Shown one piece after another: positions 1 through 52,340 of a stretch of DNA of 52,340 nt. Position 1 is the first letter of the stretch. Each line of letters starts with the position of its first letter. The DNA comes from Burkholderiaceae bacterium (GTDB lineage Bacteria > Pseudomonadota > Gammaproteobacteria > Burkholderiales > Rhodocyclaceae). Location: positions 1 through 52,340 of the forward strand of contig JAIPCT010000014.1 of assembly GCA_021738065.1 (NCBI GenBank), in the 5' to 3' direction. The notes beneath the pieces were generated by a model. It did not search any database, had not been told where the DNA came from, and saw only the letters and a list, made by a program, of their open reading frames with translations. The translations under genes and the position numbers were made by a program.

Positions 1-26
1 GCCGTGTCGCCGTGCGCGCCGTGGTT
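1..26. repeat. Intergenic palindrome family P, right arm only (cut by window edge)
   Basis: The window opens with units GCCGTGTCGCC and GCCGTGGT, the same sequence as the right arm of the complete copy at 17633-17762. The matching left arm would lie upstream of the window. The following bases up to 170 hold no convincing gene. Confidence 0.7.
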
Positions 27-170
27 AACGCCCTGTTTCCCAGTAAAAAGTCGACGCTGATGAAACAACTGCGCTACAGGGCGGTCGAGCAAAAGACACT
101 CTCCTCGCCGTAGCGGATGGCGAGACGGTGTTCTGCTTGCCCGAACGTCCTGCGCGGGAAAAAACGGCGG

Positions 171-1337
171 CTAAAGCGTGCGTAGCCGCTCGGCGGCAGC
201 GGCGAGTGTGGTCTCGTTCTTGGCAAAGCAGAAGCGGATAACGCGCCGGTCCTCCCCATCGGGATTGAATGCCGAAACCGGAATCGCGGCGACGCCATGC
301 GCCTTGGTCAGGCGCTGGACAAACTGCGTGTCCGTCTCATCGCTGATCGCCGCGTAGGTCGCCAACTGAAAATAGGTGCCATCGCAGGGCAGCAGGGCGA
401 AGCGCGAACCTTCCATCTGCTGGCGGAAGTAATCGCGCTTGGCCTGGTAAAAAGCCGCCAGGTCGTCGGCGAAGCCGGGCTGCTCGCGCATGAAGTCGGC
501 GAGGGCCAGCTGCGCCGGATGGTGTACCGTGAAAACGATGAACTGATGCGCTTTGCGAAACTCCGCCATCAGGGCGCGGGGGGCGATACAGTAGCCGACC
601 TTCCAGCCGGTGACGTGATAGGTCTTGCCAAAACTCGAAACAACGAAGCTGCGCTCACGCAAGCCCGGATAACGCGTCACGCTCTCGTGCCGGGCCCTGG
701 CGTCACCGGACCGGGTGAATATCACGTGCTCATAGACTTCGTCGCTGACCACGACAATCTTGGTGCCCCGCACCAGGGATTCCAGCATCGCCATGTCATC
801 CGCCGACCACACCGCGCCGCTCGGGTTGTGCGGCGAATTGATGATGATCATGCGGGTACGAGGCGTGATCAGGGCGCGCACCTCGTCCCAGTCGGGCTTG
901 AACTCCGGAAAGCGCAAATGGGCAAACACCGCATGGCCGCCATTGAGCTCGATGCCTGGCACGTAAGAGTCGTACACCGGAGCGAAAACGATCACTTCGT
1001 CGCCGGAGCGGACGCAGGCCGCGATCGCGGTATAGATCGCCTGGGTCGCCCCGGCGGTCACGGTGACTTCGCTTTCCGGGTCATAGTCGGCGAGGTAGAG
1101 CCGCGCCACTTTTTCCGCAATCGCCTCGCGCAAGGCCGGCACACCGGCCATGGGCGGATACTGGTTGGCGCCGGCGACCATATGGTGCGTGACCCGCTCG
1201 AGCAGCAAAGGCGACGGCGAAAAATCGGGGAAGCCCTGCGACAGATTGATCGCGTCATGCTCGGCGGCCAAGCGCGACATGACGGTGAAAATCGTCGTGC
1301 CGACATTGGGCAAGCGCGAAGGCAGGTAGAGGCTCAT
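171..1337 (-). CDS. PLP-dependent aminotransferase, YbdL/methionine aminotransferase type
   Basis: A fold-type I pyridoxal-phosphate aminotransferase of 388 residues, close to the usual 380-390 of the YbdL/kynurenine aminotransferase group. Visible features are NLSQGFPDF near residue 31, the cofactor-site stretch INSPHNPSG near 166-174, SDEVYEH near 199, and the Schiff-base lysine K238 in SSFGKTYHVTGWKVGY. Members transaminate methionine and some aromatic amino acids with 2-oxo acids; the exact substrate cannot be read from sequence. The short segment TRSGDARA near 208-215 looks longer than in relatives I remember. It is the last gene of a minus-strand run and is separated from the FKBP gene by a palindromic repeat. 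Confidence 0.88.
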   Translation of the reverse strand: MSLYLPSRLPNVGTTIFTVMSRLAAEHDAINLSQGFPDFSPSPLLLERVTHHMVAGANQYPPMAGVPALREAIAEKVARLYLADYDPESEVTVTAGATQAIYTAIAACVRSGDEVIVFAPVYDSYVPGIELNGGHAVFAHLRFPEFKPDWDEVRALITPRTRMIIINSPHNPSGAVWSADDMAMLESLVRGTKIVVVSDEVYEHVIFTRSGDARARHESVTRYPGLRERSFVVSSFGKTYHVTGWKVGYCIAPRALMAEFRKAHQFIVFTVHHPAQLALADFMREQPGFADDLAAFYQAKRDYFRQQMEGSRFALLPCDGTYFQLATYAAISDETDTQFVQRLTKAHGVAAIPVSAFNPDGEDRRVIRFCFAKNETTLAAAAERLRTL

Positions 1338-1378
1338 GGCAGAAATTGAACTAATCGCCGATTAACTTGGAAAGCATC

Positions 1379-1442
1379 ACCACAGAGACCACGGAGAAAC
1401 TACACGCGAAGTCAGTTCCGCCCTCCTCCGTGCTCTCCGTGG
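1379..1442. repeat. Intergenic palindrome family P, copy 1 (CAGAG/CGGAG type)
   Basis: The left arm at 1379-1396 (ACCACAGAGACCACGGAG) pairs with the right arm at 1426-1442 (CTCCGTGCTCTCCGTGG) with two mismatches around a loop of about 30 bases. It lies between the FKBP gene and the aminotransferase gene, both read on the minus strand. The rest of the 1338-1512 gap shows no gene. Confidence 0.85.
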
Positions 1443-1512
1443 AAACTATTTGACGTTCCATTGACTTCTCGATGGCTGATCACTAGTGAGACGCGGCGTT
1501 TGGCTGCCGCTT

Positions 1513-1857
1513 TCAGCTCAAGCCAAGCAGTTCCACTTCGAAGACCAGGGTCGCGTTGGGCGGAATCACGCCGCCGGCGCCGCGCGCGCCGTAGCCGAGT
1601 TCAGGCGGAATGGTCAGTTTGCGCGAACCGCCGATCTTCATGCCCTGCACACCTTCATCCCAACCGGCGATGACATGTTGACGCCCGAGCGGAAACTCGA
1701 AGGCTTCGTTGCGATCCTTGCTTGAATCAAACTTCTTGCCGTCGGTCAGCCAGCCTGTGTAATGCACCGAAACGGTCTGCCCGACACTGGCCTCGGCGCC
1801 TTCGCCAACAACCAGTTCTTCGATGACAAGGCCGCTGGCCGTGGTGGTTTGAGTCAT
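1513..1857 (-). CDS. FKBP-type peptidyl-prolyl cis-trans isomerase
   Basis: A single-domain FK506-binding isomerase of 114 residues that speeds proline cis-trans isomerisation, probably in the cytoplasm because no signal peptide is present. It shows the family signatures VSVHYTGWL near residue 29, F-D-S-S in the active-site loop, [12 protein letters not shown] near 62-73, and the C-terminal [13 protein letters not shown] strand. The ATG at 1857 is chosen because GGAG lies 6-9 bases upstream of it; an upstream start at 1881 would add eight unrelated residues. The gene follows the PAS-GGDEF-EAL gene by only 37 bases and may be cotranscribed. Confidence 0.93.
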
Positions 1858-1894
1858 GGGTAATCTCCGGAACAAAAACAAAAAGGGTCGGCCA

Positions 1895-4477
1895 TTATGC
1901 CTGAGCGCTCAGCAGCATCGGCGGCTCGAAGATACGGTCGGCGTCTTCGGGCGGCAGGGGACGCGAGAATAGATAACCCTGAAATTTCTCGCAGCCGAGG
2001 CCGAGCAGAAGTCGACGTTGCTCGTGGGTTTCGACGCCTTCCGCGAGAATCTCCAGGCCGAGACTTTTGGCCAGACCGATGATGGCCGTGACAATCGCGG
2101 CATCTTCGGGATCAACAGTCAGATCGCGAATAAAGCTCTGGTCGATTTTCAACTTGTGCATCGCGAATCGCTTGAGATAACTCAGGCTCGAATAACCCGT
2201 ACCAAAATCATCGATGGCCAGCCGTATGCCCATGGCCGAGATTTCCTCAAGCTTGGCCTGCGTCTCGCCAATGTCGTGCATCAGCGTCGATTCGGTGATT
2301 TCCAGCTCCAGCAGTCGAGCCGGCTGCCCCGTATCGGCCAGAATCCGGCGCAAGTATTCGACCAGATCGGCCTGCCGAAACTGGCGCGGCGAAAGGTTGA
2401 CCGAGACCGGCAGCAAGGGCCGGCCCTCCTGCTGCCACTGGCGGTTCTGCCGCAGCGCTTCGGCCAGAACCCACTCGCCGAGCGGCACGATCAAACCGGT
2501 TTCTTCCGCGATGGGGATGAACTCGGCAGGGGAAACCATGCCGTTTTCCGGATCGTTCCAGCGCACCAGCGCCTCCATCCCACATACCACGCGGCGCGGC
2601 CAGTCGATCAGGGGCTGGTAGTGCAGCAACAACTGCTCGTGTTCGACGGCATGCCGCAGCCGGTTCTCCATGGTGAAGAAATGCTCGGCCTGCTCATTCA
2701 TCTTGCGGGCAAAAAACTGGAAGTTGTTGCGTCCGGCTTCCTTGGCGTGATACATCGCCGTGTCGGCGTTCTTCATGAGCGCAAAAACCTCGGCGCCGTC
2801 GTCGGGAAACACACTGATGCCGATCGACGGTGTGACACGCAGCTGATGGCCCTCGATACTCACGGCGATTGCCAGCGAATGAATCATCTTCTCCGCCACC
2901 TGCACCGCGTCGTCGGGCGTGGCAATCTCGTGCAGGACGATCACGAACTCATCGCCCCCCAGGCGCGAGACCGTATCGACCGCCCGCACCACGCTGCGCA
3001 AGCGTTCCGCGACATGCTTCAACAGCTCGTCGCCGACAAAGTGGCCCAGGGTATCGTTGATGCTCTTGAAGCGGTCGAGATCGAGAAACATCACGGCGAC
3101 ACGATGCCGGCCGCGCTGCGCCTGCGCCAGAGCCTGTTCCAGTCGGTCATGCAGCAAGGTGCGATTGGGCAGGCCGGTCAGATTGTCATGGTGGGCGATA
3201 TGCCAGATGCGCTGCTCGGCCTGCATCCGTTCAAACACCTCCTCTTGCAACTGGGTGTTGGTATTCGCCAGTTCGGCGGTGCGTTCGATGACGCGCTGCT
3301 CCAGTTCTTCATGAGCGCGCAGCAACGCTTCCTCCGCCTGATGCCGTTCGGTGACATCCTCGAAAATCCAGGTCAGGTCGAAACTCGCTGTCTGACCCGC
3401 GACCTGGCGCCCGGTGGCACGCACCCAGAAGCTATGACCGTCGCGATGACGCACCCGGATCTCGCCGACATAGGTGCGGCCTGCGGTGAGAATCGGCAAT
3501 GCTTCCGCGCTGTGGCGCTGGTAGTCCTCTTCGCTGAGATAGAACACACGCGTCGAGCGGCCCTGCAACTCCGCCGTTTCGTAACCGAAAATCTCCGCCA
3601 GCCTGCGGTTGCAGCGCTCCACCATGCGGTCGCGCGAGAACAGGATGCCGACCGCCGCGTTGTCGAAAATCATCTGCTGCTCGTCGAAGGCGTGTCGCGC
3701 CCGTTCTTCGGCTTCGTGGGTGGCCGTGACGTCCTCGGCGATCCAGACCGATCCGGCATGAGGGTGTGCCGGATCGAAGGCGGTCCCGCTCATGCGCAAC
3801 CAGGCGGTCTTGCCGTCGCGGCGAATGAACGACTGTTCGCGGCGGTGCGCAATGCCGGTGGAGATTTCTGAATACACCTGTTCACCGATGCGCTCGAATT
3901 CTTCATCCGTATTGAATATCCGTCGCGCCGACTGGCCTGCCAGCGTACCTACCGGCATGTCGAAAATTTCCTCGAAACGGCTGTTGCAGCGAATGAAAAC
4001 ACGGTTGCGTGCAACCGCGATACCCACCGAGGCGGACTCGAATATTGCCGACAGTTCGCGCGTGCTGCGTTCGAGAGCGTCGATCAGCGCGCGGTCTTCG
4101 GTGATGTCCTCGATGATCCACAGCGTGCCATCGCTCGGATGCTCGGGATCGACCGCCTTGGCCGAAACACGGCACCAGAACAATTCGCCGTTCTTGCGCT
4201 TGAGTTGCGTCTCGGCGCGAAATGAGGTGCCGCTTACAAGCACCGGTCCGGCTTCGCGCCCTAGTGCCGAGTAGGCGTCCTGGTCGGCATAGAGGATCAG
4301 CGCGGACTGGTTGATGAACTCGTCCAGCGTATAGCCGAACATCTCGGCGCAGAGGCGATTGGCCTGAACCAGGCGCCGATTGTGCGAAAACAGGATGCCG
4401 ACAGTGGCATTCTCGAAAATCGCGTTGAGTTCGAGCGCAATTTTCTTCGGTGGCAAGGGAAGTCGACTACCGCCCAT
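1895..4477 (-). CDS. PAS(x3)-GGDEF-EAL cyclic-di-GMP signalling protein
   Basis: A soluble sensor with three PAS domains (roughly residues 15-130, 140-255 and 265-380), a short coiled-coil linker ([17 protein letters not shown]), a GGDEF domain and an EAL domain. The diguanylate cyclase motif is an intact GGDEF near residue 505, and the phosphodiesterase motif is an intact EAL in MEALVRW near residue 634, so both synthesis and breakdown of c-di-GMP are possible. No membrane helices are visible, so PAS domains probably sense a cytoplasmic cue or bound cofactor. The start is uncertain: a GTG at 4495 and an ATG at 4477 are in frame, and both overlap the upstream reductase gene, which suggests translational coupling. 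Confidence 0.93.
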
Positions 4478-5357
4478 GCGCCATATCCGAGGCACTACCG
4501 GTTTCCAGGACGCGCAGCAGCGCGGAAGTGTCGCTCTTGCCCCATCCTTGTCCCATCAGCGCATTCAGTTGCTGCCATACCGCGGCCGATACGGGCAAGG
4601 CAGCGCCGATCCGGCTCGCTTCGTCCATCAGCAGCGCATAGTCCTTGTGGTGCAGACGCGCTTCGACACCAGCCATGAAGTCCCGCGTCGCCATGCGACC
4701 GCCGAATACATCCAGCACCCGCGAGCCGGCGGAGCCGCCCAGCATGGCGGTACGAACCAGCGCGAAGTCGACACCCGACGCGGCGGCGAGTCGCGCCGCT
4801 TCCGCCGTCGCTTCGATCGCCGCGACCATGATCATCTGATTGCAAGCCTTGGCCACCTGCCCGGCGCCGGTTTCGCCAACGCGCACGATGGTTTTGCCCA
4901 GCGCCTCGAAGATCGGTTGCAGCCGTGTCGCCAGCGCCGACTTTCCGCCCCACATGATGGCCAGCGCCGCATTCTGCGCACCTGTGCTGCCACCGGAAAC
5001 CGGGGCGTCGACGAAGTCGACGCCTTGCCCGGCGTAGCGCGCGGCCAAGCGGCGCGCGGCGGAGGCGGCAATGGTGGAAAAATCGAGGTGCAGGCCGCCC
5101 GGCGCGAAGCCTTGCGCCAGACCCTCCGCGCCGAAGGCGAGCGCCTCGACATCCGCGCTGGCGGTGACATTGGTGCATACGATGTCGGCCTGGCGCGCCA
5201 CCTCGGCCGGCGATCCACAGCGACGGGCTCCCAGCGCAAGCAGCTCAGCGGCCGACTCGGGGCGGCGCGACCAGACAAACAGGCTGTGCCCGGCGCGCAG
5301 CAGATGCTCGGCCATCGGTCGACCCATCGCGCCAAAGCCGATAAAACCCAGGTTCAA
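4467..5357 (-). CDS. NAD(P)-dependent reductase, 3-hydroxyisobutyrate dehydrogenase family
   Basis: A beta-hydroxyacid dehydrogenase of 296 residues. It has the N-terminal dinucleotide-binding motif GFIGFGAMGRPMA, the substrate-site motif DAPVSGGSTGAQ near 117-128, and the catalytic lysine K170 in GQVAKACNQM. Possible activities include tartronate semialdehyde, succinic semialdehyde or 3-hydroxyisobutyrate reduction; the sequence does not decide. The start is TTG at 5357, overlapping the TGA of the upstream DUF4202 gene, so the two are probably translationally coupled. Residues 139-145 (KSALATR) are encoded by one copy of the short coding repeat described in the findings. Confidence 0.88.
   Translation of the reverse strand: MNLGFIGFGAMGRPMAEHLLRAGHSLFVWSRRPESAAELLALGARRCGSPAEVARQADIVCTNVTASADVEALAFGAEGLAQGFAPGGLHLDFSTIAASAARRLAARYAGQGVDFVDAPVSGGSTGAQNAALAIMWGGKSALATRLQPIFEALGKTIVRVGETGAGQVAKACNQMIMVAAIEATAEAARLAAASGVDFALVRTAMLGGSAGSRVLDVFGGRMATRDFMAGVEARLHHKDYALLMDEASRIGAALPVSAAVWQQLNALMGQGWGKSDTSALLRVLETGSASDMAHGR
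4922..4944 (-). repeat. Coding repeat K, copy in the reductase gene
   Basis: On the minus strand this reads the core GTCGGCGCTGGCGACACGG exactly. It is translated as KSALATR in the reductase, the second forward frame of the element. Confidence 0.75.
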
Positions 5358-5965
5358 GGCGCGCTGCCCGCCGGGCTGATGGCCTTGTTGATCAGGGGTA
5401 CCAGGGCCTCAGGCAGTTTGATGGCGCCGGACAAGGCGAATCGATGCGCCGCATCCGACATCTTGTTCCAGGTCTTGCGTACTATGCCCAGCCATTTCGC
5501 CTCGTCGTAATCCGGCTTGCTGCTGGCGAATCCGAGCATGTAGTGTTCGATGAAAACCAGGTCGGCGACGTCTTCGAGCAGCTGGGTTTCCGGGTTGACC
5601 TTGAGGCCGCGCTTGCCAACCGCAGCCATGACGCGTTCGACCAGGTCATCTTCGTAGCCGACCTGACGCATCAGCGCCCCGGCCGTTTCGGCGTGGAGCT
5701 TGTACAAGCCCGTGCGCCAGGCATGGTAGCCCTCCTTCGTCATCGGATAGCTGCTGCGGGGCACAGTCCAGCGCCGGATGTGCTGGGCGCGGACGGCCAG
5801 CCGCACGGCCTCGGATGCATCGGGCGCGAAACGATCCAGCATTTCCGACATGCGCCGGCCGTAGAGCAGTTCCTTGGGCTGGCCGGCGTCCAGATTGGGG
5901 TCTTCCGCGTTGGCCGCGTCAAATAGCGCGATGGCGCGATTGAATCGATCCTGCTGTGCACTCAT
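5354..5965 (-). CDS. DUF4202 family protein
   Basis: A predicted cytoplasmic protein of 203 residues matching the DUF4202 family by its conserved N-terminus (FNRAIALFDAANAEDP, KELLYGRRM) and by histidine-rich stretches (AQHIRRW, YKLHAETAG, LVFIEHYMLGF). Function is not established. The ATG at 5965 is preferred over one at 5986 because the family begins near the QDRFNRAI segment. The gene is 64 bases downstream of argJ and its stop codon overlaps the TTG start of the reductase, so argJ, this gene, the reductase and the PAS-GGDEF-EAL gene could form one transcript. Confidence 0.85.
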   Translation of the reverse strand: MSAQQDRFNRAIALFDAANAEDPNLDAGQPKELLYGRRMSEMLDRFAPDASEAVRLAVRAQHIRRWTVPRSSYPMTKEGYHAWRTGLYKLHAETAGALMRQVGYEDDLVERVMAAVGKRGLKVNPETQLLEDVADLVFIEHYMLGFASSKPDYDEAKWLGIVRKTWNKMSDAAHRFALSGAIKLPEALVPLINKAISPAGSAP

Positions 5966-6028
5966 GGCTGATCCTTCGTGTGACAAACCTGGGCAGTGCC
6001 AAACTTGAAGCCGGCATCTTAGACGAGA

Positions 6029-7306
6029 CTACGAGCGGTAGTCGGCATTGATCTTGACGTAATCGTAGGACAGGTCGCAGGTCCAGACCGTGGCCTCCGC
6101 AGTGCCGCGGCCGAGATCGACGCGGACGGTAATTTCGGCGGCCGCCATGATGCGCGCGCCATCTTCCTCGCGATAGCTCGCGGCGCGGCCGCCGTTTTCG
6201 GAAACCAGCACTTCCTCGAATTGATCGCCTAAGCGACTGCCCAGCCAGACGCGAACGGCGGCGGCGTCCAGATCAGTGATGCCTGCGTATCCGATGGCGG
6301 CGAGAATGCGGCCAAGGTTGGGATCGGAAGCGAAAAAGGCCGTCTTGACCAGCGGCGAATGCGCTATGGCATAAGCCACCAGGCGGCATTCGTCCACCGT
6401 CGCGCCAGCGCCGACTTTCACGGTGATGAACTTGGTGGCGCCCTCGCCGTCGCGCACGATGGCCTGCGCCAGCTCCTGCGCCACGGCGATGACCGCGGCG
6501 CGCACGACCGGCCAATGGGGCGAGGCCTCGCTCTCGATCATGCACCCCGACGCGCCCGTGGCAATGACGACAAAGGAATCATTGGTCGAGGTGTCGCCGT
6601 CCACCGTAATGCAATTGAAGGACACGTCCGCGGCGTCCCGCGCCAATTGCTGCAACAAGGCCGGAGCGATGCCGGCATCGGTGGCGACGAAACCGAGCAT
6701 GGTGGCCATGTTGGGGCGAATCATCCCGGCGCCTTTGCTGATGCCGGTGACGGTGATCGAAAAGTTATGCGCAGCGGTATCCCCTGGCGGGACGGCGCTG
6801 GTGACACGGCGACTGGCGGCTTTGGCCACCGTATCGGTGGTCATGATGGCGTGCGCGGCGGCGTGCCAGTGGTCGGCGGCGAGATCCGCCTGCGCTGCCG
6901 GCAGGCCGGCAATCAGGCGCTCGACCGGCAAATGTTCGAGAATCACGCCGGTCGAGAACGGCAGCACTTCAGCGGCCTGGCAGCCCAGCAATTGCGCCAC
7001 CGCGGCACAGGTCTCGCGCGCCGCGCGCAGGCCTTGCTCGCCGGTCGCCGCATTGGCGATGCCGGTGTTGATCACCAGGGCACGAATGCCGCCGCCACTG
7101 GCCAGGTGCTCGCGACACAAGATGACGGGCGCGGCACAACATCGGTTCTGCGTGAACACGCCGGCCGCCTGACTGCCCGGCGCAAACTCGATCAAGCTCA
7201 GGTCGCGCCTGTTTTTCTTGCGAATGCCTGCCTCTGCCGTGCCGAGGCGGACACCGGCGACAGGGAACAGGGCTTCAGCGGCAGGGGTGGCGTAATTGAC
7301 AGGCAT
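6029..7306 (-). CDS. argJ: Bifunctional glutamate N-acetyltransferase/amino-acid acetyltransferase ArgJ
   Basis: ArgJ recycles the acetyl group in arginine synthesis by transferring it from N-acetylornithine to glutamate. The 425-residue precursor carries the self-cleavage site in [16 protein letters not shown], where the threonine of ATML is the nucleophile, plus [15 protein letters not shown] and a C-terminal INADYRS like other ArgJ proteins. The ATG at 7306 gives MPVNYATP; a start four codons upstream is less likely. Two stretches look modified by the coding repeat: residues about 165-172 (RRVTSAV, antisense reading) and about 296-303 (KVGAGAT). The first makes the loop before the cleavage site roughly eight residues longer than in homologues I recall. 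It sits 48 bases downstream of glnE. Confidence 0.95.
6397..6418 (-). repeat. Coding repeat K, first copy in argJ
   Basis: The minus strand reads AAAGTCGGCGCTGGCGC then GACGG. It matches the element's left 16 bases but diverges at the right end. It is translated as KVGAGAT in ArgJ, the first forward frame. This is the weakest of the accepted copies. Confidence 0.45.
6791..6811 (+). repeat. Coding repeat K, second copy in argJ (reverse to gene)
   Basis: The plus strand reads GACGGCGCTGGTGACACGGC, one mismatch from the core. Because argJ is on the minus strand the element is read antisense, giving RRVTSAV. Confidence 0.7.
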
Positions 7307-7354
7307 GAGCGACTCCAAAAACAGTAAAGGGCGATGGCCGACGCGGGCGATGGA

Positions 7355-10036
7355 TCAACGGGTTTCGAACACCTGGTGCCACAAGTCGCGAACGGCGTCC
7401 ACCCGCTGTTGCACTTGCTCCGGCGCAACGCGCGGGCGCGCGCCGTTCAAACGCAATGCGTGTTGCATGCGGCGATAGTCGCGATAGGCATTGCGTACCT
7501 GCTCGGCGAGCGCGGGCGCAATCAGGCCCAGATCGCCGGCGATTTTCAGCAATGCGATATTGCCCAGGTTGCCGGTGAGTTCGGCGTGTTGATGCGAATA
7601 GCCGAGCACCAGGTACTGGACGATGAATTCGACATCGACCAGGCCGCCGGGATCATGCTTGAGGTCGAATACCGTCTCGCACTGGTCGCCCTTGGTGCCG
7701 TGAGCGTCCAGCATTTTTCGGCGCATGGCAAGGACCTCTTCGCTCAGCGTGGCCAGGTCGCGCTTTTGTCTCAGCACTTCGCAGCGGATGCGCTCGAAGG
7801 CGTCGCCTACCGCCGGGTCGCCCGCCGAGAAACGAGCGCGGGTCAAGGCCTGGTGTTCCCAGACCCAGGCCGATTCGATCTGATATTTGCGGAAGGCCTC
7901 GATCGAGCTCACCACCAGTCCGGATTCACCGTTGGGCCGCAGGCGCAAATCGGTTTCGAACAACTGTCCGGCCGAGGTCTGCGCCGAAAGCCAGGTATTC
8001 AGTCGCGTGCCGAGCCGGGAATAGTTTTCAGCCGCGTCGGGCGCCTCGTCGTCGAAAAGAAACACCAGATCGAGATCCGAGGCGTAGCCGAGTTCCTTGC
8101 CGCCGAGCTTGCCATAGCTGATGACGGCGAACTTCGGCGTCGCGACGTGGCGCTTGATGACCTTGGTCCAGGCCCATTCGATGGCGGCATCAAGCAGGGC
8201 GTCGGCCAGCGCCGAGAGATGATCGGCCAGCGCCTCCACGGTCAGCAAACCGGCGATGTCCTGCGTCAGCAAGCGGAAGGACTGGGCGTGATGCGCTTCC
8301 CGCAGCACATCCATCTGTTGTTCGGTATCGGGTTCGAGTTCCGCCAGTCGCTCGCGCAACTGGCGGCGGAACACCGACCAGTCGAACGTGGCCTGCAGCA
8401 GGCGGGGATCGAGAAGCTCATCGAGCAGTATCGGGTGGCGCTGCAGGTAGTTCGCCGCCCAGCTGGCGCTGCTGACCAGCTCCGCGACTTTTTGCAGGGC
8501 CTGCGGATACTGCTGCAGCAAGGCCAGATAGGCCGCGCGGCGGGAAATCGATTCGAGCAGGTCGATGCCGCGCGAGAGGGTTTCGTCGGGATTCGGCAGC
8601 GCCGCGGCGGCTTCGATCAGGCGCGGCACGAGGACGTCGAAACGGCGGCGAATATCCCTCGGCATCTGCTGATAGAGCGGCGCCGCACGCAGCGTCACCA
8701 TGCGCTGAACGGCCGCCGGCGGATTGCGGTAGCCGAGACGCTCGAAATTCTCCTCTTGGTCGTCGCCGCCGGCATCGTTCCACAGCCCGGCCAGCACATG
8801 CTCGCCCTGATCCGGATCGGAGAACACCTGCTCGAAATGGCGCGAGACGGTCGCCCGATGGTCGTCCAGTTCCGCCAGCAGCGCCTCGAAACTGGCGAAA
8901 CCCATGGCTTTCGCCACGCGCTGACGATCTTCGTCCACCAGCGGCAGGCTGTGCGTCTGCGCATCGTCGAGGTATTGCAGGCGGTGTTCGAGCCGGCGCA
9001 GAAAACCATAGGCGGCGTCCAGTTCGCCCGCCGCGTCGGGGGTCAAGGTGCCGCGCTCGGCCAAAAGCGCCAGCACCTTTTGCGTCGGCTTGATCTGCAA
9101 GGGCGCATCGCGCCCGCCGCGTATCAGCTGAAACACCTGGGCGATGAATTCGATTTCACGAATGCCGCCGGGGCCGAGCTTGATGTTGTCGGCCATGTCC
9201 TTCTTGGCCACCTCGCGGCGTATCTGCGCATGCAATCGGCGCATGGCGTTGATCGCGCCGAAATCGAAATACTTCCTGAAGACAAACGGCAACCTGATCT
9301 GCTCCAGCTCGTCGTGGCGGCTTCCGGTGAGCGGTCGCGCCTTGATCCAGGCGTAACGCTCCCATTCGCGCCCCTGCACGATGAAATAGTTTTCCAACAT
9401 CTCGAAGGAGCACACCAGCGGCCCGGAATCGCCGTTGGGTCGCAGGCGCATGTCGACGCGAAACACCTGGCCATCCTCGGTCGCCTCGGCGATGGCATTG
9501 ATCAGGCCGCGACCGAGCCGGTTGAAGAACTCGAAATTGGATATCGAGCGCGAGTTCGCAGGCGCTGAATCGGTCTCGCCGTCCTCCGGAAACACAAAAA
9601 TCAGATCGATGTCGGACGACACATTCAACTCGCGCCCGCCAAGCTTGCCCATGCCGATCACGATCAGATCCTGCGCGCCGCCGTCAACACCGCGCGGCGT
9701 GCCATAGCGCTCGACCAGGCCCGGGGTGAGTATTTCCACCGCCTTCCTCACCGCCAGCTCGGCAATCAGCGTCATGCATTCGGTGACCTCGGCCAGCGGC
9801 GCCAGGCCGGCCAGATCACGAGCGGCGATGCGCGCATAGGCCCGTTGCTTGAGTTGCCTCAGCATCGGTTTTAGGTTGGCTTCCGTCAGCGGCTGGGCCT
9901 CCAGCCAGGCCGAAAGTTCTTCGGCGCTGACCGGTTGCTGCAGCAGGGATTCGACTTCCGCCGCCAGGCTGGGCTTGGCCGCCAGCAAACGCCCAAGGTA
10001 ACGGGATGTTTCGACGATATCGGCGAGGTGGGGCAT
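7355..10036 (-). CDS. glnE: Bifunctional glutamine synthetase adenylyltransferase/deadenylase GlnE
   Basis: GlnE attaches and removes AMP on glutamine synthetase in response to PII and glutamine, tuning nitrogen assimilation. The 893-residue protein has two nucleotidyltransferase domains. The N-terminal one, which removes AMP, carries GMGKLGGRELNVSSDIDL near residue 127; the C-terminal one, which adds AMP, carries SYGKLGGKELGYASDLDLVF near 645. Length is a little below the 940 or so of the E. coli enzyme. It starts 65 bases from yhdP in the opposite direction and is followed by argJ. A long antisense open frame over it is a codon-bias shadow. Confidence 0.96.
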   Translation of the reverse strand: MPHLADIVETSRYLGRLLAAKPSLAAEVESLLQQPVSAEELSAWLEAQPLTEANLKPMLRQLKQRAYARIAARDLAGLAPLAEVTECMTLIAELAVRKAVEILTPGLVERYGTPRGVDGGAQDLIVIGMGKLGGRELNVSSDIDLIFVFPEDGETDSAPANSRSISNFEFFNRLGRGLINAIAEATEDGQVFRVDMRLRPNGDSGPLVCSFEMLENYFIVQGREWERYAWIKARPLTGSRHDELEQIRLPFVFRKYFDFGAINAMRRLHAQIRREVAKKDMADNIKLGPGGIREIEFIAQVFQLIRGGRDAPLQIKPTQKVLALLAERGTLTPDAAGELDAAYGFLRRLEHRLQYLDDAQTHSLPLVDEDRQRVAKAMGFASFEALLAELDDHRATVSRHFEQVFSDPDQGEHVLAGLWNDAGGDDQEENFERLGYRNPPAAVQRMVTLRAAPLYQQMPRDIRRRFDVLVPRLIEAAAALPNPDETLSRGIDLLESISRRAAYLALLQQYPQALQKVAELVSSASWAANYLQRHPILLDELLDPRLLQATFDWSVFRRQLRERLAELEPDTEQQMDVLREAHHAQSFRLLTQDIAGLLTVEALADHLSALADALLDAAIEWAWTKVIKRHVATPKFAVISYGKLGGKELGYASDLDLVFLFDDEAPDAAENYSRLGTRLNTWLSAQTSAGQLFETDLRLRPNGESGLVVSSIEAFRKYQIESAWVWEHQALTRARFSAGDPAVGDAFERIRCEVLRQKRDLATLSEEVLAMRRKMLDAHGTKGDQCETVFDLKHDPGGLVDVEFIVQYLVLGYSHQHAELTGNLGNIALLKIAGDLGLIAPALAEQVRNAYRDYRRMQHALRLNGARPRVAPEQVQQRVDAVRDLWHQVFETR

Positions 10037-10101
10037 CGGTTAGAATTTATGAATTCAGCGCTTTGATCGTCCATTTTAGCTTGGGCAAAGGCGCAGCCCC
10101 C

Positions 10102-13100
10102 ATGTCAGCACCCAGAACCGCCACGCCCAACAAATCGCGCCTGCTAACCCGTTTGCGCACTGCGCTGCACGCCGACTCCAGGCTGGGGCTGGCGCTGCGC
10201 GTGACGCTATGGGGGCTGGCCGTCGCCTACTTCGCCTTCGCCCTGTTGTTGCTGGCATTGCGCTACGCCATCCTGCCGCAAATTGAAAACTATCGCGGCG
10301 ATGTGGAGCAAATGCTCGGCGCCGCCATCAATCGCCCGGTCGGCATTCGCAAAATCGAAGCGCACTGGGCCGGAATGCGCCCGGCGCTGAATCTCGAAGG
10401 CTTCGAGATTCGCGACACCGAGGGCCGTCCCGCGCTGGGCTTCGAAAATGTCGAGGCGGAGCTTTCCTGGAGCTCGCTGTGGCATTTCGAGCTGCGGCTG
10501 GCGCGGCTGGAGCTCGACTCGCCAAAGCTGCAACTGCGTCGCGACAAAGCCGGCCGCTTCTTCGCTGCCGGACTTGAAATCACGCCCCAGGCAGGCGATG
10601 AAGAAGGTTTTTCCGACTGGCTGCTGCTGCAAAACCGCGTCATCATTCGCGATGCCAGCATCGCCTGGCACGACGAGTTGCGCGACGCGCCGCCGCTGGA
10701 ACTGAATCACCTGAATTTTCAGCTCGAAAACCGCGGCAGTCGCCATCGCTTCGGCTTCACCGCCGACCCGCCGCGACAGTTGGCGGCGCGCATCGACATT
10801 CGCGGCGATTTCAAGGGACGCGACCTGGATCGGCTCGAGGCCTGGAAAGGCGAGGTATATGCCGAACTGGATTACGCCGATCTTGCCGGCTGGCGTCAAT
10901 GGGTCGACTATCCAGTGGATTTGCCGCAAGGCAGCGGAGCACTGCGCCTATGGCTGGGCTTTGCCGAAAAGCAACTGAGTTCGGTCACTGCCGACGTACG
11001 CCTGGCCGACGTTCGCCTGCGCCTGCGCCCGGATTTGCCCGAGCTCGATTTGCTCCGCCTGGAAGGCCGCCTGGCCGGACAGCGCCTCGATGGCGGCTTC
11101 AAGGCCAAGCTCAACCGACTGACGCTGGCAACCCGGGACGATCTGGTGCTGCAGCCGACAGACCTTGAACTGACATGGCTGGCTGCGAATGCGATCCGTC
11201 CGCAGCAGGGCGCGGCCAGTGCCAACGGTCTCGATCTGGCGGCGCTGTCCCGCCTGGCCGGCTACCTGCCGCTCGACGATGCGACGCGCGCCCGCCTGGC
11301 ACGCCATGCACCGCGCGGCAGGGTTTTCGATCTGAAGCTGGACTGGAAAGGCAGCGCCAAGGACCCCGCAGCGCTCGCCAGCTGGAGCCTGAAGAGCCGC
11401 TACGAAGGACTGGGGCTCAGCGCCCTCGGTCCGATGCCGGGCATATCCGGCATCAATGGTCGTGTCGAAGGCAACGAAAAAGGCGGTAGCCTGATGGTCA
11501 ATGGCCAACTCGCGGCGGTCGAACTGCCCAGCGTATTTGCCGAACCGAAGCTGGAACTGGAAGCGCTTGCCGCGGAAATTGGCTGGAAATCCAGCACGGA
11601 AGGACTGCTGGTGAATTTCTACAAAGTCACTTTTCAAAACCAGGATGCCGCCGGCGATGCCAGCGGCATCTGGCGCGCGCTGCCGCAGGGCCCCGGCCAA
11701 CTTGAACTTGATGGCCGCCTGACACGCGGCAATGGCCAGGCGGTGTGGCGCTACATGCCGCTGGCAGTAGGCAAAGGCGTGCGCGACTGGCTGCAGACCA
11801 GCGTCGTGGGCGGCACGGCCAGCGAGGTGACGCTGAAGCTGCATGGCGATCTGGCGAAGTTCCCCTTCCGCGGTGGCAAGGACGGCGCTTTCGAAGTCCG
11901 CGGCAAATTCAAGGACGCGACACTGCGCTACGCCGACAGCTGGCCCGAGATCAATGCCATTGAAGGCGAACTGCTGTTCGCCGGCGAACGCATGCTGATC
12001 ACTGGCAACAGCGGCAAAATTTTCGGCGTGACACTGCGCAACGTGCACGCCGAAATAGCCGATATCGAACAGCACGAGGAATTACTCGTGGTGAGCGGCA
12101 AGGCCGCCGGCCCGACGGCGGATTTTCTGCGCTTCATCGAGGCCAGTCCGGTCGGCGAGCGCATTGACCATTTCACCGAGGAAATGCAGGCCGAAGGCCG
12201 GGGCGAACTCGACCTCAAACTACGGCTGCCGCTACGCAAACTGGATGACTCCAAAGTCGACGGAAGCTACCGCTTCGATGGCAACCGCCTCACGGTGGAC
12301 AAGGATTTGCCGCCGCTGGCCGAGGTGCGCGGCGGCTTGAGCTTCTCCTCGGATCACCTGCAGGCACGGGGTATTCGCGGCACCTTGCTGGAAATGCCGC
12401 TCAGCGTCGACGTAAAAACGGCAGGCGATGGCGGCGTCCAGGTCAACGCCGCGGGCGAACTCAGCATCCCGACCCTGCGCCGGCAATTTCCCCATGCCGT
12501 GTTCGATCATCTTTCCGGCGCCACGAAATGGAGCAGCACGATACGCGCCAAACGGAAAACCGCGGAAGTGAAGCTGACATCGAATCTGCTCGGCATCTCA
12601 TCCAGCCTGCCGCCGCCCTTCAATAAATCGGCCAGCGAAACCATGGCCTTCAGTTTCGAACGCAAACCTTCCGCGACGGCCAGCGCACCGAGTGGACGCG
12701 GCGACACCAGTGCCGCGCCTCAAGCCAGGCCCGACCCTCGCGGCGAAGCCCTGGCCGGCAAGGTCCCCGCGAGCCGTGCCAGCGCCCAGGACATGCTCGA
12801 CATCCGCCTCGGTCGCGCCCTTCAAGTCCAGCTGATGCGGCGTCACGACAGCGCACCGCCGCTCATCACGCGCGGCATTGTCGCTGTCGGTGAAGCCAGC
12901 CCCGGGCTGCCGGATCGAAACCTGGCAGTCGCCATCAACCTGACTTACCTCGATGCCGACTTCTGGCGCAAGCTGCTGGCGGATTCAAACAACGGCAATG
13001 GTCAGGGCAAGACGCCGGCATTCCAATGGCCGACGCTGCAATTCGATTTGCGAGCCGCGGAACTGGTGTTGCTGGAAAAGAATTTCCACGATGTCCGCGT

Positions 13101-14115
13101 CAAGGGAAGCCGACCCGAGCGGACCAGCAACACGCGATTCGAGTTGAAGAGTCGCGAGCTGGACGGCAACTTCGAGTGGAACAGCGCCGGTAGCGGCAAA
13201 CTGTCGGGCCGGATTGCCCAGTTTTCGATTCCCGAGTCCGTCGCGACGCCAGCGGTGCTGCAGACAACGGCGCGCGAGGTGATTGATGAAATTCCGGCGC
13301 TCGACATCACGGTCGAGCAGCTGTCGTTCAAGAATCGCCCGCTCGGCACGGTGCGCATCGCGGCCGAGAATCTTGGCGGCTACTGGAACACCCAGATCGA
13401 CGCGAAGAACGAAGACGGCACGCTGGAAGCCACCGGACGCTGGCGGCCGGGCCTGGCCCAGCCCGATACCCGTGTCGACTTCAAGCTCGGCGCCAAAAGC
13501 ATCGAAAAACTGCTGGCCCGCATCGGCTACCCGGACACGATACGGCGCGGCAACGCCAAACTGGCCGGCAACCTGTCGTGGAGCGGTTCGCCTTTCAAGA
13601 TTGACTTTGCCAGTCTCGACGGCAACCTCAGCCTCGATGCCGCAGGTGGTCAGTTCGTCAAGCTCGAACCCGGCGTCGGACGCCTGCTCGGCATTCTCAG
13701 CCTGCAATCCCTGCCGCGCCGCATCACGCTCGACTTTCGCGACATCTTCAGCGAAGGCTTCGCCTTCGACAGCATCGGCGGCCAATTCACTGTCGCGCGC
13801 GGTGAAATGGAAACCAAAGAGCTGAAGATCACGGGACCCTCGGCGAAGGTATTGATGAGCGGGACGGTGAATCTCGCCAGCGAAACCCAGAACCTCAAAG
13901 TGCGCGTGCAACCCGCGGTAGGCGAATCGATTGCGGTCGGTGCGATGATTGCCAACCCGGTCGCCGGTGCCGTCGTCTGGGCGGCACAAAAGCTGTTCAA
14001 GGACCCGCTCGACCAGGCCTTTGCCTTCGAATACGGCGTCACCGGCAGCTGGGCGGATCCGAAAGTCGAAAAGCTCGGCCAGGCACCGAAAGTTCCCGCG
14101 GAGAACGCGAAATGA
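10102..14115 (+). CDS. yhdP: YhdP family AsmA-like envelope protein
   Basis: A very large (1337 residues) AsmA-superfamily protein with one N-terminal membrane helix near residues 34-58 (VTLWGLAVAYFAFALLLL) and a long beta-rich periplasmic body. YhdP in E. coli is one of three bridge-like proteins that move phospholipids to the outer membrane. The C-terminal domain has the conserved LQSLPRRITLDFRDIFSEGF stretch. The ATG at 10102 is taken as start. Residues about 858-898 (RGDTSAAPQARPDPRGEAL and flanks) are a proline/arginine-rich stretch that interrupts the beta pattern and looks inserted. Its stop overlaps the ATG of the nitrilase gene by four bases. Confidence 0.92.
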   Translation: MSAPRTATPNKSRLLTRLRTALHADSRLGLALRVTLWGLAVAYFAFALLLLALRYAILPQIENYRGDVEQMLGAAINRPVGIRKIEAHWAGMRPALNLEGFEIRDTEGRPALGFENVEAELSWSSLWHFELRLARLELDSPKLQLRRDKAGRFFAAGLEITPQAGDEEGFSDWLLLQNRVIIRDASIAWHDELRDAPPLELNHLNFQLENRGSRHRFGFTADPPRQLAARIDIRGDFKGRDLDRLEAWKGEVYAELDYADLAGWRQWVDYPVDLPQGSGALRLWLGFAEKQLSSVTADVRLADVRLRLRPDLPELDLLRLEGRLAGQRLDGGFKAKLNRLTLATRDDLVLQPTDLELTWLAANAIRPQQGAASANGLDLAALSRLAGYLPLDDATRARLARHAPRGRVFDLKLDWKGSAKDPAALASWSLKSRYEGLGLSALGPMPGISGINGRVEGNEKGGSLMVNGQLAAVELPSVFAEPKLELEALAAEIGWKSSTEGLLVNFYKVTFQNQDAAGDASGIWRALPQGPGQLELDGRLTRGNGQAVWRYMPLAVGKGVRDWLQTSVVGGTASEVTLKLHGDLAKFPFRGGKDGAFEVRGKFKDATLRYADSWPEINAIEGELLFAGERMLITGNSGKIFGVTLRNVHAEIADIEQHEELLVVSGKAAGPTADFLRFIEASPVGERIDHFTEEMQAEGRGELDLKLRLPLRKLDDSKVDGSYRFDGNRLTVDKDLPPLAEVRGGLSFSSDHLQARGIRGTLLEMPLSVDVKTAGDGGVQVNAAGELSIPTLRRQFPHAVFDHLSGATKWSSTIRAKRKTAEVKLTSNLLGISSSLPPPFNKSASETMAFSFERKPSATASAPSGRGDTSAAPQARPDPRGEALAGKVPASRASAQDMLDIRLGRALQVQLMRRHDSAPPLITRGIVAVGEASPGLPDRNLAVAINLTYLDADFWRKLLADSNNGNGQGKTPAFQWPTLQFDLRAAELVLLEKNFHDVRVKGSRPERTSNTRFELKSRELDGNFEWNSAGSGKLSGRIAQFSIPESVATPAVLQTTAREVIDEIPALDITVEQLSFKNRPLGTVRIAAENLGGYWNTQIDAKNEDGTLEATGRWRPGLAQPDTRVDFKLGAKSIEKLLARIGYPDTIRRGNAKLAGNLSWSGSPFKIDFASLDGNLSLDAAGGQFVKLEPGVGRLLGILSLQSLPRRITLDFRDIFSEGFAFDSIGGQFTVARGEMETKELKITGPSAKVLMSGTVNLASETQNLKVRVQPAVGESIAVGAMIANPVAGAVVWAAQKLFKDPLDQAFAFEYGVTGSWADPKVEKLGQAPKVPAENAK

Positions 14116-14984
14116 AAACGAAACGCAGCGAAGCTTCAGGACAGGTGCATGCCCTTGCCGGCGAGCGTGATGCCATTGCCAGGATTGCCGCGATACAAAT
14201 GATCTCGGGCCCGGACGTGGCGCCGAATCTCGTCACCGCCGGCAAACTGATTGCCGAAGCGGCGGCAGCCGGCGCGCAACTGGTCGCCTTGCCCGAGTAC
14301 TTTCCGCTGATCGGTGCCACGGATGCCGATCGACTGACCGCGCGCGAAGCCGATGGCGCCGGGCCGATTCAGGATTTCCTTGCCGAAACCGCGGCCCGCC
14401 ACGGACTGTGGCTGGTCGGCGGCTCTATTCCGCTGCTGGCCAACGATCCCGCCAAGCTGCGCAACAGCTGCCTGGTGTTCGACCCGCAGGGCAGGCGCGC
14501 GGCGCGTTACGACAAGATCCACCTGTTCGGCTTCACCAAGGGCGAGGAAAGCTACGACGAAGCCGCCACCATCGAGCGCGGCGATCAGGTCGTCAGCTTC
14601 GAGACTCCGCTGGGACGCGTCGGCATCGGCATCTGCTACGACCTGCGCTTTCCGGAGCTGTTTCGCGCCATGGCTGAGTTGTCCAACCCGGTGGATCTGC
14701 TGGTGCTGCCTTCGGCCTTCACCGAAACCACGGGGCGCGCCCACTGGGAATTGCTGCTACGCGCCCGCGCCGTGGAAAACCAGTGTTATGTTCTGGCTGC
14801 GGCGCAAGGCGGCAAGCATCCAAGCGGACGCATGACCCACGGCAACAGCATGGTCATCGACCCCTGGGGCGAGGTTGTGGCCCGCATCGACAAAGGCGAA
14901 GGCGTGGTCATCGCTGAACTGAACCGGCAAAAGCTGGTCGATACCAGAACCAGCTTGCCGGCACTGAAACATCGCATACTGTAG
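14112..14984 (+). CDS. Carbon-nitrogen hydrolase, Nit/omega-amidase family
   Basis: A nitrilase-superfamily amidase of 290 residues with the complete catalytic triad: E62 in LPEYFP, K135 in YDKIHLF and C175 in [13 protein letters not shown]. The closest functional groups are deaminated glutathione amidase and omega-amidase, enzymes that hydrolyse damaged glutathione or 2-oxo-amide by-products in the cytosol; this is a family-level assignment. The start overlaps the yhdP stop (ATGA), implying coupled translation. yhdP-nit-tldD is a common betaproteobacterial order. A palindrome separates it from tldD. Confidence 0.92.
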
Positions 14985-15034
14985 TTCGCCGCCACGCGGA
15001 GCCTTGCATTTTGCAAACAGAATACCAACCATTC

Positions 15035-15131
15035 ACCACAGAGACACAGAGGCACAGAGAAATGCCCACAGAGAACACTCAGTTTTTATTTATTGCATTC
15101 GCCTTTCTCTGTGCCTCTGTGTCTCTGTGGT
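15035..15131. repeat. Intergenic palindrome family P, copy 2 (CAGAG type, perfect 28-bp arms)
   Basis: The left arm at 15035-15062 and the right arm at 15104-15131 are perfect reverse complements over 28 bases. Each is built from units ACCACAGAG, ACACAGAGG and CACAGAGAAA, with a 41-base A/T-richer loop. It lies between the nitrilase and tldD genes, both on the plus strand, 52 bases before the tldD start. Confidence 0.97.
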
Positions 15132-15183
15132 TAAGCTTTTCCTGGTTCCGGCCCGTCCGGTCCAATGTTATTCAAGGACATCC

Positions 15184-16641
15184 ATGAACGCTCCCGTCAG
15201 CCCCATTCCCCACTTCGACGTCGCCGAAAAGATACTGCTCAAGCCCCACGGCCTGGCGCCCCACATGCTGGAGCGGGTATTCGGCCAGCTCTTCGGCAAT
15301 CACGTCGATTACGCCGATCTGTATTTTCAGTACGCCCGCTCCGAGGCCTGGAGCCTGGAAGAAGGCATCGTCAAGTCGGGCAGCTTCAATATCGAGCAAG
15401 GCGTCGGCGTGCGTGCGATATCGGGTGAGAAAACCGCTTTCGCCTATTCCGACGACATCAGCCTGGCGGCGCTGAAGGCCGCCGCCAACACCACCCGCGC
15501 GATTGCCGCCGCAGGCGCCCAGCGCCTGGCGCCGCTGTTGCGGCGTGGCAAGCCGCCCGCGGCGCTGTATGCCGGCAACGACCCGATCGCGTCGCTCGAC
15601 GATGCCGCCAAGGTCACGCTGCTGGAGCGCCTCGAAGCCATGGCGCGCGCCGCCGACACGAGGGTCCGGGAAGTCATGGCCAGCATCGCCGGGACCTGGG
15701 AAGTCGTGCTGGTGGCCCGCTCCGACGGCAGCATGGCGGCGGACGTGCGGCCGCTGGTACGTGTTTCGATTTCCGTGATCATGGAACAGGATGGCCGCCG
15801 CGAGCAGGGCTCCGCGGGCGGTGGCGGGCGCTTTGACTACGCCTATTTCAGTGACGCGGTACTCAAGGATTACGCCCAGCGCGCGGTACATCAGGCCAGC
15901 ATCAACCTCGCCGCCAAGCCGGCTCCGGCCGGTGAAATGACCGTGGTGCTCGGCCCCGGCTGGCCCGGCATCCTGCTGCATGAAGCCGTCGGCCACGGCC
16001 TCGAAGGCGACTTCAACCGCAAGGGCAGTTCGACCTTTGCCGGCCGCATCGGCCAGCGCGTCGCGGCCAAGGGCGTCACCGTGGTGGATGACGGCACGAT
16101 TGCCGACCGGCGCGGCTCGCTGACCATCGACGACGAAGGCAATCCGACACAGCGCACGGTGCTGATCGAAGACGGCATTCTGGTCGGCTACCTGCAAGAC
16201 ACGCTCAATGCCCGCCTGATGGGTGTCCCGATCACCGGCAACGGCCGCCGCGAATCCTTTGCCCATTTGCCGCTGCCGCGCATGACCAACACCACCATGC
16301 TGAATGGCAGCCACGATCCGCAGGAGATCATCAAGTCCGTGAAAAAGGGGCTTTACGCGGCGAACTTCGGCGGCGGCCAGGTGGATATCACCAGCGGCAA
16401 GTTCGTTTTTTCCACCGCCGAAGCCTATCTGATCGAAAACGGCAGGATCACCACGCCGGTCAAGGGCGCCACGCTGATCGGCAACGGCCCCGAAGCCATG
16501 ACCCGCGTCGCCATGATCGGCAACGACATGGCACTCGATTCGGGTGCCGGCCCCTGCGGCAAGGAAGGCCAGAGTGTGCCGGTGGGTGTCGGCCAGCCGA
16601 CGGTGCGTATCGATGGGCTGACGGTGGGCGGAACGGGTTAG
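15184..16641 (+). CDS. tldD: Metalloprotease TldD
   Basis: TldD is the catalytic half of the TldD/TldE (PmbA) heterodimeric zinc protease that trims unfolded peptides, matures microcins and affects CcdA stability. The 485-residue protein shows the zinc-binding [12 protein letters not shown] motif starting at H266, the glycine-rich [10 protein letters not shown], and the C-terminal [18 protein letters not shown] and [15 protein letters not shown] segments typical of TldD. The ATG at 15184 follows an AAGGAC ribosome-binding site; a longer frame upstream runs through the palindrome and is rejected. The partner tldE is not in the window. Confidence 0.97.
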
Positions 16642-16672
16642 CGTGAAAAATGTATTCGAAGCGCCGGGTGAA

Positions 16673-16737
16673 GGTCGAGCGAAGCGAGCCGATCAGTAGC
16701 CTCCCGAGAGGGGGGATGGGGGGCGGGCCTTCAATTG
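16673..16737. repeat. GC-rich element family B, intergenic copy
   Basis: The region holds GGTCGAGCGAAGCGAGCC (a small hairpin), then a CCTCCCGAG / GGGGGGATGGGGGG stretch. Read on the minus strand, the order C-run, CGGGAGG, then the TCGCTTCGCTCG hairpin is the same layout as the copy inside hrpA at 20849-20903. It lies between the convergent tldD and CinA-like genes. Confidence 0.6.
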
Positions 16738-16740
16738 TTT

Positions 16741-16806
16741 TAGTTACGGCCGCTGCGCTTAACGCCGATGACGCCGGCGTTAGCCTCCACTGAAACTTCG
16801 TTTTAG
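16741..16806. repeat. Possible repeat family C, copy 1
   Basis: The segment includes AACGCCGATGACGCCGGCG and CTCCACTGAAACTTCG followed by TTTTAG. It resembles 39909-39957 (CGCCGATAATGCCG and CACACTAAAACTCG) at roughly 70 percent by eye. A small palindrome AACGCC/GGCGTT lies at 16761-16781. No gene is visible in 16642-16855. Confidence 0.35.
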
Positions 16807-16855
16807 CGTGTTTCATCTTCCGCAGGTGGAGCGTGCGGGCACGAGCGTTAAAAAC

Positions 16856-17623
16856 TCACTTCTCGTCGAAGCTGTAACCCAGTTCGGCGACACCGCGCCG
16901 GATCGTCTCCAATGCCGCCGGCACCTGGTCCGGCGTGCCGCGAACGCCGAGTTCGATGTGCCGCTGGATTTCCTTGGTGCCGAGGAAGGGCAGGCTGAAG
17001 ACCTTGATGCCGGAGAAGTCCGCTTCGACACGGCGCATCAGATCGATCAGCGCGCCTTCGCTGCCTTTCCACACCAGAATCGCCGCGTCGGCACTCGGTC
17101 GCGCGTTGAAGCGCCATGAGTAAAAGCTGTCGAGCACCCACTCGACCATCGGCCAGGCCATTTGCGGAAAGCCCGGCACGAAATGGTGCTGGCCGAGCGT
17201 GAAGCCGGGAATCCGGTTGTAGGGATTGGGAATGATGCTGCTGCCTGCCGGGAAGTTGCCCAGCGCCAGTTGCAGATCGGTCAGCTCGAACTTGAGCTCG
17301 GCGAAACGCGCCTTGATCTCGCGCTCGGCGTCGGGATGCAGTTTGAGCTCGACACCCGCCGCGGCCGCCGCCGCTTGTCGCGTGTGGTCGTCCGGCGTAT
17401 TGCCGATGCCGCCAAAACTGAAAACGACGTCTTCGCTGGCAAAGCTGCGCCTGAGCGTTTCGGTCAGCCGCTCGCGGTCGTCGCCGATATAGGTCGCCCA
17501 ATCCAGCGCCAGGCCGCGGGCGCCGAGCAGCTCGACCATTTTGTGGAAATGCTTGTCCTCGCGGCGACCCAGCGTGATTTCGTCGCCGATGATGATGGCG
17601 CCAAAGCCTTTCACTCTGGGCAC
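16856..17623 (-). CDS. MoaB/CinA-type molybdopterin-binding domain protein
   Basis: A 255-residue protein of the competence/damage-inducible CinA N-terminal (MoCF-biosynthesis) family. It begins GFGAIIIGDEITLGRREDKH, continues with the FSFGGIGNTPDDHT motif that matches the GGxGPTxDD ligand-binding loop, and has FPQMAWPMVEWVL later. Related proteins include pyrophosphatases acting on ADP-ribose or FAD, but this version lacks the C-terminal nicotinamide-nucleotide amidase domain of full CinA. Exact function is not known. It is the distal gene of the hrpA - EI24 - CinA-like minus-strand run and is convergent with tldD. Confidence 0.82.
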   Translation of the reverse strand: MPRVKGFGAIIIGDEITLGRREDKHFHKMVELLGARGLALDWATYIGDDRERLTETLRRSFASEDVVFSFGGIGNTPDDHTRQAAAAAAGVELKLHPDAEREIKARFAELKFELTDLQLALGNFPAGSSIIPNPYNRIPGFTLGQHHFVPGFPQMAWPMVEWVLDSFYSWRFNARPSADAAILVWKGSEGALIDLMRRVEADFSGIKVFSLPFLGTKEIQRHIELGVRGTPDQVPAALETIRRGVAELGYSFDEK

Positions 17624-17632
17624 CTGGATTCA

Positions 17633-17762
17633 ACCACGGCGAACACGGCGACACGGCGCGAGAACCCAAACTTTGCCATGGCAGCCGTACAAGCCAACGG
17701 GTGATTGACCCGGGTTCCGCCATTCCCGGAGATCTTCGCCGTGTCGCCGTGTTCGCCGTGGT
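17633..17762. repeat. Intergenic palindrome family P, copy 3 (CGGCG type, perfect 26-bp arms)
   Basis: The left arm at 17633-17658 (ACCACGGCGA then ACACGGCGA then CACGGCG) and the right arm at 17737-17762 are perfect reverse complements over 26 bases, with a loop of 78 bases. It fills the gap between the EI24 gene and the CinA-like gene, both on the minus strand. Confidence 0.97.
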
Positions 17763-17780
17763 GAATGGCCTCTTGCCGGT

Positions 17781-18500
17781 TCACAGCTCGATGCCTCGGT
17801 CCTGTCGCTGACGGCGCAGGGCCGCAAGCCCGAGGTGCACGAACACCAGCGCGGCAAACGCCGGCGCCAGCAGGTTGATCAGCGGCAGATGCGCCACGCC
17901 GGCGGTCGCCAGTCCGGCCACGGTGAAGGGCATGCGATTGTCCTGAGTCAGGCGGCGCATCTCGGTCGGCGTCGCATGTTCCGCCAGGGCATCGAAGCAG
18001 AAGGTGCGCTGGTTCAACCACGCGCCCCAAAACAGTGGCAACACCAACATCGCCCCGGGAATCAGCAACAGCGGCAAGGTCACCAGACTGCCGACCACGA
18101 ATATGGCGCCGACCATCAGGGTGTTGACCAGACTGCCCCAGAACACGTTCTCGCCATGGCGACCCAGATCCGGATAGTGATGTGCCGCCACCAGGTTGAT
18201 CAGGTGCGGCAGGGCAAACACCGCCACCAGCAGCACCGCGGTGAAATAGGTCAGCGCGGCGAAGCCGGCCAGCAGCAAAAACACCCCGGCCCAGTGCGCG
18301 ACCCATTCCCAGCCGGACCAGGGCAGCTGCGGCACGATGTCCGCCATCAAGGCCACGCCGTGCGCCCATACCGTTATGCCCACTGTGACCCAAAACACCA
18401 GCGCCACCAGCGGTGGCCAGATTGCCTGCCACAACACGGCGCCCCGCGTCAGGTCGCGCAGCGATTTGGTAAAAGCGGTAAGTACTTCAAGCATAGCCAT
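17781..18500 (-). CDS. EI24 domain integral membrane protein
   Basis: A 239-residue multi-helix inner-membrane protein of the EI24/CysZ-like family. Hydrophobic segments lie near residues 24-50, 68-100, 125-165 and 193-228. The family includes the CysZ sulfate channel, but no sulfate genes are nearby and many betaproteobacterial members are uncharacterised, so a transport role is only possible. Two in-frame ATGs at 18500 and 18494 each have an AAGGA six bases upstream because the ribosome-binding site is doubled (AAGGATAAGGA). It lies between two family P palindromes. Confidence 0.85.
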   Translation of the reverse strand: MAMLEVLTAFTKSLRDLTRGAVLWQAIWPPLVALVFWVTVGITVWAHGVALMADIVPQLPWSGWEWVAHWAGVFLLLAGFAALTYFTAVLLVAVFALPHLINLVAAHHYPDLGRHGENVFWGSLVNTLMVGAIFVVGSLVTLPLLLIPGAMLVLPLFWGAWLNQRTFCFDALAEHATPTEMRRLTQDNRMPFTVAGLATAGVAHLPLINLLAPAFAALVFVHLGLAALRRQRQDRGIEL

Positions 18501-18529
18501 TCCTTATCCTTCCTGAAAAACCCGGTTGA

Positions 18530-18667
18530 ACCACAGAGACACAGAGGACACAGAGGAAAACAAAACGCCGCGCCGCAAGCTCGGACCACCCGAGGAGCGA
18601 GATGCCGTCGCGACCCGCTCGGCGTTTGACTCATCATCCTTCTCAGTGTCCTCCGTATCTCCGTGGT
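18530..18667. repeat. Intergenic palindrome family P, copy 4 (CAGAG/CGGAG type)
   Basis: The left arm at 18530-18560 (ACCACAGAGACACAGAGG and onward) pairs with the right arm at 18642-18667 (ending CTCCGTGGT), with about four mismatches, mostly A:C type, around an 80-base loop. It lies between hrpA and the EI24 gene, both on the minus strand. Confidence 0.88.
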
Positions 18668-18689
18668 GAGCTTTTCAGGTTTATCAACA

Positions 18690-21600
18690 TCACTTGTGTT
18701 GCCTGCTGTCCCACATTTTCTGCAAGCGTTTGACCGAGACCGGCGAGGAGGTTTTCAGTTCCTGCGCGAACAAGGCAACGCGCAGCTCTTCCAGCAACCA
18801 GCGAAACTCGTCGAGAAACGCATCACTTAGCTGGCCGGACTTCAGCATGGCATTGCGCTCGCGCTCCCAGGGCGTGCCCAGTCCCTGCCAGTCTGCCATC
18901 AAACGTGCATCGCGCGCGGGGTCGCTGCGTGCCTTTTCCAGCCGCAGGTTGATGGCCTTGAGATAGCGCGGGTAATGCTGCAAGCGCTCGAAGGGTGTGG
19001 TGGCGATGAATCTCCTCGGCAGCAGTTCAGCCAGTTGCGCGCCGATGTCGGCGCAGGCTTGAGGGAAAGCCTTTTGCAGCGAGGCGAGTTTTTTCGCCAG
19101 CACGGCATGCTCGGCCAGAATGCTGCCGATCAGTCGCAGGATCTCCTGCGCCACGAGCAGCACCCGTCCGCGTGCCGCGTCGCGCCGTGTCGCGAACGCC
19201 GACTTTTCGGCCGGCAAGGGGTCCATCAGGCAGGTGCGCTCCAGGGTGACGGCGACCAGTTGTTCGCGCAGTTCCTTCTCGCTGCCCAGCGCCATGAACT
19301 GCAAGGCAGTGTCGCGTAGGCCCGGCAACTTCTCGATGGCCTTGACCTGGGCGGAAAGCTGCAGCGCAAACAGACGCGCCAGGCCGCGCCGATGCTCGGC
19401 GCGCGCCTTTTCTTCGGTATCGAAGGCGGTGAGGCGCACGCTCTCCCCCATGTCTACCAACGCCGGGAACCCCACCGTTACCTGCCCGCGAAGTGGTTTC
19501 CCAGGTACGCAAGGCGAGCCAGTGCCGACTTTCACCTCCATGAGTTCGGGCAAGGCGCCAAAGCTCCAGTCCGTCAGCCCAGACGCTTCGCCTTCCACCG
19601 CCTCATGCTTCAATTCGGCGGTGGCATAGGCCTGCTCGACGCGGCCGCGATACTCGGCGCGCAACTCCGCCAGATTGCGCGATATCGCCAGCGTGGCGCC
19701 ATGTTCGTCGCTGAGCCGAAAGTTCATGAACAGATGCGGCCGCAGTTCACCCGTTCTAAAGGCATCAAGCGGCAGTTTTTGCGCCAGCTTTTCTTCCGCG
19801 GCACGGGTCAGGGCGCGCACCAGCGGCTCGTCCGGATCGTGATCGTCGGCACAGAATGTTTCGGCAAAGGCATCCAGCGGTTGCAGGCGATGGCGATACT
19901 TTTGCTGCAGGGTCTTCAACAAGGCGAGAATTTTTTCCTTGAGCAGGCCCGGCACCAGCCACTCACAGCGGTTGGCCGGCAACTGGTTGAGCGCAGTGAG
20001 CGGCAGGCTCAGCGTCACGCCGTCGTCCGCCGCACCGGGATCGTGGTGGTAGCTCAACTTGAAACTCTGCCCGCGATGCAGAAGTTGCGGGGGGAACGCG
20101 TCGGTGGTGATGCCCGCCGCCTCGTGGCGCATCAACTGGTCCTTCTCCAGGCAGAGCAGCTTCGGGTTCGCACGCTCCGCCTCGCGCCGCCAATGGTCGA
20201 AGGCGGCCAGGGTGACGATGCCCTCGGGCAGCTTGTCGTCGTAGAAGGCATGAATCAATTCGTCATCGACCAGCACATCAGGTCGCCGCGACTTGTGCTC
20301 CAGCGCCTCGATTTCTCTGACGAGCTTGGCGTTGTGCTGGAAGAAACGCCACTTCTTCACCCAGTCTTCGCCGACCTGGCCCTCGACCAGGGCCTGACGA
20401 ATCAGGATTTCTCGCGCCAGCTTCGGATCGCTCGGTCCGTAATGCACGCGTCGCTTGGCGTGCAGCATCAGGCCGTGCAGCGTCACCCGCTCCCAGGCCA
20501 CCACCTGCCCCGGCCCCTTCTCCCAGTGCGGCTCATAGACATGGCGCCGGATCAAATGGCCGCCGACCTGCTCCAGCCATTCCGGTTCGACCTTGGCGAC
20601 GCAACGCGCGAACAGGCGCGAGGTTTCCACCAGCTCGGCAGCGACGATCCAGCGCCTGGCCTTTTTCTGCAGCGAGGACCCGGGATGGATGAAAAACTTG
20701 ATGCCGCGCGCGCCGAGGTAGTTGTTGTCTTCCTCGTTCTTCAGCCCGATGTGGCCGAGCAGACCGGTCAGCAGCGCCTTGTGGATGGCTTCGTAGCCAG
20801 AATCGCCCTTGCCGCCGGGCCGTCCCAAGGCGGGAGCGTTGTTCAAATCCGGAGCGGAGCGACCCGTAGTCACCCCCTCCCGCGGGGAGGGGGCTGGGGG
20901 GTAGGCACTCGAAATGTTCCAGCCGTGTTCATGGCACAGCGTCATCAACTGGCCATGCACCTCACGCCACTCGCGCAGGCGCAACCAGTTGATGAAGTTC
21001 TGCCGGCACCACTGGCGCTGCTTGCTGCTGGTTTCGTGTTTCCAGACTTCGTCGGCGGCATGCCACAGCTTGAGGTAGGACAGGAACTCCGACTTTTCGT
21101 CCTTCCATTTGGCATGCGCCTGGTCCGCCGCCCCCGCATGCTCCTGCGGCCGTTCGCGCGGGTCCTGGGTGCCGAGCGCGGCGGCGATGACCAGCACTTC
21201 CTTGAGGCAAGCCTGCTCGCGCGCCGCCAGAATCATGCGGCCGATCTTCGGATCGAGCGGCAGCCTGGCAAGTTCGACACCAATTTTTGTCAGCGCCTTG
21301 GTGGTCTCGTCCATGGCCCCCAGCTCGGTCAGTAGTTGGTAGCCGTCGGTGATCATGCGCGGCGCCGGCGCTTCGAGGAAGGGAAAGTCCTCGACATCGC
21401 CCAGGTGCAAGGATTTCATGCGCAGAATCACGCCGGCAAGACTCGAGCGCAGGATTTCGGGCTCGGTATAGGCCGGGCGCTTGTTGAAATCCTCCTCGTC
21501 GTAAAGCTTGAAGCAGATACCCGCCGAAACCCGTCCGCAACGGCCGGCACGCTGACTCGCCGCCGCGCGCGAAATCGGCTCGACCTGCAATTGCTCGACC

Positions 21601-22571
21601 TTGTTGCGATGCGAATAGCGTTTGACGCGCGCCAGCCCCGAGTCGATCACGTAGCGGATGCCGGGCACGGTCAGCGAGGTCTCGGCGACATTGGTCGCCA
21701 GCACCACGCGGCGGCCCTGATGCGCGGAAAACACCCGCGCCTGCTCGACCGCCGATTGGCGCGCGAACAGCGGCAGCACTTCCAGGCCCGGCGGATGGTG
21801 TTTGCGCAAGGCTTCGGCCGCCTCGCGGATCTCGCGCTCACCGGGCAGGAAGACCAGCACGTCGCCCGGTCCGGCACGATGCGCCTCATCCACCGCATCG
21901 ACGATCGCATTGTTGAGGTCGACATCCCTTTTCTCGTCGAAGGGACGAAAGCGGGTCTCGATCGGATACAGGCGGCCCGAGACTTCGATCACCGGTGCCG
22001 CTTTACCGTTGCTGCTGAAGTGTTGACTGAAGCGCTCGGCGTCGAGCGTGGCCGAGGTGACGATCACTTTCAGATCGGGACGCCTGGGCAGGAGTTGCTT
22101 GAGGTAGCCAAGCAGGAAGTCGATATTGAGGCTGCGCTCGTGCGCCTCGTCGATCAGGATCGTGTCGTACTGGCGCAGCAGCGGATCGGCCTGGGTTTCC
22201 GCCAGCAGGATGCCGTCGGTCATCAGCTTGATGTAGCTGTTCGGCGTGACGCGGTCGGTGAAGCGGATCTTGAAGCCGACATGGCGGCCAAGCTCCGATT
22301 TCAGTTCCTGCGAAATGCGCGCCGCGGTCGCGCGCGCGGCGATGCGGCGCGGCTGAGTGTGGCCGATCAGGCCGTTCAGGCCGCGTCCGATTTCGAGGCA
22401 GATTTTCGGCAATTGCGTGGTCTTGCCCGAGCCGGTCTCGCCGCAGATCACCACCACCTGATGGGCGCCGATGGCCGCGCCGATTTCCTCGCGCCGCACA
22501 TTCACCGGCAGTGCTTCGTCATAGGTAAGCAGCGGCCGCGCCGCCCGCCGTGCCTCGGGATCGAACTTCAT
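18690..22571 (-). CDS. hrpA: ATP-dependent RNA helicase HrpA
   Basis: A DEAH-box RNA helicase of 1293 residues, the length of E. coli HrpA; these helicases act on structured mRNA and stalled ribosomes. Visible motifs are Walker A CGETGSGKTTQLPK near 44-57, DEAH in ILIDEAHERSLN near 138, SATLD near 173, and QRAGRCGRVSAG in motif VI, followed by the HrpA-specific DUF3418 C-terminal region with EELRVALFAQEL near the end. Three segments look inserted: about 555-593 (AYPPAPSPREGVTTGR and following, family B DNA), about 1013-1030 (KVGTGSPCVPGKP) and about 1121-1129 (KSAFATRRD, coding repeat K). The reading frame stays open throughout. Confidence 0.96.
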   Translation of the reverse strand: MKFDPEARRAARPLLTYDEALPVNVRREEIGAAIGAHQVVVICGETGSGKTTQLPKICLEIGRGLNGLIGHTQPRRIAARATAARISQELKSELGRHVGFKIRFTDRVTPNSYIKLMTDGILLAETQADPLLRQYDTILIDEAHERSLNIDFLLGYLKQLLPRRPDLKVIVTSATLDAERFSQHFSSNGKAAPVIEVSGRLYPIETRFRPFDEKRDVDLNNAIVDAVDEAHRAGPGDVLVFLPGEREIREAAEALRKHHPPGLEVLPLFARQSAVEQARVFSAHQGRRVVLATNVAETSLTVPGIRYVIDSGLARVKRYSHRNKVEQLQVEPISRAAASQRAGRCGRVSAGICFKLYDEEDFNKRPAYTEPEILRSSLAGVILRMKSLHLGDVEDFPFLEAPAPRMITDGYQLLTELGAMDETTKALTKIGVELARLPLDPKIGRMILAAREQACLKEVLVIAAALGTQDPRERPQEHAGAADQAHAKWKDEKSEFLSYLKLWHAADEVWKHETSSKQRQWCRQNFINWLRLREWREVHGQLMTLCHEHGWNISSAYPPAPSPREGVTTGRSAPDLNNAPALGRPGGKGDSGYEAIHKALLTGLLGHIGLKNEEDNNYLGARGIKFFIHPGSSLQKKARRWIVAAELVETSRLFARCVAKVEPEWLEQVGGHLIRRHVYEPHWEKGPGQVVAWERVTLHGLMLHAKRRVHYGPSDPKLAREILIRQALVEGQVGEDWVKKWRFFQHNAKLVREIEALEHKSRRPDVLVDDELIHAFYDDKLPEGIVTLAAFDHWRREAERANPKLLCLEKDQLMRHEAAGITTDAFPPQLLHRGQSFKLSYHHDPGAADDGVTLSLPLTALNQLPANRCEWLVPGLLKEKILALLKTLQQKYRHRLQPLDAFAETFCADDHDPDEPLVRALTRAAEEKLAQKLPLDAFRTGELRPHLFMNFRLSDEHGATLAISRNLAELRAEYRGRVEQAYATAELKHEAVEGEASGLTDWSFGALPELMEVKVGTGSPCVPGKPLRGQVTVGFPALVDMGESVRLTAFDTEEKARAEHRRGLARLFALQLSAQVKAIEKLPGLRDTALQFMALGSEKELREQLVAVTLERTCLMDPLPAEKSAFATRRDAARGRVLLVAQEILRLIGSILAEHAVLAKKLASLQKAFPQACADIGAQLAELLPRRFIATTPFERLQHYPRYLKAINLRLEKARSDPARDARLMADWQGLGTPWERERNAMLKSGQLSDAFLDEFRWLLEELRVALFAQELKTSSPVSVKRLQKMWDSRQHK
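19183..19207 (-). repeat. Coding repeat K, copy in hrpA near the C-terminus
   Basis: The minus strand reads AAAAGTCGGCGTTCGCGAC then ACGGCG, two mismatches from consensus. It is translated in the second forward frame as KSAFATRRD. Confidence 0.65.
19518..19532 (-). repeat. Coding repeat K, left half, second hrpA copy
   Basis: The minus strand reads AAAGTCGGCACTGGC and then departs into TCGCCTTGCGTACCTGG. It is translated as KVGTGSPCVPGKP. The surrounding segment has no counterpart in E. coli HrpA as I remember it, where the sequence runs straight into the WPALVD segment. Confidence 0.5.
20849..20903. repeat. GC-rich element family B, in-frame copy inside hrpA
   Basis: Read in the gene direction, the segment contains CCCAGCCCCCTCCCC, GCGGGAGGGGG, TGACTAC and a GGTCGCTCCGCTCC mini-hairpin. 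This is intergenic-type DNA translated as PPAPSPREGVTTGRSAP. Its layout matches the intergenic copy at 16673-16737 and the part inside murD at 51081-51115. Confidence 0.75.
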
Positions 22572-22577
22572 TGCGCT

Positions 22578-23081
22578 TTACAACTTTGCATTCTGCAATC
22601 GGAGAATCATCGACATCATCAGAAACAATGACAAGCCGTTGTCCGGAAACGTCTGGAAACCATAGTGAGCATAAAACGCCGCCGCTTTCGCATGCTTGGC
22701 ATCGACCACCACGGCATGCAGCCCGATTTGTTCAGCCATGGTTGTGGCAAGCCGCAAGGCATGCTCCAGCAGCACGGCACCGATGCCGGTCCCTTGCGCA
22801 CTGACATCAACGGCCAAGCGGCCGATACGGGCGACAGGTATGGGGTAGCGCGGCAAGCGCAGGCCCGGCGGCCCATTGCGAAAATCGATGGCTCCGCTGC
22901 TCACGGTGTGGAAACCAAGAATGCGCGCCCCATCTTCCGCGACCGCAACGTAAGTGCGGCTGAAATCGCGCTCCGCTTGCTGGCGCGCGTAGCGCCTCAA
23001 AAATTCATCAAGCGCGGATTCGCCGCAATTAAAGTCGTCGCGTCGATGGCGGGCAGCCAGGAGTTCAATACGTGCCGGCAT
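22578..23081 (-). CDS. GNAT-family acetyltransferase toxin, TacT-like
   Basis: A 167-residue GNAT acetyltransferase resembling TacT/AtaT toxins, which acetylate the amino group of aminoacyl-tRNA and stop translation. It has the acetyl-CoA loop QGTGIG near 96-101 in RIGRLAVDVSAQGTGIGAVL and the C-terminal FYAHYGF motif, where Y140 is in the position used by TacT for catalysis. The start codon directly follows the stop of the DUF1778 gene (TGAATG), the usual antitoxin-toxin coupling. It ends six bases before the hrpA start. Function as a toxin is inferred from family and context. Confidence 0.88.
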   Translation of the reverse strand: MPARIELLAARHRRDDFNCGESALDEFLRRYARQQAERDFSRTYVAVAEDGARILGFHTVSSGAIDFRNGPPGLRLPRYPIPVARIGRLAVDVSAQGTGIGAVLLEHALRLATTMAEQIGLHAVVVDAKHAKAAAFYAHYGFQTFPDNGLSLFLMMSMILRLQNAKL

Positions 23082-23351
23082 TCAGCGCCGCGCCATCAAG
23101 CGGCGCAACGCCTCGGTCGGCTCGGGCGGATTCTCCAATGCAGCAAGAAAGACATCCCGATCCCGGTCGGAAAGGGTGATCGTTTCGTGTTGCGAAACCA
23201 GACGCTGCGCCGCCTCGTAGGCGTTCTGCACCATGAAGCCGGACACGGTGGTACCCATCAGCGCGGCGGCGCGCTCGATCAGGGCTTTCGCCTCGGGGCT
23301 GGTGCGCAGGTTGATGCGGGCGGTATCCGGGGAATGGGTAGCAGCGGACAT
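23082..23351 (-). CDS. DUF1778 (TacA-like) antitoxin
   Basis: An 89-residue DUF1778 protein. The N-terminal ARINLRTSPEAKALIERAA is the ribbon-helix-helix DNA-binding part, and the C-terminal half (ITLSDRDRDVFLAALENPP) is the segment that normally wraps the GNAT toxin. ATG 23351 is chosen because the family starts here; a longer frame reaching 23702 covers unrelated sequence. Upstream on the minus strand there is TTGACG and a TACAAT about 40 bases before the start, which could hold an autoregulated promoter. Confidence 0.9.
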   Translation of the reverse strand: MSAATHSPDTARINLRTSPEAKALIERAAALMGTTVSGFMVQNAYEAAQRLVSQHETITLSDRDRDVFLAALENPPEPTEALRRLMARR

Positions 23352-23837
23352 GGTGGAGGCCTTCTGGGAGTCGATGCGTAATTGTACGTCAATCTGCCAC
23401 ATTCTGATGAATTCGCCGGCAAGATCGCAGTCGCCCGCACCAATGTCCAAGCCACCGCGCTCCCCGTCCTGAATTCGTTTGCCGGCGTGACACCGGCCGG
23501 CGAATGGGTGCCACCGACCTGCCCGATCAATAAAAGTCCGCCCTCGCGGGACGCCGGCCGGTCCGCTTGCCGGCCAATGGCGGATATGTCCATTCCATTT
23601 TCCTCCGCCCTTGAACAAATCATCATCTTGCATTCCCGTCTGGCGAACAGGCATCTGATCGGCTAGAGTTCGCCGCAGGTCACTTGCCAATGGTCTATGC
23701 AAATGACTTGCGGGTGCTCATCCGAATGTCAGGCCATGAGCCAGCGCACCTCGCTCACCGCCGAAATCCGCCGCATGGAGCTCGATGAGGATTCGGATTA
23801 TGAGAATGGAGGCAGCAACGATGCGAAACAAAAAGCG

Positions 23838-23853
23838 AAATGACTCTGACCCC
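23838..23853 (+). repeat. Left copy of motif AAATGACTCTGACCCC
   Basis: This 16-base motif has its inverted counterpart GGGTCAGAGTCATTT at 25848-25862 and again in the adjoining duplicate. The two sites face each other across the hydrolase and TetR genes. Similar motifs are often seen near small transposons in other genomes; no transposase is present here. Confidence 0.7.
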
Positions 23854-23995
23854 TTTGGCACTGGCACTTTGGCACTGACCCCTTTGGCACTGACCCCTTT
23901 GGCACTGACCCCTTTGGCACTGACCCCTTTGGCACTGACCCCTTTGGCAGACCCTTTGGCACTCCTTTGGCACTTCTGCCTTTGGCACTTTGGTC
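23851..23995 (+). repeat. 15-bp tandem array (CCCCTTTGGCACTGA)
   Basis: Five consecutive perfect or near-perfect 15-base units of CCCCTTTGGCACTGA are seen between about 23877 and 23951. They are flanked on both sides by degenerate pieces built from TTTGGCAC. The unit begins with the end of the AAATGACTCTGACCCC motif, so the array may have grown by slippage from that motif. There are no spacers, so it is not a CRISPR. Confidence 0.92.
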
Positions 23996-24021
23996 TCATG
24001 GCACGAACGATGCCGGACCGC

Positions 24022-24846
24022 TCACGCCACCGCAGGTTCGCTTTGAAGAAAGCCGGTGATGGCGCGCTCCAGTTCGGGGGCGGCGAGCACGCGCGAATGC
24101 CCGTAGCTGCCGGTTTTGATCAGTTGCGCACCGGGGCACCAGGTTTGGATGCGATCGCCTTCGGTGTGATCCACGTAGCGGTCCTTCTCGTCGTAGAACA
24201 GCAGCAGGTCGGCGCCGGCGCCGGCAAATGCGCGCCCTGATTCAAGCTGGTCCCAGTCGCTGTCAAACTGGCCGGCGATGTAGTTCTTGTAGTTTTCGAT
24301 TTGCGCCGGCCGCGGCGACAGACGTTGGCGTACGGCGCGGATCGGCGGAAACGGGTGCGAGGGCGCGCAGACGCACACAAAGCGCCGGGCGGCGATGCCC
24401 TTGATGGCGCGCGCCGCCATCATCGCCAGACCGCCGGCAGAGTGACCGATGTAGGCGTGAACCCCTTCGCCGAGTGTCTCCGAGATCGCGGCGGTGTCTT
24501 CGACGAAATGCCGCCAGCCGGTGCGTCTTCCCGGCGAATCGCCATGGCCCGTGACATCGATGGCCACGCAGCGAAAACCGGCGCCGGCAAGTTTGGTGGC
24601 CAGCGGCGCCATCTGGGCGGCGCGGCCGTTCCAGCCGTGCACCAGCACCAGCAAAGGCCCTCTGCCCCAGCTCCAGGCCATGTTGCCCGCCGACCCGTAG
24701 CGCAGCGGAATTGCCGGCGTCATCGCCTCCTGCTGGGCCTGGCTTACCACCGGCCGCTGTGTGCGTGCTGCCAGTTTGCGGATGATCGCGTTGGCCGGCC
24801 GTGCCGGCAGTAGTCTGACAAGGGTTCGGGAGGCGGTCACGAGCAT
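24022..24846 (-). CDS. Alpha/beta hydrolase
   Basis: A 274-residue alpha/beta-hydrolase fold protein. It shows the oxyanion-hole region LVLVHGWNGRAAQM near 66-79, DVTGHGDSPG near 99, the nucleophile elbow GHSAGG near 134-139, the acid in FYDEKDRYVD near 220-229, and the catalytic histidine in GSYGHSRVL near 247. Substrate is unknown. It lies 155 bases downstream of a TetR gene on the same strand, so control by that regulator is plausible. The pair is bracketed by inverted copies of the AAATGACTCTGACCC motif, suggesting acquisition as a unit. Confidence 0.88.
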   Translation of the reverse strand: MLVTASRTLVRLLPARPANAIIRKLAARTQRPVVSQAQQEAMTPAIPLRYGSAGNMAWSWGRGPLLVLVHGWNGRAAQMAPLATKLAGAGFRCVAIDVTGHGDSPGRRTGWRHFVEDTAAISETLGEGVHAYIGHSAGGLAMMAARAIKGIAARRFVCVCAPSHPFPPIRAVRQRLSPRPAQIENYKNYIAGQFDSDWDQLESGRAFAGAGADLLLFYDEKDRYVDHTEGDRIQTWCPGAQLIKTGSYGHSRVLAAPELERAITGFLQSEPAVA

Positions 24847-25001
24847 GACGAATGGTTTCCTCGACGACGGCCGTGGTGGCGGGCACGGCGGCCTGACCCG
24901 GCCCGCGCCGACGGACGGCGGTCGCGAGCACGGGCAAGCCTAGCGGCAATGACAGTATGTTCAAGGACATTCGCCGAATGCAGCGCGGGCGGTTGGCGAA
25001 C

Positions 25002-25649
25002 TCAGTGCGTCGTGTGCACGCCGTCGTGGAAGCGGCAGCTGTCGATCCCGTCGAGCGCCCAGAAGAACGTTTGCCGCGGCCCGGCGTCCGCTTCCTCGAA
25101 CATTGCACGCACATTGCGGTCGCAGGCTGCGATGGTTGTCGCCCGCAACTGCCGGTCGTCGATGGAAAGCGCAATGGCCAGCGTGCCGACAATCATCGCC
25201 GACGCGGCCAGCGCCTTGTCGTCGGTGTGTCGCGAGTCCGGCATGCAAGATCGCAGCCGGTCGCGCAAAGCCGTCACGGCCCGCTCATAGCTTTGGCGTA
25301 CTTCCGGTGTCCGGCTCGCGGTGTCCGTTGCCAAAAAAGCCAGTTCGACCGGCGGTGCGATGTCCGGCTCGCATCCCTGCCGGCAGGCGACAAACAGGCG
25401 GCCGAGCCAGTCGGCCAGTCCGCCGTCGCCGGCTTCTGCCGATGCGACCGTACCTTGGCCGGCGACGGCTTCGTGATACAGCCGGGCCTTGCTGCGGAAA
25501 TGGGCGTAGAAGCCGCCGCGGGTGAGACCGCATTCGCCCATCACGTCTTCAATGGTGGTGGCGGCGAAGCCCTTCGCGGCAAACAATCGGGCGGCGGCGC
25601 CGAGAATGGCGGCTCGGGTTTTCTGCTTTCGGTCTCTGGCATGCGGCAT
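25002..25649 (-). CDS. TetR/AcrR family transcriptional regulator
   Basis: A 215-residue TetR-type repressor. The helix-turn-helix is clear: TRAAILGAAARLFAAKGFAA, then TIEDVMGECGLTRGGFYAHF near residues 10-50, followed by an all-helical ligand domain with a conserved-type cysteine segment CRQGCEPD. The ATG at 25649 gives MPHARDRKQ, typical of the family; an in-frame start at 25706 adds residues that look like upstream DNA. Ligand unknown. The gene precedes the hydrolase and may regulate it and itself. Confidence 0.9.
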   Translation of the reverse strand: MPHARDRKQKTRAAILGAAARLFAAKGFAATTIEDVMGECGLTRGGFYAHFRSKARLYHEAVAGQGTVASAEAGDGGLADWLGRLFVACRQGCEPDIAPPVELAFLATDTASRTPEVRQSYERAVTALRDRLRSCMPDSRHTDDKALAASAMIVGTLAIALSIDDRQLRATTIAACDRNVRAMFEEADAGPRQTFFWALDGIDSCRFHDGVHTTH

Positions 25650-25992
25650 GGATGGCACTCCCGGTCCGGTAGGGCGTTCCGGCGTAAGCCTACCGCAATC
25701 GACCATATGACCGGCAACATTTCAGTGCCGCCGGTTAGCCGGAACCCGGCAGCGACTTCAGCCGAAGAACAGCCCGCCGAAGATGATGGCGAGTCCGAGC
25801 CCGACTTTTAGGAGTGTTGGAGTAGCACCAAACCTCAGCAAACCTCAGGGTCAGAGTCATTTGACTTTCCAAACCTCAGGGTCAGAGTCATTTGACTTTC
25901 TGAACGCCTGACATCCCGCGTCGTCCACGCATTCGAGACAAGTCGAACCTGAGTTGGACCGGCTCTTCGAATACCGTCCGCTCAGAGCTACT
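25650..25992. other. Gap with decayed sequence and motif duplicates
   Basis: On the minus strand 25761-25815 can be read as a hydrophobic tail (KVGLGLAIIFGGLFFG then stop) with no start, which may be the end of a lost membrane protein. The 31-base direct duplicate at 25839-25900 follows. The remainder to 25989 shows nothing recognisable. Confidence 0.4.
25839..25900. repeat. 31-bp perfect tandem duplicate carrying GGGTCAGAGTCATTT
   Basis: Positions 25839-25869 and 25870-25900 are identical. Each starts CAAACCTCAGGG and contains TCAGAGTCATTTGACTTTC, the inverted form of the motif at 23838-23853. Confidence 0.95.
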
Positions 25993-26086
25993 TCATTGCG
26001 CCAGCTTGTGGATCGTGAATATGCCCAGGCCGGTCATCAGCAGCGAGCCGAACAGATGCATGGAGGCTGCACCCAATGCCCAACCG
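25990..26086 (-). pseudogene. Duplicate fragment of the crcB 3' end
   Basis: Positions 25990-26082 match 26908-27000 with three mismatches in 93 bases. In the intact gene this stretch encodes about the last 30 residues of CrcB plus the stop codon. The match ends abruptly after 26086 and no upstream part of crcB is present here, so this is a severed gene end. It lies 918 bases from the genuine copy, with a VapBC-type module between the two. Confidence 0.92.
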
Positions 26087-26151
26087 AAATTCAATTCGAG
26101 CCCCTTATCCCCAGAAAAGTCAGACTTGGCAAGACGGCGCTGACAAGCCGC

Positions 26152-26562
26152 TTATGGCTTCCAGAGCTTTACGCTGCGCGAGCGGCGGATGTTGCCGTCG
26201 CGCGTTGCAAGCGGCAAGCCATAAGCTCGTGCCGTGGCGACGATGATGCGATCGGCGGGATCACCATGAAAGCCCTTGGGTAGCGCGTCAAGCGCGACGA
26301 TCACGGCAACGTCCATCGGCAGCAGCGAGACGCTTTCAGGCGCCGCCGCCGTGGGCAGCCAATGAGTCAGCGGGCTGTCGAGTTCGAGTCGTCCCTTGTC
26401 TGCAAGCATTTGCGCCTCCCACAGGCTGATGGCGGAAATTCCCGGCGGCGTGCCGGCAGCGGCCAGGGCATCCAGTGCCTCGCGCTCCGCTGCGGCGAGT
26501 TCCGGCTGACCGAGCAGCCACCACAACCAGACATGGGTATCGAGCAGGAGCGGCGGATTCAC
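26152..26562 (-). CDS. PIN-domain ribonuclease toxin, VapC-like
   Basis: A 136-residue PIN domain protein. The acidic metal-binding residues are D8 (LLLDTHVWLWW), E49 (ISLWEAQML), D101/D104 (GDPADRIIVATA) and D122 (LATRDGNI). The LDTHVWLWW start is typical of the subgroup paired with Phd/YefM-type antitoxins. Family members cut tRNA or rRNA to stop translation. The ATG overlaps the stop of the antitoxin gene by four bases. The pair lies between the crcB fragment and intact crcB. Confidence 0.93.
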   Translation of the reverse strand: MNPPLLLDTHVWLWWLLGQPELAAAEREALDALAAAGTPPGISAISLWEAQMLADKGRLELDSPLTHWLPTAAAPESVSLLPMDVAVIVALDALPKGFHGDPADRIIVATARAYGLPLATRDGNIRRSRSVKLWKP

Positions 26563-26825
26563 GCACCCGTTCCAGGCACGCCGCGCATCGCCTCGAACTC
26601 GGCGGCATCGAGCACCGACTCATCCGCTGCCGCGAGCAAGGCACCCCGGCCACGCAGGCGCAGCCAGGGTGACGTACCCTGAGTGGTGCTGGCAGTCGGC
26701 ACCAAACGCGCGACCACCTTGCCGCGCCGTGTCAGGTCAACGGGAGCGCCATCCTTTTCAACCTGGCGAATGACGTCGAGGCAATGCAACTTGAATTCTG
26801 ACACGCTGACGGTAATAGTAGGCAT
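26559..26825 (-). CDS. Phd/YefM-type antitoxin of the VapC-like toxin
   Basis: An 88-residue antitoxin starting MPTITVSVSEFKLHCLDVI, with the Phd/YefM fold signature (SEFK, then a lysine/arginine turn LTRRGKVVARLVP) for DNA binding, and a C-terminal tail (DESVLDAAEFEAMRG) expected to occupy the toxin site. The start at 26825 is preferred over one at 26846 because the upstream codons lie in the operator palindrome at 26830-26855. Promoter repression by the toxin-antitoxin complex is expected from the family. Confidence 0.9.
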   Translation of the reverse strand: MPTITVSVSEFKLHCLDVIRQVEKDGAPVDLTRRGKVVARLVPTASTTQGTSPWLRLRGRGALLAAADESVLDAAEFEAMRGVPGTGA

Positions 26826-26829
26826 TTCA

Positions 26830-26855
26830 CTTCTCCAAATGGCCATATTGAGAAG
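26830..26855. promoter_or_regulatory. Operator-like palindrome upstream of the VapBC-type pair
   Basis: CTTCTC at 26830-26835 and GAGAAG at 26850-26855 share an exact dyad centre with ATGGCCAT at 26839-26846. Of 13 base pairs across the dyad, 11 match. It lies four bases upstream of the antitoxin ATG, a usual place for the autoregulatory site. Confidence 0.65.
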
Positions 26856-26910
26856 ATATCACAACCCGGTGCGACAGGCCACACCGACGCCGTAGCGCCA
26901 GCGTCGAACT

Positions 26911-27294
26911 TCATTGCGCCAGCTTGTGAATCGTGAATATGCCCAGGCCGGTCATCAGCAGCGAGCCGAACAGATGCATGGAGGCGGCGCCCAATGCCCA
27001 TCCGTAGTCGGCACGCTGGATCATGGCGACAACTTCGGCGGAAAAGGTCGAGAAGGTGGTCAATGCGCCGAGAAAACCGGTGATCAGAAACAGCTTGAGC
27101 TCGGGCGACATCTCGGCATTGAGGTGAAACACCATCACCGCCGCGCCGACCAGGTAGCCGCCGATCAGGTTCGCCGCCAGGGTGCCCAGCGGCATGGCCG
27201 GCAGCAAGGGGTTGAGCCACAGGCCCAGCCCATAGCGCAGCCAGGCGCCGAGGGCGGCGCCAATGCCTATGGCCAGAAACGCACTGATGTTCAT
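26911..27294 (-). CDS. crcB: Fluoride ion channel CrcB (Fluc)
   Basis: A 127-residue four-helix membrane protein of the dual-topology Fluc family that exports fluoride. Visible signatures are GAALGAWLRYGLGLW near 12-26, GTLAANLIGGYLVGA near 38-52 and the GFLGALTTFSTFSAEV segment near 74-90 that includes the channel phenylalanines and central sodium site. It is divergent from glnS with a 60-base gap; I see no fluoride riboswitch there. Its last 30 codons are duplicated at 25990-26086. Confidence 0.95.
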   Translation of the reverse strand: MNISAFLAIGIGAALGAWLRYGLGLWLNPLLPAMPLGTLAANLIGGYLVGAAVMVFHLNAEMSPELKLFLITGFLGALTTFSTFSAEVVAMIQRADYGWALGAASMHLFGSLLMTGLGIFTIHKLAQ

Positions 27295-27354
27295 GGGTCC
27301 GCATTTTACGTCGCGACGGTAGAATCGGTCCTTTCGCTCAGTTCCCCGCCAACC

Positions 27355-29178
27355 ATGGCCGATTCAGAACCCAAAGCCTCGATCCGAATGGATACCGTAC
27401 CCGGCGCAAGCGCACGGGTACATAATTTCATCCGCCACATCATCGACGCCGATCTCAAGACGGGCAAATACGCAGTGCGCCAGTGGAGCGGGCAGCCTGG
27501 CCCCGGAGAACAGCAAAAAGTCGGCGCTGGTGACGCCCCGCAGGAAGTCCCCTTGCGGGACACGGCGAAGATACGCACCCGCTTCCCGCCGGAGCCCAAT
27601 GGCTACCTGCATTTCGGCCATGCCAAATCGATCTGCCTGAATTTCGGCCTGGCGCAGGACTACGCCGGCGCCTGCCACCTGCGCTTCGACGACACCAATC
27701 CGGAGAAGGAAGAACAGGAGTATGTCGATTCCATCATCGACGCCGTGCATTGGCTGGGTTTCGACTGGCGTTTTGGCGAGGAGACCAACCAGTACTTCGC
27801 TTCCAATTACTTCCAGTGGATGTACGACTTCGCCGAGAAACTCATCGAGGCTGGGCATGCCTATGTCGACTCGCAAAGCGCCGAAGAAATGCGCGCCAGT
27901 CGCGGCACGCTGACCGAAGCCGGCAAGAACTCGCCCTTTCGCACGCGCACCCCGGCCGAGAATCTCGATCTTTTCCGCCGCATGAGGGCCGGCGAATTCG
28001 CCGACGGCACGCACATCCTGCGGGCGAAGATCGACATGGCCTCGGGCAACATCAACCTGCGCGACCCGGCGATCTACCGCATCCGCCACGCCACGCATCA
28101 CAACACCGGCGATGCCTGGTGCATCTATCCGATGTACACCTATGCCCATCCGATCGAGGACGCGCTGGAGAACATCACGCACTCGATCTGCACGCTGGAA
28201 TTCGAGGACCAGCGGCCGTTCTACGACTGGCTGCTGGCGCGCCTGGCCGAACTCGGCTGCATCAATACGCCGCCGCCGCAACAGATCGAATTCTCCCGGC
28301 TGAATCTTTCCTATGTCGTGCTCTCCAAACGCAAGCTGATCCATCTGGTCGAAGAAAAACACGTCGATGGATGGGATGACCCGCGCCTGCCGACCCTGGT
28401 CGGGGCGCGTCGGCGCGGCTTCACGCCCGAGGCTTTCCGCCGCTTCAACGAGATGAACGGCGTCACCAAGTCGGATTCCTGGATTGACATCAGCGTGCTG
28501 GAAGAATGTCAGCGCGAACATCTGAACGAAACCGCGCCGCGCCGCATCGCGGTGCTCGATCCGCTCAAGCTGATTATCGACAACTATCCGGAAGACCAGG
28601 AAGAGGAATGTCTGGCCCCCAACCATCCGCAAAAGCCCGACTGGGGCAAGCGCGTGGTGCCTTTCTCGAAAGAACTCTGGATCGAGCGCGAGGACTTCAT
28701 GGAAGTGCCGAGCAAGGGCTACTTCCGCCTGTTTCCAGGCAACAGCGTGCGCCTGCGCTATGGCTTCGTCATCAAATGCCTCGACTGCGACAAGGACGCC
28801 GTGGGCAACATCAGCGCCGTGCATTGCGAATACATGCCCGACTCGAAGTCCGGCACGCCGGGCTCGGACAACTACAAGGTCAAGGGCAACATTCACTGGG
28901 TGTCGGCGCGCCACGCCCATGCCGGCGAAATCCGCCTGTACGACCGCCTGTTCGCCGTCGCGGCGCCGGGCGCCGAGGGGCGCGACTTCATTGCCGATCT
29001 GAATCCGGATTCCAAGCGCGTGATCTCGGCGCAGCTCGAAGCCTCGCTGCAAAATGCCGCGGCCGAAGACCGCTTCCAGTTCGAGCGCCACGGTTATTTT
29101 GTCGCCGACCGCATCGATTCCAGACCCGGCGCTCCGGTGTTCAACCGCAGCGTCACTTTGAAGGACGGCTGGAAATGA
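27355..29178 (+). CDS. glnS: Glutamine--tRNA ligase
   Basis: Charges tRNA-Gln with glutamine in the cytoplasm. Class I synthetase motifs are present: [20 protein letters not shown] (HIGH box) and VLSKRKL (KMSKS box), followed by the GlnRS beta-barrel anticodon domain. The 607 residues exceed the roughly 555 of E. coli GlnRS. Part of the excess is an insertion at about residues 41-72, just before [12 protein letters not shown], where E. coli has only a few residues. The inserted DNA is a coding repeat K copy split by a further 24-base segment. The start is ATG 27355; ATG 27388 is an alternative. The stop overlaps the pyrF start. Confidence 0.96.
27516..27567 (+). repeat. Coding repeat K, split copy inside glnS
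   Basis: The left part AAAAGTCGGCGCTGGTGAC is at 27516-27534 and the right part GACACGGCG at 27559-27567. Between them are 24 bases containing CCGCAGG and CCTTGCGG, a bulged inverted repeat. The whole is read in frame as KVGAGD, then APQEVPLR, then DTA. Confidence 0.78.
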
Positions 29179-29999
29179 AATTCTCCGAGCAACTCAGCGC
29201 CGCCTGGCAAAAAAACAACTCCCTGCTCTGCGTCGGACTCGATCCCGACCCGGCGAAGTTTCCCGCCCATCTCAAAGCTCAGCCGGATGCGATCCTGCGC
29301 TTTTGCAGCGAGATTGCCGATGCCACGGCCGATCTTGTCTGCGCCTTCAAGCCGCAGATCGCCTACTTCGCCGCGCGTCGCGCGGAGGACCAGCTCGAAG
29401 CGCTGATCGCGCACATCCACGACAGGCATCCGGGCATACCGGTGATCCTCGATGCCAAGCGCGGCGATATCGGCAGCACCGCCGAGCAATATGCGATCGA
29501 GGCCTTCGAGCGCTACCGCGCCGATGCGGTGACGGTGAACCCCTACATGGGTCGCGACTCGATCGAACCCTGGCTGGCCTGGCAGGACAAGGGCGTAATC
29601 CTGCTCTGCCGCACCTCCAATCCGGGTGGCAGCGATCTGCAATTCCTGAAAGCAAAAGTCGGCGCTGGTGATACGGCGATTTTCGAACACGTGGCCCGCC
29701 TCGTCGCCGAAGAGTGGAACACCACAGGCCAGTGCGCCCTCGTCGTCGGCGCAACCTTCCCCGGCGAGATCGCCCGCGTCCGTGAAATCGTCGGCGACAT
29801 GCCGCTGCTGGTGCCCGGCATCGGCGCCCAGGGCGGCGATATAGAAGCCACGGTCAAGGCCGGCAAGACCGCGGCCGGCAGCGGATTGATGATCAACTCC
29901 TCGCGCGCCATTCTGTATGCCGGCAATGGCGAGGATTACGCCACCGCCGCGCGCCGCGTCGCGCTGGAAACACGGGACGCCATCAACCGCTGGCGCTAG
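29175..29999 (+). CDS. pyrF: Orotidine 5'-phosphate decarboxylase
   Basis: Catalyses the last step of UMP synthesis, decarboxylating OMP. The 274-residue enzyme is of the type found in mycobacteria and many betaproteobacteria, with LCVGLDPDP near the start, FKPQIAYF near 57, the catalytic [15 protein letters not shown] near 92-106, and PGIGAQGGD near 214. The ATG overlaps the glnS stop (ATGA). Residues 161-168 (KVGAGDTA) are coded by one exact-frame copy of coding repeat K, in the loop after [12 protein letters not shown] strong bidirectional terminator follows. Confidence 0.95.
29655..29678 (+). repeat. Coding repeat K, copy in pyrF
   Basis: The sequence carries GTCGGCGCTGGTGATACGG, one mismatch from the core, preceded by AAA. 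It is translated in the first forward frame as KVGAGDTA. Confidence 0.75.
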
Positions 30000-30069
30000 T
30001 TCGGCCGTGCTTGAGCCGGCTTTCAAGCAGCCGGTGGACTGCCTCCGATATCGCTCAGCCCGACCATGA

Positions 30070-30097
30070 AAAAGGCCAGCCCGAGGGCTGGCCTTTT
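30070..30097. terminator. Bidirectional rho-independent terminator
   Basis: AAAAGGCCAGCC pairs with GGCTGGCCTTTT around a tiny CGAG loop, giving a 12-pair stem with T-runs on both strands. It sits between the converging pyrF and lipoprotein genes and can serve both. Confidence 0.93.
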
Positions 30098-30116
30098 CTT
30101 TCCGGACGGATCCGGA

Positions 30117-30356
30117 TTACTTCTTCTCTGCGGCAGGTGCAGCAGCGGGTGCGGCAGCGTCGGCCGGCTTGGCGGCATCGGCAGGAGCGGCAGCGGGCGC
30201 CGCGGCATCGGCAGGCTTGGCGGCATCGGCAGGAGCAGCAGCCGGAGCAGCAACCGGGGCAACAGCCGGAGCCGCGGGTGCCGGCGCGGCTTCCTGCTTG
30301 CCGCAGGCAACCAGAAGAAGGGCAGTCAGGGCAGCAGCAATAACGGGGGTTTTCAT
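30117..30356 (-). CDS. Small alanine/proline-rich lipoprotein
   Basis: A 79-residue predicted lipoprotein. The N-terminus MKTPVIAAALTALLLVACGK is a signal peptide with the lipobox LVAC, so C18 would be lipidated. The mature part is low-complexity: alternating PAAP runs and two copies of AAAPADAAKPADA, then EKK at the end. It might span the periplasm or wall like other Ala/Pro-rich lipoproteins, but no function is assignable. On the minus strand TATAAT at 30422-30427 fits a promoter about 65 bases upstream. Confidence 0.78.
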   Translation of the reverse strand: MKTPVIAAALTALLLVACGKQEAAPAPAAPAVAPVAAPAAAPADAAKPADAAAPAAAPADAAKPADAAAPAAAPAAEKK

Positions 30357-30421
30357 GATCGAGAGTCTTTCAAAAAAAAAGGGTCAAGTTGACGACAGCC
30401 TGCGGAACGCAGAGCGGCGCG

Positions 30422-30427
30422 ATTATA
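30422..30427 (-). promoter_or_regulatory. Candidate -10 box for the lipoprotein gene
   Basis: The minus strand reads a perfect TATAAT here, 66 bases before the ATG. A possible -35 TTGGCC lies 19 bases further upstream, which is a longer spacing than ideal. Confidence 0.45.
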
Positions 30428-30543
30428 TGGACCGCGCATAGCGCCAGGCCAAGTCCGACACTCCTTCCAGATAGAATATTTTGTAAGAATTTGTATCGCG
30501 TCATTGTCCCAGGTTTGTGGCCCGGGCTCCACTCGACCGGCCG

Positions 30544-31962
30544 CTAGACGCGGCGCGAAACGAGTTCGCCCAGACGCCGCACACCGCCCTCGATGGCATC
30601 GCTCCATGGGTTGCCGCAATTCAGCCGCAGGCAGTTGCGATAGCGGCCGGAGGCGGAAAACAGCTGGCCAGGAATGAAGGCGATGCCTTCGGCGACGGCC
30701 TCGCGATGCAATTCCAGCGCATCGACCTGGCGCGGCATCTCGACCCAGAGCACAAAGCCGCCCTGCGGCCGCGACAGCAGGCATTCAGCCGGGAAATGCT
30801 CGGATACCTCGTCGGCCATGCGATTGACCTGACTGGCATAGGATCGGCGCACCTGCCGCAGTTGCCGGTCAAACCCGCCGCCCTCGATGAATTCGTTCAG
30901 GGCGGCTTGCTGAATGGTGCCGGTGACGCCGCTGCTCAGCGTCTTGAGCGTGGCCACGGCCGCCGCATGCCGCCCCGCGGCGACGTAGCCGACGCGCAGT
31001 CCGGGACTGATGGTTTTGGTGAATGAAGACACCAGCATCACATTGCCGCTGCTGTCATAGGTCTTGATCGGCCGCGGGCGTTCCTCCATGAAACACAGGT
31101 CGCCATAGACGTCATCCTCGATCAGGGGCACGTTGCGCTCGGCCAGCAGGTCGGCGACACGGCGCTTGTTCTCGTCGGGCATGACGCAACCGAGCGGATT
31201 GTTGGCGTTGGGCACCAGCAGGCAGGCTTTAACCGCACCGCCGCGTGTCGCCAGTTCCAGCGCTTCGACCGAGATGCCGGTACGGGCATGGGTCGGAATT
31301 TCCAGCGCCTTCATGCCCAGGCTTTCAATGATTTGCAGCAGTACGAAATAGGTCGGCGATTCCAGCGCGATGGTGTCGCCCGGCCCGGCAACAGCACGCA
31401 GACACAGGTTGATTGCTTCGGTGCAGGAGTTTGTGATCACCAGTTCCTCGGCGTCCAGCAGCCCGCCCCAATCCAGCGAACGTCGCACAATCTGCCGCAC
31501 CAGTTTCGGATCGTTGTTGTGCGTGCAGCGCCCGACCGCGAGCAAATCGTTGCGGCCGCGCGCCACCTTGCCGAACATGCGCTGCATGCGCAGCGAAGGC
31601 AGCAGCCCCGGCCCCGGATAGGCGGCACCCAGCGGCAGCATGCCCGGCTGCTCGTTGGCCTGGAGGATTTCCATCAACAGCTGGTTCACGCCGACAAAGG
31701 TCGGCCGCGTCAAGCGCCCGCGCGCCACCGGCTCGGCCGCCGTGCGCGCCCGGCGCCTGACGTAGAACCCCGCCTGGGGACGCGCCTCGACCAGGCCGCG
31801 ATCCTCGAGTTGGCGCAAAGCCTGCAGCACGGTGGACATCGACAGGCGCTTTTGCGAAGCCAGCCGGCGCACCGATGGCAATCGGTCGCCGGGCTGCAGC
31901 ACGCGCTCGGCAATCAAGCCAGCGTACTCTTCGGCCAGATTCTCGTATAGGTAGTCACTCAT
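30544..31962 (-). CDS. MocR-type GntR/aminotransferase transcriptional regulator
   Basis: A 472-residue fusion of an N-terminal GntR winged helix (RVLQPGDRLPSVRRLA, then STVLQALRQLEDRGLVEARP, residues about 20-70) and a fold-type I aminotransferase-like domain (about 110-470) with NANNPLGCVMPD and SFTKTISPGLRVGYV, where the lysine binds PLP. MocR proteins sense PLP or amino-acid derivatives and usually control a neighbouring gene. It is divergent from the DUF2917 gene with a 150-base gap holding repeated ACTGTTCCG boxes. ATG 31962 is chosen; a longer frame to 32295 is unlikely. Confidence 0.92.
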   Translation of the reverse strand: MSDYLYENLAEEYAGLIAERVLQPGDRLPSVRRLASQKRLSMSTVLQALRQLEDRGLVEARPQAGFYVRRRARTAAEPVARGRLTRPTFVGVNQLLMEILQANEQPGMLPLGAAYPGPGLLPSLRMQRMFGKVARGRNDLLAVGRCTHNNDPKLVRQIVRRSLDWGGLLDAEELVITNSCTEAINLCLRAVAGPGDTIALESPTYFVLLQIIESLGMKALEIPTHARTGISVEALELATRGGAVKACLLVPNANNPLGCVMPDENKRRVADLLAERNVPLIEDDVYGDLCFMEERPRPIKTYDSSGNVMLVSSFTKTISPGLRVGYVAAGRHAAAVATLKTLSSGVTGTIQQAALNEFIEGGGFDRQLRQVRRSYASQVNRMADEVSEHFPAECLLSRPQGGFVLWVEMPRQVDALELHREAVAEGIAFIPGQLFSASGRYRNCLRLNCGNPWSDAIEGGVRRLGELVSRRV

Positions 31963-32024
31963 CGAAGCATTGTCGGTCAAGGTCGAGTCGGTGCCGAGAT
32001 ACAGCAAGACGAAAAATCCAGCAT

Positions 32025-32084
32025 AACAGTTGCCGAAACGATAAACTGTTCCGGATACAATTTTGCGCTCCTGAGACTGTTCCG
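32025..32084. promoter_or_regulatory. Putative MocR operator/promoter region
   Basis: ACTGTTCCG occurs as direct repeats at 32045-32053 and 32076-32084, exactly 31 bases apart (three helical turns). An inverted AACAGT lies at 32025-32030. A TACAAT at 32056-32061 between the boxes could be the -10 of the DUF2917 gene. Direct-repeat operators are usual for MocR regulators. Confidence 0.5.
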
Positions 32085-32112
32085 CTGCCAACGGCAAGCC
32101 TAATCTTGCGGC

Positions 32113-32514
32113 ATGGACACTCTCTATCAACTCAGGCATCACCCGGTCGATCTCGAATCCGCCGCCGGACTCGAAATCGTTCTCCACGAATGCCAGCCTT
32201 TGCGTCTGGTCCGTGCCAGGGGCCAAAGCATCGCCTGCCGCGCCGGGCGCGTCTGGATCACCGCACCGGGCGTGACCCAGGACATTTTTCTCCATCCGGG
32301 TGCAGCGTGGGAGGTCAGCAGCAATGGTCTGGTGCTGGTCGAAGCCCTCGACCAGGCGGTGGTCGTGCTGCTCACGCCAGCGACGCGGCCTGAAAAAGCC
32401 GTGGTGTCGCGAATCGCCGCTCGACAGAAAAGCTTGCAGCCGGAAGGTGGGCGCAAAGTCGGCGCCGGCAACACGCCGCCTGGCTCCGAAGCAACGCCTT
32501 TGCCCTGCGCTTGA
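32113..32514 (+). CDS. DUF2917 domain protein
   Basis: A 133-residue small protein with the DUF2917 core CQPLRLVRARGQSIACRAGRVWIT near 27-50, followed by a cupin-like run of beta strands (PGAAWEVSSNGLVLVEAL). These proteins are common beside MocR regulators in betaproteobacteria, but their role is unknown. The C-terminal 20 residues (from KVGAGNTPPGSE) are encoded by a coding repeat K copy and look like a tail added after the conserved domain. Confidence 0.82.
   Translation: MDTLYQLRHHPVDLESAAGLEIVLHECQPLRLVRARGQSIACRAGRVWITAPGVTQDIFLHPGAAWEVSSNGLVLVEALDQAVVVLLTPATRPEKAVVSRIAARQKSLQPEGGRKVGAGNTPPGSEATPLPCA
32455..32478 (+). repeat. Coding repeat K, copy at the 3' end of the DUF2917 gene
   Basis: The sequence reads AAAGTCGGCGCCGGC then AACACGCCG, a few mismatches from consensus, and is translated as KVGAGNTP. 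Confidence 0.6.
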
Positions 32515-32696
32515 ACGTCACGGAAGACAGGGCGCGACACACTCCGGAGTTTTCCGGCAGACGGCGTTGATCGGCCCGCTCTTCTCAACCCGTAGATCGG
32601 CGACGCTTGACTTGCTGCCGGCATGCGCGACTTGGCGCAAGCCGTGGAAACAGGCAGAATCCGGCTTCAATCCAAATCGCAAAAAGGATGTCCGTC

Positions 32697-33197
32697 ATGC
32701 GCACACTTGTCTTTTTAGTTCTCGTTGCCAGCACCAGCCTCGCGACAGCCGCCGAGGCGATCAAGCCCGGCCTGTGGGAAATCACCACCCAGATGAGTGG
32801 TGGCGACATGCCGGCAATGCCCGCCATGAGCGCCGCCGAGCGCAAGCAGATGGAGGCCCTGGGCATCAAAATGCCGAGCGCGGCCGGCGGTGCCATGAGC
32901 GTGGTGGTGAAACACTGCATCACCAAGGAACAGGCCGAGATGCGCGAGCCGCCGCAAACCCCCGAAGACCGCCGCCAGCGCTGCGAGCGCAAGGACGTGA
33001 AAACCGCGGGCAATACCACGACGTGGAAGATCGAATGCCATGGCGAGCAGAAAACCACCGGTACCGGCACGATCACCTATTCAGGCGACAAAAGCTACAC
33101 CGGTGAATCCACCATCACGATGCAGGACAGCAAGCGCGGGACGACCACCATGAAACAGAAGTTCAGCGGCAAGTGGCTCGCCACCGCCTGCAAATAA
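32697..33197 (+). CDS. DUF3617 family secreted protein
   Basis: A 166-residue exported protein with signal peptide MRTLVFLVLVASTSLATAA and the DUF3617 start KPGLWEITTQM. The mature part has cysteines in VVKHCITKEQAE, RRQRCERKD, WKIECHGEQ and the final ATACK, suggesting two disulfides. Function is unknown; the fold is probably a periplasmic beta-sandwich. ATG 32697 is chosen because AAAGGA lies nine bases upstream, whereas an ATG nine bases earlier overlaps that site. The gap before it (32515-32696) shows nothing. Confidence 0.85.
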   Translation: MRTLVFLVLVASTSLATAAEAIKPGLWEITTQMSGGDMPAMPAMSAAERKQMEALGIKMPSAAGGAMSVVVKHCITKEQAEMREPPQTPEDRRQRCERKDVKTAGNTTTWKIECHGEQKTTGTGTITYSGDKSYTGESTITMQDSKRGTTTMKQKFSGKWLATACK

Positions 33198-33264
33198 AGA
33201 CCGCTGGAAGCGGCGAACTCGGCCGATGCCAGCGCTTTCCGATTCCTTCTTTCCGCCTTGATTG

Positions 33265-34266
33265 ATGATGCGCACACTTACCCTTTCCCGCTTTCTGATT
33301 GAAGAACAACGCGACAAGAACGTCATTTCCTCCGACCTGAGACTGCTTATTGAAGTTGTCTCGCGCGCCTGCAAGGCAATCTCCATCGCCATCGGCAAAG
33401 GCAGCCTGGCCGACGTGCTGGGCAGCGCCGGCAGCGACAACGTGCAAGGCGAGGTGCAAAAGAAGCTCGACGTCATTTCCAATGAAATCCTGCTCGATGC
33501 CAACGAATGGGGCGGCCACCTGGCCGGCATGGCATCGGAAGAAATGGAATTGCCGCACGCGATTCCAAACCGCTACCCGAAGGGCGAGTACTTGTTGCTG
33601 TTCGACCCGCTCGACGGCTCATCGAACATCGACGTGAATGTTTCGGTGGGCACGATTTTTTCGGTATTGCGTTGTCCGGAAGGCATGGATCCGACCGAAC
33701 AGGCCTTTCTGCAACCCGGCGTGCGCCAGGTGTGCGCCGGCTATGCCGTGTATGGACCGACCACGCTGCTGGTGCTGACCCTGGGCGACGGCGTCAACGT
33801 CTTCACCCTGGACCGCGAGTTCGGCAGATTTGTCCTGACCCAGGACAATGTAAAAATTCCCGAGGCAACCAGCGAGTTCGCCATCAACGCTTCCAACGCG
33901 CGCTACTGGGATGCGCCGGTAAAGCGCTATGTGGACGAGCTGCTGGCGGGCGCGGAGGGGCCGCGCAAACAGGACTTCAACATGCGCTGGGTGGCTTCCA
34001 TGGTGGCGGACGTGCATCGCATTCTCAGTCGTGGCGGCATCTTTCTCTACCCGGTCGACAGCAAGACGCGCAGCCAGGGCGGCAAGCTCAGGCTGATGTA
34101 CGAAGCCAATCCCATGGCCATGATCGTGGAACAGGCGGGCGGCGCGGCAACCGACGGGCGACAGCGGATTCTCGATATCCAGCCGGAGAAACTCCACCAG
34201 CGCGTGCCGGTGATTCTCGGTTCGAAACAGGAAGTCGAGCGCGCGACGCGCTACCACGCCGAGTAA
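33265..34266 (+). CDS. fbp: Class I fructose-1,6-bisphosphatase
   Basis: Hydrolyses fructose 1,6-bisphosphate to fructose 6-phosphate in gluconeogenesis or the Calvin cycle. The 333-residue protein has the metal-site motif [20 protein letters not shown] near 113-132 and [22 protein letters not shown] near 264-285 (active-site lysine). Consecutive ATGs at 33265 and 33268 are both possible starts. A perfect GC-rich hairpin follows the stop codon. Confidence 0.97.
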
Positions 34267-34272
34267 TGCCGT

Positions 34273-34294
34273 GACCCGGGGCGCGGCCCGGGTC
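34273..34294. terminator. GC-rich hairpin between converging genes
   Basis: GACCCGGG (34273-34280) and CCCGGGTC (34287-34294) form a perfect 8-bp stem with a 6-base loop, six bases after the fbp stop and just before the aldolase stop. There is no T-run, so it may stall or protect 3' ends instead of terminating on its own. Confidence 0.55.
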
Positions 34295-34301
34295 AGCCTC
34301 G

Positions 34302-34988
34302 CTACGCGGCCGGTTTTACGTCCCGCTGCCCATCCGGCAGGTCGCCTTGTTGCCCATAGGTGGCGAACTTCGCGATCACCCTGTCCATTTCGGCGACGTC
34401 CAGAAGTTTGGCTTCGCCCAGTTGCAGGACGCGCCAGTACTGCTCGCACAAGCCTTCCAGTTCGACGGCCAGGGCCAGCGCCTGATCCGCGTCGCGGCCG
34501 AACACCACCATGCCGTGATGGGCCATCAGGCAGGCGCAGCGATCATCCAGCGCACCGATAATTGCGTCTGACAATTCCTGGCTGCCGAAGGTGGCGTAAG
34601 GCGCACAGCGCACGTCCCCACCGCCGAAGCGCGCCACCATATAATGAAAGGCCGGCACGCCCAGTTCCTGGCAGGCCAGGGCGGTGGCGAAGGGAGAATG
34701 AGTGTGCACCACGGCGCCGGCGGCCGGCTTCGCCGCGTAAATATCGCGATGAAAGCGCCATTCGGACGAAGGCAAGCGCTGCGCCCGCGGACTCACCGCA
34801 CCGTCGGCGCCCACTTCAACCATGTCGTCCGCCGTGCAGGCGTCGTAGGCCATGCCGGTCGGCGTGATAATGAAGCCACCGCTGATGCGCGCACTGACGT
34901 TGCCCGCGCTGCCGCGATTGATCCCCGACGCATTCATGGCCCGCGCCGTGGCGAGCACCTTGTCAGCCGACGAAGAATATTCGCTCAT
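34302..34988 (-). CDS. Class II aldolase (5-methylthioribulose-1-phosphate/5-deoxyribulose-1-phosphate aldolase-like)
   Basis: A 228-residue class II aldolase/adducin-fold enzyme with zinc ligands in VVHTHSPFATAL (near residues 92-94) and LMAHHGMVVFG (near 152-153), an NVSAR phosphate-binding segment and FIITPTGM. Its start overlaps the mtnA stop (ATGA). With MtnA supplying the ketose phosphate, it may split 5-methylthioribulose 1-phosphate or 5-deoxyribulose 1-phosphate to DHAP and an aldehyde, as the Ald2/DrdA enzymes do. The alternative is an MtnB dehydratase, but no mtnC or mtnD genes are nearby, and FucA-like sugars are also possible. Confidence 0.8.
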   Translation of the reverse strand: MSEYSSSADKVLATARAMNASGINRGSAGNVSARISGGFIITPTGMAYDACTADDMVEVGADGAVSPRAQRLPSSEWRFHRDIYAAKPAAGAVVHTHSPFATALACQELGVPAFHYMVARFGGGDVRCAPYATFGSQELSDAIIGALDDRCACLMAHHGMVVFGRDADQALALAVELEGLCEQYWRVLQLGEAKLLDVAEMDRVIAKFATYGQQGDLPDGQRDVKPAA

Positions 34989-36139
34989 GGCTGCCAGGCG
35001 TCCAGCGCACCGGCCGGTGCGATGCCGCGCTCGGAGATGATGCCGCTGATCAACGCGGCCGGGGTCACGTCAAACGCCGGATTGGCGACTTGCGTGCCCA
35101 GTTCGGCGAGCGAGGTGCCGACTTCTTCGGCGGCCCGTTCTTCAATCGGAATTTCGGCGCCCGCAGGACAGGCGAAATCGATGGTCGACAGCGGCGCCGC
35201 GACGTAAAACGGCACCCCATGCGCCTGCGCGGCGAGCGCCTTGAGATAGGTACCGACCTTGTTCGCGGTATCGCCATTGGCGGCAATCCGATCGGCGCCG
35301 ACAATCACCAGCTCGACCTTGCCCTGCATCAGCAAGAGACCCGCCGCGTTGTCCACCACCAGGGTATGCGGCACGCCAGCCTCGGCAAGCTCCCAGGCGG
35401 TGAGCAGGCCCTGGTTGCGCGGTCGCGTCTCGGAAACCCAGACATGCACCGCCAGGCCGGCGGCATGCGCGGCATACACCGGCGCCAGCGCCGTGCCGTG
35501 CTCGACGGTGGCCAGGCGACCGGCATTGCAGTGGGTCATGAGGTTGACGACGTCGCCGTCACGAAAAACTTGCCCCTCCTCCCCGGCTCTCCGGTCAGAC
35601 GCCGGCGGCGGCGACCCGGATCCATCCCGCGCAAGGACATGCCTGGCGCGCGCTTCGCTGATGCGCTGAATCAGCAACAAACCGTGCCTGCCGATGGCGG
35701 CATTCGCCGCCTTGTCTTCGCGGGCAATGGCGCGAGCCTCGTCCCAGGCAACATCTCGCCGTGTCGCCAGCGCCGAGTTTTGCAGCACGCGGCGCAAACG
35801 CTGCAGAGCCCATTGCAGATTGACCGCGGTGGGGCGTGTTGCCGCAAGGGTATCGACGACGTACTGCACACGGGCATCGGAGGCATCGGTCGCCAGTCCG
35901 AGGGCGACGCCGTAAGCCGCCGTGGCGCCGATCAGCGGCGCGCCACGAACCTGCATGGACCGAATCGCGTGGGCCGCGTCTTCCAGCGTCTCCAGTCGCA
36001 CGTATTCGATCGCATAGGGCAAGCGGGTCTGGTCGAGAACCACGACATGGGCGCCATCCTCGCGAATCGTCGGCCGGCTCGATGCCGTATCCTGGCTGAT
36101 GGAAACGGCCGGGCCGTCCTTGTCCGCGCCGCGACTCAA
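34985..36139 (-). CDS. mtnA: S-methyl-5-thioribose-1-phosphate isomerase
   Basis: Isomerises 5-methylthioribose 1-phosphate to the ribulose form in methylthioadenosine salvage; many also accept 5-deoxyribose 1-phosphate. Of 384 residues, key motifs are VRGAPLIGATAAYG near 60, the catalytic cysteine in NLMTHCNAGRLAT and the aspartate in VGADRIAANGDTANKVGTY. The only start that keeps the N-terminal domain is TTG 36139, one base after the secA stop. Two unusual stretches are present: residues about 119-127 (NSALATRRD, coding repeat K) and about 163-189 (DGSGSPPPASDRRAGEEG), an apparent insertion just before the active-site cysteine loop. Confidence 0.93.
   Translation of the reverse strand: MSRGADKDGPAVSISQDTASSRPTIREDGAHVVVLDQTRLPYAIEYVRLETLEDAAHAIRSMQVRGAPLIGATAAYGVALGLATDASDARVQYVVDTLAATRPTAVNLQWALQRLRRVLQNSALATRRDVAWDEARAIAREDKAANAAIGRHGLLLIQRISEARARHVLARDGSGSPPPASDRRAGEEGQVFRDGDVVNLMTHCNAGRLATVEHGTALAPVYAAHAAGLAVHVWVSETRPRNQGLLTAWELAEAGVPHTLVVDNAAGLLLMQGKVELVIVGADRIAANGDTANKVGTYLKALAAQAHGVPFYVAAPLSTIDFACPAGAEIPIEERAAEEVGTSLAELGTQVANPAFDVTPAALISGIISERGIAPAGALDAWQP
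35757..35781 (-). repeat. Coding repeat K, copy in mtnA
   Basis: The minus strand carries CTCGGCGCTGGCGACACGGC, one mismatch from the core, preceded by AAAA. It is translated in the second forward frame as NSALATRRD. Confidence 0.72.
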
Positions 36140-36140
36140 G

Positions 36141-38864
<2,724 letters not shown>

Positions 38865-38940
38865 GGGTTACGCGGCGGCGAAAAGCCGGGAAAAGCAAAA
38901 CGTCGATTTTAGCATGCGAGGGAGGGCGGCCTCCCCGGAC

Positions 38941-39888
38941 TCAACGCGGGTGCGAAGTCGACCGCTGGCTTGCCTGTGCCATTTTCAGGAAATTGTTGGG
39001 GTTCTTCGGCTGACCATCAACCCGCACTTCAAAATGCAGATGCGCTCCGGTCGAGCGACCGGTGGACCCGACTTCCGCGACTTTCTGGCCGCGCTTGACC
39101 ATCTGTCCAGCCTTCACCAGGAGCTTCGACGCATGTGCATAGCGGGTGGTCAAGGCGTTGCCGTGGTCGATCTCCACCATATTCCCGTATTGCGGATGAG
39201 CCTCCGCGCTGACCACGATCCCCGCCGCCGCCGCGCGAATGACCGTGCCCGGGTTTGCCACAAAATCGACCCCCTCATGCATCGCCCGCTCACCGGTAAA
39301 GGGATCGACACGCCAGCCGAAGGATGAGGCGTTCCATTGCGCCTCGACCGGCAAACTGGTCGGCAACAGGCTTTTCCTGATGCGATCCTCAAGAAGTTGC
39401 GATTCAATCAGTGAAATGGCGTCGGACTTTTCTTCGACTTGATGCGCCAAGGCGTCAACGGCGCGCTGCAGTTCGGTGGAAGACATGGCCATGGGCAGGA
39501 TCAACGGGCCACCGCGACCCCCGGTTTTTTGCTCAAACGCCTTGATCTGCATGGGTTTGAAGCCAGCCATGCCGGCCAGCCGTTCACCGATGGTGTCCAG
39601 ACGCATCAGTTGCGCCTGCATTTCGCCCAGCTTGACAGCCATGGCATTGAGATTCTCGCGAACAAAGGCCTTGGAGCGCTGCGCCTCTTCGTCGTTGGTG
39701 GCTCGAACCAGATCCTGCAGAAATGGCAGGCGAACTTCCGCCGCGTGACGGACAGTGAAATATGAAAACAGCGAAGACAGCACCAGCACCGAACCGAAAA
39801 GGGTTGCCGCGACAAGAAATGCATGGCGCCAGGTCAGCGTGATGCTTCTCGCGGTTGCCAGCCGGTTAGAGACGAGAATAATATGCAT
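38941..39888 (-). CDS. M23-family peptidase (LytM domain), membrane-anchored
   Basis: A 315-residue protein with one N-terminal membrane helix (residues 22-46, HAFLVAATLFGSVLVLSSLF), a coiled-coil periplasmic middle (about 50-170), and a C-terminal M23 domain. The zinc ligands are H204 and D208 in MHEGVDF, with HLHFEVR near 283-289 supplying H283 and H285, so it should be an active endopeptidase, not a degenerate activator. Expected to cut peptidoglycan cross-bridges. It lies between dciA-like (divergent) and secA (same strand). Confidence 0.93.
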   Translation of the reverse strand: MHIILVSNRLATARSITLTWRHAFLVAATLFGSVLVLSSLFSYFTVRHAAEVRLPFLQDLVRATNDEEAQRSKAFVRENLNAMAVKLGEMQAQLMRLDTIGERLAGMAGFKPMQIKAFEQKTGGRGGPLILPMAMSSTELQRAVDALAHQVEEKSDAISLIESQLLEDRIRKSLLPTSLPVEAQWNASSFGWRVDPFTGERAMHEGVDFVANPGTVIRAAAAGIVVSAEAHPQYGNMVEIDHGNALTTRYAHASKLLVKAGQMVKRGQKVAEVGSTGRSTGAHLHFEVRVDGQPKNPNNFLKMAQASQRSTSHPR

Positions 39889-39908
39889 CCCTTCCCTTCC
39901 TTCAAGTT

Positions 39909-39957
39909 AGTTTTAGGTTTCGCGCCGATAATGCCGACATTGGCCCACACTAAAACT
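39909..39957. repeat. Possible repeat family C, copy 2, with AGTTTTAG/CTAAAACT stem
   Basis: AGTTTTAG at 39909-39916 and CTAAAACT at 39950-39957 are perfect inverted 8-mers. Between them CGCCGATAATGCCGACATTGG resembles the interior of 16741-16806. It occupies most of the 77-base divergent gap between the M23 gene and the DciA-like gene, so it may also hold promoters. Confidence 0.45.
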
Positions 39958-39965
39958 CGTTATCC

Positions 39966-40403
39966 ATGACAGCGCGCAGTCTCCAGGAACACCTGACCTC
40001 CGGCGACAGCATGGCGCGGCTTGCTGCCCACGCCCAACGCCTCCTCCAATTTCAGCGTCTCCTGGAAGCTGCTCTGCCGGAGGCGTTAAGGCCTCATGCG
40101 CGGGTAGCAAACTTCCGCTTGGGGAAAATATTTATCCACACCGCGAACGGTGCAGTCGCTGCGAAAATCCGTCAACTCGGACCACGCCTCGCCAGCGAGT
40201 TATCCAACAAGGACGTGAAGATTACTCAAATCGAAGTCCGAGTGCAAGCCCAAAACCCGGTTCTTCGCGACAGCAAGCATGAACGTCCCGCCCTGCCAGG
40301 AGAAAAACAGAAGCAAGGACTCACTGCACTTAGTCGTAATCTACCAGATGACTCAGCTTTGAAAGGCGCCCTGGAGCGCCTGCTGCGAAGCGTCAAAGAA
40401 TGA
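39966..40403 (+). CDS. DciA-like DUF721 protein
   Basis: A 145-residue DUF721 protein. The central segment (residues about 50-95, RLGKIFIHTANGAVAAKIRQ then LGPRLASELS) is the KH-like domain found in DciA, the ancestral loader of the replicative helicase DnaB. The N-terminus (SLQEHLTSGDSMARLAAHAQRLLQFQRLL) is typical of the family. The position next to M23-secA and near lpxC is conserved in betaproteobacteria. Its 3' end overlaps the opposing small membrane protein gene by 11 bases. Confidence 0.85.
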   Translation: MTARSLQEHLTSGDSMARLAAHAQRLLQFQRLLEAALPEALRPHARVANFRLGKIFIHTANGAVAAKIRQLGPRLASELSNKDVKITQIEVRVQAQNPVLRDSKHERPALPGEKQKQGLTALSRNLPDDSALKGALERLLRSVKE

Positions 40404-40575
40404 TCAGGCGCTCGGCCGCCATAAGAACCAGCACGACCAGGACAAAAACCAAGGCGCCTTTGGCGACACGGGCCGACAGAACCAGATAGCGCCGATCGCG
40501 AGTGAACAACCAGGCGATGATCCCGCTGCCGATGGTGATCGCCGCCAATATGCCGACGATCCTGAGCAGCAACAT
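40393..40575 (-). CDS. Small two-helix membrane protein
   Basis: A 60-residue hydrophobic peptide with two predicted membrane helices (LLLRIVGILAAITIGSGIIA and GALVFVLVVLVLMAAERL) separated by the basic loop TRDRRYLVLSARVAK. I know similar small proteins at this place in betaproteobacterial genomes, but no function is assigned. It lies downstream of lpxC on the same strand and overlaps the end of the DciA-like gene. Confidence 0.65.
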   Translation of the reverse strand: MLLLRIVGILAAITIGSGIIAWLFTRDRRYLVLSARVAKGALVFVLVVLVLMAAERLIIL

Positions 40576-40735
40576 GATTAGCGCGCGATCACTCGCTCGG
40601 AGCGACTAACAATCGTCGAACAAATCGAGCAAATGAATCTCTTCCCCTGTGCGGAGAACGATGGAGGGGGGTTATCTATCTTGCAGAACCGGCCTTTCGT
40701 CTGCTTCGGGGATGCCGCAATTGGCCGCATGAGCG
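40576..40735. other. Gap downstream of lpxC
   Basis: 160 bases with no gene. A short inverted repeat TCGCTCGGAGCGA at 40592-40604 is the only structure noticed. Confidence 0.4.
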
Positions 40736-41650
40736 CTAGGCCAACCGGGGATACAGGCTGGCGATGCTGCCCGGCGCATCCTCGGCGCGCTGGAAACTGA
40801 CGAGTTCCCAGGCGCTGGCATCAGCCAGCAGCTCGCGCAAAAGAAGATTGTTCAGCGCGTGGCCCGACTTGTGGGCTGAAAAGGCTCCCAACAGGGGATG
40901 GCCGGCAAGATAGAGATCGCCGATGGCATCAAGGATCTTGTGTTTGACGAATTCGTCGGCATAGCGCAGGCCTTCATTGTTCAGCACCCGGTATTCATCC
41001 ATCACAATGGCGTTTTCCAGGCTACCGCCAAGTGCCAGACCCTGATCGCGGAGGGTTTCGACGTCCTGCATGAAACCGAAGGTGCGCGCGCGGGCCACAT
41101 CCTTCAAATACGCCTGATCAGCGAAATCGACGTGCGCCCGCGAGGCGGAGCGATCCACGGCGGGGTGGTTGAACACAATCGAGAAATCCAGGCTGAAGCC
41201 GTCGTAGGGCGAAAGCTTGGCCCATTTGTCACCCTCTTTCACTTCCACGGTCTTCTTCACGCGGAGAAATTTCTTGGCGACATTCTGTTCTTCGATGCCG
41301 GCCGATTGCAGCAGAAATACGAAGGGTGCGGCCGAGCCATCCATGATCGGCAACTCGGCGGCGTCGACGTCGACATAGATGTTGTCGATGCCAAGCCCGG
41401 CCAGCGCGGACATCAGGTGCTCGACCGTGGCGACCTTGACCCCGTCGCGTTCCAGGCATGACGCCAGGCGGGTATCGCCGACACCGAAAGGATCGGCCTT
41501 GAGATCGACCGGCGGCCTGAGATCGACCCGCCGAAAGACCACGCCGGTGTTCGCTTGCGCCGGGCGCAGCACAAGCGACACCTTGACGCCGGAGTGAAGA
41601 CCAACGCCGGTGGCTTTGACGACTGATTTGAGGGAACGCTGACGAAGCAT
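40736..41650 (-). CDS. lpxC: UDP-3-O-acyl-N-acetylglucosamine deacetylase
   Basis: The committed, zinc-dependent step of lipid A synthesis. The 304-residue protein has the zinc and catalytic motifs [16 protein letters not shown] near 76-91, [20 protein letters not shown] near 231-250 and [15 protein letters not shown] near 262. ATG 41650 ([21 protein letters not shown]) is chosen; the frame extends to 41698 but the added residues are unlike the family. It is the last gene of the dcw cluster, 101 bases after ftsZ. Confidence 0.97.
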
Positions 41651-41751
41651 CGGGTAATGACAATAGGAATGGTGCGGAGCCGCAAGTTTACCACGCACGG
41701 CCGGCCCGGCGGGAGGAGGCGCCCGCTGGACCGGCCGTCCGACTGATGCGA

Positions 41752-42939
41752 TCAGTCAGATTGGCGGCGCAAAAATGCCGGGATGTCGTACTTATCCACC
41801 CCGGAAGCGGCCATGGCATCGGCCTGGGAATTGCGCGGCGCCCCTCCCCGGGCGCTGCTGGTGACACTGGAAAGATCGATGGCACCCTGACCATTGCCGA
41901 CGTCGTACACCTGCAGGTTGTCGGTACCTGTGCGCAGACCCACGGCCTCGACCACGCTCATGCGCGGCTTGGCTGCTTCGCGTGCGGCGACAATGCCAAG
42001 TCCGGTGGCGACCACCGTGACGCGTAGCTGGTCTTCCATCGCCTCGTCAAACACTGCGCCGCAGATCACGGTTGCCTCGGGCGCGGTGTATTGGCGAATG
42101 GTTTTCATCACTTCCTTGTATTCCTTGAGGCCCAAGGTGGTACTGGCAGTGATATTCACCAGCACGCCACGCGCGCCCGACAGCTCGATGCCTTCGAGCA
42201 GAGGACTCGCCACCGCTTCTTCGGCTGCGACGCGAGCGCGATCGACGCCGGCAGCCACGGCGGAACCCATCATCGCCTTGCCCATCTCGCCCATTACCGT
42301 GCGCACGTCTTCGAAGTCGACGTTGACCAGGCCCGGCACATTGATGATTTCGGCGATCCCGCCCACCGCATTGCGCAGTACGTTGTCCGCTGCCTGGAAG
42401 GCTTCCAGCATGCTGACTTCGTCACCCAGCACCTCTTCGAGCTTCTCGTTGAGGATGATGATCAGCGAATCGACATGAAGGGCGAGTTCCGCCACGCCGT
42501 CCTCGGCCAGACGTTTGCGCTTGCCTTCATATTCAAAAGGCTTGGTCACCACGGCGACGGTCAGAATCCCCAGTTCGCGCGCAACTTCGGCGACCACCGG
42601 CCCGGCACCGGTACCGGTGCCACCACCCATGCCTGCGGTAATGAACACCATGTGCGCTCCGATCAGCACCTCGGCGATGCGCTCGCGGTCCAGCAACGCC
42701 AGATCCCTCGCCTTGTCCGGTTTGCCGCCCGCACCCAAACCGGGACCGAGCTGCAATTTGACGGCGGCGCTGCTTTTTCTCAGTGCCTGGGCATCGGTAT
42801 TGCAGCAGATGAATTCGACGCCGCCGACACCTTCGCGAATCATGTGCTCAACCGCGTTGCCACCCGCGCCACCGACGCCAACAACCTTGATGACTGTTGC
42901 GCCCGTCCCCGCTGTCGTTACTTCTTCAAGTTCAAACAT
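41752..42939 (-). CDS. ftsZ: Cell division protein FtsZ
   Basis: The tubulin-like GTPase that forms the division ring. The 395-residue protein shows [14 protein letters not shown] near 22-35, the GTP-binding [20 protein letters not shown] near 105-124, and the conserved C-terminal peptide [14 protein letters not shown] that binds FtsA and other partners. It follows ftsA by 27 bases. Confidence 0.98.
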
Positions 42940-42966
42940 ACTCGCCTCCTCCTAAAACCAACTCGT

Positions 42967-44199
42967 TCAAAAATTTCTGGTAAACCACGCCCGCATCCGC
43001 GCCAGAACCTGCCCGAAACTTCTCGGGCTTTGCGCCTTCATGCCACGGTGGCGTTGCGCCACCCCTTCCAGCAACAATCCCATGGCCGTGGAGTAGCGGG
43101 GATTGCGCACGTAATCGCGCAAATTGCCGTCGTAGTGCGGCATCGCCAACTTCACGGTGTTATGAAATATTTCCTCCCCCAGATCCGCCATGCCGGGCAT
43201 CTGCGCCGCGCCGCCGGTCAACACAATGCCGGCTCGCAACAAACGCTCCTTGCCGCTGCGATGCAGTTCCTCCTGCACTTTCTGGAATATTTCCTCGACC
43301 CGGGGCTGTATGAACCCGGCCAGGGTCTGGCGCGACAGCTGGGTCGCCGGGCGATCGCCGACACCCGGCACTTCGATCATGTCCTCCGGATCGGCCAATT
43401 GCTGCAAGGCGACGCCGTAGCGCATCTTGATTTCCTCGGCATCCTGGGTCGAGGTACGCAAAGCGATGGCGATATCGTTGGTCAGTTGGTCGCCCGCGAT
43501 CGGAATGACTGCTGTGTGGCGAATCGCACCTTGCACGAACACCGCCATATCCGTGGTGCCGCCGCCGATATCCACCAGGCAGACGCCGACATCCTTTTCG
43601 TCTTCGGTCAGCACCGCATACCCGGACGCCAAGGGCTGCAACACCAGATCGACCACTTCCAGGCCGCAACGGTGCACGCACTTGACGATGTTCTGTACGG
43701 CGGTGACTGCGCCCGTGACCAGATGCACCTTGACGTCGAGCCGCTTGGCATCCATGCCTATCGGTTCCTTGACCCCATCCTGGCCATCGACGATGAATTC
43801 CTGCACCAGCGTGTGCAGAATCTGGTCATCGGCCGAAATCGAGGTAGCGTTTGCGGCCTCGATCGCCCGCTCGACGTCGAACTGGGTGACTTCCTTGTCG
43901 CGCACCACGGCCATGCCGGTGGAGTCCTTGCTCTTGATATGGCTGCCGGCGATGCCGGTATAGACCTCGCGCACCTTGCAGCCCGCCATCATCTCCACTT
44001 CGGCGATGGCTCTTGAAATCGAATTCACCGTGGCTTCGATGTTGATCACCATGCCGCGCTTCAGGCCGGCGGATTCCTGGGTGCCGAGGCCGAGTATGCC
44101 GAGCCGACCCTCGGCATCCAGTTCGCCGACGATGGCGACAATCTTCGAGGTGCCGATATCCAGCCCTACTATCAGGTCGCGTTTGGTTTCTTTGCTCAT
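42967..44199 (-). CDS. ftsA: Cell division protein FtsA
   Basis: An actin-like ATPase that tethers FtsZ to the membrane. The 410 residues include the phosphate-1 motif LIVGLDIGTSKIVAIVGE near 9-26, CLVDIGGGTTDMAVF near 205-219, VLTGGAAQMPGM near 334-345 and a C-terminal amphipathic helix (FGQVLARMRAWFTRNF). Its start overlaps the ftsQ stop by one base. Confidence 0.98.
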   Translation of the reverse strand: MSKETKRDLIVGLDIGTSKIVAIVGELDAEGRLGILGLGTQESAGLKRGMVINIEATVNSISRAIAEVEMMAGCKVREVYTGIAGSHIKSKDSTGMAVVRDKEVTQFDVERAIEAANATSISADDQILHTLVQEFIVDGQDGVKEPIGMDAKRLDVKVHLVTGAVTAVQNIVKCVHRCGLEVVDLVLQPLASGYAVLTEDEKDVGVCLVDIGGGTTDMAVFVQGAIRHTAVIPIAGDQLTNDIAIALRTSTQDAEEIKMRYGVALQQLADPEDMIEVPGVGDRPATQLSRQTLAGFIQPRVEEIFQKVQEELHRSGKERLLRAGIVLTGGAAQMPGMADLGEEIFHNTVKLAMPHYDGNLRDYVRNPRYSTAMGLLLEGVAQRHRGMKAQSPRSFGQVLARMRAWFTRNF

Positions 44200-44981
44200 C
44201 AGCTCTTGCTCGCCCGGAGGGCAAACCCGTTGGGATAACGCATATCCACCACGCCGATGGTCTGCAGGCGGCTTTTGGCGGCGTTGCTTGCAGTGGCGTA
44301 GTGGGTCGTGAATCTGTTCAGGCGGTCGCGCAATGGATGCTTGGGCTGCTCACGACCCAGTTCCAGCACCACGCCATCATCGAGCTTGAACTGCCAGGCA
44401 TCACGGGCCGACAGGTGCACGGCGATCGGCCTGCGCCCGATGCTTGCCAGGCCTTCCTCGAATTCCTGATACCGGCTCAGGACCCGGGACGCCGAGCCCT
44501 CGGGACCGGCAAATTGCGGCAAGGCTTCGGTCGTCGAGGCCAGGAACACTTCACCACTGGCATTGACCAGGCGCATTTCGCCCTCCTGCGGAGTCCAGCG
44601 GGCCACGGCGCGGTGCTCTTCCAGTTGCAGTTCAATGGCGTCCGGCCAAATGCGCCGCAAAGAGGCGGAACGTACCCAGGGCAGGCGCTCGAACGCCGAC
44701 TGTGCCGTGTCCAGGTTCACCGTGAAGAAATTGCCCGCGAGCGCTATGCGTGCCGCATGTTCGATTTGACCGTAGGAGACGCGATCGATCGGCGTCGTGA
44801 CCAGCAGCTGTTTCAGCGGGAACACCGGAAGACTGCGCAGCGCCAGGGTGCCGGCCCATGCCAGCAGGACCGCCGCGGCCAATAGCAACAGATCGGCCAG
44901 GAGATTGATCAACACGGGACGATCCCAGAAACCGTCGCCGCCGCCCGGCTCGTTGCGGGTGTTGCCGCGCGCCTTAGCCAC
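44199..44981 (-). CDS. ftsQ: Cell division protein FtsQ
   Basis: A bitopic divisome protein of 260 residues: a short cytoplasmic tail, a membrane helix near 25-49 ([20 protein letters not shown]), a POTRA domain (about 55-125, [20 protein letters not shown] then [20 protein letters not shown]) and the FtsQ domain (about 130-255). It links FtsB/FtsL to the ring. Its start overlaps the ddlB stop. Confidence 0.96.
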
Positions 44982-45882
44982 AGCTGGCCTCTTCGAGCAA
45001 GGTGAGCACCAGTTTCTCGAACGGCATGCCCGCCGCCCGCGCCGCCATCGGCACCAGGGAATGGTCGGTCATTCCCGGCGCGGTGTTCGCCTCCAGGCAA
45101 TAAACGCTTCCGGCAGCGTCCAGCATCAAATCAATACGGCCCCAGCCGCGTCCGCCAAGAATGGCGAAAGCCCGCAGCGAAAGCTCGCGCATTTCGGCTT
45201 CCTGCGCGTCGCTGAGGCCGCTGGGAATCAGGTATTGAGTGTCGTCGCGCAGGTATTTCGCATCGTAGTCGTAGAACTCCGTCGCCGGCACGATGCGGAT
45301 CACCGGCAAGGCCTGGCCGGCAATGATGCCGACCGTGAATTCACCTCCGTCCAGGTATTTCTCGGCCAGCACGCAAGCGTCGAAACGCGCCGCCAGATCG
45401 TAGGCGGCGCGCAGATCGCCGCTTTGCTTGACTTTGCTGATGCCGAAGCTGGAGCCTTCGTTGGCCGGCTTGACGAACAGCGGCAAGCCCAGACTCGACT
45501 CGACAGCGGAATAATCGCTGTCGGCATCGAGCACGGCGTAGTCCGGCACCGGCAAGCCCGCCGCCTGCCAGACCAGCTTGGTACGCCACTTGTCCATCGC
45601 CAGCGCGGAAGCCAGTACGCCGCTGCCGGTATAGGGCAAGCCGAGAAATTGCAGGGCGCCTTGCAACGTGCCATCTTCACCGCCGCGGCCGTGCAGGGCG
45701 ATGAACACGCGCTCGAAGCCTTCGGCATGCAATGCTTCCAGCGGCTTGTCGCGCGGATCGAAGCTGTGCGCGTCGACAGCCGACGAGCGCAATGCGGCCA
45801 GAACGGCGGCTCCGCTTTTCAGCGAAACCTCGCGCTCGGCCGACTTGCCGCCCATCATCACCGCCACTTTGCCGAAATCCAT
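44974..45882 (-). CDS. ddlB: D-alanine--D-alanine ligase
   Basis: Makes the D-Ala-D-Ala dipeptide for peptidoglycan stems. The 302-residue ATP-grasp enzyme has [20 protein letters not shown] near 8-27, [20 protein letters not shown] near 62-81, [18 protein letters not shown] near 134-151, and the metal-binding [11 protein letters not shown] near 264-274. The start and end overlap murB and ftsQ by one and eight bases respectively. Confidence 0.97.
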
Positions 45883-46805
45883 CAGTTCCCCTCTCTTCCG
45901 CGCTCGGACTTGTTGCCTGTTACACCGACAATGCGCACTTCCCGCACCAGGGAAATGCCGAACTTCTGTTCGACCACTGCCTGAATTTGGCCGATTAGCA
46001 GTTCTATCGCACTCGCGCTTGCCTTGCCCTCTGGATTAACGATGAAATTCGCATGCTTTTCGGAAACCTGCGCGCCATCGATCTGTGAGCCTTTGAGGCC
46101 TGCCGCCTCGATCAATCGCGCGGCGTGATCGCCGGGCGGATTGCGGAAGACGGAGCCGGCGTTGGGCAGTTGCAGCGGCTGGGTCGCCGTGCGTCGATCG
46201 AGGAGTTCGCGCATGCGCTGTTGAGCGGCTTCCGTCGCGTCTTCGGGAAAACGGAACCAGGCGGCGGCAAAGATCTCGTCCGTGGATTGCTTGAGGCCGA
46301 CATGGCGATAGCCGATGGCGAAATCATCAGGCGTGCGGACAATCTGCTCGCCGTCGCGATTCAGCATCAACGCGCGCTCCACATAGCGCCAGGTTTCGCC
46401 CCCGTGGCAACCCGCGTTCATGGCCAGCGCGCCACCCACGGTACCGGGAATGCCGGCGAGGAACTCGGCCTCGGCGCAACCCTGCTTGCCGACAAACCGC
46501 GCCAGCTTTGGCGAGGGAACGCCGACTTCGGCATAGAAGCTGCCGTCGGCTTCGCGCCGCAACGTGTCCAGTACGCCGAGCGTGAAAATCGCGGTGCCAT
46601 CGAAGCCGCCGTCACGCACCAGCAGATTGCTGCCCAGGCCCACCATCAGCAGCGGTTCGTCGGGGCGCAGTCCTTGAAGGAAAACGACAAGATCGGCCAG
46701 ATCGGCAGGGAAATACGCCCGCGCCACGGGCCCTCCCGCGCGCCAGGACGCATGCCCGGCCATCGACTCGTTTTCGCGCAGCACACCGCGCAGCGCTTCA
46801 GTCAT
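45882..46805 (-). CDS. murB: UDP-N-acetylenolpyruvoylglucosamine reductase
   Basis: The FAD-dependent enzyme completing UDP-MurNAc synthesis. The 307-residue type of the family has [19 protein letters not shown] near 54-72, [23 protein letters not shown] near 112-134 and the C-terminal serine/glutamate region [23 protein letters not shown] near 220-242. ATG overlaps the murC stop by eight bases. Confidence 0.97.
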
Positions 46806-48198
46806 GGGCGGCCTCGTCGCTCAAGCGGGCCGCTACGCCGCCAATGGAACCGGCACCCATGGTGATCACCACATCGCCATCACGCGCTGCCGCCAGAATG
46901 GCTGCCGGCATCGCCGCGATATCCTCGACGAATATCGGCTCCAGCTTGCCGGCGACGCGCACGGCGCGCATCAGCGTGCGGCTGTCAGCGGCGATGATCG
47001 GCGCCTCGCCGGCGGCATAAATTTCGCCGAGCAGCAGGGCATCGAATTCGGACAGCACCCTGACGAAGTCCTCGAAGCAGTCGCGAGTGCGGGTGTAGCG
47101 ATGCGGCTGAAACGCCAGCACCAGACGGCGTCCGGGAAAGGCACCGCGTGCCGCAGCGAGGGTCGCCGCCATTTCCACCGGATGATGGCCGTAATCGTCG
47201 ACCAGGGTGAATTGGCCGCCGGCAGGACAGGCAATCTCGCCATGACGCTGAAAGCGCCGACCGACACCGCGAAACTCGCCCAGTGCCTTGATGATCGCCG
47301 TATCGCCAACGCCGACTTCCGTGGCCACGGCAATCGCGGCCAGCGCGTTCAGCACGTTGTGCCGCCCCGGCAGATTGAGCACGATAGGCAAGCGGGTGAC
47401 GCTGCCATTGGTGCGCACGCACGTGAAGCGCATGGTGCCGCCCTCGGCCACCACGTCTTCGCCACGAAAACTGGCGTCGCTGTCGATGCCGTAGGTGACG
47501 ATCTGTTTCGCCACGCGCGGAATGATCTCGCGTACGTTGGGGTCGTCGCCGCAGACGACGGCAACACCGTAGAAGGGCAGGCGATGGAGGAAATCGACGA
47601 ACGCCTGTTTCAACCTCTCGAAGTCGTGGCCGTAGGTTTCCATGTGATCGGCATCGATGTTGGTGACCACCGAGACCACGGGCGACAGAAACAGGAAGGA
47701 AGCATCGGACTCGTGGGCTTCCGCCACGAGGAATTCGCCGCTGCCCAATTGGGCGTTGACGCCGGCCGAATTCAGACGGCCGCCGATGACGAACGTCGGA
47801 TCGAGGCCCCCGGCCGCGAGACAACTGGCAACCAGGCTGGTGGTGGTGGTTTTGCCGTGCGTACCGGCAATCGCGATGCCCTGCTTGATGCGCATCAGTT
47901 CGGCCAGCATCTGCGCGCGCGGCACCACAGGCACGTGACGCTCGCGCGCCATTTGTACCTCCGGGTTGTCCTCGCGCACGGCGGTCGACACCACGACCGC
48001 GTCCGCGGTGGCGACGTTCTGCGCCTGATGGCCGATCGCGATGCGGATGCCCTGCGCCGCCAGGCGGCGAGTCGTTGCACTGTCATTGAGATCGGAGCCG
48101 CTGATCTCGAAACCCTGGTTGGCCAGCACTTCGGCAATGCCGGACATGCCGGCGCCGCCGATGCCGACGAAGTGGATGCGCTTGACTTTGTGTTTCAT
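46798..48198 (-). CDS. murC: UDP-N-acetylmuramate--L-alanine ligase
   Basis: Adds L-alanine to UDP-MurNAc. The 466-residue Mur ligase has the N-terminal [15 protein letters not shown] near 11-25, the ATP loop [14 protein letters not shown] near 112-125, and [13 protein letters not shown] near 342-354. Residues about 293-300 (EVGVGDTA) match coding repeat K in the first forward frame without obvious lengthening of the protein. A family P palindrome separates it from murG. Confidence 0.98.
47296..47318 (-). repeat. Coding repeat K, copy in murC
   Basis: The minus strand reads AAGTCGGCGTTGGC then GATACGGCG, two mismatches from the core, and is translated as EVGVGDTA. The local protein length is ordinary, so a chance or converted match is possible. 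Confidence 0.5.
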
Positions 48199-48236
48199 GA
48201 TGAAGCCTCTATACCGGGCAAGCGAGGTGATTGATC

Positions 48237-48316
48237 ACCACGGAGGGCACGGAGCACACGGAGAGAGACAAGACAGAATTTCAGCTTTTCTCCGTGGTCT
48301 CCGTGCCCTCCGTGGT
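48237..48316. repeat. Intergenic palindrome family P, copy 5 (CGGAG type)
   Basis: The left arm begins at 48237 (ACCACGGAGGGCACGGAG and on) and the right arm is at 48290-48316 (ending CCCTCCGTGGT). They pair over 27 bases with two mismatches. It lies between murG and murC, both on the minus strand. Confidence 0.93.
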
Positions 48317-48334
48317 GGCATGTATTTCCCATTT

Positions 48335-49390
48335 TTATTTCGCCAGCTCCACGCAGGCCCGCGCCACGTCTGCCGTGGCTTCCGGTCGCGCCAGTTCGCG
48401 CGCTCTCTCGGCCATTTGCGCGAGTTGCTGGCGCGAGAGATTGCGGATCTCGGCCAGGCTCTGTGGAGTCAGTTCATCCTGCGGCAACAGGATCGCTGCT
48501 CCGGCATTGCTGAGAAAGCGCGCGTTCGCGGTTTGATGATCATCCACCGCATGCGGAAACGGCACCAGCAGACTGGCCACGCCTGCCGCCGCCAGTTCGG
48601 CCACGGTCAGCGCCCCCGAACGGCAAATCACCAGATCCGCCCAGGCGTAGGCTCCGGCCATGTCGTTGATAAATGCCACGCAATCGGCCTTCACGCCCGC
48701 CTCGGCGTAGCGCTTGGTCAGCGCGGGCAGATGCTTCTCGCCGGCCTGGTGCACCACGGCCGGCCGATCCTGTTCCGCAAGCTGCGCCAGGGCGCGGGGC
48801 AGCGCTTCATTCAGAGCCTGCGCTCCCAGGCTGCCGCCGACGACGAGAACGCGCAGCGGCCCTTCATGCCGGGTATAACGCAAAGTCGGCTCTGGCAGCA
48901 CGGCGATTTCGGGGCGCACCGGGTTGCCGACCCAGTCGCCTTTTTTCAGCACATCGGGGAATCCTGTCAACACCCGATCGGCCAGACCGGAAAGCACGCG
49001 ATTGGCCAGACCGGCCACTGAATTCTGTTCGTGCAGCACCAGCGGAATGCCCTTGAGCGAAACCATCATCGCGCCGGGAAAACTGATATAGCCGCCCATT
49101 CCCAGCACCACATCCGGCCGGATTCGCTTGAGTTCGGCCCATGCCTGGACAAATCCGCGCAGCAGATTGAACGGCAACACCAATTTGCGCACGAAACCTT
49201 TGCCGCGCAAAGCGGAAAAGCGCACCCAGGCCATTTCGTAGCCGCGCCCGGCTGTCAACTTCGCCTCCATGCCATCCGGGTTTCCCATCCAGGCGATCTT
49301 CCAGCCCTGTTCGCGCAGATGCTCGGCAACCGCCAGCCCCGGCATGATGTGCCCGCCCGTGCCGCCAGCCATGATCAGGATGGTTTTCAT
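48335..49390 (-). CDS. murG: UDP-N-acetylglucosamine--lipid I transferase MurG
   Basis: Adds GlcNAc to lipid I on the inner membrane face to form lipid II. The 351-residue GT-B enzyme has [22 protein letters not shown] near 4-25, [15 protein letters not shown] near 124-138, [18 protein letters not shown] near 178-195 and [16 protein letters not shown] near 257-272. ATG 49390 is used; the frame continues upstream through the palindrome to 49471 but that part is not family sequence. Residues about 161-169 (AVLPEPTL) are coded by coding repeat K read antisense. Confidence 0.97.
48882..48905 (+). repeat. Coding repeat K, copy in murG (reverse to gene)
   Basis: The plus strand reads AAAGTCGGCTCTGGC then AGCACGGCG, about three mismatches from consensus. 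Since murG is on the minus strand it is read antisense, giving AVLPEPTL. Confidence 0.55.
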
Positions 49391-49408
49391 TGAGCTGCAA
49401 ACCCTTGA

Positions 49409-49538
49409 ACCACGGGGAACACGGGGGGCACGGGGAAATTCAAGAACCGTGAGAGGTTTTTGCACTTGCATATCATGTGCCGGAACCGATCGCAGCTACT
49501 CCTTGGTTCTCCCCGTGCCCCCCGTGTTCCCCGTGGTT
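49409..49538. repeat. Intergenic palindrome family P, copy 6 (CGGGG type, perfect 27-bp arms)
   Basis: The left arm at 49409-49435 (ACCACGGGGAACACGGGG and on) and the right arm at 49512-49538 (ending TTCCCCGTGGT) are perfect reverse complements over 27 bases. It fills the gap between ftsW and murG, both on the minus strand. Confidence 0.97.
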
Positions 49539-49556
49539 GCGTCATGTCTTTGTTAC

Positions 49557-50720
49557 TCATACCTGCTGCCCCCGCATCAACTGCCGATTTTCCCAATCGA
49601 CGCGGAGCAGGATGCCCAGGGCCAGGCAGTTGGTGACGATGCCCGAGCCGCCGAAACTCATCAGCGGCAGGGTCAGGCCCTTGGTCGGCAACAGGCCCAT
49701 GTTCACGCCCATGTTGATGAAACCTTGCACGCCGAGCCAGATGCCGATGCCCTGGGCGACCAGTCCGGAATGCACGCGTCCCAGCACCAGTGCCTGGCGA
49801 CCGATGGCGAACGAGCGCTGCACCAGCAAGGCGAACAGCCCAACCACAAAACAGACGCCGACAAATCCCAGTTCCTCGGCAATCACGGCGAGCAGGAAGT
49901 CGGTGTGTGCCTCGGGCAGGTAGAACAGTTTTTCGACGCTGGCACCGAGGCCGACGCCGAACCATTCGCCGCGGCCAAAGGCGATCAGCGCGTGCGAGAG
50001 CTGATAGCCCTTGCCGAAGGCGTCTTGCCAGGGATCCATGAAACCGAATATGCGCTCGCGCCGATAGGGTGATACCCAGATCATGATGATGAAACTGATC
50101 ACCAGCACGACGACCAGACCGCTGAACACCCTCGCGTTGATGCCGCCCAGAAACAGAATGCCGGTCGCGATGCAGAGAATGACCACCAATGCGCCGAAAT
50201 CCGGTTCGCGCAGCAGCAGGAAGCCGACCAGCACCATGACCAGCGCCATCGGCCCGAATCCGCGCACGAAACTGCCCATGTCATGCAGCTTGCGACTGGT
50301 GTAGTCGGCCGCGTAGATGACGACAAACAGTTTCATCAACTCAGAGGGCTGGAGATTGATCGGCCCGAGCCCGATCCAGCGCTGGGCGCCATTCACGGAA
50401 CGGCCGACATGTGGAATCAGCACCACCAGCAGCAAGACAACGCCCGTCAGAAAAAGCCAGGGCGCCGCCTGCTGCCACAGGCGCAGGGGAATCTGGAAGG
50501 CCATCACGCCGGCGACCAGTCCCACTGTCAGGAATACCGCGTGACGCACCAGAAAATACGCCGATTGATTGCCGGTGAAGCGGCTGCCTTCGGCCGTCGC
50601 GATCGAGGACGAATACACCATCACCAGTCCGAGCAGCAGCAGGGCCAGGGCCGGCCAGAGCAGAAGACCGTCGAGCTCGGCGGGAGCCTGCTGCGCAGGC
50701 GCGGCGTAGGCTCGGCTCAT
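49557..50720 (-). CDS. ftsW: Peptidoglycan glycosyltransferase FtsW
   Basis: A SEDS-family lipid II polymerase of the division machinery. The 387-residue protein has ten hydrophobic segments, [20 protein letters not shown] near 113-132 with the SEDS motif, and the C-terminal [17 protein letters not shown] near 341-357. ATG 50720 overlaps the murD stop by four bases (ATGA); the frame extends to 50855 inside murD. Confidence 0.97.
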
Positions 50721-52282
50721 GTCTGGCGCTCCAGGGCTTGCACCGCAGCGGCGAACACCTCGCCGCGATGCGGGTAGTTGCGGAACATGTCGAAACTGGC
50801 GCAGGCGGGAGAAAGCAGCACGACATCGCCCGGACGGGCCAGACGCCGCGAACACGCCACCGCATCTTCCATGCTGTCCGCGTGCTCGATGACAAGACCG
50901 GCATCACCCACGGCATGCTCGATCAACGGTCCGTCGCGACCGATCAGAACCAGCACCCGCACATGGCGCGCCATGACCGGCTTGAGAGGCGAGAAGTCCT
51001 GACCTTTGCCTTCGCCACCGGCAATAAGAATGATCTTGCGATCATTCTTATTGCCGTTCGGCGGAACTGGAGCGCCCTCCCTCCCAGCCTCCCTCCCCAA
51101 GGGAGGGAGGTGACTCTTGCGATCATTCTTATTGCCGTTCGGCGGAACTGGAGCGCCCTCCCTCTCGGCCTCCTGCTTCGCGCCCGTCATTTCGGCCAAC
51201 TGCTCGCCGATGCCGTTCAGGGCGGCCAGCGTGGCGCCGACGTTGGTGCCTTTGGAATCGTTGTACCAGATCACGCCGTCGAATTCCGCGATCCGCTCGA
51301 CGCGATGCGGCAAGCCGCGAAAACTGCGCAAGGCCGGCAGCAGTGCATTGGCATCGAAGCCGAGACTCGCGCACAAGGCCAGTGCCGCCATGGCGTTGGC
51401 GGCGTTGTGCAAGCCCGCCAGCGGCAACTCGGATACCGGCAGCAAGTAGCGCTCGCCTTGCACCAGCCACGTTTCGCCGCGATTCGGGCGCAGGCCGAAG
51501 TCCTCGCTGGCTGCCGGCGCATCCAGTCCAAAGCTGATGATGCGGTGGCCGGCCAGCGCCATGTGGCGTACATGGGGATCATCCCGATTCAGCACTTGCA
51601 CGCCGGGCGCGCCTTGCGCGGACTGGAAAATTCTGGCCTTGGCCGACGCATATTCGTCGAGCGTGATGTAGCGGTCGAGATGGTCTTCGGAAATGTTCAG
51701 CACCGTCGCCGCGGCAGGATTGAGCGTCGCCGTGGTTTCCAGTTGAAAACTGGAAAGCTCGAGCACCCACAGTTGCGGCAAGACGCCGCCATCCTGCGCC
51801 GCCATCAGCGCAGTCAGCGCCGCCGGCGAGATATTGCCGGCGACACCGACGGTCTTGCCCGTGGCGCGCAGCAAATGCCCGGTCAGCGCGGTGGTAGTGG
51901 TCTTGCCGTTGGTGCCGGTGATGGCCACGACCGGCGCCGAGGTAGTGCCGGCCGGCGCAATGCTGCGCAAGCCCTGGGCAAACAGTTCGATTTCGCCAAC
52001 CACCGGTATGCCGGCGCCACGTGCCTGCAAGACCACCATCAAACCACCCGAAAGCCCCGGCGAAAGGACCAGCAGGTCGATACCGACGAGCAAGGACTTG
52101 GCGAACTCGCCGCCTAAAAACTCGGCGCTGGCGACACGGCGGCGCAGCTCCTCCAGATTCGGCGGCGCGGCACGCGTATCGGCCACCCGTACGCGCGCAC
52201 CCTGGCGCGCGCACCACAACGCGCAAGCCAGGCCCGATTCGCCGAGGCCGAGGATGAGAACGTGTTTGCCGTTCAAATCCAT
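50717..52282 (-). CDS. murD: UDP-N-acetylmuramoylalanine--D-glutamate ligase, with large internal insertion
   Basis: Adds D-glutamate to UDP-MurNAc-L-Ala. The Mur ligase core is complete: [16 protein letters not shown] near 8-23, the ATP loop [17 protein letters not shown] near 120-136, [16 protein letters not shown] near 344-359 and [15 protein letters not shown] near 417-431. The protein is 521 residues, against 438 in E. coli. Most of the excess is at about residues 370-415, where [15 protein letters not shown] occurs twice with [11 protein letters not shown] between. That insertion lies between the conserved SKGTN region and the Rossmann strand of the C-terminal domain, an exposed linker. 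Residues 47-55 carry a coding repeat K (RRVASAEF). Confidence 0.96.
51020..51055. repeat. Perfect 16-bp-arm hairpin inside murD
   Basis: GGCAATAAGAATGATC at 51020-51035 and GATCATTCTTATTGCC at 51040-51055 are perfect reverse complements around TTGC. One arm encodes the conserved ILIAG strand; the other encodes GNKND of the insertion. Confidence 0.97.
51035..51164. repeat. 49-bp direct duplicate in murD, period 81
   Basis: Positions 51035-51083 and 51116-51164 are identical over 49 bases (starting CTTGCGATCATTCTTATTG). The spacing of 81 bases is 27 codons, so both are read in the same frame as [15 protein letters not shown]. Confidence 0.96.
51081..51115. repeat. GC-rich element family B, in-frame copy inside murD
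   Basis: The plus strand reads CTCCCAGCCTCCCTCCCC then AAGGGAGGGAGGTGACT, an inverted repeat. This is the same layout as the hrpA copy (CCCAGCCCCCTCCCC then GGGAGGGGGTGACT), but in the opposite orientation to the gene. It is translated as [12 protein letters not shown]. Confidence 0.75.
52117..52141 (+). repeat. Coding repeat K, copy in murD (reverse to gene)
   Basis: The plus strand carries CTCGGCGCTGGCGACACGGC, one mismatch from the core, preceded by AAAA. murD reads it antisense as RRVASAEF, the same reading as in ArgJ (RRVTSAV). Confidence 0.7.
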
Positions 52283-52288
52283 TCTTCC

Positions 52289-52340
52289 ACCACGGCGACA
52301 CGGCGACACGGCGAATGCAGTCGCACAGCCTTACGCCGTG
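52289..52340. repeat. Intergenic palindrome family P, copy 7 (CGGCG type), cut by window end
   Basis: The left arm is at 52289-52313 (ACCACGGCGACACGGCGACA and on). A CGCCGTG at 52334-52340 is the start of the right arm, which continues beyond the window. It lies directly upstream of murD. Confidence 0.85.

What the first reader, a model, noticed from the sequence alone, without database searches (positions are those of the whole stretch)
4922..52141. A short repeat is embedded in many conserved genes and translated in several different frames
An element of about 24 bases with core GTCGGCGCTGGYGACACGG is recognisable at 4922, 6397, 6791, 19183, 19518 (half), 27516 (split), 29655, 32455, 35757, 47296, 48882 and 52117. 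All these sites are inside coding sequences of unrelated proteins (reductase, ArgJ, HrpA, GlnRS, PyrF, DUF2917, MtnA, MurC, MurG, MurD). The same DNA is read as KVGAGDTA (PyrF, GlnRS, MurC, DUF2917), as KSALATRR (reductase, MtnA, HrpA) and antisense as [15 protein letters not shown] (ArgJ, MurD), with a fourth reading in MurG. Because the frame differs, shared protein function cannot explain it; the DNA is what is conserved. In the TGGTGA variant one forward frame contains a stop codon, and that frame is not used. Rickettsia palindromic elements are the known parallel for in-frame small elements inside essential genes; I do not recall a description of this one.
Basis: partly seen in the sequence, partly recalled or inferred. 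Interest (0 to 1): 0.88.

Follow-up and report, generated by a model that had tools for sequence, protein, structure and literature searches.

The report
Likely DNA-uptake tag in Sulfuritalea
Hundreds of copies of one 26-base DNA word have been written into genes and gaps of a group of environmental bacteria, apparently by small changes rather than by insertion, which resembles the self-recognition tags that two other bacterial families use when they take up DNA.

Summary
The core occurs 592 times (<=3 mismatches) in the 3.4 Mb genome against 7 for the reversed pattern, as an asymmetric 26-bp motif, RAAAGTCGGCGCTGGYGRNACGGCGA, of about 35 bits. It is dense in 28 of 249 sampled genomes of the family, in six genera (Sulfuritalea and kin), and rare elsewhere in the order. 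It does not look inserted: in MurC and MurG the site aligns without gaps to all nine outgroup loci examined. Synonymous shuffling destroys most genic sites; four of six frames hold 90 of 92 genic sites, and sites are denser outside called genes. In three species of one genus the ending GCGA is replaced by GCAC, a 'dialect'; one species nested in Sulfuritalea has almost lost the motif. These are known traits of the DNA uptake sequences of Neisseriaceae and Pasteurellaceae, so I read it as a third, independent uptake signal (confidence 0.65). No uptake experiment or receptor supports this: ComEC and candidate pilins occur in unloaded relatives too. The 'split' site in GlnRS is a perfect copy interrupted by a 27-bp palindrome.

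The parts
4920..4945 (-). motif copy in NAD-binding reductase gene (4467-5357 -), read GGKSALATRLQ
   Evidence: 36.3 bits; ungapped against PDB 1vpd and 9rb2
6394..6419 (-). motif copy in argJ (6029-7306 -), read [12 protein letters not shown]
   Evidence: 33.3 bits; ungapped against PDB 1vra_B and 1vz6
6787..6812 (+). motif copy antisense in argJ, read [12 protein letters not shown]
   Evidence: 21.1 bits; lies in a stretch longer than in PDB 1vz6
16930..16955 (-). weak copy, doubtful
   Evidence: 15.9 bits
19182..19207 (-). motif copy in DUF3418 (HrpA-type) helicase gene (18690-22571 -), read AEKSAFATRRD
   Evidence: 33.4 bits; Pfam
26887..26912 (-). degenerate copy outside called genes, upstream of the called glnS frame
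   Evidence: 23.1 bits
27516..27534 (+). 5' part of a copy in glnS, interrupted after GGTGAC
27535..27561 (+). 27-bp palindromic insertion inside the motif copy, in frame; it ends in GAC, as does the DNA before it (3-bp direct repeat)
   Evidence: 8 matches (<=3 mm, this one included) in the genome against 0 for the reversed pattern
27562..27568 (+). 3' part of the interrupted copy (ACGGCGA)
29654..29679 (+). motif copy in pyrF (29175-29999 +), read [12 protein letters not shown]
   Evidence: 44.0 bits; 4 residues more than PDB 3qw3 here
32454..32479 (+). motif copy in the C-terminal tail of a DUF2917 gene (32113-32511 +), read RKVGAGNTP
   Evidence: 25.9 bits; PF11142 E 3.5e-13
35756..35781 (-). 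motif copy in mtnA (34985-36139 -), read [11 protein letters not shown]
   Evidence: 42.2 bits; one-residue gap beside the site against PDB 1t9k
47295..47320 (-). motif copy in murC (46798-48198 -), read [12 protein letters not shown]
   Evidence: 35.8 bits; ungapped in 9 of 9 outgroup loci, which lack it
48881..48906 (+). motif copy antisense in murG (48335-49390 -), read [11 protein letters not shown]
   Evidence: 30.0 bits; ungapped in 9 of 9 outgroup loci, which lack it
52117..52142 (+). motif copy antisense in murD (50717-52282 -), read [12 protein letters not shown]
   Evidence: 40.4 bits; region of variable length in relatives

Best explanation
The element is a genome-wide DNA uptake signal, analogous to the DUS of Neisseriaceae and the USS of Pasteurellaceae but of independent origin. 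Inferred mechanism: a sequence-reading component of the type IV pilus or competence machinery binds DNA bearing the 26-bp motif and imports it preferentially; homologous recombination then replaces recipient alleles by incoming, motif-bearing ones, so that a mutation improving a match is carried along (molecular drive). Copies accumulate by point mutation wherever the sequence tolerates it: between genes, and within genes in the frames whose peptides are harmless. Shown here: the motif, its copy number and asymmetry, origin by substitution at the best-aligned sites, DNA-level constraint, frame bias, excess outside called genes, clade restriction, dialects, and a near-loss inside the genus. Inferred: uptake itself, the drive, and a dedicated receptor.
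For: Copy number: 283+309 hits vs 4+3 for the reversed pattern. Matrix sites 77 in 400 kb (G002) and 80 in 452 kb (G000) vs 0 for the reversed matrix. Excess information: about 35 bits against 13.3-13.5 needed to find the sites, as expected of a driven sequence rather than an ordinary binding site. No insertion: MurC and MurG ungapped in 9 of 9 outgroup loci, while 8 of 10 and 6 of 10 genus members carry the site at the same place; reductase and ArgJ-6394 ungapped against solved relatives; flank identity at random level for intergenic copies and slightly above it for genic ones. Synonymous shuffles leave about a fifth of genic sites. Both strands, no replichore polarity in 20 stretches of G002. 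Frame use 41/24/16/9/1/1 of 92, the two shunned frames giving KSRRWRHG and SPCRQRRL. Density outside called genes 6-8 times that inside; 19 of 65 such copies lie between convergent genes, whose gaps hold 13-16% of intergenic DNA. Dialects: nine Sulfuritalea genomes 64-188 copies ending GCGA vs 0-8 ending GCAC; in genus g43, G132 0 vs 213, G209 1 vs 287, G072 1 vs 81, four sister species mixed. G016, inside the Sulfuritalea rows of the SecA tree, has 0 and 0. ComEC in 58 of 58, ComP_DUS-type pilin in 56 of 58, GspH/FimT-type pilin in 23 of 23 genomes examined. Published DUS/USS traits match: point-mutation origin, many copies in reading frames, a stop in one frame, dialects (passages).
Against: No uptake data. 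The ComEC and pilin searches do not separate loaded from unloaded genomes; ComP_DUS-type best hits reach 91 bits in unloaded genomes but are 35-52 bits in most loaded ones (75.7, 69.3 and 58.7 in G177, G091, G165; none in loaded G189). The motif is longer than the published 9-12 nt cores, and density is 0.18-0.26 per kb against about 1 per kb in a published USS passage. Inverted pairs, reported as common with DUS, are rare: 2 among 382 sites. Evenness differs between genomes (variance/mean 1.27 in G002, 0.32 in G000). Positions are not wholly independent: summed mutual information is above all-column shuffles in both genomes (6.81 vs 5.55 +- 0.30; 8.02 vs 6.39 +- 0.34), strongest around -3 to +1, which could hint at some copying or at subtypes. 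Viral contigs also carry the motif (at least 120 stretches); host or proviral DNA was not excluded. PyrF and the second ArgJ site sit in loops longer than in solved relatives.
Confidence: 0.65

Rival explanations
1. The motif is the binding site of a chromosome-organising protein (nucleoid-associated, condensin-loading or segregation factor) that needs hundreds of dispersed, orientation-independent sites.
For: Hundreds of copies on both strands, conserved positions in orthologues, near-regular counts per 20 kb in G000 (variance/mean 0.32); a reader whose specificity drifts would also give dialects.
Against: About 35 bits where 13.5 would suffice; a species inside the genus has nearly lost it; no polarity in the G002 stretches; the imperfect palindrome in the core is not what is conserved: positions 13-14 vary while their mirror positions 0-1 hardly do.
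Confidence: 0.18
2. A signal of another DNA-templated process: a recombination hotspot signal (Chi-like), a restriction-modification or methylation-linked word, or a HIP1-like word of unknown role.
For: Such words are over-represented and drift between clades; the clade pattern fits any inherited reader.
Against: Such words are short (Chi and HIP1 8 bp, recalled); Chi-type signals are strand-polar (recalled), which was not seen. Methylation was not tested.
Confidence: 0.1
3. A small mobile or palindromic element (RPE- or REP-like) that inserts in frame into genes.
For: Discrete 26-bp ends and unrelated flanks; some alignments at weaker or variable sites contain gaps (14 of 37; 4 of 13; 4 residues in PyrF).
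Against: No clean 24-27 bp insertion in 37 spanned sites (largest gap 21 nt, at a 16-bit site; 31 of the 37 are repeated looks at one gene cluster); ungapped orthologues in MurC, MurG, reductase, ArgJ. A true 27-bp insertion does occur inside one copy and looks different: hairpin and 3-bp direct repeat.
Confidence: 0.05
4. Ordinary protein conservation or composition bias makes chance matches.
For: About 9-10 of 45-47 genic sites survive synonymous shuffling.
Against: Reversed-pattern controls near zero; several unrelated frames; a genome of 55% G+C keeps the same G+C-rich motif (G199).
Confidence: 0.01

Closest known systems
DNA uptake sequence (DUS) of Neisseriaceae
   Same: Many copies, genic and intergenic, dialects that follow the phylogeny, a stop codon in one frame, some inverted pairs (passages of PMC3630211).
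   Different: DUS is 10-12 bp with a CTG core; here 26 bp of unrelated sequence. Known DUS words (letters recalled) are near chance level in the sampled stretches. Several-fold sparser (against counts of 2245-5918 per genome). Inverted pairs rare; receptor unknown.
Uptake signal sequence (USS) of Pasteurellaceae
   Same: Arises by point mutation, not insertion (passage of PMC7811141); most copies in reading frames (65% in H. influenzae, passage of PMC1939737; here 92 of 157).
   Different: 9-bp core with AT-rich flanks; Hin and Apl cores are not enriched here. Here the strongly conserved part is a G+C-rich block of about 25 positions with one variable dinucleotide. The span of the extended USS with its AT tracts is comparable (recalled).
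Rickettsia palindromic elements (recalled)
   Same: Small repeated DNA inside conserved genes, read in several frames.
   Different: Those are insertions; here codons are replaced at the sites that align well. The 27-bp palindrome inside the glnS copy is closer to that kind.
REP/BIME elements (recalled)
   Same: Short dispersed family; overlapping words suggest a hairpin family of that type at similar density in the outgroup genome G034.
   Different: Here 92 of 157 sites are wholly inside called genes, and the conserved positions are not symmetric.

Membership tests
uptake signal (DUS/USS) as a kind of system | one short motif strongly over-represented on both strands | tested here: met
   592 vs 7 control hits; 36 of 76 and 35 of 81 matrix sites on the + strand
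uptake signal (DUS/USS) as a kind of system | copies arise by point mutation, not insertion | tested here: met
   MurC, MurG ungapped in 9 of 9 outgroup loci; other sites ambiguous
uptake signal (DUS/USS) as a kind of system | excess outside genes and tolerated frames within genes | tested here: met
   (gene caller misses some short genes)
uptake signal (DUS/USS) as a kind of system | lineage dialects | tested here: met
uptake signal (DUS/USS) as a kind of system | DNA bearing the motif is taken up or transforms preferentially | not testable with these tools
   needs experiment
uptake signal (DUS/USS) as a kind of system | competence machinery present | tested here: met
   ComEC 58 of 58, pilins 56 of 58 and 23 of 23; not specific to loaded genomes; DprA, ComEA, PilQ not searched
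Neisseriaceae DUS | 10-12 bp word with CTG core | tested here: not met
   known words (letters recalled) near chance level
Neisseriaceae DUS | ComP receptor tracking the motif | tested here: inconclusive
   PF16732 hits in loaded and unloaded genomes alike
Pasteurellaceae USS | AAGTGCGGT or ACAAGCGGT core enriched | tested here: not met
   1 and 0 copies in each of two sampled genomes, expectation 2.2-3.3
Rickettsia palindromic elements | clean insertion with defined ends | tested here: not met

The most novel reading that the evidence does not exclude
A third, independently evolved self-DNA uptake code, in environmental Rhodocyclaceae, with an unusually long continuous core, dialects between and within genera, a genome that has nearly lost the code, and presumably a new reader protein.
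Probability: 0.6. Interest if true: 0.9.

Novelty: new variant of a known kind. Interest (0 to 1): 0.8.

Why it matters
[quoted passage not shown] their best-known members are host-associated (recalled). A third origin in environmental bacteria would show that such a code is not tied to life on mucosa, would give an outside comparison for how codes arise, shift and vanish (G016; the mixed and pure dialects of genus g43), and could be tested in cultured members such as Sulfurisoma sediminicola BSN1, which has at least one exact 25-mer copy.

Tried and rejected
Replichore polarity: the capped listing of G002 looked strand-polar; 20 evenly spaced stretches show no such pattern. A dialect in the outgroup G034: its top words suggest a REP-like hairpin, not followed further. 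Receptor by presence and absence: ComP_DUS, ComEC and GspH searches do not discriminate; a pilin alignment recovered only 8 of the 18 loci tried and showed nothing useful. Even spacing as an argument: the two genomes disagree. Viral contigs: in the 80 stretches held, 0.058 sites per kb beyond one per stretch, against 0.155 in 80 named genome loci; not interpretable without knowing which are proviral.

Rows left out: the SecA tree used 28 of 30 genomes (G095 and G099 dropped out in my frame extraction), so genus g70 rests on one genome there; G038 was split over contigs and not fetched; sites at stretch ends were not used to build the matrix; 79 of 92 genic sites had no outgroup alignment.

Literature: the held library has no paper joining Sulfuritalea with 'uptake sequence', Rhodocyclaceae with 'DNA uptake sequence', Rhodocyclales with 'uptake sequences' and 'natural transformation', or Sulfuritalea with 'repeat' and 'intragenic'; most subscription papers and all bioRxiv preprints are outside it. 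Of PMC12616744, PMC3630211, PMC1939737 and PMC7811141 I saw passages only.
Full report
What is there. The window is a whole contig of a 3.40 Mb draft genome, G000, which holds 283 forward and 309 reverse matches against 4 and 3 for the pattern read backwards. From 452 kb of this genome and from 20 evenly spaced 20-kb stretches of a single-contig genome of the same genus (G002) I built weight matrices. The motif spans 26 positions, RAAAGTCGGCGCTGGYGRNACGGCGA, with a variable dinucleotide. Eighty sites in G000 and 77 in G002 reach 14 bits; the reversed matrix finds none. Information content is 36.1 and 34.5 bits, against about 13.5 bits needed to locate that many sites.

Who has it. Among the 61 genomes (<=2 mismatches), the 31 of the genus carry 24 to 617 matches and the 30 of other genera 0 to 4 (controls 0 to 3). 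Among 249 family genomes (a 21-mer, <=1 mismatch), 28 are loaded (72 to 580 matches) and fall in 6 of 68 genera; G016 of the same genus has 14, G293 of a loaded genus 0, the other 219 have 0 to 15. Among 399 genomes of the order (a 23-mer, <=1 mismatch), 24 have a match, and outside the family no genome has more than 4. Record titles for an exact 25-mer are chiefly Sulfuritalea, Sulfurisoma and unnamed Rhodocyclales and Rhodocyclaceae, with single Rugosibacter, Zoogloea and Sulfurimicrobium records and a few labelled Gammaproteobacteria (80 of at least 118 stretches listed). A contig of G017 has the length, 60,995, of a Sulfuritalea record there, so I take the genus to be Sulfuritalea. That G002 is S. 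hydrogenivorans is my recollection. In a SecA tree of 28 genomes, genera g1, g62, g88, g32 and g70 fall together (support 88/86, moderate), g43 forms its own group (100/100), both inside a larger group that also holds unloaded genomes, and the loaded label needs three changes. G016 lies among the Sulfuritalea rows, so near-loss is the simplest reading for it; one of its aligned sites still scores 30 bits.

It does not look inserted. The cell-wall gene cluster was compared across ten members of the genus and nine outgroup loci. The MurC site is present in 8 of 10 members and the MurG site in 6 of 10, at the same place; none of the nine outgroup loci has any site; their MurC and MurG sequences align through the site without a gap. 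MurD (7 of 9 members covered) is variable in length and decides nothing. Against solved structures the reductase and the first ArgJ site are ungapped, MtnA has a one-residue gap beside the site, PyrF has four residues more than its nearest solved relative, and the second ArgJ site lies in a stretch longer than in 1vz6. Of 92 genic sites 13 had an outgroup alignment; 9 were ungapped in at least one, 4 were gapped in all. Against the motif-poor G016, 37 of 187 sites were spanned (31 of them in the one cell-wall cluster); 14 alignments had gaps, none a clean 26-bp insertion, one, at a 16-bit site, a 21-nt gap.

The DNA is what is kept. Shuffling synonymous codons within genes leaves 9.1 of 45 sites (G002) and 10.45 of 47 (G000), maxima 13. 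Frames of the 92 genic sites: KVGAGDTA 41, AVSPAPTF 24, RRVASADF 16, KSALATRR 9, SPCRQRRL 1, KSRRWRHG 1. Sites are 0.12 per kb in called genes and 0.75-0.96 per kb elsewhere; genic counts are lower bounds because a DUF2917 gene in the window had been missed. Genic and intergenic copies have nearly the same consensus; flanks are unrelated; but columns are slightly less independent than in shuffles. Two inverted pairs at convergent gene ends were seen in G002, and no others within 100 bp among 382 sites of five sequence sets.

Dialects. Exact 21-mers were counted in 31 genomes. Nine Sulfuritalea genomes other than G016 have 64 to 188 copies ending GCGA and 0 to 8 ending GCAC; G016 has 0 and 0. 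In genus g43, G132 has 0 and 213, G209 1 and 287, G072 1 and 81, while G177, G236, G259 and G278 are mixed (32/49, 36/31, 35/14, 11/51) and G293 has 0 and 0. The other 13 genomes favour GCGA (G091 171/3, G061 22/6, seven of g88 29-72/0-6, g70 73/8, 72/7, 10/0) except G189 of g70 (3/4). A change spread over hundreds of unrelated sites points to one trans-acting reader whose preference shifted.

How it most likely works. A process that rewards the DNA word itself, anywhere and in either orientation, and that builds it from existing sequence fits all of this. Biased uptake of motif-bearing DNA followed by recombination is the known process of that kind, and these traits were published for DUS and USS (passages). 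I therefore commit to an uptake signal, at 0.65. The uptake step, the drive and the receptor are inferred. Machinery is present (ComEC 58 of 58; ComP_DUS-type pilin 56 of 58; GspH/FimT-type pilin 23 of 23) but does not distinguish loaded from unloaded genomes, so no receptor is proposed. The main rival is a chromosome-organising protein (0.18).

Compared with what is known. It works like DUS and USS but is a member of neither: their words are near chance level in the sampled stretches, the core is longer and the density lower. It is not a Rickettsia-type palindromic element. That belongs to a separate small palindrome family with 8 matches in this genome and 1 to 7 in four relatives, none for the reversed pattern, and it is the one in-frame insertion found.

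Noticed in passing
window 27535-27561: 27-bp palindromic insertion, in frame in glnS and inside a motif copy, with a 3-bp direct repeat; member of a small repeat family (8 matches in the genome, 1-7 in four relatives).
   Followed up: partly
window 15032-15134, 17633-17762, 48236-48317, 49408-49538: Long inverted repeats built of short near-repeated units (CCACAGAGACACAGAGG, CCACGGCGAACACGGCG, CCACGGGGAACACGGGG); a similar word, CAGAGGCGCAGA, is among the top words of G016.
   Followed up: no
window 23838-24002: Array of 15-bp units CTTTGGCACTGACCC.
   Followed up: no
window 25990-26086 and 26908-27004: 97-bp near-duplicate, 96% identical, 918 bp apart; the second copy overlaps the 5' end of the open frame that contains glnS.
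   Followed up: no
window 51034-51092 and 51115-51173: 59-bp direct duplicate, 97% identical, inside the murD reading frame.
   Followed up: no
G135:C1 1461265-1502263; L322 (G076); G304:C3: Genomes otherwise poor in the motif carry small clusters of good copies, perhaps DNA imported from loaded relatives or draft contamination.
   Followed up: no
L235-L254 (G034): Outgroup genus has its own abundant words (TGTGGGAGCGGC, GAGCGGCGGCCT, GCCTCGCCGCGA and overlaps), which together suggest a REP-like hairpin.
   Followed up: no
L363-L442: At least 120 viral-contig stretches hold exact motif copies; three of the 80 held have 5-6 sites.
   Followed up: partly
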